Shown here: positions 1 to 64,000 of the stretch, in pieces | Layout of the letters: each line of letters begins with the position of its first letter | Numbering within the stretch: the first letter of the stretch is position 1 | Origin: Caulochytrium protostelioides | Lineage: Eukaryota; Chytridiomycota; Caulochytriomycetes; Caulochytriales; Caulochytriaceae | DNA length: 64,000 nt | NCBI GenBank assembly: GCA_003615045.1 | Contig: ML014184.1 | Coordinates: forward strand, 22,469 to 86,468 | Reading direction: 5' to 3' | Notes under the pieces: model-generated | Database searches by the model: none | What the model was told of the DNA's origin: nothing | The model's input: the letters and a program-made list of their open reading frames with translations, nothing else | Program-made: the position numbers and the translations under genes

Positions 1-614
1 CGCCGACGCCGACGCCGCCGCCGATGCCGCCGCCGACGCCGACGCCGCGGCGACCACCCCGTCTGGGGCCCTGGTGGCGACGTGGCGGGGGGCGGCTCCG
101 CTTGCGCCGCAAGCGCTCCCGTCGCGCACACGCGGCCGGGTGGGATCGAGCACGCCGCAGGGGTCCAGCTGGCCGATGGACGGACGACGGATGGACCCGG
201 CGGAGGGTCAGATCCCGCCAGCGGCCGTCGCGCGCGGAGATGGCCGATGCCTCAGCGATCGCGAGGGCGGGTCGGGTGCGCGGCGAGACGCGTCGCGCCA
301 CGGTCTGCGGGACTCCCAAGGATCCTGCGGTCCACTACGACGGCTGGTCGAGCCGCGCGCTTTCATCCCACCGTGGCCCGTCCCGACGACCGCCTTGCCG
401 ACTGGCCCGCCGTCCCTTCCTCGCCAGCCTTGTTGGCCCTCATTGGACCCCACAGGCCAGCTGCTGGGCGTCGACGCGCTCGAACGCCGCTCGCCTGGGC
501 TGACCGCTTGTTGTCGCCTGTCCCTGCCGTCCCGCAGTCGCTCCGTCTCATCCCGCCGGTGGGTGCGTGGTCAGCTTCGGTCTGCATTGCCGATCCTGCG
601 GAGCGGCGACCACG
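1..614. other. GC-rich stretch upstream of RIB3, no gene recognised
   Basis: Very GC-rich DNA that opens with GCC/GAC-type trinucleotide repeats. It is open in several frames on both strands, but the translations are Arg/Pro/Ala-rich with no motif. It probably holds the promoter and 5' leader of the gene starting at 615. I see no supportable gene. Confidence 0.5.
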
Positions 615-1004
615 ATGGCCGCCTCCTTAACAGCGCTGACGCGCGTCTGGCTGCTGACGCCTGACACGACGCGTGCCGAACCCGTGCGCCGGCTGGAGCT
701 CCGCGATGGCCGAATCGCCGCGATCCACCGCTCGCCTGCCGCGGGCGCCGCCCGCGACGACGACGCGCCCGCCGACGGCGCCGTCATCGATGGCCACTGG
801 CAGCTCCTCGTCGCGCCCGGCCTGACGCTGGCGCGCGCCCACTGGCGGTGCGGGCCCGGCGACGACGCTGACGCGCTCGCAGCCCCGCGGCTGCTGCTGA
901 CGCGGCTCGCGCGCGCCGGCGTCGTCCGCATCGACCGCACCTGCGCGGCGCCCGCCATGCCGCCCTTCGCGGCGCCATCGACCGACGGCGTCTGGCGTCT
1001 CCTG

Positions 1005-1043
<39 letters not shown>

Positions 1044-2300
1044 TCACCTGCAGCAACAGCTGCAGCCGCAACGGCAACAGAAGTATCACCCGCCGCTGCC
1101 ACTGCCGCTGCCACTGCCGCTGCCGAGGTCGAAGTCGACCTGCTCGCGGATGCTTGGGACGTCTGGGCCAGGGACCGCGCCGCGCTGCTGGCGGCGCCGC
1201 GCGCCACGGCGGGTATCGACCCCGCGCTCGTGGATCCACCCGTCGTCGCGCGATGGCGCCTGCAGGCGCGCGCGCGTCCCGTCCAGCAGGGCGCCCACGC
1301 GTCCTTCGTGCTGCTCCGCTTGAGCACGCACGACGCCATGGACGCCGCCGCCGCCGACAGCGAGCGCCCCGACGGCGCCGCGCAGAGCGCGCTGCCGGCC
1401 GACGGCGCGCTGGTCACCGACCTCGCGGATCTCTGGCTGCGGCCCTTCGACCCGGCGAGCACGCTGACGAACGTCGTCGCGACTGTCGTCGGCGGCCACC
1501 TCGTGGCGCACGCCTTGGCCGACGCCTCCACCGAGACCCCGGCCGTCCAGCGCCTGGTCCCCCGCGCGCCGCCGTCGGCGTTGCTCGCGCCGCTCGAGCC
1601 GCCGCTCACAATGGACACCATCGAGGCGGCCGTCGCCGACATGGCGCAGGGCCGGTTCGTCATCGCCGTCGACAACGAGGACCGCGAGAACGAGGGCGAC
1701 CTCATCCTCGCCGCGGCGCATGCGACGCCCGCCGCGCTCGCGTTCCTGATCCGCTACTCCTCCGGCTACGTCTGCGCGCCCATGCTCGGCGGCGTCCTCG
1801 ACCGCCTCCAGCTGCCGCTCATGGTCGCGCGCGACGGCAACGCCGACCACTTCGGCACCGCGTACACCGTCACCGTCGACGCGCGCGACGGCACGACCAC
1901 CGGCATCAGCGCCCACGACCGCGCCACGACGCTCCGTGCGCTCGCCGCCGCCGCCGCCGCTGTCGCCGCCTCCGCCGCCGCGACCGCGACCGCGACCGCG
2001 ACCGCCGACCCGCTGCCGGCCTTCCGCCGCCCCGGCCACGTCGTGCCCTTGCGCTACCACCCGCGCGGCGTGCTCGCGCGGCCGGGCCACACCGAGGCCT
2101 CGGTGGACCTGTGCCGGCTCGCCGGGCTGCCGCCCGTCGCGGCGATCGGCGAGGTCGTGCTGGACAACGGCGCGATGGCGCGGCGCGACGCGCTGCTCCG
2201 CTTTGGCCGGCGCCACGGCATCCGCGTCATCACCATCGCGGCGCTCGCCGACTACATCAGGCAGCACCCGCTGCCTGCCGATGCCGCCGAGACGGCGTAG
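615..2300 (+). CDS. RIB3: 3,4-dihydroxy-2-butanone 4-phosphate synthase with amidohydrolase-like N-terminal extension
   Basis: This enzyme makes the four-carbon unit of riboflavin from ribulose 5-phosphate. The C-terminal ~230 residues (from about residue 333) carry the complete family: DNEDRENEGDL (metal and substrate loop), GYVCAPM, TTGISAHDRATT, PGHVVPLRY and GHTEASVDL. A low-complexity Ala/Thr insert follows TTGISAHDRATTLRAL. The first in-frame ATG (615, context CCACGATGG) gives 561 residues, against ~210-230 for typical fungal RIB3. The extra N-terminus reads like the two edges of an amidohydrolase: LRDGRIAAI then AVIDGHWQLLVAPGLTLARAH, and later DLADLWLRPFDP then VVGGHLVAHA. A poly-Ser run lies between them and no metal-binding barrel is visible. 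An ATG at 1612 would give a normal-length enzyme, so the start is uncertain; the enzyme identity is not. It converges on the zinc-finger gene downstream. Confidence 0.9.
1006..1044 (+). repeat. (TCG)n poly-serine tract
   Basis: About a dozen TCG codons in a row inside the N-terminal extension of the RIB3 reading frame. They encode a homopolymeric serine run and are likely length-polymorphic. Confidence 0.9.
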
Positions 2301-2573
2301 CGCGCCACGCCCAGCGAACGAGCGACCCCGGAGTTTGAAGAAAAAGAAAGCATTAGTAACGGCACAAAAAAAAAGAAAGAAGAGAGTAGGTGTGTGAGAT
2401 AGTGGGTGTGAGATGATGTGGAGGCGCGTGGGTGTGGGTGGGTGGGTGAGAGAGAGCCGCAAAAGCGATGGAGGCAGCGAGCCTCCACCGTGAAGGACGG
2501 ACATCGCCCCGAGAAAAAAAAAAGAGAGAGCACGATCGACCAAGCCCATCGGGCGTGTCCAAGCAAGCATGCG
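2301..2573. other. shared 3' region of convergent genes
   Basis: The stop codons of RIB3 (+) and the zinc-finger gene (-) face each other here. The plus strand has a purine tract of A and AG runs (about 2336-2400) followed by a GT-rich stretch. This is consistent with 3' ends and polyadenylation signals for both genes. No further gene is visible. Confidence 0.5.
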
Positions 2574-4095
2574 CTACGCCTGGCCCGGATGCTTCCACGT
2601 CTTGCGGTGGTACCGCAGCCCAGCGCTGGTGCTGTAGATCTTGTCGCAGCCTTCGATGGGGCACTTGTGCACGCAGGGCTTGCGCGTGACCTTCGGATGC
2701 GGCACAAGCGCGAGACGGTGGTGGTTGCGCAAGTGGTAGCGCAGCCCGGCGCTCGTCGAGTAGGTCTTGTCGCACTCCGTCTGCTGGCAGACCCACAGCC
2801 GCGTGCCGTCCGGGTTGCGGATGTACGTCGCGTACGCGCCGCCGCGCGACGGCGGCGGCGCGTTCGCCGTCGAGATGACGCCGGGCACCAGGGCGTGCGG
2901 GTGGCTCGGCGCGGTGCGCGACGACGGCGAGCTCTTGCTACTGCTGCTGGTGCTGCTCGCGGCCGCCGACGCCGACGGCGACGCCTTGGCCGACGACGGG
3001 TCCGCCTTGATCATCGGAAGCGGCGGCGGTGCCGACGCGCCCACGGCGGCCGCCGCCGCCGCCGCGGCGGCGGCCGCGGCCGCCGTCGTCGTCGTGACAG
3101 GGCCGCCGCTCCCGAGCGGGGACGGCGACGCCAGCCCTGAGGCGAGGGAGGCCGGGTTCGGGTGCAGGGCGCCCGGCGGCGTGTGCATGCCCGCCATGCC
3201 GCCCGGGTGGCCCATCGACGCGTGCATGCCCGCCATGCCGTGCATGCCCATGGCGCTGTGCATGCTCGTCGCGTGCGAGATGCTCATGGCGCCCGCGGCC
3301 GCCGCAGCGGCGGCCGCCGCGGCTGCCGCCGCGTGATGCGGGTGGTGCGGGTGGTGCGTCACCGCGCCGTTCGCGCCGTTCGCACCGACCGTGCCCGGCT
3401 GCGAGGTGGCGTGCGCATGGTAGGGGTTCGTCATGGCTTGCTGCGAGCTCTGGCTCTGCTGGGCGGCAGCGGCATACGGGTGCTGCGAGGCAGGCGCGCC
3501 GTACGGCGTGCCCGGGTGCGCGCCGTAGGCGCCATAGGCTGCCGCGGCCGCCGCCGCTGCAGCCGCAGCCGGGTGCTGGTGCTGCGGCTGGTGGTGGTGC
3601 TGCGGCTGATGGTGCTGTTGTTGGTGCTGCTGCTGCTGCTGCTGCTGTTGATGGTGCTGATGGTGTTGCTGCTGCGAGTGCTGATGCTGCGCGTATGCCG
3701 CGACCGCTTGAGCCTGCGCTTGAGCGACGGCATGGGCCTGCGCATGCGCAATGACCTGAGCCTGCGCCTGGGTGGCACGGATCTTGTGTGCCATCGCTGC
3801 CGCTGCCGCATTGTTGGACTGCGCGGCCGCCGCATCCGAAGCATCGGATCCACCGGGCGTTGACGGCGCATGAGACGGTGACGGCATCGGGCTCTGCTGG
3901 TTGCCCAGGTGCGCCATCATCAAGTGCTGGTTGTCCTGCTGCTGTTGCTGCTGGTGGTGGTGGTGTTGCTGGTGCTGCTGGTGCTGCTGCTGTGAATGTT
4001 GCTGCTGCGAGTGCTGCTGCTGCTGCTGTTGGTGGTGCTGGTGCTGCTGCTGCTGGTGCTGCTGCTGCTGCTGCTGCGAATGTTGCTGCTGCGAG

Positions 4096-4156
<61 letters not shown>

Positions 4157-5380
4157 AGGGCGTGGACGCGCCGCTGGCAGGCACGCTCCGCTGTGGACTG
4201 CTGCGGGTGCTGCCCGGCACGCTCCCGGCCAAGCTAGCGTTGGCGCCGGTATCGATGCGATTCGGGCTGCCGCCGACGGAGGACCCCGCCGAGGAGGAAC
4301 CCGTCGACGACACGAGCGCCGGCATCGTGCCGACGGCGCCGTTCACCGCCGGTGACGAGGTCGCGAGCGACGCGGTCAGCGACGCCGCAACGCCCGTGGT
4401 GGCGGACGTGGTGGCCGCGCCGGTGGTGTGCGCGGGCAAGCCGGCCATTCCGCCGACGCCCATCGTCATCGGCACGCCCATACCCGCCATGCCGGCCATC
4501 CCGGCCATGCCGGCCATCCCGGCCATCCCGGCCATCCCCATCGCGGCGGCGGCCTGAGCTTGAGCTTGAGCTTGAGCTTGGGCTTGGGCTTGGGCCTGAG
4601 CGTGCTGGTGGGCGGCGACGGCGTAAGCGGCGCGCTGGGCGGCCGCCGAGGCCGGGAAGTAGGCGGCCGACACGGCGTCGGTGTCGGCGTGGGGCGGCGG
4701 CTTCGCCGGAACGCTGTCGGTCGCGCCGTGGGACGGCGCAGCGACGTGCGGCTGCGGCGGCACGCCGTTGACGGGCGAATACATGTTCCAGTCCAAGGCT
4801 TCGTGAGACGCCAGGCGCTGCGGCTGCGGCGACGGCTGCGGCACGTACGCGGCGGCGAGGGCGTGCGGCGGCAGCTGCCGGTGGTACGGCGACACGGGCG
4901 TCGAGCCGCGAAGGGAAGCGGCGAGCACCGAGTCAGCGCTCGAAGCGGACGACGCGACGACGGCCGTGGCAGTCCCAGCGGCGACGGCGGCGGCGGCGGC
5001 GGGGCTCGATTTCAACGTCGGAGGCGGCGTCGGCGTCGGCGCGAACAGGGCTGCGGGCAGAGGGCTTGCGGACAACCCAGCGGCCGAGGCAGCAGCCGTG
5101 ACGGGCGGGGTGGCGTTGTACAGTTGCTGCGTGTAGCTCACGTAGCCTGCACCGGGCGAGGGGACCGTGGTCAAGGGCGACGGAATCGAGTGCACCAACG
5201 GCGACGGCGTCTGATGGGAGCGCGACGGGTGGTGATGGTGTTGTTGTGGTTGCTGTTGCTGTTGCTGCTGCGGCTGTGGCTGCTGCGGCTGCTGCGAGTA
5301 AACGTGCGGCGGATCGATCACGTGCGGCTGCGGTTGCTGCGAGTGTTGGTGAGCATACGGCAGCGACGGGTGAGGGTGCA

Positions 5381-5427
<47 letters not shown>

Positions 5428-5726
5428 AGCGCTGGGGTCGGTGATGGTGACACGGCGGCAGATCGGTGGTCGGGTGACGTGGACGCGGTCTTGAATGGAT
5501 GGCCGCGGAGGCCGAGGCTGGCGGAGGCCGCGGTCGGGGGCGTGGCCGCGCCGGCGGGGGGCGGCGGCGGCGGCGGCGGCGGCGGCGTGGGCGTGGACGA
5601 CGGCACGTGGGAGGGCGACGGCGGCGACGGCGACGGCGGCGACGACGCGAACGGCACGGCGACGGCGACGGCGACGGCGGCAAGCGGATCTCCCTGGCGG
5701 CGAGCTGGCGGCGGGCTGGAGCGCAT
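2574..5726 (-). CDS. polyglutamine C2H2 zinc-finger protein, probable transcription factor
   Basis: A 1,050-residue protein, almost all low complexity, ending in two C2H2-like fingers (about residues 980-1003 and 1022-1046). Both fingers share the core YSTSAGLRYH. Finger 1 has CQQTEC and finger 2 has CPIEGC, so both use a four-residue Cys spacing. The histidine spacing is HLRNHH in finger 1 and HRKTWKH in finger 2. The rest is Pro/Ser-rich, with long Gln tracts, His/Gln mixtures, poly-Ala, a GMA repeat and a QA repeat. That composition is usual for fungal activation or scaffold domains. DNA binding in the nucleus is inferred from the fingers. The frame begins GTG-ATG, so the start is placed at the ATG at 5726. 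The broader family resembles Sfp1/JAZF1-type paired fingers, but I cannot assign an orthologue. Confidence 0.75.
4097..4153. repeat. CTG/CAG trinucleotide tract (polyglutamine)
   Basis: A nearly perfect CTG repeat on the plus strand, read as CAG codons in the zinc-finger gene. More interrupted Gln/His repeats extend over about 3600-4150. Confidence 0.9.
4555..4610. repeat. GCTTGA hexamer repeat encoding Gln-Ala dipeptides
   Basis: Repeated GCTTGA/GCTTGG units, read on the minus strand as alternating Gln-Ala in the zinc-finger protein. A neighbouring CGGCCATCC repeat (about 4490-4540) encodes its Met-Ala-Gly run. Confidence 0.8.
5390..5423. repeat. second CTG/CAG tract (polyglutamine)
   Basis: About eleven CTG units on the plus strand, encoding an N-terminal polyglutamine run of the zinc-finger protein. 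Confidence 0.9.
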
Positions 5727-5940
5727 CACCTAGCGCGACCCGTCGCGGCCGGTCGGATCGATGCGGCTCGCGGCTGTGGCGGAGCACCCGAGCGATTGGC
5801 ACAGCGGCCGCAGCACGTGGACACTCCGACGGTCCAGCAATCCAGCGGTCGGGCCGTCCGGGCAGGACGATCGACACCGGCGGCGTGGCGACGGCACAGA
5901 GACCAGCGGCTCACGCGGGATCAGCACCCACCGAGGGCGG

Positions 5941-5983
5941 CAACGATGGCAACGATGGCAACGATGGCAACGATGGCAACGAT
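5941..5983. repeat. (GATGGCAAC)n minisatellite
   Basis: Four to five tandem copies of the nonamer GATGGCAAC, upstream of the zinc-finger gene start. Confidence 0.9.
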
Positions 5984-7731
5984 AAAACGGAGGTGGCCAC
6001 GCACCCGAGGCGAAGCGAGGCGAGGCGAGGCGAGACGATCGGCGGCACGAGCACGAGCCGAGATCAGGCGAGATCAGGCGAGTCCCCACGGAGCGCCGGG
6101 ACCTCAGCCACTCGGGCGTCGACACAGCAGGTAGGAGCACCCGCGACGTCCGCGGAGATAGGCCGAGGATGACGAGACGTTGGTCCTCGTGGTATAATCC
6201 GCCGGCAAGAGCGATGGACGGCGGCGTGGACGGCGGCGGCGTGGACGGCGTGGACGGCGGCGGCGACAGCAGACCTGTCGGTGAATGCGGGGGACGGGCG
6301 CGGGAAGGGGGCGTCGGATGATGAGCAATGACACGTCGGACCGGTAGGGGCGGACGCGGCGTGGCCGTGACAGGCGACGACCAGAAAGGGACGCCCACCA
6401 GCGACAACGGGTCCCAGCGATGCGCACCGAGCGTGGGTGCGATGGATCCGTGCGCAAGCGTCGCGCGCGCCTGTATACTCGGCGTCGTCGCCGCGGGACT
6501 CGAGAGGCGGGAACCAGCGGCGGCGAGGGCGCCCGAGAGCGAGCGACCAGCGGCGCGGCGCGGCGCGGGGAAGCAGGGAGCGGTGCCCGAATCCAGGAAG
6601 GTTCGTACGGGACGACGTACGGGAGGGAGCCTGGCCGAGCGGAGACGCCGAGCGGAGGTTGAGCGAGCGCGCACCTCGACATTCGCTGGGACGTGCGCCG
6701 ACGCCGTCGTCCCGTCTCAGCCGCACGACGTCCGAGCGGCCGACGCGAGCGCATCCCCGTTGCCGGAGCCGGCGGGTCGCCGAGCGCGGGTGCGGAGATG
6801 CGCTGCGCGGGGTCTTTTCTTGGTTGGGTTGTTGTGGCGACCTCTACGGCGATGGGTGCGCCTCGTTCCTGGCGGCCTGGGCCGGCCGGCCGGCCGGCCG
6901 GCCGGAGCCTCACGCCGCTCACGACCGGTCCGCCGGCCGCGAGAGGGGTGCCGCGAAGGGCCGGCGCGGCAGGCCGCCGCCGGCATCGACGCCCCTGGCC
7001 GGACGCCTGCGCCGGGTGCTGGGCGGCGCGTCGGAACGAGGCCGCCGCTGCCGCCGCCGTCGCAACGCGGGCAGCTGAAACGTCGGCCAAAGGGTGTCGG
7101 AGCCGTCCCGAGCGGCGCCTCGAACACCGACGCGGCTGCGGCGTCCCGCTCGTCCAAGCGACGCGCGGGACGCCCGGCCGCCCGGCTCGGGCCTCGCTCC
7201 CGCGGCCTGGCGCCCACCCACACCCACCGCGGGCGCGGCCGGGACGACGCCCGTCGCACCGGCGCTGCGGACGGACGTCGCGGCTGCTTCGCACCGGGTC
7301 GCGGGCGGCGGCAGCGGCGGGCGGCAGCGGCGGGCGGCAGCGCAGGCGGCAGCGCGGGCGCTGTCGCCGGCCGGCCGGCCTCGACGACGGCACCCGGCCC
7401 AGCCAGCTAGCTCCCCCCCCCCGGCGCTCGGGCCGCCGCGCGCGAAGCCGCAAGGACACGATGGCATTCTCGCCCGCCGCGCGGCCCCGGCGCGGCCGTA
7501 CTGTCCACAGGTCGCCGCGGCCGCGGCACGACCGGTCACGCCAGGCCACGCCAGGCCACGCCAGCATCGGCTCTCGCGGGCCAGCACAGCGGCCACGGCG
7601 TCAACTCAGCATGGCCCAGCCGGCCCTCCATTTTTTCTTTTTGTCGTCGTCGTGGTCATGGCGGCCGCGGCATTGGCGCGCCTTCGCGCCCCCGGACCCG
7701 GCGCCTGCGGCGGCCACCTCACCCGGGGGGT

Positions 7732-7765
<34 letters not shown>

Positions 7766-7780
7766 GCGGCGGCGGCGGCG
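7732..7780. repeat. (GGCGAC)n hexamer repeat
   Basis: About six GGCGAC units running into a GGC run, in intergenic DNA. Confidence 0.85.
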
Positions 7781-8054
7781 CCCGCGCTGGGGCCGCGCGT
7801 GGAGGCCGCGGCCCACCCGGACCACCGGACCGCCGAAATAAAAAAACTGCCGCCCGCGGCGGCCGCGGGCGTCCCCTCGCCCGTCGCCATCGGCCCACGA
7901 CGCGCACACCCCGTCCGCCCCGCGCCGAGGGGCGGAGACGGTCCCCGCCGGACCCACGGCGCGCGCGCAGGCGGACTCGGCAGCGCGGCCACCTCAGGAC
8001 CGCCGGACCGCGGCGTCGTTCGCGTCGAAGCCCGTGCGCGGCGGCGTGCGCAGC

Positions 8055-8112
8055 GCGGTCGCGGTCGCGGTCGCGGTCGCGGTCGCGGTCGCGGTCGCGG
8101 TCGCGGTCGCGG
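8055..8112. repeat. (GCGGTC)n hexamer array
   Basis: Nine to ten perfect copies of GCGGTC in intergenic DNA. The unit is a multiple of three, so it stays open in most frames, which explains spurious Val-Ala and Arg-Gly reading frames here. Confidence 0.95.
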
Positions 8113-9368
8113 CGGGCGGCGGCCGCCCCGGCGAGTCCCGCCGCACGTCATCATCGATCGCGCCGCCGCGCTCGGCACGGCGACGACGCGGCCGCAGCAG
8201 TCGCGATGATGGACCCGCGCAAGGGTCGGACAGCGACGCGGCGCGTCGGGCGCGTGGGGCTCTGGCTCGGACCCCGGGCCCACGGCGGGACCACCCGAGC
8301 CAGACGCCGGAGCGCGCCTGCCCGGCGGTCCAGCGGCCCAGCGCTCGAGGGCGTCATGACCCTTGCGAGAGGCTGTCGGAAGCCAACCGCGCCATGCAAC
8401 GGCAGAACCGGCGCATCGTTCGTCGCTGAGCGGCGATCGGCGGTCCGCGGTCGTCTCACTCCGCAGCGCCACGCAACGACCAGAAAAGGAGAAAGGATGC
8501 GAGGAAGGACACCCAGGAAGAAAGAAAGGAACGCAGGAAGCGACCGAGTATGCTGTTCATGCCATGCCAAGCACACGGGCCACCACCCCACGTGGCCGTG
8601 GGCGAGCCGTGAGCACCGAGCAGCAAGGAAAAAAGGGAGACGCTCCGGCGTCTTTTCCGATGGGGCCCAATCCGGCCCGTGACGCAGTCTCCCCGAGGGT
8701 GGGTCAGGCCCGCCGTGGGGAAGCCATGAAAGTCCTACGCGGTGAGTCATCGATACCGACACGGTGGCGCTGGTGCCTGTCTCCTTGTGCCGTCTGACTG
8801 TTGGAGGCGAAAACACGGCTTCAATCAACGTGACCTGAACCGAAGACTGCCACTGGCCTCCCCTGGCGAGCCATGCGCGGATGGCGTCTGCGAGGCTGCA
8901 GCTGCTCCTGGCGGGAACCACTGCGATCGCCTCCAGCAGGCGTAGGCCCATGAATGAAATACCATGATGCAGAGAAACCAGCCACGCAGGTGGACCCCAT
9001 CGATCATTCGCTCAGCGTCAGAGAGAGAGAGAGAACGCCACTTCCCGTGGGTCACCTTGTCGTTATTAGCTGCGAGCGACCGCTGGTCTTTCTCATCCAC
9101 GAGTCGAAGCATCCACGTCGCCAGTAGCCCGATCACCATCACGGGTTCACGCGACGTGTCGGATCGAGCCGCATCGGTTGGATCGCCATGGGCCGCGACG
9201 AGCGATGATAGTGGCCCTTGGGCTTGAGCGACCGGATCGGGGGGGCCCCGTCCTGTCGAGGGCGGAGCGGCGCCGGTCTGGCGTGCTTGCTGGATCCTGG
9301 CGGGCTGGCCGATGCGGGGAGCTCGCTGGATCTCGGGGATACTAGCGTGATCGCGCGAGCCCCTGCAT

Positions 9369-9398
9369 CGGCCCGCCGCCGCCGCCCGCCGCCGCCGC

Positions 9399-9433
<35 letters not shown>

Positions 9434-9434
9434 C
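9369..9434. repeat. (GCC)n trinucleotide tract
   Basis: Interrupted then pure GCC/CCG repeats over about 65 bp in intergenic DNA. Confidence 0.9.
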
Positions 9435-9811
9435 CCGTGACCGCCCTCGAGGGGCTCGAGGCCCCCCCGCCGCACCGGTCCGCGCTGACGCTGTGGGAGG
9501 ACGGGCGACAGCACGCCGGTGGCCGCGCCCGTCCGCTCGCGGGCACGCCGGCCGACGGCGCCAGCATGCGCGGCATGCCACGGCGCGTCCGGGCGGCCCG
9601 GACGCGCCGTGGGTGCAGCGCGAGACCCCGCGGGAAGCCCCCCCGGGGTCGCGCATGACGCGCCGGCCGCCAGCGCAGCGGTGCGTCCACGCGTCGGCAT
9701 CGCGCGCGCCGGCACCGTCAGCAGGCGCCGGCCAGGCCGAGGCGCCAGCGATGGGATCAGGCGCTGCCGTATGCGTGGCGCCCAGCACGCCGTGCGAGGC
9801 GACGCCCCGAG

Positions 9812-9915
9812 CGATGAGCGATGAGCGATGAGCGATGAGCGATGAGCGATGAGCGATGAGCATGGCGCATGGCGCATGGCGCATGGCGCATGAAGCATGG
9901 AGCATGGAGCATGGA
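9812..9915. repeat. (GATGAGC)n heptamer followed by ATGGCGC/ATGGAGC heptamers
   Basis: Seven copies of GATGAGC grade into four ATGGCGC and several ATGGAGC units, all with a 7-bp period. A related heptamer array, GATGAGT, occurs at 45175-45258. Confidence 0.95.
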
Positions 9916-10484
9916 GCCATAGGCCATGAGCCATGGGCATGGAGCATTGAGCGATACGGTGGATCGTCCACGCTGGGAGACAACACGCGAGCGAGCGAGC
10001 GAGCGAGCGGGAAGGCCCCACGCACGGCATGGCGTGGCATGGCATGGCACAGCCGAGCCGAGCCGAGCCGACCATGCAACCCCCCAGGTCGCCGGCCCTC
10101 CGGCGACGCTCGCGAAGGGGCCGCTGGCGAACACCCGGGGCTCGCCCAAGACCCCCGTTTCTGGGGTCGACGCTGGGGGAGATGAGGCGCTTCGAGATTC
10201 AAGGGGGCGCCGGCGTGGGGGAAACGGACGGACCGCGTTGCGACGCCTGGCCACCCCCGTCGCCATATATCGTGCATCGAGCGTCTCCTCCGTGAATCGC
10301 TCGGATATCACGTATCAGGACTCGTCGTCGTCGTCGTCGATATCGAAACCACGGAACCGTCGCGTGTTCTTTTGCTACGCTATCCTATCTTCCCATCCGA
10401 CCTCTTCCCCCTCCTCCGTTGGTGTCCCGAGACGCCAGGCCCGTGTCCTTCCCCTCCATCCTTCCCCTCGATCCGCATCCCACC

Positions 10485-12523
10485 ATGAACCCGATGATGC
10501 AGCCCCAGATTATCGTCCTGCGCGAGGGCACCGACTCGTCGCAGGGCCGCCCCCAGCTCTTGAGCAACATCAACGCGTGCCTCGCGGTCGCCGATGCCAT
10601 CCGCACGACCCTCGGCCCCCGCGGCATGGACAAGCTCGTCGTCGGCGGCGGCGGCCAGCAGGCCAACTCGGGTAGGTGGCATACGTCCTTGACGGCCTCG
10701 TGGCTGCCGACAAGACGGCGGCTCAAGCCGATCGGTGCCGTATGGGCTCGTCGGCGCGCCCAGGCCCTGTGGCGAGACCGCGTCGTCCCGGCCTCCAGAG
10801 AGATCCACGCGACCTGACGCGCGCTACCGACTCGGTCCCTCGGCGAGCCCACAGGAGGGCCCCCTTCGTCGATGCTCCGCGACTTCTGGACTCACCCATC
10901 TTCATCTTTTTTTTTTGCATGCTTCGTACGGATGCCCGCTCGGATGCGTGCGCCTGCGGGGGTTCGACCATGACTCGGCGGATACGATGGGTAGTCACGA
11001 TCTCCAACGATGGCGCGACGATCCTGAAGCTGTTGGACATCGTCCACCCGGCCGCCAAGGCGCTGGTCGACATCTCGCGCGCGCAGGACGCCGAGGTCGG
11101 CGACGGCACGACGTCCGTGACGCTGTTCGCGGGCGAGATCCTCCGCGAGATGAAGGCGCACATCGAGGAAGGCGTGGCGCCGCAGATCGCGATCCGGGGT
11201 CTGCGCACCGCGTGCGAGCTCGCCGTCAACTACATCAAGGAGACGGCCGTGGTCGTCGAGCGCAAGGACGAAGCCGAGTTCCGTGATCTGCTCGAGAAGT
11301 GCGCGTCGACGGCGATGTCCTCCAAGCTCATCCACTCGCACAAGCCCTTCTTTACCAAGATGGTCGTCGACGCCGTGCTGTCGCTGGACCAGAACGAGCT
11401 GAACGAGAACCTCATCGGCATGAAGAAGGTCGCGGGCGGCGCCATGCAGGACTCGGCGCTGATCGACGGTGTCGCGTTCAAGAAGACGTTTGCGTACGCT
11501 GGCTTCGAGCAGCAGCCCAAGCACTTCAAGAACCCCAAGATCCTGAGCTTGAACGTCGAGCTCGAGCTGAAGGCCGAGCGCGACAACGCCGAGGTCCGGA
11601 TCGAGGAGGTGTCCGAATACCAGAACATTGTGGATGCCGAGTGGTCGATTATCTACGACAAGCTCGAGAAGATCGTCGCGACGGGCGCCAAGGTCGTGCT
11701 CTCGCGCCTGCCCATCGGTGATCTGGCGACGCAGTACTTTGCCGACCGCGACATCTTCTGCGCCGGCCGTGTGGCCACGGACGATCTGCAGCGCGTCGTC
11801 AACGCCGTCGGCGGCGCCGTCCAGACGACGGTCAACGACATCAAGGCCGAGCACCTCGGCACGTGCGCCGTGTTCGAGGAGCGCCAGATCGGCAACGAGC
11901 GCTTCAACCTCTTCACGGGCTGCCCGCAGGCCAAGACCTGCACCCTCGTCCTCCGCGGCGGTGCCGAGCAGTTCATCGCCGAGGTCGAGCGCTCCCTGCA
12001 CGATGCCATCATGATTGTGCGCCGCGCCATCAAGAACAAGGCCGTGGTGGCCGGCGGCGGCGCCGCCGAGATGCGCTTGAGCGCCTACCTGCGCAACTAC
12101 GCGCGCACCATCCAGGGCAAGAGCCAGCTGATCATCAGCTCGTTCGCCAAGGCCCTCGAGGTGATCCCCCGCCAGCTCTGCGACAACGCCGGCTTCGACG
12201 CCACCGACCTGCTCAACCAGCTGCGCATGCGCCACGCCGCCGCCCTCCACGCCGCCCAGACGGCCACCAAGAAGCCGACCCCGGGCTCGATCCACGGCTG
12301 CTGGTACGGCATCGACATGACCTCCGAGTCCATCGGCGACAACTTTGCCTCCTTTGTCTGGGAGCCCGCGCTCGTCAAGACGAACCTCCTGTCCAGCGCG
12401 ACGGAGGCCGCGTGCCTGATCCTCTCGGTCGACGAGACGGTCAAAAACCCGCAGTCCGAAAAGCCGGGCGCCCAGCCCGTCCGCGGCATGGGTGGCCGCG
12501 GCCGCGGCCGCGGTCGTCGTTAA
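10485..12523 (+). CDS. CCT7: chaperonin CCT subunit eta
   Basis: The eta subunit of the cytosolic TRiC/CCT chaperonin, which folds actin, tubulin and other proteins with ATP. There are two exons: 10485-10671 and 10995-12523, giving 571 residues (CCT7 is usually 540-560). Exon 1 begins [15 protein letters not shown] and carries LGPRGMDKL. Exon 2 carries [19 protein letters not shown] and [13 protein letters not shown] (ATP pocket), then the apical domain, and ends in a Gly-Arg tail. The donor GTAGGTGG and acceptor GGGTAG join in phase 1 and restore the conserved run into TISNDGAT. The ATG at 10485 has a good CACC context; an in-frame upstream ATG at 10419 is ignored because family members start at the MNPMMQ-like position. 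At the join, residues GGQQANS replace the more usual GRGKA-type loop, the only unusual point. Confidence 0.95.
10672..10994 (+). other. CCT7 intron
   Basis: A 323-bp GT-AG intron (GTAGGTGG to GGGTAG), phase 1, in the 5' part of the gene. A T-rich run lies at about 10906-10918. Reading through it breaks the conserved chaperonin sequence; removing it restores it. Confidence 0.9.
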
Positions 12524-13086
12524 ATCGGGACGTGGGGCGTCCGCCCGTCCGCCTGCGCGTGCGGGGTGACCGTCCCGCGGCATCCGTTGTGCTGCTCGCT
12601 GATCATGCGTTCGCTGCACGGCCATGGCGGCTCGCTCCAGGACCCTCCCTCTTTGCCTATGTTTCGTTTCCTCCTCTGTTTGAATATTCGCCCACCGCTT
12701 GTATGTTTTTCTGTCTAATGGCCCATGTCTCCCTCATGCTTCCCGACCCCATCAGTCGTTGTCCAGCGCGGACGGCGCGCATCGTGCCTGAGCCCGATGC
12801 CGCGGCGCTCGTGGCCGCCGGAGATCGCTCGCCGCCACCGTTGTGGCGCGCGGTCGCTCTCGCGTCTCGCTGCAGGAGCTGCCACGATCCTGAACGCTGG
12901 TCGCTGGGATGGGGCGTTTTGTGGCCAATGGGAGCATTGATTGGGGGTCAGCGACGCGCCAAGCGCCCCATGGGATCCGACCAAGGGCCGTCCTGAGCCG
13001 TGCGGCGCGCTGGCCATCCGAGACGACGCGCCGGTCCGAGACGACGCGCCGTCAGCCCGTCCACTACGGAGGCTTCGCTTGACCGG

Positions 13087-13111
13087 CGGACGGACGGACG
13101 GACGGACGGAT
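13087..13111. repeat. (GGAC)n tetranucleotide repeat, first copy
   Basis: About six GGAC units. The same unit recurs at 13946-13994. Confidence 0.9.
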
Positions 13112-13945
13112 GCCGCTCTCGCCTGGGCCGCCTTGCGGGCCAGCGACGCCGTGGCCGCCGTCGGCGCCCCCCGTGTTCACGCTGACGCGCGGCGCTCTGT
13201 TCCCTGGCGCGCCCGAAGGACACCCGCGGAGCCGCGGCGCCCCCCTCCAGCGCCCGCCTCCTTGATGCGTTTTATCGGTCACGCTTGAGGTTTCCGCCAC
13301 AGGTGCCCAACCGGGTGCGACGCCTCCTGGTACGCCGGCGGTCGTGGTCGCCATCGCGCCATCGTCCACCGACGGTGGGAGGACCGTGATGCCGCGGCGA
13401 GATCGTCTGGTGCCCGCGCCCGCTCCGGGAACCGCTGGTCGTGCCTGGCCGTGCCTGCCGGTGTGTCCGGCGGCGACAGCGAGGGCTGCTGCCATGGCTG
13501 CCGTGGACCACGAACGACCCTTTTCCGGCGTTCGGGGGGTGCCGCGGCACACTTCCGGACATCCTGGCGCTGTCGGTTCGCGCTGTCGGTTACGTGCGGT
13601 TCGCCGCCTCCCGTGCCCTGCCGCCAGCACCCCCGCCGCGGCGATGTCTGGCGCGACGCGCATGGAACAGCGGCGCCGGGGGATGGGCGCCCGGCCGGGG
13701 ACGCGGCGGCGGCGCTCCGGTGCGGGGGGAGGCGACCCTCATGAGGGCCGAGCGCCTCGGGGAGCCTCCCGCGGGCTCAGGGACTGTGCGGAGGCCGCAG
13801 GGAGGCCGCGTCACCGGCGCCCGGAGGCGGTGGTCCTCCCGTCGCGCCTGCGACCAGCAGCGGGGATCCGATGCCGCGCCGCGCTGGCGGCGAGCGGCGC
13901 GGCCGCTCCGGGCATCCCCAGGGACGTCGTGCCCGCCCGCTCGGT

Positions 13946-13994
13946 GGACGGACGGACGGACGGACGGACGGACGAACGGACGGACGGACGGACC
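13946..13994. repeat. (GGAC)n tetranucleotide repeat, second copy
   Basis: About twelve GGAC units with one interruption (GAAC). Confidence 0.9.
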
Positions 13995-14712
13995 ACGCGG
14001 CGATGGATCGCTCGGTAAGGATGGAGCGACGGAGGGATGGGCCGAGGAGGGCCTTGTGACACACCTGTGCGACGCCGGGCCAGCGGCCGCCGCCACCAGG
14101 ACGGTGGAACCCCCGACCGCTGGCGCGTGCCCGCGTCGACCCAGCGGCGCCCGACCGTCCGCGGACGCGTTGGGCGACGGCGCGCTGTCCCGGGATCGGA
14201 GGGCGACCGCGCGGCGTAGCGCTTCATGGCGGCATGCTGCGGCCACCGGCAACAGCGCTCCGGCACGTCCGTCGCGTCTGCGGCCCGCGCCGTTCCATGA
14301 AGGCCGGATCGCGGCCGCGGCCGACTGGGCGACCCCACCACCCCGTCGCCTGCCACCCTCCGAGGTCACGCGCCGTCACGCCGCGCTGCACGTTTGCTGG
14401 GCTCAACGCGGGAAGCGGCGATCTCGTCCTTGCTCCGCGCCTCGTGCTGCAAGCCGCGCTGGCGCAACGCCCTCGCCCGCCGCCACCCCGCTGCTCGACG
14501 ATCCGGCTGCCGGCCGGGGTCGCCGTCACGGGAGCTCCTGCGAAACGGCGGCGGCCGACCACGGATCGACGTCGAAGCGGCAGAGAGCCGTCGTCGTCGC
14601 CGTTACCGCTGATTTCCGTCATTCCGCCATCCCTCCGTCGGGTCTGCGATCGAAAAGCGGACCGTCTTCCACGGCAGTCTCTTCCTTTCGGCGCCCCTCC
14701 GCCGATCCCTCG

Positions 14713-14782
<70 letters not shown>
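14713..14782. repeat. (CTG)n trinucleotide tract in intergenic DNA
   Basis: About 23 uninterrupted CTG units. No gene can be supported around it. It would read as poly-Gln on the minus strand (CAG) or poly-Leu/Cys/Ala on the plus strand. Confidence 0.95.
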
Positions 14783-14784
<2 letters not shown>

Positions 14785-16258
14785 TGCAGACCAATACTCG
14801 GAACCGGCTCCCTTCTCGTGCGAGGGGCCGCCACGGGCCACTGGCGGATCGGTGGGGTGCGGGAGGCCGGCTTCCGCCATTTTCGCGCGGCCGCTGTGTG
14901 ATACCTGCTCGGACCCCTTTCGGTTCTTGTTCCCGCGTCCCTGGTCTCAGCCGCTGGTATTCTCCTCCTGAGGGGACACACGCGCAGGCAGACAGGTCGC
15001 CGGTCCTTCGAACGCCGTCAGAAGCTGGATCAGTGCCGCCGCGTCACGACCGACGTCTCTCTGCCGACGGCCGTCGCTGTCCCGTGGCGGAGGGATCCGT
15101 GGCGGCCTCTCGGCCCATCTAGCACCGCGCTGCAAGCCCACCGACCGCGCCGGCCATCGCCCGCGGACGATCTGCAAGCGACCGCTACGACGCGGACCAG
15201 CGCCGCGCGAATACCGCGGACCGGTCGCGTTCGAGCTCGCACATCGTGCAGCAGCGAGACGGAGCTCCTCAGGCCCTGGACATCCCATTGACGGTGGGCC
15301 CGACGTCCAGAAATCCAGAACCCATCGCGTTTCATCCGTCGGGACGAAGGCAGGGCGGCAGTGGCCTTTCTGATAGGGTCGGTTGCACTCGCTCGTTGGA
15401 CGCGAACACGGCCTTCCCTGGCCGTCCATCGGGGCGCCCCCCCGTCTTCCGCCCTCCTCGCCACGTATCGGCGCTGCCGTGAGGGCGTGATCCCGGTGGC
15501 CTGCCCCGCGGCCGACGTCGGCCGCATGGACAGGTCCATCCCTGGGGCCGTTGCCGAGTTCTGATGACAGAGAACATCGAGTGAGTGTACCCTCTTCGTG
15601 CAGGCCGAACCTAGGCCACGACGCGCCCGCCGAGAAGACCAAGAAGACCCCGCAGGACCCGATAAAGCAGGACAGGACAAGACGAGACAAGACAAGCCAA
15701 GCTAGGCCTGGACGTGTCGTCCGCATCCACGGCCTTCGTTGCGTCACCCCGTGCGGCGCCATCCGCGCCATCGTGCCTGGTTTCGGGAGACGTTGTTGTG
15801 GCACGGGCCACGCGTGTGCAAGTTTACAACGCCGAACCCTCGCGGCACAGCGCGGGGTCCGGGACTAACCACCGCCTGTGTAAAGCACCGGCGACTCTGG
15901 CCGACGAGTCAGCGACAACATTCACCGACCGCGGAGACGCCGGCCCGTGAGGAGCACGGCGCCCAGCAGCGGGTGAGAGCGTCGGGGCGTTTTGGAATCC
16001 CACTCCGACGTCCACGCTGCGTGTGGCTGTCCACGGGCAAAAAAAACCCGATTGAGCGCTCGGCGCGGGAAGCGGGTGGGAGCGCATTGATCGTGCCCGT
16101 GCCCTGGACGGCCGGCAAGAACACGGTGCTGCCAACCGACTATGGTCCTGACTGAATCAGACCGCACGGCACATCTGAAGTGAGGCCATTTCCTGCCCTG
16201 TCCCGCCGTCTCCTTTCATCGTAATTCAGTTCCGACGCACGCCGTGCGCGAATGCCGC

Positions 16259-19200
16259 ATGCCCGTGTCGATGCTCTGTCTCCAGGACGGGCCGCGGGTC
16301 CCCGCGGCTGCCGCAACGGCTGCCGCCGCGCCGTTCGCGCCTGCCGCGCTGGCCCCGTCTCCGTCGCCCCCGGCCTCACGGCCCTACTTAAAAGGCTGGC
16401 TGGCGGACCAGAACCAGCTGTGGGGCATGATCGCCCAGGCCGAAGCGTCGCCGATCAGCGAAGCGTCGGGCATGCCACCGTCGCTGATGCCCACGCTGAC
16501 ACCGCCGCCGACGCCGCGGCGAGAACTCGGCCGATCGGCATCCGGCTCAGCGGCGTATTCGTCCCCGTCCGTGGTTTCAGGGTTCTCCGTAGCCTCTGCA
16601 TCCTCCTGTCCCTCCCCATCTCCATCTCCTTCCGTTTCCTCTTCCGTCTCACCTTCCTTCATGACCTCATCCTCCGGTGGTCCCAGCCGGCCTGTAACGC
16701 AGGGGCCGTCTTCGTCTATGGCTTCGTCTTCGTCGCCGTATCGGCCGCCGCCGTCGCCGTATCCGCTAGCGCAGGCGTTGGATCTCGGATCGACAACGAA
16801 GCAGTACCACCGACGGTCGAGTCTGTTGCATGGCCACGTCTTCCCCTTCGACGCCTACCAGCGCCTGCGCGACCATGCGTCATCGGCGCTGCCCTCAACC
16901 GTGACGGATGCCTCTGCCGCGTCCGACGAACCGCGCTGGATCGCGGAACTCGCCGCCTTGGCACGCCATCTCCAGACCTGGCGCCAGCAGCAGCAGGAGC
17001 AGCAGGAGCAGGAGCAGAGTCGTCGCCACGTTTACCGGCAACAACAGCTCCAGCATGCAAGCAAGTATGGGGAAGCCAGTGCATTCACTGGTTCGCCGCT
17101 GCCCACTCCGGCGAGCTCTCGCGCCACATCGCCCCAGCGCGCTGCTGCGGGCCTGATCGAGGAGGCCACGCCGCGGTCCCGTGCGGGACTGCCTCTGGTT
17201 CCAATCACGCCCGGTGCCTTGTCAGCCTCCCCCGCTTCCGCGCGCAAAGCTTCGCTTACCCCGTCCACAGGCTCCCTCTTCTCGCTGAGCTCCTACCGCT
17301 CGCTCGTCCCCGATCCGAGCGCTGCCTCACTGCGGGGGAGTCTCCGCTCGCGGCCCGCGACCGCGCCCACCTCGCCGCGTCAGCCTCACAGCCTGCCGCG
17401 GTCGATGCCGGCGCGCCACCACCCCCGCCGCCATGGCTCCTCCTTCTGCGGCCACGGGCACGGCCACGGCGCCGATGCGCATTCCCTGCCGCGGCAGATG
17501 TGGCCGGGCATGGAAGAAGGCGAGTCGGGCACGACCGACGACGACAGCGGGTTCGGTGACGGCGCCACGCTGCGCAGTCGGGGCGACCTGTCCACCCATG
17601 GCGCCAGCTTGGCCGCGTACGGCAAGAGCGGCGGGAGCGGCGCGTCGTCGCTGATGGGCGCCACGATGGTCGTGACGCCGTCGGCGCCGAAACCGGCGCT
17701 CCGGACGTACGCGGTGCCGCGGTCACGTGACTACCCGTGCGCCGGCACGTGCCACCCCGTGCCGCTGGCGCACGGCCTCACCTGCACGTGCCCGCCGCCG
17801 AAACTCCCCGCGTGCCTCGTCACGCCGGACGCCTTCCGGCCTGCGTATCACGACCAGCGCTCGGGCGCCTCAGTCGCTGAAGTCCTGGCGCGCCAGCGCC
17901 AGCGCCGCCTGCAGGAGCAGCAGGCGCGCCAGGCCATGGAGACGGGAATTCACCCGCCGGACGCGACAGCCGTGGCGTCGGCATCAGTATCAGCCTCAGC
18001 ATCGGCGCCGACCACGAAGGCCGCAACATCAACGACGTCGGCGGCGGCGGCGGCGCCGTGGGTCCCGCACGATGCCACGACCGTGAGCGCGGTCAGCGCT
18101 GACTTCTCGGCGAGTCCTGGTGATCATGACGGTCTCGGCAGCGACGGCCGCCCCGTCGACCGTTTCAGGGACGGCGGCTGTGTCGGCGAGCGCCATGCCA
18201 GCGGCGATTCGGTCTCCATGGCGCGGTCAGAAGCTTCGAGGGCCCAGGACGCCGCTGCGAACGCCGTCGCCGTCGCGACCCGCCGGCCTTCGGACGCCTC
18301 GGGCGGCGCCGGTGAAAGTGGCGGCGATGGCGTCGCCGTGAGCGCGCCGCGGCAGCCCTCCGGGTGGCGCCACGCGCGATCGCTCATGAAGCAGCGGTCG
18401 CAACGACTCCTCAAGGGCACGCCAGGCACTTCCAGCGCCTCGGGCGGCTCTGCGGTATCCGCTCTGGACCTCGACGTGCGGTCGCTTGGCAAAGACGCGG
18501 TCTTGGAGATGCCACCAGCAGCGTCACGGCTACCCCGTCCGCCGCTGCCGCGCAACTCCTATTCGGACGACTCGGCGACGCGCTCGGCGGTTTGGTACCA
18601 GGCTCAGGCGGCCCGCGCCACCCGTGCCGCTTCCATCGCTTCGCAGCACTCGCGCAACGGGTGCCACTCGCCCGCGTCGGTCGTCGCGTCCCAGCACCCT
18701 ATCCACTTGAGTGCCACGGCCGTCGCCACGGCTACTCTCGCCACGGCTACTGTCGCCACGGTCGCCTCCAGCACGGATGACGCGATCGATCGGTTGCTCT
18801 CGGAAAGCGACCATGAGACGTCTGGACGCCGCTGCCGCGATCCAGCACGCCGTGTGTCGAAGCCGGGCCTGGCGGGCGACCCTCTCTTCGACCTGCTGGA
18901 GCGCCTTCCTGCCCGCTTGGCGGACCAGCGCGCTGTCCTCCCGCCGCCACGTCGCGGCGCGGCGCCGCTGCGTGCGACGCTTGCGCCGACGGCCGACGTA
19001 CTCGATGCGGACGATCTGTTACGCGTGTACGAGTCCGCTACGAAGGACAAGGACAAGGACAAGGACAAGGCGTCGTCCGCGTCGTCGCGTCGGTTCAGCC
19101 TGCTCTCGGTCGCGCTGTCGACGGTGCGCCACAGCACCGACAGCGGTCCGGCGACGTCCACGAGCCTGGAGGCCGTGCTCGAGCGCCCGAGCGCCCCCGT

Positions 19201-19762
19201 CCGTGCGGCGTCCGCGTCTGCGTCCACATCGCAGTTGTCGCTGCCGCTGACGGCGATGTCGATGGCGCCCATGTCTATGCCGACGACGTGCAATGTGCTT
19301 TCGTGCCCCGCGCCCGCTGGCGGGCGGGCGTCACGGGATACGTCGGGACCAGGAGGCCTCGTGGATGGCTTGACGCGCGATAGGAGGGGCGGCGGCGCCG
19401 ACCGCACCGCCGCCGGGGACGCCGATGCCGCTAGCCAGCGCCGCAGCGCGAGCGCGAGCCCCGGGCTCGGGGTGGGGTCTGGCATGCGCCGGCTCAAGCA
19501 GCGGCTGCTCAAGCGCCAGCCAAGTGATGGCCCCGGCGGCGTGAGCGCCGTGGCCAGCGCGACAAGGGTCCCTGGGATGGCCGAGGCGGATGATGCGGTG
19601 GCCAACCCCGCATGGCCGTCCTGCCTGCCGTCGCTCGTCGGAACATGCGTTTCGACGTCCGCCGAGACGACAGCGTCCAGCGTTCCACAGGGCGTGCTGG
19701 CTGCGTCCTCGTGGCCGCTGCAGCCTGAATTGAAGGTTGCGACCGACGGGGTCGACGGTTGA
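16259..19762 (+). CDS. large Ser/Ala-rich protein of unknown function
   Basis: A single 1,167-residue frame from the ATG at 16259. I do not recognise the family. It begins with an Ala/Pro-rich stretch and then a short ordered-looking segment (YLKGWLADQNQLWGMIAQAE). Ser/Pro-rich disorder, a Gln/Glu coiled stretch (WRQQQQEQQEQEQ, ~residues 245-260) and Ser-Pro/Thr-Pro sites follow. A small cysteine cluster (CAGTC, CTC and C, ~493-519) precedes an RQRQRRLQEQQARQ helix. Two basic motifs are near-duplicates: MKQRSQRLLK (~710) and RLKQRLLKRQ (~1078). An Asp-Lys repeat (DKDKDKDK) occurs near 930. There are no membrane segments or catalytic motif. Many potential phosphosites suggest a regulatory or scaffold protein, but that is inference. 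Codon use matches its housekeeping neighbours, so it is probably a real gene. Confidence 0.65.
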   Translation: MPVSMLCLQDGPRVPAAAATAAAAPFAPAALAPSPSPPASRPYLKGWLADQNQLWGMIAQAEASPISEASGMPPSLMPTLTPPPTPRRELGRSASGSAAYSSPSVVSGFSVASASSCPSPSPSPSVSSSVSPSFMTSSSGGPSRPVTQGPSSSMASSSSPYRPPPSPYPLAQALDLGSTTKQYHRRSSLLHGHVFPFDAYQRLRDHASSALPSTVTDASAASDEPRWIAELAALARHLQTWRQQQQEQQEQEQSRRHVYRQQQLQHASKYGEASAFTGSPLPTPASSRATSPQRAAAGLIEEATPRSRAGLPLVPITPGALSASPASARKASLTPSTGSLFSLSSYRSLVPDPSAASLRGSLRSRPATAPTSPRQPHSLPRSMPARHHPRRHGSSFCGHGHGHGADAHSLPRQMWPGMEEGESGTTDDDSGFGDGATLRSRGDLSTHGASLAAYGKSGGSGASSLMGATMVVTPSAPKPALRTYAVPRSRDYPCAGTCHPVPLAHGLTCTCPPPKLPACLVTPDAFRPAYHDQRSGASVAEVLARQRQRRLQEQQARQAMETGIHPPDATAVASASVSASASAPTTKAATSTTSAAAAAPWVPHDATTVSAVSADFSASPGDHDGLGSDGRPVDRFRDGGCVGERHASGDSVSMARSEASRAQDAAANAVAVATRRPSDASGGAGESGGDGVAVSAPRQPSGWRHARSLMKQRSQRLLKGTPGTSSASGGSAVSALDLDVRSLGKDAVLEMPPAASRLPRPPLPRNSYSDDSATRSAVWYQAQAARATRAASIASQHSRNGCHSPASVVASQHPIHLSATAVATATLATATVATVASSTDDAIDRLLSESDHETSGRRCRDPARRVSKPGLAGDPLFDLLERLPARLADQRAVLPPPRRGAAPLRATLAPTADVLDADDLLRVYESATKDKDKDKDKASSASSRRFSLLSVALSTVRHSTDSGPATSTSLEAVLERPSAPVRAASASASTSQLSLPLTAMSMAPMSMPTTCNVLSCPAPAGGRASRDTSGPGGLVDGLTRDRRGGGADRTAAGDADAASQRRSASASPGLGVGSGMRRLKQRLLKRQPSDGPGGVSAVASATRVPGMAEADDAVANPAWPSCLPSLVGTCVSTSAETTASSVPQGVLAASSWPLQPELKVATDGVDG

Positions 19763-20044
19763 GGATCTGGACCAGAGAACGGTCGCACCGGCGGTAGCCG
19801 CGACGACGGTCTTCCTGACATGCGCCCGCTTCCGCGACTGCCCGTGCCCTTCCGTCCCCACGATTTGCGTCCCCAATCAAACAATCTTCGTTCCCGCCAG
19901 CATGCGCAGGCGCTGCCGAGCGGGGCGGGTAGGGGCAGGTTGGAAGCGTCTTGTTTCGGCTTCCATCCAAGCTGGAATGATACCTTGTTGCACTTTCTTG
20001 TAATGTCAAGTGACAGCGTATAAAGGCTCTTCCTTGAGACGACC
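19763..20044. other. 3' region of the 16259 gene
   Basis: GC falls through this stretch, which leads into the Fanzor relic. T-rich patches near 19980-20020 could be 3' signals. No gene seen. Confidence 0.4.
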
Positions 20045-20110
20045 TAACACGCACATCATCCCCTCCATGGTGCCTTCCAGCCGTACCCACAGAGGCAATA
20101 CACATACGGT
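20045..20110 (-). other. conserved 3' tail of Fanzor copy A
   Basis: Noncoding sequence just past the copy A stop, alignable by eye with the tails of copies B-D. It carries TGCCTC (minus strand of 20092-20097) and GGCACC (20069-20074), then ATGTGCGTGTT, also found in copy D. Confidence 0.55.
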
Positions 20111-20600
20111 TCAGTGTCGGATGAGCTTGCCGACCATGGGCTGCAGCCGAGCTTGCCCGGGGTTGTGGCACACCGCCTCCGGTCTGACGGGTACGGCCAG
20201 GCAGCGTCGGATGTTCAGCGCGGCATGGAGATCGCGGTTCACCGACTTGTCGTTGGTAGCTTCACGCCACAGCAAACCTGGGACCACTGCCGCCGGCGTT
20301 GACAGGGTTTCAGGACCGCATGCGTCTGGGCATACACCCGGATCCTGCCGACCCGGTCGATGGACCTCGGCGCGGTCGGGCGGGCCCCCGCCCTGCGCGC
20401 GACGTTAACACTGCCGTCGTGTCCCCGATTTTCGCCTTTGTCAGGACCTGATTCGCCTCGGCATGCACCTGGGTCGTCCCGAACTCGTCGACCAGGATGG
20501 TGCGGAGCCGCTGAGCGCATGCCTGGTATGCCCGCGATGTTAGAACCGAGATTACGCCCTTGCCCTCGGTGGCTTCATCGTCAAATGCCTGATATAAGAG
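20045..20600 (-). pseudogene. Fanzor relic, copy A (C-terminal nuclease fragment)
   Basis: A minus-strand remnant of a Fanzor protein, the eukaryotic homologue of the TnpB RNA-guided nuclease. From about 20590 the translation reads SRAYQACAQRLRTILVDEF, the conserved segment before the zinc ribbon. After a frameshifted middle it resumes with GLLWREATNDKSVNRDLHAA and LNIRRCLAVPVRP, the RuvC-III region. The RuvC-III aspartate (RDLHAA) is kept. The expected cysteine before it is Arg (LLWR), and TTQVHAEAN holds no zinc-ribbon CxxC. The N-terminal ~half, including RuvC-I, is not visible upstream, and at least one frameshift separates the two parts. The terminal stop (TGA at 20113-20111) is followed by a tail shared with copies B-D. 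Family assignment rests on recalled motifs, not a search. Confidence 0.75.
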
Positions 20601-22247
20601 TATGTCTACCAACGCCCTGTTTGTCTTGGGGATTATCCCAGGGCGTGCACATTGTCGGCAGCTTTCTTGAAATGGGCTTGGCTTCAGGACTTTGTTTCAC
20701 ATTTGAGTCACCGCCGTCGATTATTTGGGCCAGGCGAAGGCGACGCCCTATGGGGCGCTGTGGGACAAGTTGAACGTGATATCTGTGGGAGGCGGTTTTG
20801 GTGCGGCAAGATAGGCGATGTTATGCTTTGGCTTGGTACGTTCTTACGCGGCGTCGCTAGCGGCGTCGCTACCTCAGCGTTGTGTAATCAAGAGCCTTCC
20901 ACCGGCACCCGGACTCATGGGGGAACCAGAGCAATGACGACACTATCCTTCGACACTATCGATGCCGAAGACGTGGCTTGCCGAACTCATGATGGGCTCC
21001 GGAATTTCAGTGGGTAGGGGTCTGTCCAGGTCCCACACTGCACAGCACCGCTATATGCAAACCTGGGTGGCTCCTCCTCTTCTATCGTGGAAAGTCACGG
21101 CATCGCGGTCGGCCACCCGAGACTACTACTCCTTTTCCCCGTAAAGCAGACTGAAGGTGAGGACCTCAATCGCTTCGGCCGAGCGTTGTTTCCAGAGCAA
21201 GCCTGCCTGATAAATGGATAAATGGACCCCCAAACTCCGTTGGGCGTCACATTGACGCCCCATGGGCGCAGTTCTTGGTCACGTTGAGCTCGTTCAGGAA
21301 AAGTTCCCCCGAGGCCTCCTCCCCTTAACTCCGCTCCGTTATCTTTTATATCTTTTCACCAAAAAAAAAAAAAAATAGTAAGACATGTGTAAACTTAGTG
21401 GTCCTAAAACTTAGTGACTTGGCAGCGACGCGACGACGGTGTCGAAGCGGCAGCTCTGCTGCCCGCGTGATAATGAGCCGGAATTTTTTTTGGACATCAG
21501 TTTTGGACAGCAGTTCTTTCGAGCTGGGGCTCCAGCGATGTGGCGATGCCCCCATGCCTAGACCGAAGCCGGCGATCATGCTTTGACCGAAGCCGGCGAG
21601 AAGTCCTCGCTTTTCAGACAGACATTTCTTGGGGATCGCTATCTGCATGGAGCCCAAGTGAGGGTCGTGATAAGGCCTACGCCCGCCGATGGCATCCTGG
21701 ACGGTGGGGCCCACTCTTGCAGGCGACACGTCGCAGTTCTCCGATCATGTCGTCGGGCAGCACAGGGTGCTGCCTCATGATTAGATGGCCAACGTCCGGA
21801 TGGGCACGGGCGTCGTGCATGCCGCTCGGCTGGCCGCGATCGGCCTATATAAAGACTTCTAGGGTGGTTTCTGAGTGACTCGTATTCGACAAGTCGTGAA
21901 CAAGCCATGCACGCGCTGTGGTTACCCGTGCCAGATGGATCCTTCCCTCCCGGTGGGTCATGCAGCCTACAGCATTCACATGTAGCGCCCTGACTCACAT
22001 TGGCATCATCGGCATCATCTCTGCAGCTTGGAACGCGTGGGCTAATCTAACTTTCTTACGGCTAATACGGCTCGGTCTGCCTTTTCCGGTGCGCTCCCTG
22101 CCGTACGCTTCGTCTGCTCGTTCACGCTCCTACCGCGCTCCTACCGCGTCCGTCTGACTTTCGTCGCCGCGACATTCGTTCATCTCCCCGGCTTCCCTGC
22201 TAGCGCCGTCGCCCCAGCCCACCTCGGACCCCCCCCATCATCGCATC
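20601..22247. other. lower-GC intergenic region
   Basis: No gene recognised. It has clearly more A/T than the flanking DNA. A run of about 15 A lies at 21360-21376, and short open frames without motifs are present. The last ~200 bp hold C/T-rich promoter-like sequence before the secreted-protein gene. Some of this may be decayed element sequence upstream of Fanzor copy A, but I could not align it to the other copies. Confidence 0.4.
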
Positions 22248-23780
22248 ATGCGGCGCCACTATGGGCTGCTGCTCGCCCTCTGGTCAGTCTTGTGTTTGTG
22301 TCACATAGTCCATGCCATCGAGCGATCGCAGAGCGACTCCTCGGAATCGGCCTTCGTCACCGACTATATCGAGCGCACCGATCAGGACGTTTTGTCCAAG
22401 GAATCCGCCGAATTTCTCTCCACTGTGTGGCCTCTACCGCCACACGTGGCACCATCCACGTCGCGAAGCAAAAACGTGCTGCGAACCACACACGGACTTC
22501 ACCGATACGATCTGGCCGATTTGGCTCCGAAACAGGTCCTAGCTGACCAGTGGCACGCCCATCTGAATGAGGTGATGAACAAGTTAGATACCCTTCTCGA
22601 TGGCAAACCGGAGGTGGTCGGGGCGCGTATCATCTCCAGCCTCTTCGACATCATCGGAGATCTCTTGCAACCGTCGTTTATCATGTCCCGTACGGAGACC
22701 CTTGTTCCCGCGATTTTCGCGTTTAATTCGTGGTTGCGCACCCCAACTGATCGAAAGGATTCGCCCTGGAATGACTTGAACGCGGCACTGACGAGGATCA
22801 ACGAGCAGCGACCGCTCCAAGCCTTCCCAGAGATCGAACGGACGATGCAGATTTACGTGGACTATATAGGCGCCCTGCAGACGCGCTGGTTAGCAGCGCA
22901 TCGGATCCGGTATTACGATACTCATACCGACGAGCTGTCCTTCACCGCTCAACGTTTGGGTGTCGCGTTGAGCCATCTCCAAATCCTGGCGTCAGATGCC
23001 GGAGAGACACTCGTCGCCAACAAGGCTGGTTGGCCACGCTCATTGCCTTTTCCCGCTAGGACGGAGGGTCTTAGCGAGGACTATATCAACCTTGATCGCG
23101 TTTTCGTCGGATCGCGGCTCTACAAGCTGGGGCCGGCGGAGTCGCTGAGGTCTGAGCCTGAGTACGCGCCCCAAGATGAGTTTGAATTTCGTGAGCCTGA
23201 TCATCGGATCGATATCTACGATTTTGCGGAGAAGATGCGGAAGGCAACACCTTTCGATGCGTTTGAACTGATCCTGAACGACGTCTTCCCGCTTGCCTCG
23301 GTTCCGAAAGACACGGACATCACTTATGACTTGGTCCGTGACCTTGCTAAGGCGATCATTGGATTGATCATGCCGCTCTACGAATTGGCGGACGCTCAGA
23401 GCGTCACGTTGCGACAAAAGGACTACACCACTGTTTACACGACAGCCGAGAAACAGTTCTGTAAAGCCAGCGGGAGAATACAGAAATGTATCGACCAAAT
23501 TCTGAAATTCGATCGAGTTTCACCGGTATTTGGGCAGCAGAGCATGTTTGTCTCGACGATGGTCCACCGGTTGCCGCTGATGAATGTCTCAGGCAATCGC
23601 TATGACCACCGGTCCTTTTTCGCGAAAGCCACCGGCACTCGTTATACGACCCCCGCAAGGAGCACGATCGCACGTCACGCTCCCACCCGTTCCCTCTCCT
23701 CACCTGAAGTAGCCGCATTGACAGCGCCCTCAGCGAGGTCGATCTTCAAGGCGACATCGATTGAAAACCTTCACTTCTAA
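22248..23780 (+). CDS. secreted orphan protein
   Basis: A single 510-residue frame starting at a clear ATG and encoding a signal peptide (MRRHYGLLLALWSVLCLCHIVHA, likely cut after about residue 23). The mature part has no transmembrane segment, few cysteines (FCKASGRIQKC near residue 410) and no family motif I know. Predicted structure would be mostly helical. Its base composition is lower in GC than the housekeeping genes, and it sits between two Fanzor relics. Recent origin, transfer or weak selection are possible, and an effector-like role would be speculation. The downstream end lies only ~20 bp from Fanzor copy B. A second small secreted protein sits beside Fanzor copy C, a similar arrangement. 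Confidence 0.75.
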   Translation: MRRHYGLLLALWSVLCLCHIVHAIERSQSDSSESAFVTDYIERTDQDVLSKESAEFLSTVWPLPPHVAPSTSRSKNVLRTTHGLHRYDLADLAPKQVLADQWHAHLNEVMNKLDTLLDGKPEVVGARIISSLFDIIGDLLQPSFIMSRTETLVPAIFAFNSWLRTPTDRKDSPWNDLNAALTRINEQRPLQAFPEIERTMQIYVDYIGALQTRWLAAHRIRYYDTHTDELSFTAQRLGVALSHLQILASDAGETLVANKAGWPRSLPFPARTEGLSEDYINLDRVFVGSRLYKLGPAESLRSEPEYAPQDEFEFREPDHRIDIYDFAEKMRKATPFDAFELILNDVFPLASVPKDTDITYDLVRDLAKAIIGLIMPLYELADAQSVTLRQKDYTTVYTTAEKQFCKASGRIQKCIDQILKFDRVSPVFGQQSMFVSTMVHRLPLMNVSGNRYDHRSFFAKATGTRYTTPARSTIARHAPTRSLSSPEVAALTAPSARSIFKATSIENLHF

Positions 23781-23800
23781 CCATCTTTACCTAAAAACGC

Positions 23801-24365
23801 GTTCCTGTTTGTCCACGGAGGGAACGGCAAGATCGGGGCGCTACCCTCTCGGGCCTACCAGGCGTGGGCCCAACGCTTGCGTACCGTCTTGGTCGACGGT
23901 CGAGGTCCGGGCGACCCTGGTGCATGCCGGGACGAACGAAATGCTGGCCGTGCCGATCACTCGCGCGTCCTGGGCCGGCGCGTCCCGGCGCGAGCCGAGG
24001 GTCGATCCACCGGGTCCGCAGGCCTCGGGCAAGCGTTCCCTCCACCGGGCCTCCGGTCAACCCGGCCCGCAGGATCCAGGTGTCTGCCCCGACGACCGTC
24101 GTCCTGAAATCCAGTCAACGCCGCCGCCAGGAGACCGTGGTCCGAGGGTCGCTGGGGTGTGATGCCATCCACGGCAAGCTTGCGACCGGCGATCTCAATG
24201 CCGCATTGAACATCCGGCGCTGCCTAGCGTTACCCGCGAGACCGATCGCGCGGTGCCGCCACCAGGTGGCAGCAACATTGTCACGCTCATCCTGATGCCT
24301 CGCGCGCGCTGCCTCGATGGGCGACCCCTCGGGGGGCACCCCCCTGGGTGGGGTTGGGTGGGGGG
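23801..24365 (+). pseudogene. Fanzor relic, copy B (C-terminal nuclease fragment)
   Basis: A plus-strand remnant of the same Fanzor family. The read begins with NGKIGALPSRAYQAWAQRLR and TVLVD; a small indel near 23905 then shifts the frame, and the next part reads AGTNEMLA in another frame. It resumes near 24090 with TTVVLKSSQRRRQETVVRG, SLGCDAIHGKLATGDLNAA and LNIRRCLALPARP. The RuvC-III aspartate is kept (GDLNAALNI) and one zinc-ribbon-side cysteine is present (SLGC). The N-terminal half is missing: the secreted-protein gene ends just upstream. The stop at about 24295 is followed by the shared tail. Confidence 0.75.
24296..24365 (+). other. conserved 3' tail of Fanzor copy B
   Basis: Carries TGCCTC (24310-24315) and GGCACC (24335-24340) at the same 24-25 nt spacing as copies A and D. 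A C-run/G-run hairpin (GACCCCTCGGGGGG) lies between the boxes. Confidence 0.55.
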
Positions 24366-25803
24366 GATGGCGGGCGCGTGAGGATGGGCCGCCAAAGATG
24401 AGCACACGTCGGTTGATCGAAAATGGCGTCGCTGGCTTGAGGACTCGGCGATGGCGCTGCATGCGCGTCTGAGCCGCCCACGGCCGCGCGTGGCCGTGGG
24501 CGGATCCGCTGGGCCGTCGCAGCAGCGGACGGACTCCATTCGACACCGGCTTCGACGCTGCGTCTGCTGCCATACGGCGCGGCGTGTTTCCTCGCGGTTG
24601 CCTTAATTTTCTCTTTTCTCTCTATTTTTTCGCGGTGGCGGCGCGGGGTAGCTGGAGGCGTCCGTCCCATCGATCCCGTCGGCGCTGCTGCTGCTGCTGC
24701 TGCTGCTGCCGCGGCCACGACCACCGCCGAGCCGAGAAGAAAGCACCACTGGTACTCGACGCCGGCGCGAGGAAAAAAAGGGCCAAGCCGACGGGGAGGG
24801 CCGACTCGCCCGCCTCGGGCCAGCAGGCCGACAACGCCCGCCGGCATGCGGGCGGGGCCTTCATGCACCGAGGCGCGCGGACGGCGCCCGGCGTGGAGGG
24901 GCGTCGCGCTCGCCTGCTCGCCGCGCTGCAGGGCGCTGCAGGGCGCGCCTTCCTCGCTCGATGCCTCGCTGGCCCGGCCTCGCGCGCGCTCGCTCGCGCG
25001 CTCGCTCGGCGGACCGCCCTGATGCCGCCGCGGCGGGCGGAATCTGAAACGCTCGCGAGGCCGTTGATGTCGCCGCGATGGGCCGCGGCCGCCGCCGCCG
25101 CCGCGCCAGGCGACCGACGGCGTCGCGGCGGTGAGGCGTGGTGCGATGGCGGTGCCTGCCCGCCGGGTGCCTGCCCGCCGGGTGCCTGCCGGGGTCGGGC
25201 CACAGCGCCGCTCACGACGGCCGCGGCCGCAGGGGAGGATGCACGGCATCGCGCAATGGCATCGTCGGCCGGGGCCGGTCGTCCCTCGTCGAGGGGCCAC
25301 GGGAGGCGCAGGGCCGGGCCTCGTTCCCAGCGACGGCGGTGGCGCCCGTGCCCAGGAGGCCCGGGCGAGTATGCCGGCAGCGAGGGCGACGCATCGCCCG
25401 CGCACGAGGCGTTGCCCATGGTACCCGCGGTACCCGCGGTACCCCAGGACCGCTCGGACCGCTAGGACCGCGGCGAGGATGCCGACAGAGACCTCGGAAA
25501 CCCTAAAGCGACGACGCCGCTGCCCGTAGCAAGACGGATGGCCCGGTCGCCGGCTGGCTCGGCGTGCCCCGTCGCACCCACACCCCACGTGCGCACAAGG
25601 CCCCATGGTCCCACCGCCAACAACCGCCATCGGCACTCTCAGTCCGTCCTGACGCTCGTTTCACTCGCGCTGGTTCAACGCCGTCCGAGGTTCCCTGAGA
25701 CTCATCCGATTGGTGCTGACTCCCGCGCCAGCGTTCCTCGCCTGCCTCGCAGTTCTCTCTCATCCGCCGCCGCGCCGTCTCTTTCCTTTTTCTTGATTTC
25801 GCC
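24366..25803. other. GC-rich intergenic region
   Basis: No gene recognised. It includes a short (CTG)8 run near 24685-24709, several GCGCTCGCTCG repeats and TACCCGCGG-type repeats near 25420. The last ~60 bp are C/T-rich (CTCTTTCCTTTTTC), a typical 5' leader for the next gene. Confidence 0.5.
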
Positions 25804-26319
25804 ATGGGTGAAGCCGTGAAGAAGCAGTGGTGGGCCCGCCGGGCCTACTTCGGCCTGTTTTCGTTGCGCATCGGCGCGCTGATTTCGGCCTTGCTGAACA
25901 TCCTGATTGACATTCTGATGATCGTGCTCGCGATTGTCGGCATTGAGGCCTGGAAGTCGGGCAAGATTCAGCCCCGCGTTTTCGAGCAGCTGAACATCGA
26001 CCCGCTCGATAACTCGATGTCCAAATACCTGTGGTCGACCTTCGCCGTCTTCCTGGCGGACCTCGCGTTCAACATCACCGGCCTCGTGGGCGCGTGGAAG
26101 CGCGTGTTCATGGCTAACATCTGCTGGATCGCGTGGCAGTGGTTCCGCACGGCGATTCTCTTTGTCGCCTCGATTGTCCTGCTGGCCAACCACAAGTGGG
26201 CCTTCGGCGCCACCGCCCTCGCCTTGTCCTTTATCTTCTTCTACTTCACCATTGTCGCCACTGCCTTTGGCCAAGAGATGGATCTCAAGAAGAAGGCCCA
26301 CAAGAAAATCCACTACTAA
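25804..26319 (+). CDS. four-pass integral membrane protein of unknown function
   Basis: A 171-residue protein from an ATG in good context (CGCCATGG). Four hydrophobic segments are clear: about residues 22-46, 76-97, 100-126 and 128-152. The N-terminus is short (MGEAVKKQWWARRAYFGLFS) and the tail basic (DLKKKAHKKIHY). The loop between helices 1 and 2 holds a small polar domain (KIQPRVFEQLNIDPLDNSMS). Even codon use and strong helices suggest a conserved, expressed gene. The fold resembles small tetraspan proteins of fungal membranes, but I recognise no named family. It converges on the receptor-like gene downstream. Confidence 0.85.
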   Translation: MGEAVKKQWWARRAYFGLFSLRIGALISALLNILIDILMIVLAIVGIEAWKSGKIQPRVFEQLNIDPLDNSMSKYLWSTFAVFLADLAFNITGLVGAWKRVFMANICWIAWQWFRTAILFVASIVLLANHKWAFGATALALSFIFFYFTIVATAFGQEMDLKKKAHKKIHY

Positions 26320-27096
26320 GCGACGCGGCTCGGGCGAAGGCCCCTTTCACCGTCCTATCGTGGCCCGGCCGTCCGGCGTGCCCCCTTCCGCGCCACCAGC
26401 TGCCGGTGAGCTCCGGCGCCCTCGCCGGTATCAGCACGTCCAAGAGCCCGACGGCAAAGCAGGCCACTGCCGCTGTTGGCTTCGAGCCGTCATTCGCCCA
26501 TCGCTGCCGCCAGTCGCCCATCGCCGCCGCTGCTGCAGCCGAGCGACGGGGCAGAGCCGCTCCTTCGCCGCCAGCAGGATGGTGATGTCGTCGAGTGGCC
26601 GCCGTCCGATGCATGCTGTCCCGTGGTGCCATTTCTGCTGTGCGCTTCCTCGGTGATATTGATGTCCATCCCCTGTCGCTCCTCGCTGCCGCTCCGCGGC
26701 ACGGTTGTTTCATTTTTGTTGTTGTTGTTGTTGTTGCTTTCCCCGCATCCTCCTATTTATAGACTGACGTCGCTCGCGGCCGTATCTTTGACGCTCGGGC
26801 TGACGGCCTGAACGCCGTTCTACGCCCACGTGACCTCACTCCGTTGTCGTTTCCTCATTGTCGCCCCCTTCCTCCTTATATCTATCGCGTCCTACCTCAT
26901 CGAACCACGTGCCATTCTAAAAAACTCTGTGATACTTGACGACCCATGGTCTCACAACCCTGCGCGGGTGTGCAGGGCAGCCATGCCCTGTTGAGAAAGA
27001 GGGGATGCCTCGGGCTGTGGGGCCGTGATCGCGTGGGTCCCGATGCATTCATGAAAAGAGACCGGTACATGTGGGTTGACCCCCTAAAGTAGAACA
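26320..27096. other. shared 3' region of two convergent genes
   Basis: No gene recognised. It contains a (GTT)n run (26716-26737) and T-rich stretches consistent with 3' ends of the flanking convergent genes. Confidence 0.5.
26716..26737. repeat. (GTT)n trinucleotide run
   Basis: About seven GTT units in the 3' region of the four-pass membrane protein gene. Confidence 0.85.
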
Positions 27097-29682
27097 TCAC
27101 GCGTGGAGATGCAACGGCTCGCCCATCGAGCCCATCATCCCGTAGAATGAGCGGGGCGGCGGCGGCGGCGGCGGCGGTGTGGCATCTTCCGGCACCGCCG
27201 AGTCGTCGCGGACCTCGGCCCCGTCGTCGCCGTCGCCGTCGCTGTCCGCCGCCGAAGGGTGATAGGGATGCCGCGCGGCGCTCGTCCGATGCGGGTGATG
27301 GTGCTGCGGGTGGTGGTGCGTCTCGGGCGGTGGCCGGTGGCGGGGCGGCAGGTGCGGGCGGCGCTGATACGGCGGGTAGGCGCCGACCAGCGCGTCGGCC
27401 TGCAGGGTCGCTTCGTAGCTCGGCGGGTCGTACGTGAGGACCGCGAGCAGTTCGCGCGCACGCTCGGCCAGGTCGATTGCCGGCAGGGGCGTTGAGGGCG
27501 ACGGCGGCGACGGCCGGGAGGGCGACGACGAGGCCACGGCGGGCGCGGCCTCCGCCTCCGGCCTCGACAACGGAGGTGGTGGGGCGGGACCGGCAACGGC
27601 CGTGGCAGCCGCGGCGGCGACGATAGCGGAGGTCGGGAGCTGGGACACGGCGCCAGGGGCCGGGGCCGGAGCCGGGGGCTGCGCGGCGGAGCCGCCCGAG
27701 CTCGCGAAAACGCGCGCCAGGCGGTACCAGAAGCCCGAGGGCGCCGATGTGGCGAGCGGGTTCGTGGGCAACGCACCGGATGGACGCGCCGTGCGTGGCG
27801 GCGGCGGCGATGCCGGTCGGGCCGTCGGCACGGCCAGGGGCGGCCAGGGCGTGTCGGCGTCGAGCGCGGCCGTCATGCCGGGCAGGGGGGTCAATGCTGA
27901 TGGCGGCACGGTCATCTCGACCATGTAGTGGTGGGCCGCTGTCAGCGCATGGGGCGCGGGCACCAGCTGCGGCGGACCGGCGTCCAGCTCGGGCTCGCTG
28001 TTCGCGTCGATGTCGCTCGGCGTCTGTGCCACGGGGTCGAGCGATCGAGCAATATCTGCGTCGTCGGGTCGCTGCGCATGCGCATGCGATGGGGACGAGA
28101 ACACTCGGTCGTGTGGACGCATGGCGGGATCGATTGTCGGCGACAACGAACGGCGACGCACCGCGTTGCGCACTGACATCGGTGCGTTCAGCGACTCTGG
28201 GTCCGAGTGGACCTCACCGGTGCCCGTCACAACAGCCTCATCGGCATCGGCCTCGACATCAGCATCATCATCAGCATCAGTCTCGGTATCGACATCAGAA
28301 TCGATGACGGGGCGGGTGACCGGGAACGACGGCAGGAAAGGCGGAGGTCGCCACGCGAGCCCATTAGACACGAGCTGAGGCAAGGCCGCCCGTGGACGGG
28401 AGGCGGAGCCAAGCCCATCGGCGCTGACCGCGCTGCGGCCGGCCACCGATCGCATCGACCCGCGGGTCTGCAACAGCGGCGTCCCGTCGGGCGCCACGGC
28501 ATCCGTGGGCGTAGGGCCGGCGCCCACCGACGCCCGGCGCAGCACCCGCGACAGCGGCCGCGGCGGTGACGGGGATGCGGACGCGGTCGACGCGGACGAC
28601 GCGGTCGACGCGGACGACGCGCCGTCGAAGGACGCGGCGGTGGAACGCGCAGCGGTCGAGGGCCGGCTCACGTAGCTCGGGGCCGAGTACCAGCTGGCAT
28701 AGCGGGGCAGTGGCCCTCGGGGCGTGGCAGCGGCCGCGGCGCGCGCGGTCCGGCGCGCACCTCGCCCGTCGGCGCCGAACCCGTCGTGGTCGGCGGCGCC
28801 ATCGTGAGCCTCGCGGCCGGCCGCGTCGCCCTCGTCGCTGTCCATGGCATCGTCATCAAAGCGGTCGGGCCGCGGGCCGTGCAGCGCGAGGTTGAGCCCG
28901 AGCGGCGCGACGGCGAGGGCGTTGCGCACGCCATGGCGGGGATGCGCGGCGCGGCGGGCGGCGACGCGGCGGCGCCGGTCACGGCGGAGGCGCGACGCGG
29001 GGCCCTCGGTCGCGTTGCCCGCGCCGCCCGCTGTGCCGCCCTGGGAGCGCGAGCGGAAGTCGAGGTGCCAGCCGCGGATGGAGAAGGGCCGCTTGGTGTA
29101 GCGCCAGATGACGGCGATGCCGATCCCCGTGACGGCGGCCAGGCAGATGGAGACGGCGACGTAGATGGCGTTGCTGGCACGGGAGGAGGAAGCGCCTGTG
29201 TCGTCGTTTTCGGCAGAGTTGGCCGAGTCGACGGTGTCGACGGTGTCGGCGTGGGGCGCGGCCGTCTGGCGGCCGCTGGCGTCGGCGTCGGCGTCGACCT
29301 CGGCGCTGGAGGCATGCGACAGCGCGGACGTCGCGGCGGGGGCGGCCGACCGGGTATTGGAGACGCAGACGCGGCTGGTCGCATGGCAGACAAAGCTACC
29401 GCCGGGCGTGCACTCGGCCGTGGTCAGGCACATGGCGCCGTTCGGGCCATTCGCGCTGCAGAGCCCGGCCTGGCACCAGTAGAAGGCGGGGTCGTTGCAG
29501 TCGGACGAGGTCATGCAGATGCCCGACGATGCGGCCGCCAGGGCCGCGGGCGAGGGCCGTGCGGCCGTCCGCGCCACGTGGCCTGCGAGCGCCGCGACGA
29601 GGAGCAGCAGCAGCCAGGGGGCCTGCCCGAGGGGATGCCATGCGAGGGGACGGCCCGCCGATCGCCGCGGCGCGCGCGCCAT
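27097..29682 (-). CDS. receptor-like single-pass membrane protein with cysteine-rich ectodomain
   Basis: 861 residues from the ATG at 29682, chosen because a signal peptide follows at once (core LLLLLVAALAGHV, cleavage near residue 42). Residues 56-106 hold eight cysteines in two similar halves (CMTSSDC..C..C and CLTTAEC..C..C). A Ser/Ala/Asp linker leads to one transmembrane helix (about 171-194) and a basic stop-transfer (RYTKRPF). The ~660-residue cytoplasmic part is disordered and Pro/Ser/Ala-rich. Near its end are a PPSY motif (753-756), which could bind WW-domain ubiquitin ligases, a His-rich stretch, a poly-Pro run and an acidic stretch. A role as surface sensor is inferred from layout only. 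The frame is open far upstream of 29682, but that part is low complexity and probably noncoding. Confidence 0.7.
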   Translation of the reverse strand: MARAPRRSAGRPLAWHPLGQAPWLLLLLVAALAGHVARTAARPSPAALAAASSGICMTSSDCNDPAFYWCQAGLCSANGPNGAMCLTTAECTPGGSFVCHATSRVCVSNTRSAAPAATSALSHASSAEVDADADASGRQTAAPHADTVDTVDSANSAENDDTGASSSRASNAIYVAVSICLAAVTGIGIAVIWRYTKRPFSIRGWHLDFRSRSQGGTAGGAGNATEGPASRLRRDRRRRVAARRAAHPRHGVRNALAVAPLGLNLALHGPRPDRFDDDAMDSDEGDAAGREAHDGAADHDGFGADGRGARRTARAAAAATPRGPLPRYASWYSAPSYVSRPSTAARSTAASFDGASSASTASSASTASASPSPPRPLSRVLRRASVGAGPTPTDAVAPDGTPLLQTRGSMRSVAGRSAVSADGLGSASRPRAALPQLVSNGLAWRPPPFLPSFPVTRPVIDSDVDTETDADDDADVEADADEAVVTGTGEVHSDPESLNAPMSVRNAVRRRSLSPTIDPAMRPHDRVFSSPSHAHAQRPDDADIARSLDPVAQTPSDIDANSEPELDAGPPQLVPAPHALTAAHHYMVEMTVPPSALTPLPGMTAALDADTPWPPLAVPTARPASPPPPRTARPSGALPTNPLATSAPSGFWYRLARVFASSGGSAAQPPAPAPAPGAVSQLPTSAIVAAAAATAVAGPAPPPPLSRPEAEAAPAVASSSPSRPSPPSPSTPLPAIDLAERARELLAVLTYDPPSYEATLQADALVGAYPPYQRRPHLPPRHRPPPETHHHPQHHHPHRTSAARHPYHPSAADSDGDGDDGAEVRDDSAVPEDATPPPPPPPPRSFYGMMGSMGEPLHLHA

Positions 29683-32600
29683 ACCGCGCTGCCGCCCAGC
29701 GGTGGCGCGGGCGACGCTGGCGTCGTCAGGCACAGCCGGGGTCGCGCGCGCCAGGCGCAGCGGTCGTAAACCCGGTGGTGGCGGCGGCGGTGGCCGTTGC
29801 CCTGGACGGGGTCGTGGTGGGGGTATCGTGGCGGGGAGGGGCAGGCACCGCGGCGGCGAGGATCGGGAGGCGCTGCGGGGCCGCAGGGATGGCCGCTGTC
29901 GTCGCGGCGACCATGGCGCTGGGCACGAGCACGGGCAGGCGGCGGCGGCGGCGGCGGCCGAGGAAGACGCGGCAGACGGCGTGATCCGGACGCGGATCTG
30001 TCGCGGCGCCGCGGCGTCTGGCCGCATGCCCATGGGCGCACTCGTCGGCGTCGGCGTCGGCGTCGGGCCGGCCGCGAGTAGCGCTGCAGGCACGCCAGCG
30101 CTGGCGCAGGCGTGACGCGCCCGCGAGCGGGCGGGAGGCTTCGGCGGGCGGGACGCGGCCGAGCCCGTCGCGGGTTCCCCGGTCCACGAAAGCCCGCGCC
30201 GTGGGCGGAAAGGCGAGCGATCGAGAGCAATCGGGGAGGTGATGCAAAACGATGCAAAACGATGCAAAACGATGCAAAACGATGCAAAACGATGCGATGC
30301 AATGCGATGCGATGCGATGCAATGCGAGGCGAGGCGATGCAATGCGAGGCGAGGCGAGGCAATGCGATGCGAGGCGATGTGGGAGGGCGGGGAGAGGCGG
30401 GCGGTCGGTCGGTCGGGGACGGGGCCACCGCACCGCACCGCAAGGCTCTGCACCGTACTGCACCGTACTGCACCGCACCGCACCGCACCACACAGAGGCA
30501 AGGCGAGACGATAGGAGGCGTTGTGATGCCGAGAGGCCCCAGCGGCAAGTCTCCGCAAGCCGCAAGCGGATGCGGGCGATGGGTGGCCGGGCCGATGCGT
30601 CGACGTCCGCGGCAGGCGCACGGATGAATTCCAGGTATGGCACAGGACGGCGACAGCGATGTGCCGGCTTTTCAGGAGCGCCGCACCTACTGGCTGGACC
30701 AGGCTTCCTGCGGCCGCCAGGCCGTGTCGGCGGCCACCGAGCGTCTTAGGGCTGAAGCGGGCAGGCACGGCGGCGCCACCACACCGACCCGAGGTGGGAA
30801 AGAGGGGCTGCGGCTGAGCCGCGCTTGGCGATGGCCAATGCGCAAGGCGAGGGGCCGGGAGCGGGGCGAGCAGCCCAGCGCGCAGACGACCGGAGGGCCA
30901 CGACGAGGGATGGGAATCAGGGCTAGGGGACGCGGATCTGCGGGAGGCGATGCCGACAGGCCCATGTGGCGCACCCGTGGTGATGGCGTGAAGACCGTGC
31001 CAGCAAGGCGACGCCTGTGTGCGATCGTGGTTGCTCACGGATGCCGGACGGTGGACGGCGGACGGCCAACGGCGGCCAATGGCGATTGGCGGCAACCCGC
31101 TCTCCTCCGAAAGACAATGCGATGCCGTGCGGATGCGCGGGCGTATGGATCCCTATGTTCTTATCCTGACGCGCCGGAAGACGCGTCGCCGACGTCCTCG
31201 CAGTCACCGTCATCGACGTCGACGTGGTCGTCGGCGTGGTCGTCGTTGTCGGCCGACCGAGAAGCGGTGTCGCGACGCGCTTCGCCCTTCCTTGAGGAGA
31301 GCGCGGGCCATTCCACCCGAGCGCACGCCACGGCCGCCTGGGTGCCACCGAGTCTGTCGTGGGCCTTGCGCTTGCCGCTGTTTGTATGGGCCGACGGGCA
31401 TTTTGGCATTTTGGCATTTAGGGCATCCGCAGGTGGTTGAAGCCGTGCCCAGCGTGCGCCCCCGCCATCGCCTTCGCCCCTTTTTCAGGCCTTTTCGGGA
31501 TGATGCTGTTCGCCTGGTGGGCCAAACCGCGCGACTGCAGCTGACCGCCCACATCCGGGCAAGCTGTCGGCCTCCGAGTCCCCGTCGGGCCTGGACGGAG
31601 CGCGCGCCGCGACGGCCGGGCTGACGCGGCTCAAAACCCAAGTTTATACGGCCGTGACGCGCGGCATCGACGTGCAGCACGGCCCACGGCCCACGGCATA
31701 CGGCGGGTGCTGCGCATGTGCTGCGCATCGCATTGCCACCGCATCGCGTCGCATCCTGCCGGCGTCCCGTCGCTGCAGGGCGGCGGGATGTGGCTTTGCG
31801 GGCTGACGCCGCCTTCGCGCGAGACGGAACGAAAGCCGGCCGGGGCGTCAGCAGCAGCAACGACGAAGACCCTACGCGCCGGATCGAGCCCCACCGGCCC
31901 TCCTGACGCGTGCATCGCGCGGCGCATCCGCACAAAGGGGCGATCCCGCTTCAGCGCCCAAGCCCCTCCCCGGACGCGAGCCATCGCCGTCCTGGTGGCG
32001 AAAGAGCCTTAGCGGCAGGTCGTTTCAGGATACCGGTCTGGCCGGTCCTGGCCGCTCTTGGTGCACACGCGCCGCGCGGCAGGATCCCACACGCCGCAGA
32101 CGCGACCTGCAAGCGCCAGCGCACCTCCGGGCCAACATCTCCGAGACGGCGCCCGCAGGGGGCACCCACACGGACAGGAACCAAAACAGGGCGAGGCGCG
32201 TGGCATACGTTCCCCCCAGCACGAAGTCTCCTGACACCTACGTTCGACACGCTGGACTGCGGTGTTGATGATTGCCGCTGCACTTAACGCGGAGGTGGCA
32301 CGGTGAGGGTGGCATATTCTTTCTCGGCTGGACCGTCGGGGCCCCGTTTTCATGCCTACGGGATGTCGATGTGAACGCGTTTAGAGCCTTATTTATTTTA
32401 TTTCATTTTTGGAAAAATGCATCAGCGTCGGCAGCCCGAAGCGCCGTCGACTCGACCGCTCCGAGAAGCCGCAACGTCGAAACGGAGACGGTGGTCTGGC
32501 TGCGCCGCTGAAACACCATGCTGGGCGTCGCGGACACCGCCAAATCATATCCCGGCGTGGGCGACCACTATCGGGACTATCCGTTACTGGCCGCCAGATT

Positions 32601-33224
32601 GCCCACGCAGCGCCACCTCGGCGACCGCAGCATTTATATTTATTACTGCCGGCGTCATCGAGTACCATACCAATCTGAACAGTCATTCAATGCTTAGCTT
32701 CGAGGCGCGGGTCAAAAGTACCTGCGCGTCTTCCAGAGAATCAACGATCTGACGGGTCCGCAGCGCCTCTGGATGCTACGTCGGATCTGGGGATGGACGC
32801 CACGTGGATCCGGAAGCCGTGAAGTGGTTGCGGGTCATGGAGCAGTCGACGGCTGCGCACTGCAGTGTGCAAGGTCTCGAGGCGGAAAAAAACGCGCCGC
32901 CTCACGAGCTGAACAGCAAGGACACCTTGCATCATCTCGTGGGCCGCACTTTGCTCGTCTGGCGACAGCCAGGAGGCCACTGAGCCGCCGGCCGTCAAAG
33001 TAATGCCAGTGCGCCCTCTCTATCACCGTCGACATCAGCGTATTCTACGGCTTGCTGAAGGAATTCAAGGTGGTCTGCGACTGAGCGGCATTCAAGATTA
33101 TAGCCACAGAGCCGTGGGCGGCCACTGTGGCGTCCCGTAAGCTGGAAGGCAAGGACCACACGTTCTCTCATAGCAGCGACGGCGACGGCATCTGCGCATG
33201 CGTGCCTGTTTTTCTGGCGCGAGG
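29683..33224. other. 3.5-kb intergenic region
   Basis: No gene recognised. The part nearest the membrane-protein gene holds decamer and GATGC repeats; the rest is GC-rich with motif-free open frames. GC falls after about 32300, towards Fanzor copy C. Decayed N-terminal Fanzor sequence may lie in 32700-33220, but I could not identify a RuvC-I motif. Confidence 0.45.
30241..30377. repeat. (GATGCAAAAC)x5 decamer array and degenerate GATGC repeats
   Basis: Five perfect copies of the decamer GATGCAAAAC (30241-30290), followed by GATGC/GAGGC/AATGC pentamers to about 30377. The array lies ~560 bp upstream of the receptor-like gene start. A CACCGCACCGC repeat follows at 30425-30490. Confidence 0.95.
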
Positions 33225-33715
33225 AAAAGGTGGCCGACGCCGTGCCTACTATCAAGGCTGCCTCCGAGACAAAGAAACCCTTGGCAGGCAGCTTGGATGA
33301 GTACCGCATCCTCGGAAAAGACCCCCGGCAGAACTAATATTCTTATGGCTAAAGCAGTTCGACGGCCAATCGTCAGCTGGAAGCTGACCAGAAAAAAAGA
33401 AACCCCTGGTGGTCGCCTATGGCGCATCCAAGTTTACCCCCGGAGACAAGGGCGAGATCGCCGTTGCCGGGTCGTGAAACAAGGGCAACACCGGCGCTAG
33501 GGGATGTGATTCGAGGGTTGCTATGGTGTGGTCCCACTAACAGCAAGTTTGCGCGATCTCAATGCCGCGTTGAACATCGGATGCTGCCTGGCCTCACCCG
33601 TCAGAACTGCGGCGCTGTGCCGCATTCCCGGGCAAGCCCCCTGCAGCCCGTGGTCAGCAGGCTCAACCGGCCTCATGCGCTGCTGCCTCCTGGGGGGTAC
33701 CATGGATGATTGTAA
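33225..33715 (+). pseudogene. Fanzor relic, copy C (longest remnant, internal deletion)
   Basis: A plus-strand remnant of the same Fanzor family, reaching further upstream than the others. Frame fragments read VADAVPTIKAASETKK (~33230), MAKAVRRPIVSW (~33345), VVAYGASKFTPGDKGEIAV (~33400-33465), then a stop. The VDEF segment present in copies A and D is missing: the read jumps to VIRGLLWCGPTNSKF and, after a one-base frameshift, to RDLNAALNIGCCLASPVR. The RuvC-III aspartate and the RGLLWC cysteine are intact. The internal deletion, stop and frameshift make it non-functional. The small secreted-protein gene lies just downstream on the other strand. Confidence 0.75.
33661..33715 (+). other. conserved 3' tail of Fanzor copy C
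   Basis: Contains TGCCTC (33684-33689) and GGTACC (33696-33701), equivalent to the GGCACC box. Spacing is ~12 nt instead of ~24, so the intervening hairpin is deleted here. Confidence 0.45.
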
Positions 33716-33800
33716 TGAATTGCCCCCAGACCCTTATTTGTTAGTGAATCAGTTATCAGTCATCTAAGTCAGTTATATAAAAGGAAAGAAAGAAACGGAA

Positions 33801-34223
33801 TCAGGGGATACGACGTAAAGCACCAGAGAGTCCAGTATTAAAATGGATCCGAACCGTATCCGCCGACGCGCGCGGAATCGAAGGCCTCGCAGAAGAAGGA
33901 GGCTCCGGACCAGTAGCTCCAGAGGCTGTCCGGGAGTCTGAGGTTGATGGCGAGGGAGAAGATGCCGAGGGTCCAACTGAATTAGCGTCTTGGCGACGCA
34001 TCGTAGGGGCCAACCTGTCCGCCGTACGCCGAGGATGATTACGATTCACAGGGGCAGGCCTAAAATCATCTAGTTGTGCCGGTGCTTGATCAGTTTCGGA
34101 AGGCTTCTCGCGATAGCGGGGAAAGGGGGTTGCTTCTGCGGCGGACCCGAAGAGGGCGCTGACAAGGATGGTCAGCAGCAGGAAGGGCAACAGCCCCGGC
34201 AGGCGTGTGACGTGGATGTACAT
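33801..34223 (-). CDS. small secreted protein, unknown function
   Basis: A 140-residue protein from the ATG at 34223, chosen because it gives a signal peptide with hydrophobic core LLPFLLLTILVSALFGSA and likely cleavage near residue 32. The frame is open further upstream, but that part has no secretion signal at its start. The mature protein is Pro/Ser/Arg-rich, has no cysteine pattern and no family I recognise. It sits directly beside Fanzor copy C in a lower-GC island. Confidence 0.45.
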   Translation of the reverse strand: MYIHVTRLPGLLPFLLLTILVSALFGSAAEATPFPRYREKPSETDQAPAQLDDFRPAPVNRNHPRRTADRLAPTMRRQDANSVGPSASSPSPSTSDSRTASGATGPEPPSSARPSIPRASADTVRIHFNTGLSGALRRIP

Positions 34224-35806
34224 GGCGCGGCAAAAACAACGAATGCGGACTTTGGAAATCGGAGTTCGGGACAAGGATGGCCGACCACGGTCGTCTGGCT
34301 GTTCTGATGGGAATCTGCGGAGCTCGTGGATGCAGAACCAGCTTATCGATCCGTCCCGCATCCCTTCATGCGCCGACCGTCCGTCACGCGGCGGGCGATC
34401 CCATCCAGTCGCAGCCTGACCTCCCCTTTTATAGGTGTCGGCCGCGCCATGTACTCGAGTCCATGGCATCCATCCAAGTCAGTGGCGGACACCCGGCAGG
34501 AAGCCTTCCCGAGGATATGCGACCAATGCGAAAGGACGTCAGGACATCAGCGCTCTGCTTCTACCGTAGCGCGCATCGTGGACCACTGCCATCGTGTGGA
34601 AGCAGCGCTGCAGACGCGCGATGCCCTGCATGGGCACGGCGCACGCTTGGACTTTCCATGAGTGAGCTGATGCTGCTGATGCTGCGGCGGTGGGCGGCGC
34701 CACGCAGGTTTCCCGAATTTTCGAGCAGGTCTAGTCCGCAGCCGCTGCAGGAGGTCCCCACAGGAGGCAGCGATGCGTGCCCGCTGCAAACCCCTGAAAT
34801 CCAACCCCTGGCGTTTGGAGCGGCCCCACCCAGCCCCCACACCCGGCACCCTGCTCATCCCACCGCCGTGGATGCTGCAGGCCCGAGTGGCCGGCGTCGA
34901 CGCCGCAGCAGGGAAGGGAGACAGAGACGCACACGTGATGTGTGCTGCGCTGCGACTCCGAAGGAAAGAACGATGACGGCGCGAAGGCCGATCCGGACGT
35001 CAGACCGCGGAGGGTCCGCATCTCCGGGCGACGCGCCTGCGCCCGCGGGACGCCTCGCTGGTTCGCCAGGCCAGGCGGGCTACCGTGGCTTGGGCGCGTC
35101 GGCGGGGACGGGTTCCCCCCTGTCCATGCCCATGTCCAAGCAGGCCCGGAGTTTCGATCGGAGTTTCGCTGGGTGCCCGCAGACAACGCAACGCCACACG
35201 GCGCTTGGCGCTCGACGTTCGACGCTCGCCGGACGGCGGTCAAGGGACCGCTCGTGCACACACGGCGACCCAGCATGGGCACGGCGGTCGCAAGCGCCAC
35301 ACCCAACCGTCGCCATCACAGGGGGGAAGCGATACACCGACGGCCGGGTGTAAGCGCGCCATGCCGCGGTGCGGATCACGCGCCCTCCCCGAAAGCCAAA
35401 GCCTTGCCCATCCACCGCTGCGATGCGATCGGGCGTCTCCATCGTCTTCCCTATCGCCGTCCGCGTGGACGTCCACGTCTACATCCTCGCTAGCCGTTAG
35501 ACTTCAGAAAGACGGCGCTTCTGTCGCATCGCCCTTTTATCTCATTTGGTGAACGCTCGCCACGATTCCTGGCGTATTTCGATCATCCGCCGAGGCCTTT
35601 CGCGCTTTTCCGTACTGCCAGCTCGGGGAGCGGAGAGAAGGCGCGAGGACGACGCCTTGACCGGATCGCGCTCCAAGCGTCGGCCGGGCCAGCTTGGTGG
35701 TTGCGCTCACGCGGGGTTCGTCGTCAGGAGGCAGCCGCCCTCACGCGAGGTCTGAGCGCGCGACCTGCGCTCCGCGCCCTTCCTTGCGGCGGCGGGACCT
35801 TCGGCC
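34224..35806. other. intergenic region upstream of SPB4
   Basis: No gene recognised. GC rises again from about 34600. Open frames lack motifs. The last ~200 bp should include the SPB4 promoter and leader. Confidence 0.5.
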
Positions 35807-38533
35807 ATGCCGTCGCCGGGGAGCGCGGTGGGGTCCCTGACCCCGGCGTGGACCGAGCTGCCTGTCGCACTGCATCCGACGACGCTGCACACCCTCAGCG
35901 TGCTGGGCTTTGAGCGGTGTACGCCGGTCCAGACGGCGACGATTCCCCTTTTCCTGGAGCACAAGGACGTCGTCGCGGAGGCCGTGACGGGGTCCGGCAA
36001 GACGCTGGCGTTCGTGATTCCGATTCTGGAGCTGCTGCTGCGCCGCGGCACCACGGCCGAGGCGGCTGAGGCCGGCGCCGCCGCCCGGCGCCTCGGGGGC
36101 AAGCAGCCCACCCGCCACGTAGGCGCGATGATCATCACCCCGACGCGCGAGCTGGCCAAGCAGATCCACGCCGTCTTCCAGCCGTTCCTCGATACCTTGC
36201 GCCTGCCCCAGTTCCGGGACGATCCGCTCGTCAAGCCGCTGTCCTGCCAGGTGTTTGTCGGCGGCGAGGCGACCATGGACCACAATCTGGCGAGCATCAA
36301 GGCGGCCCGCCGGCTCGACGTGGTCATTGGGACGCCCGGCCGCGTCCAAGAGCTGCTGGCGCGCACGTGCCCGACGCAGCTCGTGTCGCTCAAGCACCTC
36401 GAGATGCTCGTGCTCGATGAGGGCGACCAGCTGCTGGACCTCGGTTTTGATGTGAGTATCCGCGCCATCCTGCACTGGCTGCCGAAGCAGCGGCGCACGG
36501 GGCTGTTCAGCGCCACCATGACCGATGGCGTACAACACCTCGTTAAGGCCGGGCTGCGCAACCCGCACCGCGTCCAAGTGACCGTCGAGCGTCAGCACGT
36601 GGACAGCGCCACCGGCCACGTGGTTGCGAGCAGCAAGGTCCGTGAGCAGCGGATCCCGACGACGCTCGACGCCCGGTTCCTGACCTGCCGCTTGGACGAG
36701 AAGCTCCCCGCCTTGATCCAGCTGTTGCTGGATCCAGACGCCGCGTCGCGCGACGCACCGCCCGACCCGCTCACGCTGAGCGCCGCCACGCGCAAAACGA
36801 TCGTGTTTATGAGCACCTGTGCCCAGGTCGAGCATTGGGGACGCGTGCTCCGTCTGCTCGCGCAGGACCCCGCGGGCCTCACCCACGCCGACGGCTCGCC
36901 GCGGCGCTTGCCGCCCCTGCCCGCCGGGTTGTGGGAGCGCCTGGCATCGTTCCATGTCGCCGCGCTCCACGGCCAGCTCGAGCCGGTCAAGCGCACCAAG
37001 ATCTACGCCAGCTTCATCGCCCATATGACGGGCCCCGCGGTGCTGCTGTGCACCGACGTCGCCGCCCGTGGCCTCGATCTCGACGATGTCGACCAGGTCA
37101 TCCAGGTCGATCCGCCCCACGACCCGGCCCAGTTTGCGCATCGCTGCGGCCGTGCCGCCCGCGGCGGCCGGACCGGCTCCGCCGTCGTCATGCTCACGCC
37201 CGAGGAGGCCGTCTATGTGCCCTTCATGAAGAACCGCGGCGTGCCCTTGCGGCCCTTTGTCACGCCGGCCTGGGACGCCTGGGTCGCCACGGCCACGGCC
37301 ACGGCCACGGCCACGGCCACGGCTTCGGCCTCGGCAGACCTCCCCGATCCCAACCATGGCGCCGTCGTGACGGCGCCTCAGCGGCCGACGGCTTGGCGCG
37401 AGCTGATCCCAGCCGATGCGGCGCCCTGGGACGCCGCGGCCGCGGCGGCGGCCGAGGAGGCCGTGCGCGACGCGCTGCCGACGGATGCGGTGATCCTCGC
37501 GCCGGACTTCGCCGCCGACCCCGATCCGCTCGCGACCACGGCTGACCCAGCCGCGGCGGCGTTGACCCAGTCGGCGCCGATCCTAGGCGCGCTGCGGGCC
37601 GTCGTGAGCCCGTGGCTGTATGCGGCCACCCGGACCGACCGAGACCTGCTCGACCGCAGCGTCCGCGCCCTGGTCAGCTGGACCCGCGCTTACAAAGAGC
37701 ACCAAGCCACCTTCATTTTCCGCCTCAAGAACATTCATGTGGGCACCTTGGCCCGCGGCTTCGGCCTGATTCGGCTGCCCAAGATGCCAGAATGGAGCGA
37801 CGCCGCTCTGCCCGCGACCTTCTTTGGCCGTGCCCAGGCCACGCTGTCCAGTACCGGTACCGGTACCGATGCTGATGCCGATGCGAATGCTGATGCGAAT
37901 GCTGGTGCTGATACCGATGCCCAGACTCACACGGATGCCGTAGCGCCACGTCGCCACGGAGCGAAGGGGACACCGCGCCGCTGCGTCCACTTTGTCGACA
38001 CGCTCCGCGTGCCCTACGTCGACCCAAAGCGCGAAAAGCAGCGGCTCTACAATTTGGCGCGCAAGGCTGCGGACGCCGCGACGGCGGCGGCCGCGGCCGC
38101 GGCGGCCGGGCAGCCCGACGCGGTCCCGGCGGCCGGCACCAAGCGCCGGCGTCCCGACGCCGCGGCGCGGCTTGCACAGACCGCGTGGAGCGAGCAGAAG
38201 GCCAAAAAGGCCGTGCGCGCGGCGAAGCGGACCCTGCGCGAGCAGCGCGAGGCGACGCGCGACCGCGCGTCCATGGAGGCCCTGAAGGAAGCGCGCGCGA
38301 CGCTGGCGGCGCACGGGGGCGTGGATGCGCCTGGCGCGGCGGCCCGCGCGCGCGCGGCCGCCGTCGCCGCTGCGGCGCAGACGATGACGGACAAGGAGCG
38401 CAAGCGCGCCGCCGTCCTCGAGGCCAAGGAAGCCGTCGCCGACTGGAAAGAGCTCGTCGCGTCGCGCAAGCGGTCCTCAGGCGTCGTCGATGACAGCCAG
38501 GGCAAAGGCTGTTCCTTCGATGGCCTCGACTAA
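35807..38533 (+). CDS. SPB4: DEAD-box RNA helicase, SPB4/DDX55 type
   Basis: A nucleolar RNA helicase that acts in assembly of the 60S ribosomal subunit. Motifs in order: Q motif FERCTPVQTATIPLF, motif I AVTGSGKT, PTRELAKQ, TPGRVQE, LVLDEGDQLLD (motif II, residues 204-207), SATMTDG, then TDVAARGLDLDDVD and HRCGRAARGGRTG. LFSATM preceded by LPKQRRTG, and the C-terminal run RAYKEHQATFIFRLKNI then GFGLIRLPKMPEW, are SPB4/DDX55 signatures and argue against DBP9/DDX56. The protein is 908 residues against ~600 usual, because of Ala-rich inserts: a Thr-Ala hexamer repeat near residue 495, an Asp-Ala repeat near 690 and an extended Lys/Arg/Ala tail. Motif II is DEGD instead of DEAD, and motif VI is HRCGRAAR instead of HRIGRTAR. 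The ATG at 35807 begins MPSPGSAVGSLTPAW. Confidence 0.93.
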   Translation: MPSPGSAVGSLTPAWTELPVALHPTTLHTLSVLGFERCTPVQTATIPLFLEHKDVVAEAVTGSGKTLAFVIPILELLLRRGTTAEAAEAGAAARRLGGKQPTRHVGAMIITPTRELAKQIHAVFQPFLDTLRLPQFRDDPLVKPLSCQVFVGGEATMDHNLASIKAARRLDVVIGTPGRVQELLARTCPTQLVSLKHLEMLVLDEGDQLLDLGFDVSIRAILHWLPKQRRTGLFSATMTDGVQHLVKAGLRNPHRVQVTVERQHVDSATGHVVASSKVREQRIPTTLDARFLTCRLDEKLPALIQLLLDPDAASRDAPPDPLTLSAATRKTIVFMSTCAQVEHWGRVLRLLAQDPAGLTHADGSPRRLPPLPAGLWERLASFHVAALHGQLEPVKRTKIYASFIAHMTGPAVLLCTDVAARGLDLDDVDQVIQVDPPHDPAQFAHRCGRAARGGRTGSAVVMLTPEEAVYVPFMKNRGVPLRPFVTPAWDAWVATATATATATATASASADLPDPNHGAVVTAPQRPTAWRELIPADAAPWDAAAAAAAEEAVRDALPTDAVILAPDFAADPDPLATTADPAAAALTQSAPILGALRAVVSPWLYAATRTDRDLLDRSVRALVSWTRAYKEHQATFIFRLKNIHVGTLARGFGLIRLPKMPEWSDAALPATFFGRAQATLSSTGTGTDADADANADANAGADTDAQTHTDAVAPRRHGAKGTPRRCVHFVDTLRVPYVDPKREKQRLYNLARKAADAATAAAAAAAAGQPDAVPAAGTKRRRPDAAARLAQTAWSEQKAKKAVRAAKRTLREQREATRDRASMEALKEARATLAAHGGVDAPGAAARARAAAVAAAAQTMTDKERKRAAVLEAKEAVADWKELVASRKRSSGVVDDSQGKGCSFDGLD
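37288..37325 (+). repeat. (GCCACG)n hexamer repeat in SPB4
   Basis: About six GCCACG units inside the coding frame, encoding alternating Ala-Thr in a linker of the helicase. Confidence 0.9.
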
Positions 38534-39266
38534 GCGTTGTTCGACGCGCGTCTCTGCATTGCATCGACATCACTTCGGCATCGTCACTGTATCAGCTCTG
38601 TATCACCATGAATATTTATGATTGAGAAGGACCGCGTGACGCTTGGCGATGGTAACGAATCATCGTAGGCCTGGCGGGGAAAGCGTGGGCACTGGTGAAG
38701 TGCGCGATAGGTGCGCCGCGGCCGGCGGCCCCCGACGGGCGGCACCAGCGCGGCACCAGCGCCACCCGCTCGAAAGTCCAAGCAAAGGCGAAAGGAAAAG
38801 GCTGCCGCGGTGCGCGTCGCCGCGTCGCGCCGCATCGCACGCTGCTGAGGGTCGGTCTCGGCGCATGACGGCACGGCCTGCCGATCGCTGTTGGCGCTGC
38901 AGGCGGTCTCAACGGCGTGAGCCATGTCGGCCGTCGTAGCGCGTCCGCTGCGGTGATTTCGGCGCCTGCGCCACGCGGCGTCGATGCGGGCCAGGGCCAG
39001 CGTCTGCCGCGGCGTCCGGACGAGGTCGGGCAGCCTCCCCTCGGGTCAGAACACGGACTTCGCCAGACCGCGGAGTATGATGGCCGCACCATCGCACCAC
39101 GTCTAACCTCCGCGCTCCGACCATTCACTCCGACGATTGGAGCCGACGCTTTCGTTGCCGGCCTCCTTACCGGCAGCGTCGCTGCTATCCTTGCTGGCAT
39201 CGTCGCTGCGGTGGCCGCCGCGCCGCGCCGTTCGTCAGCCGCCTCGCCGACCCGCGCCAGACCCGC
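38534..39266. other. intergenic region between SPB4 and the CEP295-like gene
   Basis: No gene recognised. The first ~120 bp are AT-richer and likely hold the SPB4 3' end. The true start of the next gene could lie a little upstream or downstream of 39267. Confidence 0.5.
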
Positions 39267-40892
39267 ATGACGCGCGCCATCGCATCGACGACCTTTCTGG
39301 CGCACCGACCGGCCGTCGCCGCCGGCGCCGCGGCCAGCACGACGGATCCCACCAGGCGGCGGCCGCCCGGTCGTCCCGCGGCCGCTCCTCCCACGGCGAC
39401 CGACGCGCGGTCCCGCCGGTCGGGGTCACCGACGGCTACGGACGTGGATCGGATGGACGCAGCGAGCGTCGGTTCAGCGGCGATGGCGGCGGCGGCGGCA
39501 CGATGCCCCGTGGACACGGGCCGGCCAGCGGCGCCGACGGGGGCCACGTGGATTGAGAACTCGCCCAACGAGATCGCCCGGCTGCAGGCCGACCAGGCCC
39601 GCCAGCAACGCGTGGCGCGGCTCTGTGCCGTGCGTGCGGCGGCGAAGCAGGAGGCCGCGGCGCGCCGTCAGAAGGCCCGGGCGGCGGTGGCCGAGCAGTG
39701 GTCGGAGATCCTCTCCGCCGAAGAGGTAAGCGGCTTTTCTCAGCTCGGCAATGGCCAGGGATGTCGCACCATCCGTGGCAACCACAACAATGGCAATGGC
39801 GATGCCATTCAGCATGTCTTCACGGACACCCGACGCTCGTGTGCTCATTCTTGGATTGGTTGGATGGGATTCGACCTGATCATACTCCTTTTTTTCTTTT
39901 CTTGGCATGATGGCCTTTTCTGTGGTGGTTCATAGTCGCGGTGGCGAGAGGCGCAGCAGCGCGAAGTCGAGCGCTTGCGCGCCGAGTGGCTCGCCTCGGA
40001 ATCGGCGTTTGGCCGTGCACACTTGGATGCGATGCAGGGCGAGCACCAGTATGATGTACGCCTCCAGCAGGAACGTGCCGCGTGGACCGCGCGCGCGCAC
40101 CTCGAAAATGGCCGGAGCACGGACGCCGCGGCCGCCATGGACGCCGCGACCCTTACGCGGATGGCCCCGCGGCTCACGCGCCTGGCACACCAGTCCCAGG
40201 CCCGCGAGGCGGCCGACGTTCGCGCCCGCCAGGTCGTCGCGGCCTGGCAGCGCGCGGCGCCGCTCCGCGCCACGGCGCCCCAGAACGCCCTGGATGCCGA
40301 CGCCGCCACGCCGGGCCGGACGGTCCCGCGCGAGCGCCGCCATCCCTTCTCGTACGACGATTCGCACTTCCACCGCGACTACCTCGTGGTGCGCGCGGAG
40401 CCGGGCGTGCCGGCGCGAAACGCGGCCGAGGCGGCGGCGGCGGCGGCGGCGGCGACGGCGCGACAGCAGGCGCGGCAGCAGGCGCGAGCGGCGGCTGCGG
40501 CGCAGCGGACCGCGGCGCGGTATGCGGACGCGGCGGCCGCCGACGCGATGCAGCGCGCCCGCGACCAGATGCTGCGCGACCTGGAGCAGATCGCGCGGAT
40601 GGACCGCGCGCGGCGCAACACGGCCACCCGGGCGCTCGCCCACGCGAAGCCCGCGAACCGCCCGGCGGAGCTCGAGACGGTCTTTGAGCGCACGTTCCAC
40701 GTCCCGGAGTCGACGGGGATTCTGCAGTATGAAACGCCGCGGACGGCGGTGACGGGGCCGACCAGCCGCGCTCGTCATGGCCTCCGTGATGGGCCCGTGT
40801 TGGGCGGCTTGGTCACGGACGATCCATCGCGCAGCGTGTCGCTCGACTCGGTCTTCTTTGCGCCGGCCAGCGAAAGCGGGATGCTTGGATGA
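39267..40892 (+). CDS. coiled-coil protein resembling the N-terminal domain of centriolar CEP295
   Basis: Two exons, 39267-39725 and 39936-40892, joined in phase 0 (SAEE then SRWREAQQ), giving 471 residues. The first ~95 residues are low complexity. From SPNEIARLQADQARQQRV the sequence follows the CEP295 N-terminal pattern: SPNE start, QQRVARLCAVR, basic coiled coil, then RLRAEWLASESAFGRAH, which parallels the human LEKLYLASLRSMGEGH region. The second exon continues as an Ala/Arg/Gln coiled coil, with a short conserved-looking FHRDYLVVR and a C-terminal ELETVFERTFHVPESTG. CEP295 is needed for centriole maturation, so this would fit an organism with flagellated zoospores. The similarity is from memory, and the protein is much shorter than animal CEP295. 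The gene runs tail to tail with the RING gene, stops 17 bp apart. Confidence 0.55.
39726..39935 (+). other. intron of the CEP295-like gene
   Basis: A 210-bp phase-0 intron, GTAAGC to CATAG, with a T-rich run (about 39887-39904) before the acceptor. It joins two coiled-coil exons without interruption. Confidence 0.85.
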
Positions 40893-40909
40893 ACGCGCTC
40901 TCTGGCGGA

Positions 40910-42961
40910 TTAGCCACCATCACGACTGTCCGTGAGCAGGACACTCTCGAGGTCCTTCATCCAGTCGAGAATCAGTGTGGTTTCTTCCTTGCGTTTGTTG
41001 AAGGACTCCGCAAAGGCTTCGAGCGCCTCGTTGCGGATCGTGGCCGTCGCGACGGTCCCGCACTCCTGACACTGCAGCTTGCTGAAGTTCTCTTCCTGCA
41101 TGACGTGGACGCAGTCATGGCAGAACGTATGGCCACACGGCACCAGTGTCGTGGGCTTGTGCAACAGCATGAGGTCCCGCGGACAGGTCAGCCGCACCGT
41201 GGCCTGGACGTCGGCCATGATGTAGCGCTCGAGGCGGTTGTGCAGATCCTGCTCGAGCTTTTTAAGTCGTTCCATGCGCGGGTAGTGCTGCCGTGCAGTG
41301 AGGTGCTCGACCGTTTTGATATGCGCAGCGATCTGCTCTTCCTGCTGCTTAATCGTATTCGTGAGTTTTCGAATCTCGTTCTGGAACCCGCGCTCTTTCG
41401 ACTGGAAACGGCGCTCGACTTCGGTCTCGCCGTCGGCGCCGTCCTTAGCGGAGACGACGCCGTGCGCCCGCGTCGCGCGCTCGCTCATCTCCTTCGCTTC
41501 CTGCAGCTGCATGTTGATGACCCAGATCTGCTCTTCCTTCTTTTCGAGTTTCTGCTCATACGACCCGATCGTCTCGTTCACTTTGACGACGAGGTCCGAG
41601 AGATCGCGCTCTTTTTTGCGGTTCGTGATCTCGAGCATATCCGCTTTCTGCTGCAGCTCGCTCCGCGCGAGCGTCGCGGCCTGCAGCTCGGCTTGCATCT
41701 GCTTGCGCTGCCGGATGGCCAGGTGGCAGACATGCCGCGTTTCTTCCAGCTCGTTGCGCTGCTCTTCCCAGCCGATCTTCATCGCGTCATACTCCTTCTT
41801 CTGCTGCGTATACTTGATGGTCAGATCCGCATTCGCTTCGAGGCACTGCCGCAGCCGTGTCTGCAGGGCCGCATTCTTCTCGCGCGTCGCCGTCTCGCTC
41901 GCGGTCAGCGCCGCGTTCGTCTCAGTTAGTGCGACGCACTGCTTTTCCCGATCCGCCTGGATGCGCTCCAGCTGCATCTTGGACACGCGCAGACTGTCGA
42001 GCTCGAGCTCGTCGTCTTCTCGCTTGGCCCGCGCCTGCATCAGAGCCGCCTGCTGCTGATCCACGCGCGCCTTGAGTTCCGCCTGGAGCGACTGATCGGT
42101 GGTCACGGTCTGCTGGTACGCGCTGTAGGCCTCCGTCACGCGCTGCAGCTCCTGACCGAGCCGCTCGCAGACGACTTCGGCTTGCCGCCGCTTGGTTTTC
42201 TCGGTCTTGAGCTGCATCGCCATGTCCGCATGGCGGCACTGCTCCTGCTCGCGCTGCTGCTCCAGCAGTTTCAGATTCGCTTGCGCATCTTTGCCGACCG
42301 CGACTTGGATCCGTAGTTCATGCAGCTCCTGCGCCAACGCCTGGCCTTGCTGCAACGTCTCAGTATGCTCGCGCTGGCGATGGGCCATCAATTGCAGCAC
42401 CGTCTCGCAGTACTTGCGCAAGTTGCGATACGTTCGCACGCCTATTGCGCCGTACCATGTGATGCCATGCCGCCGGTGCCACGCAATGGATCATTGAATG
42501 AGTTAACAAAAAATAAATGTCCGAGTGAGGATCAGTTGAATGAAGCCATGGCCGATCGTCGCTATCAATAAGGATGCTGGCCTTCAGCGTCCTTCGCCAT
42601 GGGTTTGAGAAAACCACCCATGGCGTGAAGTCACTACCGGCCGACAGGAGTGATGCATGGCCGCATACTCGCATTCTTTCTCTCGAGAGAAGATCTGCGG
42701 TCGTCCTGCGCCGGGAAAGCCCGAGGTCACGTTACCTTGGCTCATGAAATCGCTTTCGGAAAGCACGGGGGGCATCTGGGGCGGCTCCATCTCATGGTAG
42801 CTGGTGCCGCCACCGGCCGTGGCACCTGCCGGCAGGCTGCCCGCGGCGGCCATGCCGTGGCTCGATGTCGGAAGCGGCGGCAGGCTGCCATGGGACTTGT
42901 CGGCGGCGCCAGCGCCGTCGTGGATCTGCGGAAAGCGCACCGAGTGGGAAGCCGCGGCCAT
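40910..42961 (-). CDS. long coiled-coil protein with C-terminal RING-type finger
   Basis: Two exons on the minus strand: 42961-42646 (start MAAASHSVRFPQIHDG, ATG in CTACCATGG context) and 42441-40910. The join gives about 615 residues. Exon 1 is Gly/Ser/Pro-rich. Exon 2 begins RTYRNLRKYCETVLQL and is one long heptad coiled coil. It ends in a RING: CPRDLMLLHKPTTLVPCGHTF then CHDC and CQEC. CPRD at the first pair and CGHTFCHDC in the middle are diagnostic of a RING, or a degenerate U-box; Bre1 has a different finger. Ubiquitin ligase activity is inferred. A coiled coil with a terminal RING, beside a centriole-like gene, suggests a centrosome or flagellum role, unproven. The acceptor (AATAG at 42442) is clear; the donor giving the right phase is a weak GTCGGC at 42645. 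Confidence 0.75.
42442..42645 (-). other. probable intron of the coiled-coil RING gene
   Basis: The interval contains stops in the exon 2 frame and is AT-rich, with a T run before the acceptor (minus strand of about 42505-42515). The best-looking donor, GTAGTG at 42637, gives the wrong phase. GTCGGC at 42645 gives an in-frame join. Confidence 0.6.
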
Positions 42962-44248
42962 GGTAGCGGCGCGGGAGTTGGTCGGCGTGAACCACCGACG
43001 GTCAATGGCGCCAGGCAGTAGGAGTCGCGGAAGGACGGCGCAGAGGCTCGATCGAGTCGCGCCACATCGCGCCGGTCTCTCGCGATCCCGACGCGGATGC
43101 GATCCTATGGCCTTGACGGCGGTCCTCCCGCGACTCTGTCGCGAGCGCCACCCTGCGTTGTGGATGCGTTCCTGCAACCAGAAGCCAGTTCAACGGGCCC
43201 CGGCGCCACAGGAGGACTCGCCACGCAGCACGGCGCCGCGTCAGCCCCGGACCAGAATCGTCTTGCCAATGTGCCATCTCCATCGGCGTAGGCCAGGGCC
43301 CGCCCACGCGAGTGTGGTGATGGAATCCGATCAGCCCGCTCTGGACGACGTCGTCGGGCTTCCCATCATGTCCCCTCCTCCGGCGGCTACTCTGCTAGCG
43401 GCAACGGCAGCATCGGTGACCCGCGCGGTGAAGTGGCCGCTCCCCTGCGCGCGCCCCGCGGGTCGAGTGCCTGAAACTCCGCTCGTCACCGCGTGGGCCG
43501 CGAGACGATACAGCGTTGGGGCCATGGCCCCTGTCCTTCGCGCCCCCTGCCGTGGAATCGCGCTGCGAACGGCATGATCATCGCGATAACCGCGAAAACG
43601 CTAATCGACGCGCGTAGCGAGGAGTATGCGTCTTAAGCGGTGGCAATGCCGCATGGGCTGGTGCGGTGGCGGCATCGCATAGGCGGCGACGTATCCAGCA
43701 CGGGGCTCCGCCTGGCGAGACGGGCGCGTGGCCGATCCCGCGCTGATCGGCAGCGAAGTCGCCGCGAGGTCTGCTTCGCAGCCCGTAGTGGCAACGGGTC
43801 GGGGGCGCAGAAGCCCGCGCCACACGGCGACGCCATGGTCGGCGGGTGCTCGCACAAGGACGGGCACGGAGGGTTCGCATCGACTGCCGCACCCTTTGTC
43901 GCGCGCGAGCGGGGTCGTGGTCGAAGCCTGGATGCGCCGCGGTCTCATAACAACGACCGCCAATGAGCGATCGCCGTCAGATGAGCCGCCAGCGCGGCAG
44001 CTCCGTTCTGTGCTCGCCGCGTCTCGCCGTCGCTCCCGTGACACCTCGCGGGAGCCACGGCCATCGTCGTGCTTGTGACATCCGTTGATTCTCCGACATC
44101 CGTTCGAGTTCCCTCTCGACTCGCCCGCGCGGTCTACTGGTGGCCTGTTTCCTTTTCCTGCTCTGGTGCCGCGTGCGTTTTCAGGAGCCCATTCACCACG
44201 TGGCCGGCCTCCCCGCGCACATCGCTTCGCGGCATCGCGACGGTCACC
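42962..44248. other. divergent intergenic region between RING and cyclophilin genes
   Basis: About 1.3 kb between divergent starts; it should hold both promoters. No gene recognised. Motif-free open frames only. Confidence 0.5.
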
Positions 44249-44773
44249 ATGGCGGCCAAGGAGAACCCGGTGGTGTTTATGGACATCGCGATCGGCGGCA
44301 CGCCGGCGGGCCGGCTGACGTTTGAGCTGTTTGCGGACGTGGTGCCGCGCACGGCCGAGAATTTTCGGCAACTGTGCACCGGCGAGCACCGCGTCAACGG
44401 CGTCCCGCAGGGCTATAAGAACAGCCCGTTCCACCGCGTGGTGCAGGACTTCATCGTGCAGGGCGGTGATTTCATCAAGGGTGACGGCCTCGGCTCCTTT
44501 TCGATTTATGGTGAGACCTTTGCCGACGAGAACTTTGTGCTGAAGCATTCGGGCGCGGGACTCCTGTCGATGGCGAACGCGGGATCGCCCAATACCAACG
44601 GGTGCCAGTTCTTTGTCACGTGCGCGCCCGCCGCCTTCTTGGACGGCAAGCATGTCGTCTTTGGCCGCCTGGTCGACGGCCTGCTGACGCTGCGCAAAAT
44701 TGAGCATGTGCCCGTCGCGGCCAACAGTAAGCCGCGTCTGCCCATTGTGGTGACCCAGTGCGGTGAGCTCTAA
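44249..44773 (+). CDS. PPIH: peptidyl-prolyl isomerase, cyclophilin H type
   Basis: A cyclophilin of 174 residues from the ATG at 44249 (GTCACCATGG). It catalyses proline cis-trans isomerisation; the H type rides on the U4/U6 spliceosomal snRNP. The whole chain follows human [82 protein letters not shown] and the ending VVTQCGEL. The active-site residues of the FHRV, QGGDF, MANAG and QFF motifs and the late His of DGKHVVF are all present. It is a single-exon gene. The splicing role is inferred from the H-type identity. Confidence 0.95.
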
Positions 44774-46053
44774 TGAGTTTAGCGCGCCTGTCTTACATTC
44801 ATCAGGATCGCACGCGATCTGCGATTTCCCCATCGATTTCCCCATCTTCTCTGTAAATACATCGATAGAGCCTCTCTGCCGCATTGTGCATGCGAAATGA
44901 CCGACGTTGCCGCGCCGCCATCGGAGGCCGGTGACACGACCGTCGGACCGCGCCGCCTCCCCGCGCGTGGTAATCTCGGAGTGCGGGGTCGGGTTTAATT
45001 GGGGGGCGCGGCTCGAGACCCGTTCGCCGGATCGTCCTTGCGAATAGGGCGCACACGGCATGACTGCGAGACTGCGAGACTGCGACGCTGCGGCGTGGTC
45101 CTTCGCCATGAGTGATAGGCGATAAGCGATAAGCGGATAATGGTGAAAGATGAGTGATGAGCGATGAACGGAGAGTGATGAGTGATGAGTGATGAGTGAT
45201 GAGTGATGAGTGATGAGTGATGAGTGATGAGTGATGAGTGATGAGTGATGAGTGATGACCGGTCGGTGGCGCGTGAGCCCGTTCGCATCGCGCGCAAGAG
45301 GGGCAGGAAGCAGGGCGCGATCGCCTCGCTTCGTCCCGTCCTGAGGCGCCGGTCCTGCGCATCAAGGGTGGCGCACGATGGCAGGACGGCAGGACGGCGC
45401 CGCCGTACGCGCTACGCCCCTCGCAGCGACGGATGGATCCATGGGTGGATGGATCCCGTCGATGAGTCGTCGACCTGTAGGTCGCGGGCATCGGTATGCT
45501 CGCTCCGCGGGGCAAGACGTTCCGCCACACCACGCGGCCGTTTCTGGCGGGGTGTTTCATGCCCATCACGGCCATCCGCTCGCCACGCGTTGCTGCAGCC
45601 GCGCGCCTCCCTGGCTTCGCTGTGTTGCTTGACACTGGTGCATTGCTCGACGCCGATGCGCTCGCCACCCAACAGACCGACGAACGGCCACCCGCGTTTC
45701 ACATTCCTTACCTTTCGCGGCGGGAGACGAGGCATCCGCGGCTTCGATTCTCGCGCGCTGCTCAGCGGATCTCTCGTGACTGACCCCTCGCCAGACGGCA
45801 ATCATTCGTGGCCTTGCCGTCACCCGCTTCATCTTTGTCGACCGGAACTTGATCAAGATCGACGCGTCGCTGGCTCGACGCCTGACGACCCGCTACGCGC
45901 GCTCACGACATTGTGACATCGTCGTATCGCCGTATCACAGCATCGCGACGGCGCCGCGATCTCGCCCCGCGATCTCGACGACGGTTGCCACGCGCTGCGC
46001 GTGTGCCAACACGGTCCGTGCCATAAACTCCGACCACGATCGCGACCGCCACC
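44774..46053. other. intergenic region between cyclophilin and myosin genes
   Basis: No gene recognised. It contains a 7-bp satellite (listed separately) and degenerate relatives (GATAAGC) just before it. The last ~150 bp before 46054 should be the myosin promoter and leader (CCGCCACCATG). Confidence 0.5.
45175..45258. repeat. (GATGAGT)n heptamer array
   Basis: About twelve perfect GATGAGT units, preceded by variants. The 7-bp unit differs by one base from GATGAGC at 9812-9862. On the minus strand it is open in every frame as a Ser-Leu-Ile-Thr-His-His repeat, so reading frames there are artefacts. Confidence 0.97.
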
Positions 46054-49000
46054 ATGTCGTTTACGTGGACCTCCAAAAATACGGCCCAGAATGGCGTCGA
46101 GGATATGGTACTGCTGAGCAAGGTCTCGGAGGATCAGATCACCGAGAATCTCAAGAAACGCATCAGCAATGATCTCATGTTCACCTACATTGGCCCGACG
46201 CTGGTGTGTGTCAATCCCTACAAGAAGCTGCCGTATTTTACCGAGAAAGAGATTGAGCAGTATGCGGGCGCGCAGGCCTACGAGCACCCGCCGCACATCT
46301 ACGCGGTCGCCGACAAGATGTTCCAGAGTATGATCACCGACGAGGAAAACCAGTGCGTGATCATCTCCGGCGAGTCGGGCGCCGGCAAGACCGAGGCCGC
46401 TAAACTTGTCATGAACTACATCGCGGCCGTCTCAGGCCGCGGCGGAAGCCACGCCACTGTCGTCGAGGACGTGAAGCGCATTATCCTCGAAAGCAACCCG
46501 CTGCTCGAGTCGTTCGGCAATGCCAAGACGCTGCGCAACAACAACTCTTCGCGGTTCGGTAAATATTTTGAGATCAACTTCACGAAGGGCGGGCACCCCA
46601 TGGGCGGCAAGATCAGCAACTTTTTGCTCGAAAAGTCGCGCGTCGTCCAGCCTGGCAAGGGCGAGCGCAACTACCACGTGTTCTACCAGCTGACCAAAGG
46701 GTGTGATGCCAAGGAGCGCGAGGCCTACGGCATGATGGACCCCAACTACTTTAGCTACCTCAACCTCAGCGAGGAGTACAACGCCGACGGCATCGACGAC
46801 CGCGCCGAGTTCATGGACCTGAAGAAGGCCATGCAGGTCTGCGCCATCTCGCCGCAGAACCAGCACAACCTGCTATCGCTCGTGGCGGGCATCCTGCACC
46901 TCGGCAATGTCGATTTTATCGAGGAGGGCAACAACGCGGTCATTGCGGACCGCCAGGCCTTAGCCTTCCCCGCATACCTCTTCGGCGTGGCCGAGACGGT
47001 GCTTGAGGAGAAACTTATCTCTCGGTTCATGACGACGGGCGGCGGGATCGGCCGTCGCGGGTCCGCCTACAACGTGCCCCTCAATCTGGAGCAAGCTCGC
47101 GGGACGCGCGATGCGCTCGCCAAAGCCGTCTACTCGCGCATGTTCGACTGGATCGTCGGGGCGGTCAACGGCGCGATGGCCGCGCTCGCTGCCAACCTGC
47201 GCGAGCGTCAGATCCTCTGCCTTGGTGTGCTGGACATCTTTGGCTTCGAGATCTTTGACAAAAACGGGTTCGAGCAGTTCTGCATCAACTATGTCAACGA
47301 GAAGCTGCAGCAGATCTTCATCGAGCTGACCCTGAAGCAGGAGCAGGAAGAGTATGCGCGTGAAGGGATCCAGTGGACGCCGATCGCGTACTTTAACAAC
47401 AAAATTGTCGTCGACCTCATCGAGAGCAAGAAGCCGCCGGGCGTCATGGCGATCCTCGACGACGTCTGCTTCACGATGCATGCTGTCTCGGAGGGCGCTG
47501 ATCTCAAGTTCGTCTCCAAGCTGGATGGCGCGATCCACAACCACCCGCACTATGCGGGCCAGCAGACCCATTTCACGATCAGCCACTACGCCGGCAAAGT
47601 CCGGTACAACTGCGATGGCTTCACCGAATCGAACAAGGACACCCTTTACCGCGACCTGATCCAGCTGATGCAGGGCAGCAACAACCCCTTTATCCAGGCC
47701 TTGTTTCCAGAGACGTTCGACGACACGGACCGTAAGCGCCCGACTACCGTCTCGCACAAGATCAAGACGCAGAGCCAGGAGTTGGTGGACACCTTGACGC
47801 GGTGCACGCCCTCGTATATCCGATGCATTAAGCCGAACGAGTCCAAGCGGCCCCGCGACTGGGACGGACCCCGCGTCGAGCACCAGGTGCGCTACCTCAA
47901 CCTGAAAGAGAACATCAACGTGCGTCGCGCCGGGTTCTGCTACCGCAACTACTTTGCCAAGTTCCTGAGGCGCTTCGCGATCCTCACGCCGCAGACGTGG
48001 CCGCAGTGGAGCGGCGACGTCCGCCAGGGCATCCAGCACATCATGAACAGCGTCAACATGGCCGCCGATGAGTGGCAGCTGGGCCGCGAGAAGGTCTTTA
48101 TCAAGTCGCCCGAGTCGCTGTTCCTGCTCGAGGAGCAGCGTGACCGCAAGTTCCATGGGTATGCGAAAGTCGTGCAGCGCGCGTGGCGGCTGTACAAGTC
48201 CCGCAAGTACTTCCTCGACTTGCGCGCGAAAGCGGCCGAGGTCGTGCTTAACAAAAAGGAGCGGAAGCGGTTCTCGATTAACCGCGACTTTGTGGGTGAC
48301 TACCTCAACTTCCTGGATAACCCGGTGCTCAAGGCCATGGTACCGAAGGGCGAAAAGGTCTTCTTTGCCGACATGATGACCAAGTACGACCGCAAGATGA
48401 AGTCCACGAGGCGCGAGATCCTCGTTACCCAGAGCCACGTCTACATGGTGGGGCAGGAAAAGATGAAGGATGGCCCGAACAAGGGCCAGTGGATCAAGAT
48501 TGTGAAGCGCCGGATTCCGATGCACGCGATCCAAAAGATCTCGCTGAGCACGCGCGCGGATGATTTCCTCGTGCTCAACGTCGCCAACGACTATGACACG
48601 GTGTTCGAGAATCTCTTCAAGACCGAGCTGCTGACGGTTCTCTCGGAGCAGTTCCAGGCCACCGTCGGCCGGCCACTGGCGCTCGAATTCACCGACACTA
48701 TCGTGTACAGCGTCAAAAAGACGACCTTCCAACGCGCTTCCACCGCCACGCTGACCTTCGCCCTCTCGAACGCGGCCGAGGTCCAGCCCGGCGTCCGCAA
48801 CTTGCCGATCATCCAGCCCCACAACCACGGCGCAACCATCCTGGTCGCCCCGGGGCTGCCGTCTAGCACGCAACCCAGCATCTCTCGCCGACTGCGCAAC
48901 ACAGGCTCGCGTCCCGCCCACGCGCAGTCGCACCAGCACCAGTACCAGCACCAGCAGCAGGCCGCCTACCCGGCGGCGGCCCCAGCCGGCATTCCGGCAC

Positions 49001-49485
49001 AGCCGGCCGCCTACGGCGCGGCGATCACGGCCGTCGCGGCCGGCGTGGGCGGCTTGCGGCCGCCGGGCTCGGCCCGCGGCGGCTACGGCGCTGCCAACGA
49101 ATCCGCCTCCCCAGCCGCGGCGGCGAGCCAACACGCTTACCCGCGCCCGATGTCGTCGGCCCCGGTCCCGCAGGCGTCGCCGGCCGCCCTGATGGCCGCC
49201 GCGCAGCCGGGCGCCGCGGCTGCCACGGGGGGCGCGAGCCCCGCGGGCATGGCGGCGGCGGCGGCGGCCCGCAAGAAAGCACCGCCGCCCGTGCCGCCGC
49301 CCAAGAAGCTGCCGCAGTTCCGGGCACTGTACGACTACGACGCCCAGGAGGCCGACGAGCTGACGTTGCGGACCGGCGATGTGGTCTACGTGACGCGCAA
49401 GGACGAGCAGGGCGGATGGTGGACCGTCTCGCTGCGCGGCAAGACGGGGCTCGTGCCGGGCAACTACCTCGAGGCCGTGGCCTAA
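46054..49485 (+). CDS. MYO1: class I myosin (fungal MYO3/MYO5 type)
   Basis: An actin-based motor of 1,143 residues that acts at cortical actin patches and in endocytosis. P-loop GESGAGKTEA (from residue 107), switch I NNNSSRFGK (from ~163), switch II DIFGFEIF and the actin-binding KPNESKRPRDW region are intact. The TEDS site is Ser-337 in RRGSAYNVPLN, the PAK-kinase target in fungal myosin I. One IQ motif (VVQRAWRLYKSRK, ~705) follows the motor, then a basic TH1 lipid-binding domain, an Ala/Pro/Gln-rich TH2-like stretch and a terminal SH3 (FRALYDYDAQEADEL to GLVPGNYLEA, ~1086-1141). It ends at the SH3 without the acidic CA tail that budding-yeast Myo3/5 use for Arp2/3. The start is a CCACCATG Kozak. 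A single intronless frame in ~3.4 kb is notable. Confidence 0.97.
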   Translation: MSFTWTSKNTAQNGVEDMVLLSKVSEDQITENLKKRISNDLMFTYIGPTLVCVNPYKKLPYFTEKEIEQYAGAQAYEHPPHIYAVADKMFQSMITDEENQCVIISGESGAGKTEAAKLVMNYIAAVSGRGGSHATVVEDVKRIILESNPLLESFGNAKTLRNNNSSRFGKYFEINFTKGGHPMGGKISNFLLEKSRVVQPGKGERNYHVFYQLTKGCDAKEREAYGMMDPNYFSYLNLSEEYNADGIDDRAEFMDLKKAMQVCAISPQNQHNLLSLVAGILHLGNVDFIEEGNNAVIADRQALAFPAYLFGVAETVLEEKLISRFMTTGGGIGRRGSAYNVPLNLEQARGTRDALAKAVYSRMFDWIVGAVNGAMAALAANLRERQILCLGVLDIFGFEIFDKNGFEQFCINYVNEKLQQIFIELTLKQEQEEYAREGIQWTPIAYFNNKIVVDLIESKKPPGVMAILDDVCFTMHAVSEGADLKFVSKLDGAIHNHPHYAGQQTHFTISHYAGKVRYNCDGFTESNKDTLYRDLIQLMQGSNNPFIQALFPETFDDTDRKRPTTVSHKIKTQSQELVDTLTRCTPSYIRCIKPNESKRPRDWDGPRVEHQVRYLNLKENINVRRAGFCYRNYFAKFLRRFAILTPQTWPQWSGDVRQGIQHIMNSVNMAADEWQLGREKVFIKSPESLFLLEEQRDRKFHGYAKVVQRAWRLYKSRKYFLDLRAKAAEVVLNKKERKRFSINRDFVGDYLNFLDNPVLKAMVPKGEKVFFADMMTKYDRKMKSTRREILVTQSHVYMVGQEKMKDGPNKGQWIKIVKRRIPMHAIQKISLSTRADDFLVLNVANDYDTVFENLFKTELLTVLSEQFQATVGRPLALEFTDTIVYSVKKTTFQRASTATLTFALSNAAEVQPGVRNLPIIQPHNHGATILVAPGLPSSTQPSISRRLRNTGSRPAHAQSHQHQYQHQQQAAYPAAAPAGIPAQPAAYGAAITAVAAGVGGLRPPGSARGGYGAANESASPAAAASQHAYPRPMSSAPVPQASPAALMAAAQPGAAAATGGASPAGMAAAAAARKKAPPPVPPPKKLPQFRALYDYDAQEADELTLRTGDVVYVTRKDEQGGWWTVSLRGKTGLVPGNYLEAVA

Positions 49486-49759
49486 CCGCCCGCGCCGTGG
49501 GCATGCCGCTTGCCGGCCCTTGGTGATGTTCATATATTATTGTATGCGATTCATGTCTGTTGATTTTTTTCTGGTTTATTTCGCACCGTGCGGATCACTT
49601 CGGGATTCTGCGGCATCAGAAAGGCATCGTGACCCGTAAAAGCGGGGAGGCGGTCGATGGTGATGTCATAAATAATGTTTAAATAGGAGGGGATCGTTGA
49701 TACAGAGAGACAGAACAAGGATAGCCATGCCCCGGATGAAGGGTTCAGAGGCGCGGTCT

Positions 49760-50851
49760 CTACTCTTCCAGCACAACTGGGTTTTCGACCGCCACGACCG
49801 AAGCATCGTTTGTGCCCTTGGCCGCGGCGCGCGCCTTGGTGGCGCTCAGCATGGCCTGCTCGCACCGCGCGACAGCGTCCTTGATCGCTTTGGTGAGATC
49901 GGCGGCCTTCAGCGCCGCCAAGCGGCCGCACTGCAAGACGCGCTTGAGGTCCATGGCGCAGCCGCCGTCTTTGCGCAGCGCGCACAGCTCGCCGTTGGCA
50001 TTGAGCACGAAGGCCATCTTGCCGCCGCCGCCGCAGGTCGCGGCGATGCCTGTGGCGGGGTCGACGGGCGCCGCCACCGAGTCCGGCGTCGCGGGGCTCG
50101 CGGCGATCTCCTCGCCGCGCGTCGGGTCGAGGACGACGTCGTGGCCGTCGTTGAAGAACGCGAATGTCACGCACACTGGCAAGTGGTGCATTGTCAGCGG
50201 CACGGGCGGCCGCTCGTCCGGGCCGTAGACGCGGACAGAGGGGCCGCCGGAGGCGGCCAGCGCCGCAGTCGCCGCGTCGGCGGCAGCGCCCGCCGACGGC
50301 AAGAAGTCGGTGGACGGGGTATGCTCGACGCCAACGTCCGGGCGACGGAAGTGCAGCAAGGCCGCGAGGGCGGCGACGCAGGCGGCGTCGAGGATGTTGC
50401 CGCCGGCGTCGAGCACGCGGATATCGATACGCACGTGCCAGGCGACCTCGCCCGCGATCACGCTGAGGCTCTCGAGGTCGACGGCGCCGGAGCGGCGCAG
50501 CGCGCGCTCGAGCAGCCGCGACACGCTTGCTTCCTCCTCGTTGCGGTGCACCGACGCCTGGGCGGCTGAGAAGTCCGGCGCGAGCTCGAGCGCGATCGCG
50601 AGCACACCTTCGTTCGGGGCGAGGATCGCCGGCCGCCCGAGCTCGGCGCTGACGACGGCCTGGACCTTGGTGCTGTTGCCGGCGGCGGCGTCCGCGGCGC
50701 CCAGGTGGACCTCCACCGCGCCGGGCGTCGACGCGAAGTGGAACTTGAGCGGACGGAATGCCGTCGGCGCGCGGCCGTCCAGTCGCAAGCCCTGGGCCGC
50801 CGCCGTGCGGATGAACGCCGTTTCGGCGTTCGACGGCGCTGTCGAGGACAT
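49760..50851 (-). CDS. RRP45: exosome core subunit RRP45 (EXOSC9)
   Basis: A ring subunit of the RNA exosome, 363 residues from the ATG at 50851. It has the RNase PH-like fold without catalytic residues. The start MSSTAPSNAETAFIRTAA then LRLDGRAPTAFRPL is the RRP45 hallmark. Other family matches: ELGRPAILAPNEGVLAIALE, LLERALRRSGAVDLESLSVI, AWHVRIDIRVLDAGGNILD, AALAALLHFRRPDVGVE and LPVCVTFAFF. A Gly-rich loop (ATCGGGGKMAFVLNANGELCAL) precedes the C-terminal helix. The tail is short, without the long C-terminal extension of human EXOSC9. It converges on the myosin gene, with 274 bp between stops. Confidence 0.92.
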   Translation of the reverse strand: MSSTAPSNAETAFIRTAAAQGLRLDGRAPTAFRPLKFHFASTPGAVEVHLGAADAAAGNSTKVQAVVSAELGRPAILAPNEGVLAIALELAPDFSAAQASVHRNEEEASVSRLLERALRRSGAVDLESLSVIAGEVAWHVRIDIRVLDAGGNILDAACVAALAALLHFRRPDVGVEHTPSTDFLPSAGAAADAATAALAASGGPSVRVYGPDERPPVPLTMHHLPVCVTFAFFNDGHDVVLDPTRGEEIAASPATPDSVAAPVDPATGIAATCGGGGKMAFVLNANGELCALRKDGGCAMDLKRVLQCGRLAALKAADLTKAIKDAVARCEQAMLSATKARAAAKGTNDASVVAVENPVVLEE

Positions 50852-52190
50852 GATTTGAAGGTCGCGACGGTCAGCAGGATCCGTGGACGCGTCAGCCGGC
50901 GTCGAACGTCGTGGCGCAGCACAAGCGGCAGCAGCAGCAGGAGCAGCAGGAGCAGCAGAAACAAGAACTATGAAGGGTATACGACGGTCCTTGGAGGCGG
51001 CGCTGCTCGCGTCGGGGAGGTGTGGCAGGAGGCTACAGGCGGGAGACAGGATCCCGACGGTCCATGAGCGCGCAGGTATGTGGCCACATCGGTGCTGACG
51101 AATAGGCCGGCAATGCCATGCGCTGCGCGTGCATCGATGCATGATGGCCCCGCCATGATGACGGAAGGCCTCAGACCCCTCGCATCGAAGACCCCCTCGT
51201 CTGTGATACGTCGGAACCGCGGGGCGGTCGGCTTGGGCAAAACCCCGCCACAGGGGCTTGGGCGGCCGCGCTGTCGGAACCCGCCGGCGCCGCTTGAGGC
51301 CTCGCGCCCACTCCGACCGGCAGTCTGGCGAGGGGCTTGGCATCGTTGGTGGCCGGACCGGCCATCCGGCAGGCGAGACGGCAGATCGGCTGCGGGCGCT
51401 GTGGGATATGGAGGCCTCCCAACGATGGGTTTCTATGCCACATGCGGAGGTTGTAGCATTGTCGAAGGATACTGCATGTGCGTGCGAACAGAGCGTCAGT
51501 GATCCTCGTGGCGCGTCATGGCTCCAGCCATCCAGCGATCCGGTTGAGCGCCTGCCCATCGGTCTCTAGGATCTGATGTGCAGACGCTCATGCCGAGAAG
51601 AAAGCATGGCAAAGGAGGTGAAAGATGTCTTCTACAGCGCAGGCACGGTGACTCTGCTGAGTCTGTTTTCGCTTTGTCGAAGCGACATCTACCCGTCTCA
51701 TCATTTCGCGCAGCGATGCGACGGGTATCTGTTGCTTCGGTATGCTGGTGTCGTCTACGCTGGCTGCTCTTGGCGATGGGGAGGAAGCGAGAGGATGAGG
51801 CGTGGCGGTCGCTCCGTCCCGCCGGGTTGCTCGCCCCCCCGACCCCACCCGCGCCGCGCCGAAGCGCCGCAAGGCGGCATCCATGGGCCATCGAACGGGG
51901 CCGAGCCAAGCCGGCCACTCGTCCCGCCTCCCGTCCTCCCCATGGCCCCCGACACTCGCGGCGCTCGTGAAGCATTCGGGCGAGTGCTCACCCGAGGCCG
52001 TGATAATGGCATCACGTCGCGCCCGACCAGCGTGCCTAACGTGCCGCTCCCTGCAGACCTTCCTGTTGGGCTCGCTCAAGCTGGCCACGCGCGACGTCAT
52101 CCGGGAAAGGAAGCGACCGCGCTCGCCAACGCCGCCTCTTGCTTGACCTCGTTTTTCTCCCCGTCCGATTGCGTTGTATCTGTCACCACC
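50852..52190. other. divergent intergenic region between RRP45 and QCR9
   Basis: No gene recognised. It holds the promoters of two divergent genes. Just upstream of RRP45 is a CAGCAG/GAGCAG repeat (about 50925-50960). Confidence 0.5.
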
Positions 52191-53387
52191 ATGGCCCTCG
52201 CTCACCCCATCTACAAGTGTATGTTGCCCCCAACGACGGCTTCCTTTTCGCCGAACTGGCCATGAAAGCCGTGCTCCGTTGTCCGTGCCACGGATGCGGT
52301 CACCGGCAGCATGCATCGCCGCCATCGAGATGCCGATGCGCCCGCTCCGTCTCGCCCCGACCTGCCCGGCGCGTGCGTCGTCTCTCCCCGCTAAATGGCG
52401 AGAACCCGTCCTTCGGCGTCGGCATCGGCCTCGCTGTCCGGGACGCGCATCCACCAAATACGATGTGCGGCATGCCATGCAGGCCCTCTTCTCCGGCCAT
52501 TGTCGCCAACACACTGTCCCGTCAGCGCTCCGGTGAACTCTGCAAGCCCGCGTCTGAGACATCCTCCTGCCCCTCGTCGCCCGCGGCGTGGTGACGGATC
52601 ATCCACATTGTTGGCATCAGAGAATGCGAACGGGCAGCGACTCCGGTCCCGGCTTGGCGGCCTGTACCACGCCGTGGCGGGACGCGACATGCCCTTTTGC
52701 GACGCGAGGCTGCTCTGGCCGCGGCGGCATCCGGTGGCTCAGACTGCCGTGGCGAGCGGCAGAACGATAGTCTCGTCTCCCATGGCTATCGGCTGAGTCC
52801 ATCCGTGCCGTGTGTTCTGGCATGATGGGACATGCTTGAACATGCATGCACCCCGGCATCGCACCTGGCGATCGGATGCATCCCGCTGTGCCGCCTTTGC
52901 CGAGCATCTTGTTAGTTTACTCCTAGACGGATCCGGTGCGCCGGCGGCATGCTGCATGGTTGATGTGTCATGCGTGCCGGAGCCGTTTCTGTTCGACTCG
53001 GTCTTGGTCGAGGAGCGGGCTGTACGACGGCGTGACACCATGCTTGGCGGATGTGTGAATAGCCTAAACGGATGAGACCCAGTGATCTTGGCGGTATCAT
53101 TCGACGACAGTCGCTGTTTATTGTCGACGCAGGATCGATGATGAAGTGAACTCACCTCCATTTTTTCCCTTTGGGTCTCTATGTATGATGGCGCATTCGA
53201 CTCCGTTCATTGGCGGATTGCAGTCTTTGTGAAGCGCAGCTCGGCGTTCACCGCGAGCATCGTCGTGTCGGCGTTCGCGTTCGAGGTTGCCTTCGACACA
53301 GTCACCGACCGCATTTGGGACACCCTGAACCACGGCCGCCAGTGGAAGGACCTGAAGGCTCGTCTTGAGGCTGCCTCCGACGAGTAA
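52191..53387 (+). CDS. QCR9: ubiquinol-cytochrome c reductase subunit 9
   Basis: A small subunit of mitochondrial respiratory complex III, 63 residues with one inner-membrane helix. Exon 1 is 52191-52218 (MALAHPIYK plus one base), exon 2 is 53224-53387. Joined in phase 1, the protein reads MALAHPIYKFFVKRSSAFTA in its first 20 residues, then IVVSAFAFEVAFDTVTDRIW and DTLNHGRQWKDLKARLE. This matches the family's IYK-FF-KR-(S/N)-xxF start, the FxxxFDT helix end and the GRQWKD tail. Splice sites are GTATGT and TTGCAG. The gene is easy to miss because exon 1 has only nine codons and the intron is ~1 kb. Confidence 0.93.
52219..53223 (+). other. QCR9 intron
   Basis: A 1,005-bp GT-AG intron (GTATGTTG to GATTGCAG), phase 1. 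No gene is visible inside it. Confidence 0.88.
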
Positions 53388-54405
53388 ACGCCGCGCGATG
53401 CACATACCGTTATCGTCGCGACCGCGTGATGGTGGCGCGACTTCGCTGCCTTGATGGGTCAGTCCTTCACGGCGCCTGCTCGGTTGCGTCTCTTGCTTCG
53501 CACCGCCGCTTCCTTTCCTTCTCCTTTTGTACATCCTTCCCCTTTAAACGCGCATAAAACCCCGAAGCCGAAACGTCGATAGGCACGGCGCGATCGTGAC
53601 TGTACATGATGATGGAGCGTGGATGATGTCTCAGCCGCCATGTGATGTGGAGGCAGCGTGTTCGCTGATGGCGCCGCATAGGGATCGGCTGATGAGGTGG
53701 ACGAAACAGCAAATCGTGACCAGGGGGGCGTCGCTATATACTGGTATTTCACATCGTTGTGACAAAATATCGCTCATTCCAGAAAGATCGACAAATGCAT
53801 ACCACATGCATCGAGAGTGTTTATGCGCGGTGTTGTAGGCTTTTGGGTCAATCGATATTACTTGGGACGCCCAATTTCCCATCGCCCATCCCATCGTCAG
53901 TCCACAAGCCCCTCCCCGCCCGACGACAAGCATGTGCCGGGGGGACCGCGAGGCTTGTAGTGCCGGATACAGCCCGCAGGGGTTTTGACAAGGCCCTTCT
54001 CCCTACATCCAGTGGCCTGTCCAGGACTCTGCGAACCAGACAGGGAATCATGAATGCTTGAGAGGATGGCATCGGCATCGTGACGGCATCCCGTATAACT
54101 CCGCTTCAAGACTTCGCTTCAGCCAAAGGGCCGATGGGCCTTTTCTGCCCCGAGGTGAACCCCTGTGCTTTGTATGACTTCGAAGCCCATCTGGCGCCTA
54201 TCGTCGTCTGCCCTCCGACCTGAGCTGACCCAGACGCATCGATACTATTTCTCGCCCAACTGACACCGACGGAACAGCAGACATTTTGATGGGCGATTGA
54301 ATGTAGCGCCTCCTCCTGCGGTTTCTTGTCGTACCGCTCACCGCTCACCGCTTTCCGTGGCACTGTCGCTCGCTGACCGCTGCCGGATCCGTGGCCATCG
54401 CGAAG
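53388..54405. other. lower-GC intergenic region upstream of PRI1
   Basis: No gene recognised. It is AT-richer than the coding regions (53550-54350), contains no repeat array, and its open frames lack motifs. Confidence 0.45.
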
Positions 54406-56805
54406 ATGGCATCGCCTGAACCGACCCCGGCGGAGGCTTCCCCCTCAACCCCTGCAGCGTCAGCATCACCGATTCTGATGGCCGACAGCGCACTGCCTGA
54501 AGCGTCTCCGGATGTCGCGATGGACGATACGACTTTGTCTGAAACGGCTGTCCCCGCTGCCGATGGCGCTGACCAGGAGACAACCAATGCTGCGGATGCC
54601 GCTAGCGCGCCTGGCGCCGACAAAACAAGTGCTGCTTCCGCGGACTCGTCACCATCGCCGCTCCAGTCGGCGGATCCGTCGTCACCGGTCGTCGTGGTCG
54701 CCGCGGCCCAACCATCACAAGATGGTGCCGTCGCGGATCCGCCGGCAGCCGATGTCGTGACGGCGAATGGGGATGCGGCTTCGACCGCCGCCGCCGCCGC
54801 CACAGTGGCCGCTGCCGCAGCAGCTGAGCGGGACTCAACATCAGCCACCTCGCCCGCATCCGGCATCGCCGCTGCTACCGGTGGCGCCGAAGTGGATGAG
54901 ACATGGCTCGAAGATGACTTGACGGAAGCGGACCTTGCCGGCATGGAAGAAGACATGGAGGCCTTCATGGCCTCGCAGTCTCAGCCGGCCTCCTCCCAGC
55001 CCACCGCGGCGGCCTCACCCGTCCCCGCGACGTCGGCATCGTCACAGCCGTCCGCGCCGCCGCAGTCGACCACGCAGCGTGCTCCTGCGTATACGGCGCA
55101 ACCGGCGCCGAAGCCCGCGAATCCCATCCTCCAGGCCAAGCGTGATGCCGAGAAGGCTTTCCTCGAGAAGCAGGCCCAGCTGCTCGAAGCAAGGGAGAAG
55201 CGGCTCCGTGCTGCCCCTGCTCCCGGGCCGAGCCTCAGTCTCCAGCGGCAGCAGGCTCGTCAAGCCATGGCACACACGATGGACGACGCGACCGTCAAAA
55301 AACTCTCGCCCGAGGAGGAGGAGGCCCTTATCAATGCTGGAATCGAGGAAATGATGCAGAACACTGAATTTGAGGAGATGCTGCCTATCTTTTATCGAAC
55401 CTTCTTCCCCACCCACACAATGATCCGGTGGCTCAGCTATGGCCGTCCCATCAAGAACTACCTCGCCTACCGCGAATTCAGTTTCACTCTGCCAGGCGAT
55501 GCCTGGGTCCGCTACCAAAGTTACGCGTCGGAGGCCGACTTCCGCGATGCTTTGCGGCAGAAAGTACCGCACAAGATCGACATCGGCCCCGTGTACACGG
55601 TGCGACCGCGTGATCGACACATGTACCGTCCGGAAGCCTGTGAAGCGCGTGAGCGTGAGCTCGTCTTTGATATCGATATGACGGACTACGACGATGTGCG
55701 CACTTGCTGCACCGGCGCCGACATGTGCGACAAGTGCTGGATCTTCATGACCGCGGCCCGGGATGTCCTTGATGATGCCCTGCGCCAGGACTTTGGCTTC
55801 AAGCATATTCTTTGGGTCTACTCAGGCCGTCGTGGGTTGCACGGCTGGGTCTGCGACCATCGCGCCCGCGTACTTTCCGCGGACGCGCGTGGCGCCGTTG
55901 TCTCCTATCTCTCCGTCAAGCTCACGAGCCCGGCCCCTGGCGGGTCAGGCACTGGCGGCGGCGCCTACGGTGATATGCTGGCGCGGCCCGGTTTGCGGCG
56001 CGCGTATCGCCACCTGCTTCATTATTTTGAAACCGCGCTGCTGGCGTCGCAAGGCTACTTGACCGATGCGCGATGGGAGGCCACGCTGGCCACGTGGCTG
56101 CCACATGCACCGCAGTGCCGCGCCAAGTTGGCGGCCAAATTCAGCCAGCGCAGCCATTCGGACCCGTGGGACCGATGGACACTGCTCCGAGCTGCCCATG
56201 AAGCCGGCGGGATGTCCGGCGCCGCTGGGGAGACGCTCTCGCTACCGGCCCTCATCTTCTTCCTGCTGTACCCGCGTCTTGATGCCGCCGTCTCCCGCGG
56301 CGTGAACCATTTACTCAAGAGCCCGTTCGTAGTGCATCCTAAAACCGGCAAGGTCTGCGTGCCGATCGATCTGCCCGTCTCGTTCCTCAACGCCGAATCA
56401 GACCGTCCCGCGACGGTCAATGCCACGGCTAGCAGCGATACCGATTCGGCCGATGCTGACGCGACCAAGAAGGGACCGGCCCGCATCCCCTTCCGTCACG
56501 ACGCTGTGCCGACCTTGACGCAGCTTGTCAGCGAGCTCAATCACGCGGCTGCCGACGCGTCGCAGCCCGCTAATGGCGAAAAGCGCAAAGGCGTGTCGTG
56601 GCGCGATACTGCGCTCCGACCCTACGTCCTCTTTATGGAATCCTTTATCGACGGCGTGCTGGCCGATGAACCCGGCGTGGTGGCCAAGACTGCGCCTGTC
56701 TCGGTCGCAGCCAAACAGGCGGCGGCCGACGCCCCGACCACGCCCAGCAAAGGGGCTGCTCTAGTCACATCGTCGTCCGCGATGGCGGAAGATCTTGACT
56801 TCTAA
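54406..56805 (+). CDS. PRI1: DNA primase small subunit with long N-terminal extension
   Basis: The catalytic subunit of the polymerase alpha-primase complex, which makes RNA primers. The archaeo-eukaryotic primase core begins near residue 326 (LPIFYRTFFPTHTMIRWLSYG). Seen in order: REFSFTLPGDAWVRYQSY, FDIDMTDYDDVRTCC with the catalytic Asp pair (~421-427), the zinc-binding cluster CCTGADMCDKCW (~434-445), WVYSGRRGLHGWVCD (~473-484) and a conserved C-terminal helical part (LYPRLDAAVSRGVNHLLKSPF). Total length is 799 against ~410-420 usual. The extra ~320 N-terminal residues are Ala/Ser/Pro-rich, with an acidic segment (ETWLEDDLTEADLAGMEEDM, ~167-186) and a charged helix (AKRDAEKAFLEKQAQLLEAR). 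The frame opens with a GTG, so the first ATG (54406) is used; an ATG at 55267 would give ~512 residues. It converges on SLX4. Confidence 0.93.
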   Translation: MASPEPTPAEASPSTPAASASPILMADSALPEASPDVAMDDTTLSETAVPAADGADQETTNAADAASAPGADKTSAASADSSPSPLQSADPSSPVVVVAAAQPSQDGAVADPPAADVVTANGDAASTAAAAATVAAAAAAERDSTSATSPASGIAAATGGAEVDETWLEDDLTEADLAGMEEDMEAFMASQSQPASSQPTAAASPVPATSASSQPSAPPQSTTQRAPAYTAQPAPKPANPILQAKRDAEKAFLEKQAQLLEAREKRLRAAPAPGPSLSLQRQQARQAMAHTMDDATVKKLSPEEEEALINAGIEEMMQNTEFEEMLPIFYRTFFPTHTMIRWLSYGRPIKNYLAYREFSFTLPGDAWVRYQSYASEADFRDALRQKVPHKIDIGPVYTVRPRDRHMYRPEACEARERELVFDIDMTDYDDVRTCCTGADMCDKCWIFMTAARDVLDDALRQDFGFKHILWVYSGRRGLHGWVCDHRARVLSADARGAVVSYLSVKLTSPAPGGSGTGGGAYGDMLARPGLRRAYRHLLHYFETALLASQGYLTDARWEATLATWLPHAPQCRAKLAAKFSQRSHSDPWDRWTLLRAAHEAGGMSGAAGETLSLPALIFFLLYPRLDAAVSRGVNHLLKSPFVVHPKTGKVCVPIDLPVSFLNAESDRPATVNATASSDTDSADADATKKGPARIPFRHDAVPTLTQLVSELNHAAADASQPANGEKRKGVSWRDTALRPYVLFMESFIDGVLADEPGVVAKTAPVSVAAKQAAADAPTTPSKGAALVTSSSAMAEDLDF

Positions 56806-56912
56806 ATCTCTGCTACTCCCGTGATATTCGTAATATCACAATGACATGCATGTAGCTTCTCGGGGGTTCCCATGGTCGCGATTGTATAAGTCGTCGTGAT
56901 CAACAATGATTG

Positions 56913-59900
56913 CTAAGAGGAAAATTGCGAAGCCTCACGGCGACGGCCACGAGCTTCGCGGCCTCCATTACTAGCGTGGCCTTGCGTGCCCCGCGACCGT
57001 GACGGCGATGAGCGGTTGTTGCGCCCCGTGCTCGACAGAATATAATTAAAGCCGCGCGACGTCAGGTAGTCGAGTAAGACCCGCTTGGTGCCCACGGCAA
57101 CACCCAGCGGAAGGTGCGCTGTCGGATCGCTTCTGCTCCCCGCCGCTCCTGTGGTAGTCGTCGTCGGGGCTGCCGCTCCGTCACCGGAATCTGCAGGAAC
57201 CGTGCGGATCTCGCGGAAGAGCGCGTCACTGTCGAACGGTTGGAACCGGAGAAACGCAGCATACAACGCTGGCCGCGATGTGATAAACGCATCGAGTCGA
57301 CAGAACAGCGCCTCTTGCGCTTCATCGGCCAAGAGGAGGGGATGCCCGGCACCCAGAGCAACGCTTTGAGTATCACTTCTTGCCGCACCGCGCGTCGGCG
57401 ATGTCAACGCGGTCCCAGGAATGGAAGGGCCCTGGATCTGGTTCCCATGGATATTCGACATCGGACCGCCAGCGAGAGCAACAGCTGACGGGGTGGCATC
57501 TTCTTCCTCAGCAGTCTGTGTGCCTGCACGGGCGCGCGACACATGGCGACGGCCGTACTGTTCGGAAAGCCGGTGGGCCGTTTCACGCTGAGAAAGCACG
57601 ATCCCTGCTTCCGGGCTGGCCTGTGAGCTGTCGGGCGGGCGTCGCCCGTCGCCGCGTCGTTCGAGCAGCTCACGCATGTAAAGTCCCCGGAAGGCATCGC
57701 CATCGTGTTGGAACCGCCAGACAAGGGTAAGCTGCTGCACCATGATGCCTTTGGTCTTGGGCTTGATGCCGTGAGCCAAAGCAAGCGGTTTGAGCGATTC
57801 GGCTGACATCGCCTTGTAGTCAGGCATCGTCGCCGGTGCCGAAACACGACGAGAGGGCGGGGCTGGCGGAATGACCGGCATGGGCCCAGGTCGTCCTTGT
57901 CGGACTACCGTCACGTTCGGGGGCGCAGGCGGCGCAACCATCGCAGGAGGGGCGGCGGCAGCATCAGCGGTGGTACCGGGAACTACTTGCGAAGCCTCCG
58001 CTTCTTCGCCAGGTGTCAGCGCAGACAGCCCAGAAAGATCATCAAGCAAACTCGCATCTGGAACTTCAGTAATACGCTGGGGATTCGACTGAGCGCTGCG
58101 GGCCGTGGGACGATCGGGCATCAACAGTCGTGGGCGAGTCGGTTCAGGGAGGATTACAACGGGGCTGTTCAAGATGTCATTGGCGTTGGCGTTGGCGCTG
58201 GCGGGGTCATACCCAAAATCAAGGCCATCGAGTAATGCACCATCGAGTAACGCGGCCTCATTCCGGGATATCGCATCCTCTGTGCCATCCGCATCGTCGT
58301 CATTGTCATCATCATCGACGTCGAACGCCTCCATATTAGCTCTTGCCTCAAGGATATCAAGTAGTTCCATAGTAGCCGCATCGATTTCGGGTGAAGCGTC
58401 CAAGTCATCTAAATCGTAGACGACATCATCGGCCTCCGCTTGCACATTTTCATTCTCATCTGGATCATCCATGTCCCTGCACTCGGCCCTCAAAAGCTCA
58501 ACGACTGACGTATCATCATCGTCACTATCATCATCGTCCACGATGCTCTCATCACTATTGCCTTCACCCGCCAGCGAGCGGACGGGGTGGACGGGCGGGC
58601 CTGCTCGAGGAGTAGCACGGAGAGAAAAGGGCGTTTGCTGCGTCACAGAAGGGGCCGATGACCCACGTTGCAAACTGTTTCGGCGCGGACGAATCGGAGT
58701 ATGACCCCCACCGCCAACTCCGACGAGATCGATGTGCAGCGGAACATAAGGCGTGTTGTCAACGTCCTCGAGAACGGGCTGAAGTAAGGCATTCTCTTCT
58801 TCCATCGTGTACGGTCCATTGCGGGAAGTCCTTGCGCCGAGAGAAGGGGAGGATGGAATCGAGACCGGCGAAGCCCCGGCTCTGGGCTGAGGTAGGCTTG
58901 CCACCGGCCGTGAAACGACTGGTGTCGATCTGATGAGCGCGATGGGGTCTGCGCTCGCTGGACTGGATTCGAGTACAATCACAGCCTCTGAGTCAGTCAC
59001 AACTGGGGTAGCTGGAACGTGGATCAACTCGGGTTCGGCAGGGCGAGTCGAAGCGATCTCTGCGACGACATGCGTCTCAGTGTCGATGTTCAAGGACAAG
59101 TCATTCACAGGCAACGCAGATGTTTCGATGGGTGAAGATGGCGGACGTTCAACGGCTGAGATCGCATCCAACCAAGACTGAGTCGAGTGGGGCCGGGGCG
59201 ATGGTGCGGAAGCGCCCGGCTGCGAGAGAGGGCCTTCTATACCAGTCACAGGTGGCACCCGGTAGGGTTCTGGGATGTCAAGGCGAATCGAAGCCAGCGT
59301 CGGAGCCCGCGGCTCGGCATCACACGGTGTGGCAGTAATATGCGTTACCTGCGTTCCTTGCGTCGCACCGTGAGGAGCCGAGGGTGCCAAGCTCGTGATC
59401 ATGTGATGCTCCTGGTCGCCAGTGATTTCCGTTAATTGACCAGGTGATGGCGCGGGCGATAGACCTAGTGATACGGTAATCGGATCAGGTATGACCCCAT
59501 CACTGGGTGATCCTGATAGATTCATTGATTGCCTGCCATGGGCACCACCCTCATCAGCTGCAGGAGATCCATGTAGAATTTCATCAACATCGTCTACGTC
59601 GAGCACAGGCAACCGAACGGCCCCTGACATGCCAGAGGTGGTTTCAGTGGCAGAGTCGACAGGCGTGGCCATACCAGCAGCTGTGCCGTCTTTTTCTTCG
59701 TCTAAATCACTCCTCATACAGTCACGGTCCGGCTGATCGTCGTTCAGACCGATCGACAGCGGTGCGTCGTCTGAACGGCTGGAATGAGATAATTTGTGCT
59801 CGCTCTTAATTTCATCACGCGATGAAGTGTCGGAGGAATTGTCCGAGGGCAGGATCGATGGAGCGGTGGAAATGGGCAAAGAAGCATGGCCGACAGCGGT

Positions 59901-60107
59901 CTGCAATGACGCCATTGATTCGCAAGCAGATCGCATCCCGTCCAACAGGTGCCGTTCGCCACGAATGCGTGGTGGGGAGCCTGCTGGATGAGCTTCGTGG
60001 CAAATTGGATCGTGGGAAGGCGGTGCCGGGCCCGGTGTCGCCGATGTCGTCGGCTGGTGCGCAGCCGACATCGACGCACACGAGACCTGAGCCGCAAATC
60101 GGGCCAT
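56913..60107 (-). CDS. SLX4: SLX4 structure-specific endonuclease scaffold, C-terminal part
   Basis: SLX4 holds and activates the SLX1 nuclease for repair of DNA branch structures. This frame gives 1,064 residues from the ATG at 60107. A SAP-like helix-extended-helix module lies at ~761-803 (MPDYKAMSAESLKPLALAHG then IKPKTKGIMVQQLTLVWRFQ). The C-terminal SLX1-binding domain runs ~926-1026 (FCRLDAFITSRPALYAAFLR, QPFDSDALFREI, LLDYLTSRGFNYIL). Both are in the order expected. The long N-terminal part is Ser/Asp-rich and disordered, with acidic patches (DDDDSDDDDTSVVELL; DDDDNDDDADG). The frame is also open upstream of 60107 to about 60356 (EHQVLVQAHRRLARDLRRAM looks like a real helix), so the start may not be at 60107. 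It probably forms one gene with the upstream frame 62830-60365. GC is lower than in neighbouring genes. Confidence 0.85.
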   Translation of the reverse strand: MARFAAQVSCASMSAAHQPTTSATPGPAPPSHDPICHEAHPAGSPPRIRGERHLLDGMRSACESMASLQTAVGHASLPISTAPSILPSDNSSDTSSRDEIKSEHKLSHSSRSDDAPLSIGLNDDQPDRDCMRSDLDEEKDGTAAGMATPVDSATETTSGMSGAVRLPVLDVDDVDEILHGSPAADEGGAHGRQSMNLSGSPSDGVIPDPITVSLGLSPAPSPGQLTEITGDQEHHMITSLAPSAPHGATQGTQVTHITATPCDAEPRAPTLASIRLDIPEPYRVPPVTGIEGPLSQPGASAPSPRPHSTQSWLDAISAVERPPSSPIETSALPVNDLSLNIDTETHVVAEIASTRPAEPELIHVPATPVVTDSEAVIVLESSPASADPIALIRSTPVVSRPVASLPQPRAGASPVSIPSSPSLGARTSRNGPYTMEEENALLQPVLEDVDNTPYVPLHIDLVGVGGGGHTPIRPRRNSLQRGSSAPSVTQQTPFSLRATPRAGPPVHPVRSLAGEGNSDESIVDDDDSDDDDTSVVELLRAECRDMDDPDENENVQAEADDVVYDLDDLDASPEIDAATMELLDILEARANMEAFDVDDDDNDDDADGTEDAISRNEAALLDGALLDGLDFGYDPASANANANDILNSPVVILPEPTRPRLLMPDRPTARSAQSNPQRITEVPDASLLDDLSGLSALTPGEEAEASQVVPGTTADAAAAPPAMVAPPAPPNVTVVRQGRPGPMPVIPPAPPSRRVSAPATMPDYKAMSAESLKPLALAHGIKPKTKGIMVQQLTLVWRFQHDGDAFRGLYMRELLERRGDGRRPPDSSQASPEAGIVLSQRETAHRLSEQYGRRHVSRARAGTQTAEEEDATPSAVALAGGPMSNIHGNQIQGPSIPGTALTSPTRGAARSDTQSVALGAGHPLLLADEAQEALFCRLDAFITSRPALYAAFLRFQPFDSDALFREIRTVPADSGDGAAAPTTTTTGAAGSRSDPTAHLPLGVAVGTKRVLLDYLTSRGFNYILSSTGRNNRSSPSRSRGTQGHASNGGREARGRRREASQFSS

Positions 60108-60364
60108 AGCACGGCGAAGGTCACGCGCAAGGCGGCGATGCGCCTGCACGAGCACTTGGTGTTCAGCGCACTGTAGACCGCTACACGAAGGAGTCGACCG
60201 TCGGAAAAGAGACAAAAATTGATAGACACCAGTCCCGCCGCATTCAGGTGAAGTCGCGACATCGCGGAGAAGCCAACAAGTCAAAACATCAGATCGAGTA
60301 AGTACAAGCTGGCATCTCCCGTCAGTAATTAGTAATGGTGCGCAAAAAAAGCTCACGAAGCCTA

Positions 60365-62830
60365 TTACGTGCCGAAGCCGAGATAACTTGCCTTAGCTGG
60401 ATCGAGCAGGGCCGTCCAATATTCGATATCGGGTAGGTTGATGGCAGCCATGGTCCAGAGGGGATGAGGCGTCGCGTGCTGGTCCGATGACGATGATGAC
60501 GAGGTCGACACCAGAGACGACATCGCATCGAGGGATGTGGATGATGTCGTCGCGGCCTCGCGAAGAGCTTCGTTCAGATGACGAATCGTTGCATGATCCA
60601 ACCCCTCGTCCACGTGGCGATTATTGGTGCTTTGCCTCTTGTTCTGGTCGTCATGCCCGTCGTGCTCGCCCGAGGAGCTGCATGGAACGGTCAGGTCAAC
60701 ACGACGCATTGTTTTGCAACCGGGCGTTGTCCGAGAGGGTGCAGCGGCGGGCCCATACATGAGATACATGGCTTTCTCTTCCACCACGGCCCGCGCTTCG
60801 TCTACACTCAAAAACTGCAGCGGAACGCTTGACGGAGCGCCTTTGAGCTGCCTTCCGCGTCGTTCTCGCGTCTTCTCGCGCGCTGCCACGGCAGCCGAAT
60901 CAGCCGCGATGCCGCGACTCCGTGATATCGCTGCAATATCGGTCGAGGAAGCCGTTTCAAGGCTAGCCGAGATCGCCAGAGCTAGAGTTAAAGCCTCTTC
61001 GTCATCCTCACCCTGACCCATAATTTCCTTGTTGATCACATCTTGGCTGCGTCGTGGTGGACGAGAGGCAGTGCGTGGTTTCGCACCACGGGCAGATGAC
61101 GCGATCGATGCAAAGCTATTTGACATGGCAGCCAGGGCTGAAAGACCACTCATGCTTTCTGTGGCGCCGGCGCGACGAGATCCGCCGCGGCTCGCCGCGG
61201 CCTGATTGGCACTTTGTGTTTGGATTGGGCTTTCTCGCTGACTTTGGCTGAAATTCTGGCTTGCGGAGACCGAGCCCTCGCCAGAGAGAGGGAGAGTCGT
61301 TTGGCGAGGCTTGGCCGCGGCGGTCATTAAGGAAGCGTAGGAGGCTGGATCCGACCGAAGTGTGCGCAGGGTCTGGACCACGGTTGCGGGAGGAACTTTG
61401 GTGTCACGCGTACAGGCCCGTACATGGGCGATGCGTCGCCGCAAGGGGAATGCCGCGGCCGATGACGACCGAGCGCTCGAGCGGGCGCTCCCCGTGCTGC
61501 TTGTCATGGACCAGGCGCGATGACAGAATGGACATGCATCGATCACGGCCAACACGCTGCTTGGGCCTGATCCAGGGGTCACGGACACCACGGATGCCTG
61601 CGAGGATGTTACGGATTCGGCAGACATAAAGCCCGAGATTGACGTCACTGGAGTCGGAGTTGATGGGTCCCACAGGCCAGTCCGCTGGTTGTAGATGTTA
61701 TGGTGATCTGTCTCGCGGGCGATCGCGACCTCATGCCAAACATGCGCGTCTGGCTGAGATGGCATACGTGATGGCAAGGTGCCACGGGTATCATGGTCAA
61801 CATTGGACAGTGTGGAGGCGGAGTTTTCCAGGGAATCAAAAAAGTGACCAGCTTTCAGAACGGGCCGAGGCCCACGCACGCCAGTTTGGACAGGGTTCGT
61901 CGTGGTGGAGTCCGAAGCTGCCGTGCCATGGGAGTGAGATAAATCGTCTCCTTTTGCCTGCTGATCGAGGCAATGGCTCACGTGCATGTTCTGCTGCAAA
62001 ACACTCAGGTCGGCAATATTTTTCCCGCAAACAAGACAAGGAACGGACGAACTTGTTGAAGTCGAAGGGTCCTTCTGCGACGCTGCTACCGAAGACGGCA
62101 ATGCCGGGCCACGATCGGTCGGCGCCGGCCCGTCGTGGGTGATCAAATCGACAGCTTGCGATGATCGTGGCACCACTTCCTGCCAATGACTCGCCTGGGA
62201 CGTCACTGACGCAGGCGATCCAACAGCATCGTCTAACAAGATTCGTTTTGCGCGTCCCGGTGAATGACTCGGCTCTGAGCTTGCGGGTCTTTTGGCATTT
62301 CCCGGCACAGTAGACCCTGATCGCACCGCTGCCGATCCCCCGCTGCTCAGGAGTGAGGCCGCTTTCGTAAAGTTGGGCACCGGGGTTTGAGACCGTGACT
62401 TCGAGCTTGTCGACATCGGCCCCGCTGCAGAGGGCGTCTTCGACCCGACGATGGAAATGACATCGTCGGAGCGAGGCCCATCGCAAGCGACCAGACGGCG
62501 TTGAGATGACGCGGTTGCAGCACGAAGTGAGCCGCTCGCGGATCGTACCGACGACGAAGAAGGTGATGCCGTCGAATCCTCAACTCCGATTTCGCGGGAG
62601 ACAGGCGTCGGGGTGGAGGTTGATGTGGTCACCGTTGGCTGACGGTTGTTTTGATCAGCGGCACGGAGCGTAGACGTCGATGTCGAGGACGAATGGCGGG
62701 AATAACTCCGCTTCAGAGGCCGGCGGACGACGGGCTTGAAAGGCGGGTGGGTCGGGACCGAGCTCGGCGTCAGCGGCCGTTGCTTGCCGTCGGCCTCAGT
62801 GGCAGCCGGCGCCGAGGTGGTAGTATTCAT
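60365..62830 (-). CDS. SLX4: SLX4 N-terminal part (ubiquitin-binding zinc fingers), probably first exon of SLX4
   Basis: An 821-residue frame from the ATG at 62830. The frame begins at a GTG further upstream and no earlier ATG is likely. It carries two UBZ4-type zinc fingers: CLVCGKNIADLS..HVSHCLDQ (~264-288) and CPFCHRAWSM..HVRACTRD followed by VPPATVVQTL (~430-480). A ubiquitin-interacting-like helix (DDEEALTLALAISASLE, ~605-625) comes next. Tandem UBZ4 fingers at the N-terminus are the layout of animal SLX4. The frame stops 8 bp before the next minus-strand frame, which has the SAP and SLX1-binding domains but no fingers. An intron across 60400-60110 would join them; a GC-type donor AAG|GCAAGT and a TACTAAT branch-like site are visible near 60390 and 60330. 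Alternatives are two separate genes or a frameshift. Confidence 0.75.
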   Translation of the reverse strand: MNTTTSAPAATEADGKQRPLTPSSVPTHPPFKPVVRRPLKRSYSRHSSSTSTSTLRAADQNNRQPTVTTSTSTPTPVSREIGVEDSTASPSSSSVRSASGSLRAATASSQRRLVACDGPRSDDVISIVGSKTPSAAGPMSTSSKSRSQTPVPNFTKAASLLSSGGSAAVRSGSTVPGNAKRPASSEPSHSPGRAKRILLDDAVGSPASVTSQASHWQEVVPRSSQAVDLITHDGPAPTDRGPALPSSVAASQKDPSTSTSSSVPCLVCGKNIADLSVLQQNMHVSHCLDQQAKGDDLSHSHGTAASDSTTTNPVQTGVRGPRPVLKAGHFFDSLENSASTLSNVDHDTRGTLPSRMPSQPDAHVWHEVAIARETDHHNIYNQRTGLWDPSTPTPVTSISGFMSAESVTSSQASVVSVTPGSGPSSVLAVIDACPFCHRAWSMTSSTGSARSSARSSSAAAFPLRRRIAHVRACTRDTKVPPATVVQTLRTLRSDPASYASLMTAAAKPRQTTLPLSGEGSVSASQNFSQSQRESPIQTQSANQAAASRGGSRRAGATESMSGLSALAAMSNSFASIASSARGAKPRTASRPPRRSQDVINKEIMGQGEDDEEALTLALAISASLETASSTDIAAISRSRGIAADSAAVAAREKTRERRGRQLKGAPSSVPLQFLSVDEARAVVEEKAMYLMYGPAAAPSRTTPGCKTMRRVDLTVPCSSSGEHDGHDDQNKRQSTNNRHVDEGLDHATIRHLNEALREAATTSSTSLDAMSSLVSTSSSSSSDQHATPHPLWTMAAINLPDIEYWTALLDPAKASYLGFGT

Positions 62831-63108
62831 CACCGCATGAACTGCATCGGCTATCAACCGCACACAGCGTCGCGTGAACAGTGGCACCAGATGAGTGTGA
62901 TGACGAAGGCCACGCCGTCGTCGCTGCACGGATGTGCGCGGACGTCCGATCAGCCGGTGTGAAGTGGCGACAGTCACGTCACAAATAGAGAACGCAATGT
63001 GGATCGGCGAAGTATGATCACTTGAGGTACGTCCATGTCATTGTGCAAAACTGATCCAAGGATCGCTCCATCGATAGATGAGCCGATATTTATTTTGCTC
63101 CCCGAAGC
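62831..63108. other. SLX4 upstream region
   Basis: Short promoter-side stretch between the SLX4 start and Fanzor copy D. No gene visible. Confidence 0.4.
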
Positions 63109-63175
63109 AACACGCACACCATGCCCTTGGTGGTGCCCCTCAAGGGTCCCCCACCGAGGCAGTACTCATTTCGGT
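63109..63175 (-). other. conserved 3' tail of Fanzor copy D
   Basis: Contains TGCCTC (minus strand of 63156-63161) and GGCACC (63132-63137), with a CCCTTGAGGG hairpin between them, and ends in GTGTGCGTGTT, also found at the end of copy A. Confidence 0.55.
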
Positions 63176-63700
63176 TCAGCGACGGATGAGTTTGTCAATG
63201 TTGAGCTGCAACCTAGTTTGCTCTGGGGATGCACAACACTTTCGGCCTGACCAGCAAAGCCAGACAGCGTCGGATCTTCAACGCGGTATTGAGACTGCGG
63301 TTCACCAACTTGCCGTTGGTAGCTTCACACCACAGCCAATCTCGGACCACAGTCCCCTGGCGCCGACGTTGACCGGGTTTGAGGACCACACTTGTCGGGG
63401 CATCCCCCCCATGGTCCTACGGACCGGGTTGGCCGGCGTCGGCGCGGTCGGGGTCCCGGGTTGGCACCTTGGTGAGGATGCCATTCGTCTCGGGAAGCAC
63501 CTGGGTCGTCTGGAACTCGTCGACCACGATGGTGCGGAAGCGCTGGGCGCACGCCTGGTATGCGCAAGCTGTCGGGACAGCGATCTCGCCCTCGTCGCCG
63601 GTGAGAGCAAACTTGGCTGCGCCCTAAGCGATCACCACTTCAGCGACGACGGGCACCATCGCCGTGCCCTCCGGTGCTCTTCGAGCGCGCTTCCTCCGAG
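63109..63700 (-). pseudogene. Fanzor relic, copy D (C-terminal nuclease fragment)
   Basis: A minus-strand remnant, the best-preserved middle section of the family in this window. One frame reads VAEVVIA, an in-frame TAG (63626-63624), then GAAKFALTGDEGEIAVPTA, YQACAQRFRTIVVDEF and QTTQVLPETNGILTKV. After a shift it continues VVLKPGQRRRQGTVVRDWLW, CEATNGKLVNRSLNTAL and KIRRCLALLVRP. The RuvC-III aspartate has become serine (NRSLNTAL, codon AGT at 63296-63294), so this copy is catalytically dead as well as broken. The first zinc-ribbon cysteine pair is absent; one cysteine of the later side (WLWC) is kept. Sequence above 63700 may belong to the element but could not be matched. Confidence 0.75.
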
Positions 63701-64000
63701 AGCGTCGGGTCGAAGCCCATGCGTGCCGCCATGCGGGTGCACCGCATGCAGCGCCAAGACGCCGAGCAGGGTCAGCGCCGTGGCGGCGACAAATCCACGT
63801 CACCGCTGCGAGGGCGCCGTCGCTGCCGTCGCGGAGACTGGCGGCTGGTCGCGCCTCATCACGCGGGGCGGGTCGAGCGCCGCGTAACACAAGGCGAAGG
63901 GATCAATGGCCTTTTCCTCATCGCGGCGCCGAGCGTTGGACGCCATGACGAGTCAGCCCGCCGAAGGATGCGACACGGTCTCGTGTCCGTGCCAGCACAG
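63701..64000. other. window edge, no gene recognised
   Basis: GC-rich sequence with motif-free open frames. It may include the N-terminal side of Fanzor copy D. Confidence 0.35.

What the first reader, a model, noticed from the sequence alone, without database searches (positions are those of the whole stretch)
20045..63700. Four dispersed, decayed Fanzor (eukaryotic TnpB-like) nuclease copies in one 64-kb window
Translations at 20045-20600 (-), 23801-24365 (+), 33225-33715 (+) and 63109-63700 (-) share segments diagnostic of Fanzor: SRAYQACAQRLRT, VDEF.TTQV, RGLLWC and NRDLNAALNIRRC. These match the end of the RuvC core and the RuvC-III region. All copies lack the N-terminal half and carry stops, frameshifts or deletions, so the family was once active here. 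A full-length relative may exist elsewhere in this genome. The family call is from remembered motifs; the inter-copy similarity is directly visible.
Basis: partly seen in the sequence, partly recalled or inferred. Interest (0 to 1): 0.8.

Follow-up and report, generated by a model that had tools for sequence, protein, structure and literature searches.

The report
Relics of a Fanzor transposon family
Four broken gene copies in this chytrid-fungus DNA are remnants of a mobile element that once spread to hundreds of places in the genome and carried an enzyme of the Fanzor type (RNA-guided DNA cutters), from a branch that appears to have lost the usual zinc finger.

Summary
The four loci are real, homologous and Fanzor-related. 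The genome is Caulochytrium protostelioides. They belong to a dispersed, old family: 179 sites match a 3'-end motif and 45 a 5'-end motif, with 0 in controls. Copy C runs 32517-33669 and does not lack its N-terminal half. No window copy keeps all three catalytic residues. A modelled intact relative (P0002) folds like SpuFz1, PpFz1 and GtFz1. The D/E/D triad stands in 43 of 43 aligned relatives, but none of 117 testable relatives has a CxxC zinc-finger pair, a feature called strictly conserved in 2013. The C299 copy outlines a ~3.8-kb element: 5' end with a possible hairpin, ~1.5-kb non-coding leader, broken Fanzor ORF, A-rich 3' end. Copies survive better at the 3' than at the 5' end, some with internal deletions, as Bao and Jurka described for Chlamydomonas CRe-1,2,3 (Helitron2). 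I infer copying that starts at the 3' end and often stops early; Helitron2-like copying is a lean, LINE-mediated retroposition a close rival. No transposase partner was found; one of the searches had no working control.

The parts
20040..20573 (-). Copy A: 5'-truncated relic, element-body coordinates ~1907-2572 (Glu block VDEF and NRD block kept, RuvC-I absent), reaches the common 3' end region
   Evidence: DNA; tblastn and blastn; genome family
23807..24280 (+). Copy B: relic of the C-terminal part only; third Asp kept (TGDLNAALNIRRC), Glu block lost; last ~100 bases of the element not recognised
32517..33669 (+). Copy C: longest copy in the window, body coordinates ~557-2494 with gaps; contains N-terminal region, the DP of the RuvC-I motif near 33320-33325, and RDLNAAL at 33552-33569; Glu block missing
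   Evidence: motif positions
63109..63664 (-). Copy D: 5'-truncated relic with VDEFQTT (63501-63524); third Asp replaced (NRSLN); 3'-end motif kept at 63115-63137
   Evidence: 3' motif (C74:85583-85605 = window 63115-63137)

Best explanation
The four loci are dead copies of one high-copy Fanzor1-type element of Caulochytrium protostelioides. SHOWN: the family is dispersed through the genome; intact homologues elsewhere carry the D/E/D triad with DPG and the alternative Glu, and the one modelled has the Fanzor1 fold; the C299 copy outlines an element of ~3.8 kb (5' end with a possible hairpin, ~1.5-kb non-coding leader, one broken Fanzor-like ORF, A-rich 3' end); among the copies sampled the 3' end survives much more often than the 5' end. 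INFERRED: when alive, the protein with a 3'-end omega-RNA acted as an RNA-guided nuclease as SpuFz1 does; the element was moved in trans by machinery that starts copying at the 3' end and often stops before the 5' end. The class of that machinery is undecided; I lean to Helitron2-type rolling-circle copying (~0.45), as proposed for CRe-1,2,3 of Chlamydomonas, over LINE-mediated retroposition (~0.35). The family then died and decayed.
For: Inter-copy similarity. Genome-wide family: 607 and 1218 first-look candidates, of which 40 and 71 were scored; motif counts 179 (3') and 45 (5'), reversed controls 0 and 0. Relatives: 185 proteins at E <= 1, best 3.4e-91. Fold: AF2 model of P0002, pLDDT 91; Foldseek ranks 1-7 all Fanzor1, best E 3.6e-21, SpuFz TM 0.68-0.72. 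PDB profile search finds only three Fanzors. D377/E542/D586 in 43 of 43 aligned relatives, DPG in 41 of 43. End survival with mid-element seeds: 20 of 28 copies reach the 3' end, 5 of 29 the 5' coding start, Fisher p 5e-5. Internal-deletion subfamily: in 6 of 12 leader-X loci read, body similarity starts at the RuvC-I region. Common 5' boundary in 25 of 37 matching places. A-run of 4 or more in 20 of 34 3' tails against 2 of 55 control stretches. One copy, L033, has a 14-bp duplication with one mismatch at its truncation point; 1 of 2550 mismatched pairs scores as high. Published precedent with the same protein group and pattern. Codon positions 1/2/3 differ 0.193/0.158/0.223 from C299.
Against: Helitron2 marks not met: no asymmetric terminal inverted repeat (observed 6.5, shuffles 6.54); no TTTT before any of 23 5' ends, and only 1 of 23 with three or more T in the four flanking bases; no PF14214 hit, though no control rings; only two PIF1-type genes, both open. 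TSDs not enriched overall (permutation p 0.41, 51 copies); apart from L033, L058 and L010 score at a level reached by 46 of 2550 control pairs, i.e. about one expected. The 5' hairpin register slid by -3 pairs 119 and by +3 105 of 161 cells, against 139. A proposed 3' stem shows no covariation beyond shuffles (82.8% against 82.6%). The 3' region is not better conserved than the body. Five of six 5' ends followed have no Fanzor 3' end within 1.5 kb, so copies without the 3' end exist; 8 of 28 mid-seeded copies also miss it. With 3' seeds, 24 of 24 reach the 3' end by construction. The zinc finger is missing. Leader and full length rest mainly on C299.
Confidence: 0.75

Rival explanations
1. The Fanzor transcript was copied by a LINE (target-primed reverse transcription in trans), giving 5'-truncated retrocopies with an A-rich tail and target-site duplications.
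For: One-sided 5' loss; 20 of 34 3' tails hold a run of four or more A against 2 of 55 control stretches, often followed by TA-rich sequence; a 14-bp duplication at the truncation point of L033; the genome holds LINE-like reverse transcriptases, one with a long open frame (type and upstream endonuclease judged by eye from recalled motifs).
Against: The LINE 3' end read in three of four copies (C33, C311, C145) does not resemble the Fanzor 3' end apart from the A-run; a common 5' boundary and 5'-end-only copies are not expected; no overall TSD enrichment.
Confidence: 0.35
2. An ordinary cut-and-paste DNA transposon whose copies have decayed; the 5' raggedness is erosion plus internal deletion.
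For: Copies are old (68-82% identical to C299); some copies lack the 3' end as well; internal deletions are typical of non-autonomous DNA transposons; SpuFz1 elements have inverted repeats.
Against: Loss is strongly one-sided with mid-element seeds; 3' motif four times commoner than 5' motif at equal stringency; no inverted match between the ends beyond shuffles.
Confidence: 0.15
3. The loci are not Fanzor but a chance resemblance or an unrelated RNase H-fold protein.
For: Fragments of a broken copy hit nothing significant in Pfam, NCBIfam or the PDB, and PF07282 had no match in the genome.
Against: (PF07282 over its cut-off in P0109).
Confidence: 0.01

Closest known systems
CRe-1, CRe-2, CRe-3 Fanzor1 elements of Chlamydomonas reinhardtii (Bao and Jurka 2013, PMC3627910; sections 5, 6, 8, 9 and passages read)
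   Same: Fanzor1 in an element without transposase; frequent 5' truncation and internal deletions with almost all copies intact at the 3' end; TSDs at truncated copies (here one good case); the nearest named relative is from the volvocalean alga Tetrabaena
   Different: No ATIR, no TTTT target preference and no partner Helitron found here; copies far older; CRe ORFs are split into exons
SpuFz1 / SPu-1 of Spizellomyces punctatus (PDB 8gkh, 9ceu)
   Same: Chytrid host, same fold by the modelled relative (TM 0.68-0.72), D/E/D triad, many protein-less sister loci in the genome
   Different: SpuFz1 sits between 30-33-nt inverted repeats, has a CCCC zinc finger and intact copies; here no inverted ends found, no zinc finger, no intact copy among those scored
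PpFz1 of Parasitella parasitica (PDB 9cf0)
   Same: Best PDB sequence match to the relatives' profile (3.7e-18); also from a mycoparasitic fungus; also carries an insertion in its nuclease part
   Different: PpFz1's insertion is a folded domain binding cyclophilin (passages) and it shows CPKC after the Glu block; here the insert is 122-295 nt in the loop where the zinc finger should be
Ghost Spu-1 loci (Saito 2023, PMC10432273, passages read)
   Same: Loci keeping the 3' (omega-RNA) end without an intact protein gene
   Different: Ghost Spu-1 loci keep both inverted repeats and a strongly conserved omega-RNA region; here the 3' region is no better conserved than the dead ORF

Membership tests
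Fanzor1 | TnpB/Fanzor fold | tested here: met
   Model of relative P0002 (51% identical to the C299 read-through over the searched region): Foldseek top 7 are Fanzor1 structures. Tested on one relative, not on a window copy.
Fanzor1 | DPG motif in RuvC-I (Yoon 2023, PMC10711439) | tested here: met
   41 of 43 aligned relatives; DPG somewhere in 112 of 117; DPGRTN in the C299 copy; window copy C shows KDP
Fanzor1 | Alternative catalytic Glu just upstream of the zinc-finger position, then Asp in RD | tested here: met
   E542 and D586 in 43 of 43 relatives; aligned with DEFRT/DEYKT and NRD of PpFz1 and SpuFz1
Fanzor1 | C4 zinc finger between Glu and RD (called strictly conserved by Bao and Jurka 2013; 'many' by Yoon 2023) | tested here: not met
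   CxxC in 0 of 43 aligned rows and in 0 of 117 testable of 120 listed relatives; in 8 of the 117 the stretch read is under 20 residues, so the test is weak there. P0109 nevertheless passes, and P0023 nears, the PF07282 cut-off.
Fanzor1 | Omega-RNA from the 3' end and RNA-guided cleavage | not testable with these tools
   Needs small-RNA data and an assay; a candidate 3' stem showed no covariation beyond shuffles
Helitron2 | 5' terminal hairpin | tested here: inconclusive
   139 of 161 cells paired, but 119 and 105 of 161 when slid by -3 and +3; mean energy z -1.4 over 23 ends
Helitron2 | Asymmetric terminal inverted repeats | tested here: not met
   Observed mean 6.5 against 6.54 in shuffles, 34 tails; 5' and 3' ends were not from the same copies
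Helitron2 | Insertion after TTTT | tested here: not met
   TTTT in 0 of 23 flanks, three or more T in 1 of 23
Helitron2 | RepHel protein in a partner element | tested here: inconclusive
   PF14214 0 hits but no control rings; two PIF1 genes, both open
LINE retrocopy | 5' truncation, A-rich tail, variable TSD | tested here: inconclusive
   One-sided 5' loss and A-runs in 20 of 34 tails seen; TSD convincing in one copy only, no overall enrichment

The most novel reading that the evidence does not exclude
A zinc-finger-less Fanzor1 clade, found in a green alga, in environmental sequences and in a chytrid, that was amplified by copying from the 3' end and so scattered hundreds of protein-less 3' ends, each abutting its own potential 14-20-nt guide: a genome-wide bank of ghost guide loci that a single live Fanzor could have used in trans.
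Probability: 0.2. Interest if true: 0.7.

Novelty: new variant of a known kind. Interest (0 to 1): 0.42.

Why it matters
It adds a chytrid genome littered with Fanzor1 relics, shows a Fanzor1 clade that keeps the catalytic triad while lacking the zinc finger once called constant, and gives a second host in which Fanzor1 copies survive mainly as 3' ends. If 3'-first copying is general for transposase-less Fanzor1 elements, it would explain how protein-less guide loci arise, which bears on the open question of what Fanzor does for its transposon.

Tried and rejected
Family and structure searches with fragments of a broken copy found nothing significant; the route that worked was a read-through query, then intact relatives, then their profile and fold. 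PF07282 in the genome gave no hit. I first read the ragged 5' ends as LINE retroposition; the LINE 3' end did not match and the literature showed the same pattern for Helitron2-borne Fanzors, so LINE became the rival. ATIR test negative. TSD test negative overall. Covariation of a 3' stem not supported. Rfam on ten stretches found only a tRNA on C299 and one match below its gathering score. Leader X looked at first like an unrelated repeat; its repeated junction with the RuvC-I region and its place upstream of C299's ORF made it part of the element. Extra conservation of the 3' region, expected if ghost guides stayed in use, was not seen. Literature: searches for Fanzor alone (82 papers, 40 listed), with Chlamydomonas, with retrotransposition/non-LTR, with fungi/chytrid terms, with zinc finger plus TNB, and for Caulochytrium; in the listings and passages seen I met no account of Fanzor in Caulochytrium (0 mentions in the main text of PMC10432273) or of a zinc-finger-less clade. 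Supplements could not be read.

On the required check I ran. It weakened two TSD cases (L058, L010), added the A-run control, and led me to lower the best explanation from 0.8 to 0.75 and to move the lean from about 0.5/0.3 to 0.45/0.35 (Helitron2/LINE). The leader length was corrected from ~1.2 to ~1.5 kb.
Full report
WHAT IS THERE. Better bounds are A 20040-20573 (-), B 23807-24280 (+), C 32517-33669 (+) and D 63109-63664 (-). Copy C, with stops and gaps, reaches back to about residue 101 of the relatives, so 'all copies lack the N-terminal half' is wrong. None of the four keeps the whole catalytic triad: A has the Glu and third Asp but no RuvC-I, B only the third Asp, C the DP of RuvC-I and the third Asp without the Glu block, D the Glu only. 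GC falls to 57-59% in the 2-kb bins around A, B and C against 66-70% in the neighbouring bins; D shows no such dip.

WHICH GENOME. G000 has 20.9 Mb in 337 contigs. The protein search returned P0076, CXG81DRAFT_23488 of Caulochytrium protostelioides, on a contig of 260677 bases, the length of contig C6; the first 141 residues of P0076 read letter for letter in a translation of C6 locus L016. So the host is this mycoparasitic chytrid (Ahrendt 2018, PMC6784888, passages read).

HOW MANY. With copy A as query, 41 matches were listed from 40 scored of 607 first-look candidates; with relative P0003, 96 matches from 71 scored of 1218. A 23-base 3' motif with up to 3 mismatches occurs 179 times and a 23-base 5' motif 45 times, with 0 for both reversed controls. 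The family is old: copies differ by 11-15% from the majority base. No full-length, stop-free copy was among those scored; the best match is C226:11032-12123, residues 245-609 with one stop, a separate lineage that keeps DPGRTN and VDEFRTS and lacks the loop insert (L086).

WHAT THE PROTEIN IS. Fragments of a broken copy find nothing significant in Pfam, NCBIfam or the PDB. A read-through of the C299 copy finds 185 proteins at E <= 1 (120 listed); the best named one is from the volvocalean alga Tetrabaena socialis (3.4e-91), then come metagenomic proteins P0002-P0006 of 617-629 aa at 47-51% identity. P0109 passes the PF07282 cut-off (26.6 against 26.3 bits) and P0023 comes close (25.2). An alignment of 43 of the 120 listed relatives (A1) gave a model of P0002 with pLDDT 91 whose first seven Foldseek hits are SpuFz, PpFz and GtFz; as a profile it finds only those three in the PDB at E <= 1. 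D377, E542 and D586 are invariant in 43 of 43 and DPG stands in 41 of 43: the DPG plus alternative-Glu fingerprint of Fanzors (PMC10711439, section 22 part 1 and passages read). SpuFz1's triad is D383, E541, D606 (PMC11423790, passages read).

THE MISSING ZINC FINGER. Bao and Jurka called the C4 zinc finger strictly conserved (PMC3627910 section 6). In this clade there is no CxxC between Glu and RD in any of 43 aligned rows or in any of the 117 of 120 listed relatives where the block could be read; in 8 of those 117 the stretch is under 20 residues and the test is weak. In the Caulochytrium family that loop carries 122-295 extra bases in all 15 rows that could be measured (L020 and L021 are the same sequence on two contigs, so 14 distinct). 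A second variable stretch with 33-bp repeats (3.5 units in C299) lies just before RuvC-I; L049 gave no such array.

ELEMENT ANATOMY. The C299 copy shows the longest structure: 5' end at ~2434-2448, coding similarity from ~3910 to ~6120, 3' end near 6236, hence ~3.8 kb with a ~1.5-kb leader. A 381-base 5' query matched 37 places and in 25 of them the match starts at the same boundary (first 20 query bases). Of 23 ends read at base level 15 begin T[G/A]TCG[T/C]; they can fold GTCGTCG with CGGCGAC in 139 of 161 cells, but registers slid by -3 and +3 still pair 119 and 105 because the stem has a 3-base period. Leader segment X was found at 25 scored places; in 6 of the 12 loci read, body similarity begins at the RuvC-I region, a shared internal deletion. 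Of six 5' ends followed for 1.5 kb, one (C2) reached a Fanzor 3' end and five did not.

HOW IT SPREAD. With seeds in the middle of the element (best 30 loci of 40 scored of 158 candidates), 20 of 28 copies reach the 3' end and 5 of 29 the 5' coding start (Fisher p 5e-5; the reference copy and contig-limited ends left out). With 3' seeds 24 of 24 reach the 3' end, which is by construction, and 0 of 23 the 5' coding start (L001 and four loci shared with or duplicated in the other set left out). A run of four or more A is in 20 of 34 3' tails against 2 of 55 control stretches. TSD search over 51 copies is negative overall (p 0.41). L033 has a 14-bp duplication with one mismatch exactly at its truncation point; 1 of 2550 mismatched pairs scores as high. 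L058 and L010 (11 bp each) score at a level reached by 46 of 2550, about one expected among 51. Bao and Jurka report the same picture for CRe-1,2,3: 5' truncation with internal deletions, intact 3' ends, TSDs of 7-19 bp mainly at truncated copies, read as one-ended rolling-circle copying by Helitron2. Our elements fail or leave open their other Helitron2 marks: no ATIR, no TTTT, no Rep found with a control that does not ring. LINE-like reverse transcriptases exist in the genome (type judged by eye) and the A-rich tail would suit them, but the LINE 3' end read in three of four copies is different. I hold 3'-first copying as fairly well supported, and Helitron2 over LINE as a lean only (about 0.45 against 0.35).

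WHAT IT DID. By homology to SpuFz1 the live protein should have used an omega-RNA from the 3' end, whose guide is the flanking host DNA (inference; Saito 2023, PMC10432273, passages read). Truncated copies keeping the 3' end are anatomically like the ghost Spu-1 loci. Against present use: the 3' region is no better conserved than the body and a candidate stem has no covariation beyond shuffles. Codon positions 1, 2, 3 differ by 0.193, 0.158, 0.223 from C299 over 55 copies, so the copies come from sources under some protein-level constraint.

VERDICT. Real, homologous, Fanzor1-like relics; reader right on the family, wrong on copy C. The clade is a zinc-finger-less variant of a known kind; the 3'-anchored pattern was known from Chlamydomonas and is here seen in a fungus.

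Noticed in passing
L087 (C33:148250-148650): A LINE copy ends in an A-run and is followed at once by Fanzor sequence at the RuvC-I region: a LINE appears to be inserted in a Fanzor copy.
   Followed up: partly
L077 (C234): LINE-like reverse transcriptase in a long open frame (one search lists 1165 aa open), possibly a young LINE.
   Followed up: no
P0076 / L016 (C6 ~206,800): The deposited gene model CXG81DRAFT_23488 joins a Fanzor relic fragment to other downstream sequence: annotation artefact or exonisation.
   Followed up: no
L112-L116: Five copies of the element's 5' end (similarity ~100-230 bp) run into other sequence, partly with long open frames, with no Fanzor 3' end within 1.5 kb.
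   Followed up: partly
L051 and L106; L104, L108, L109, C299: Two 5' ends (L051, L106) share their upstream flank, and four others share a CGCGACAGT flank, so several copies sit in repeated or duplicated DNA.
   Followed up: no
window 30221-30385: Degenerate GATGC/AAAAC short tandem repeat array.
   Followed up: no
window 46054-49485, 49763-51559, 54391-56802: Ordinary host genes: class I myosin with TH1 and SH3, an RNase PH-type protein, and a DNA primase small-subunit domain protein.
   Followed up: no
window 22248-23780: Open frame of 510 aa without Pfam match lying in the low-GC stretch between copies A and B.
   Followed up: no
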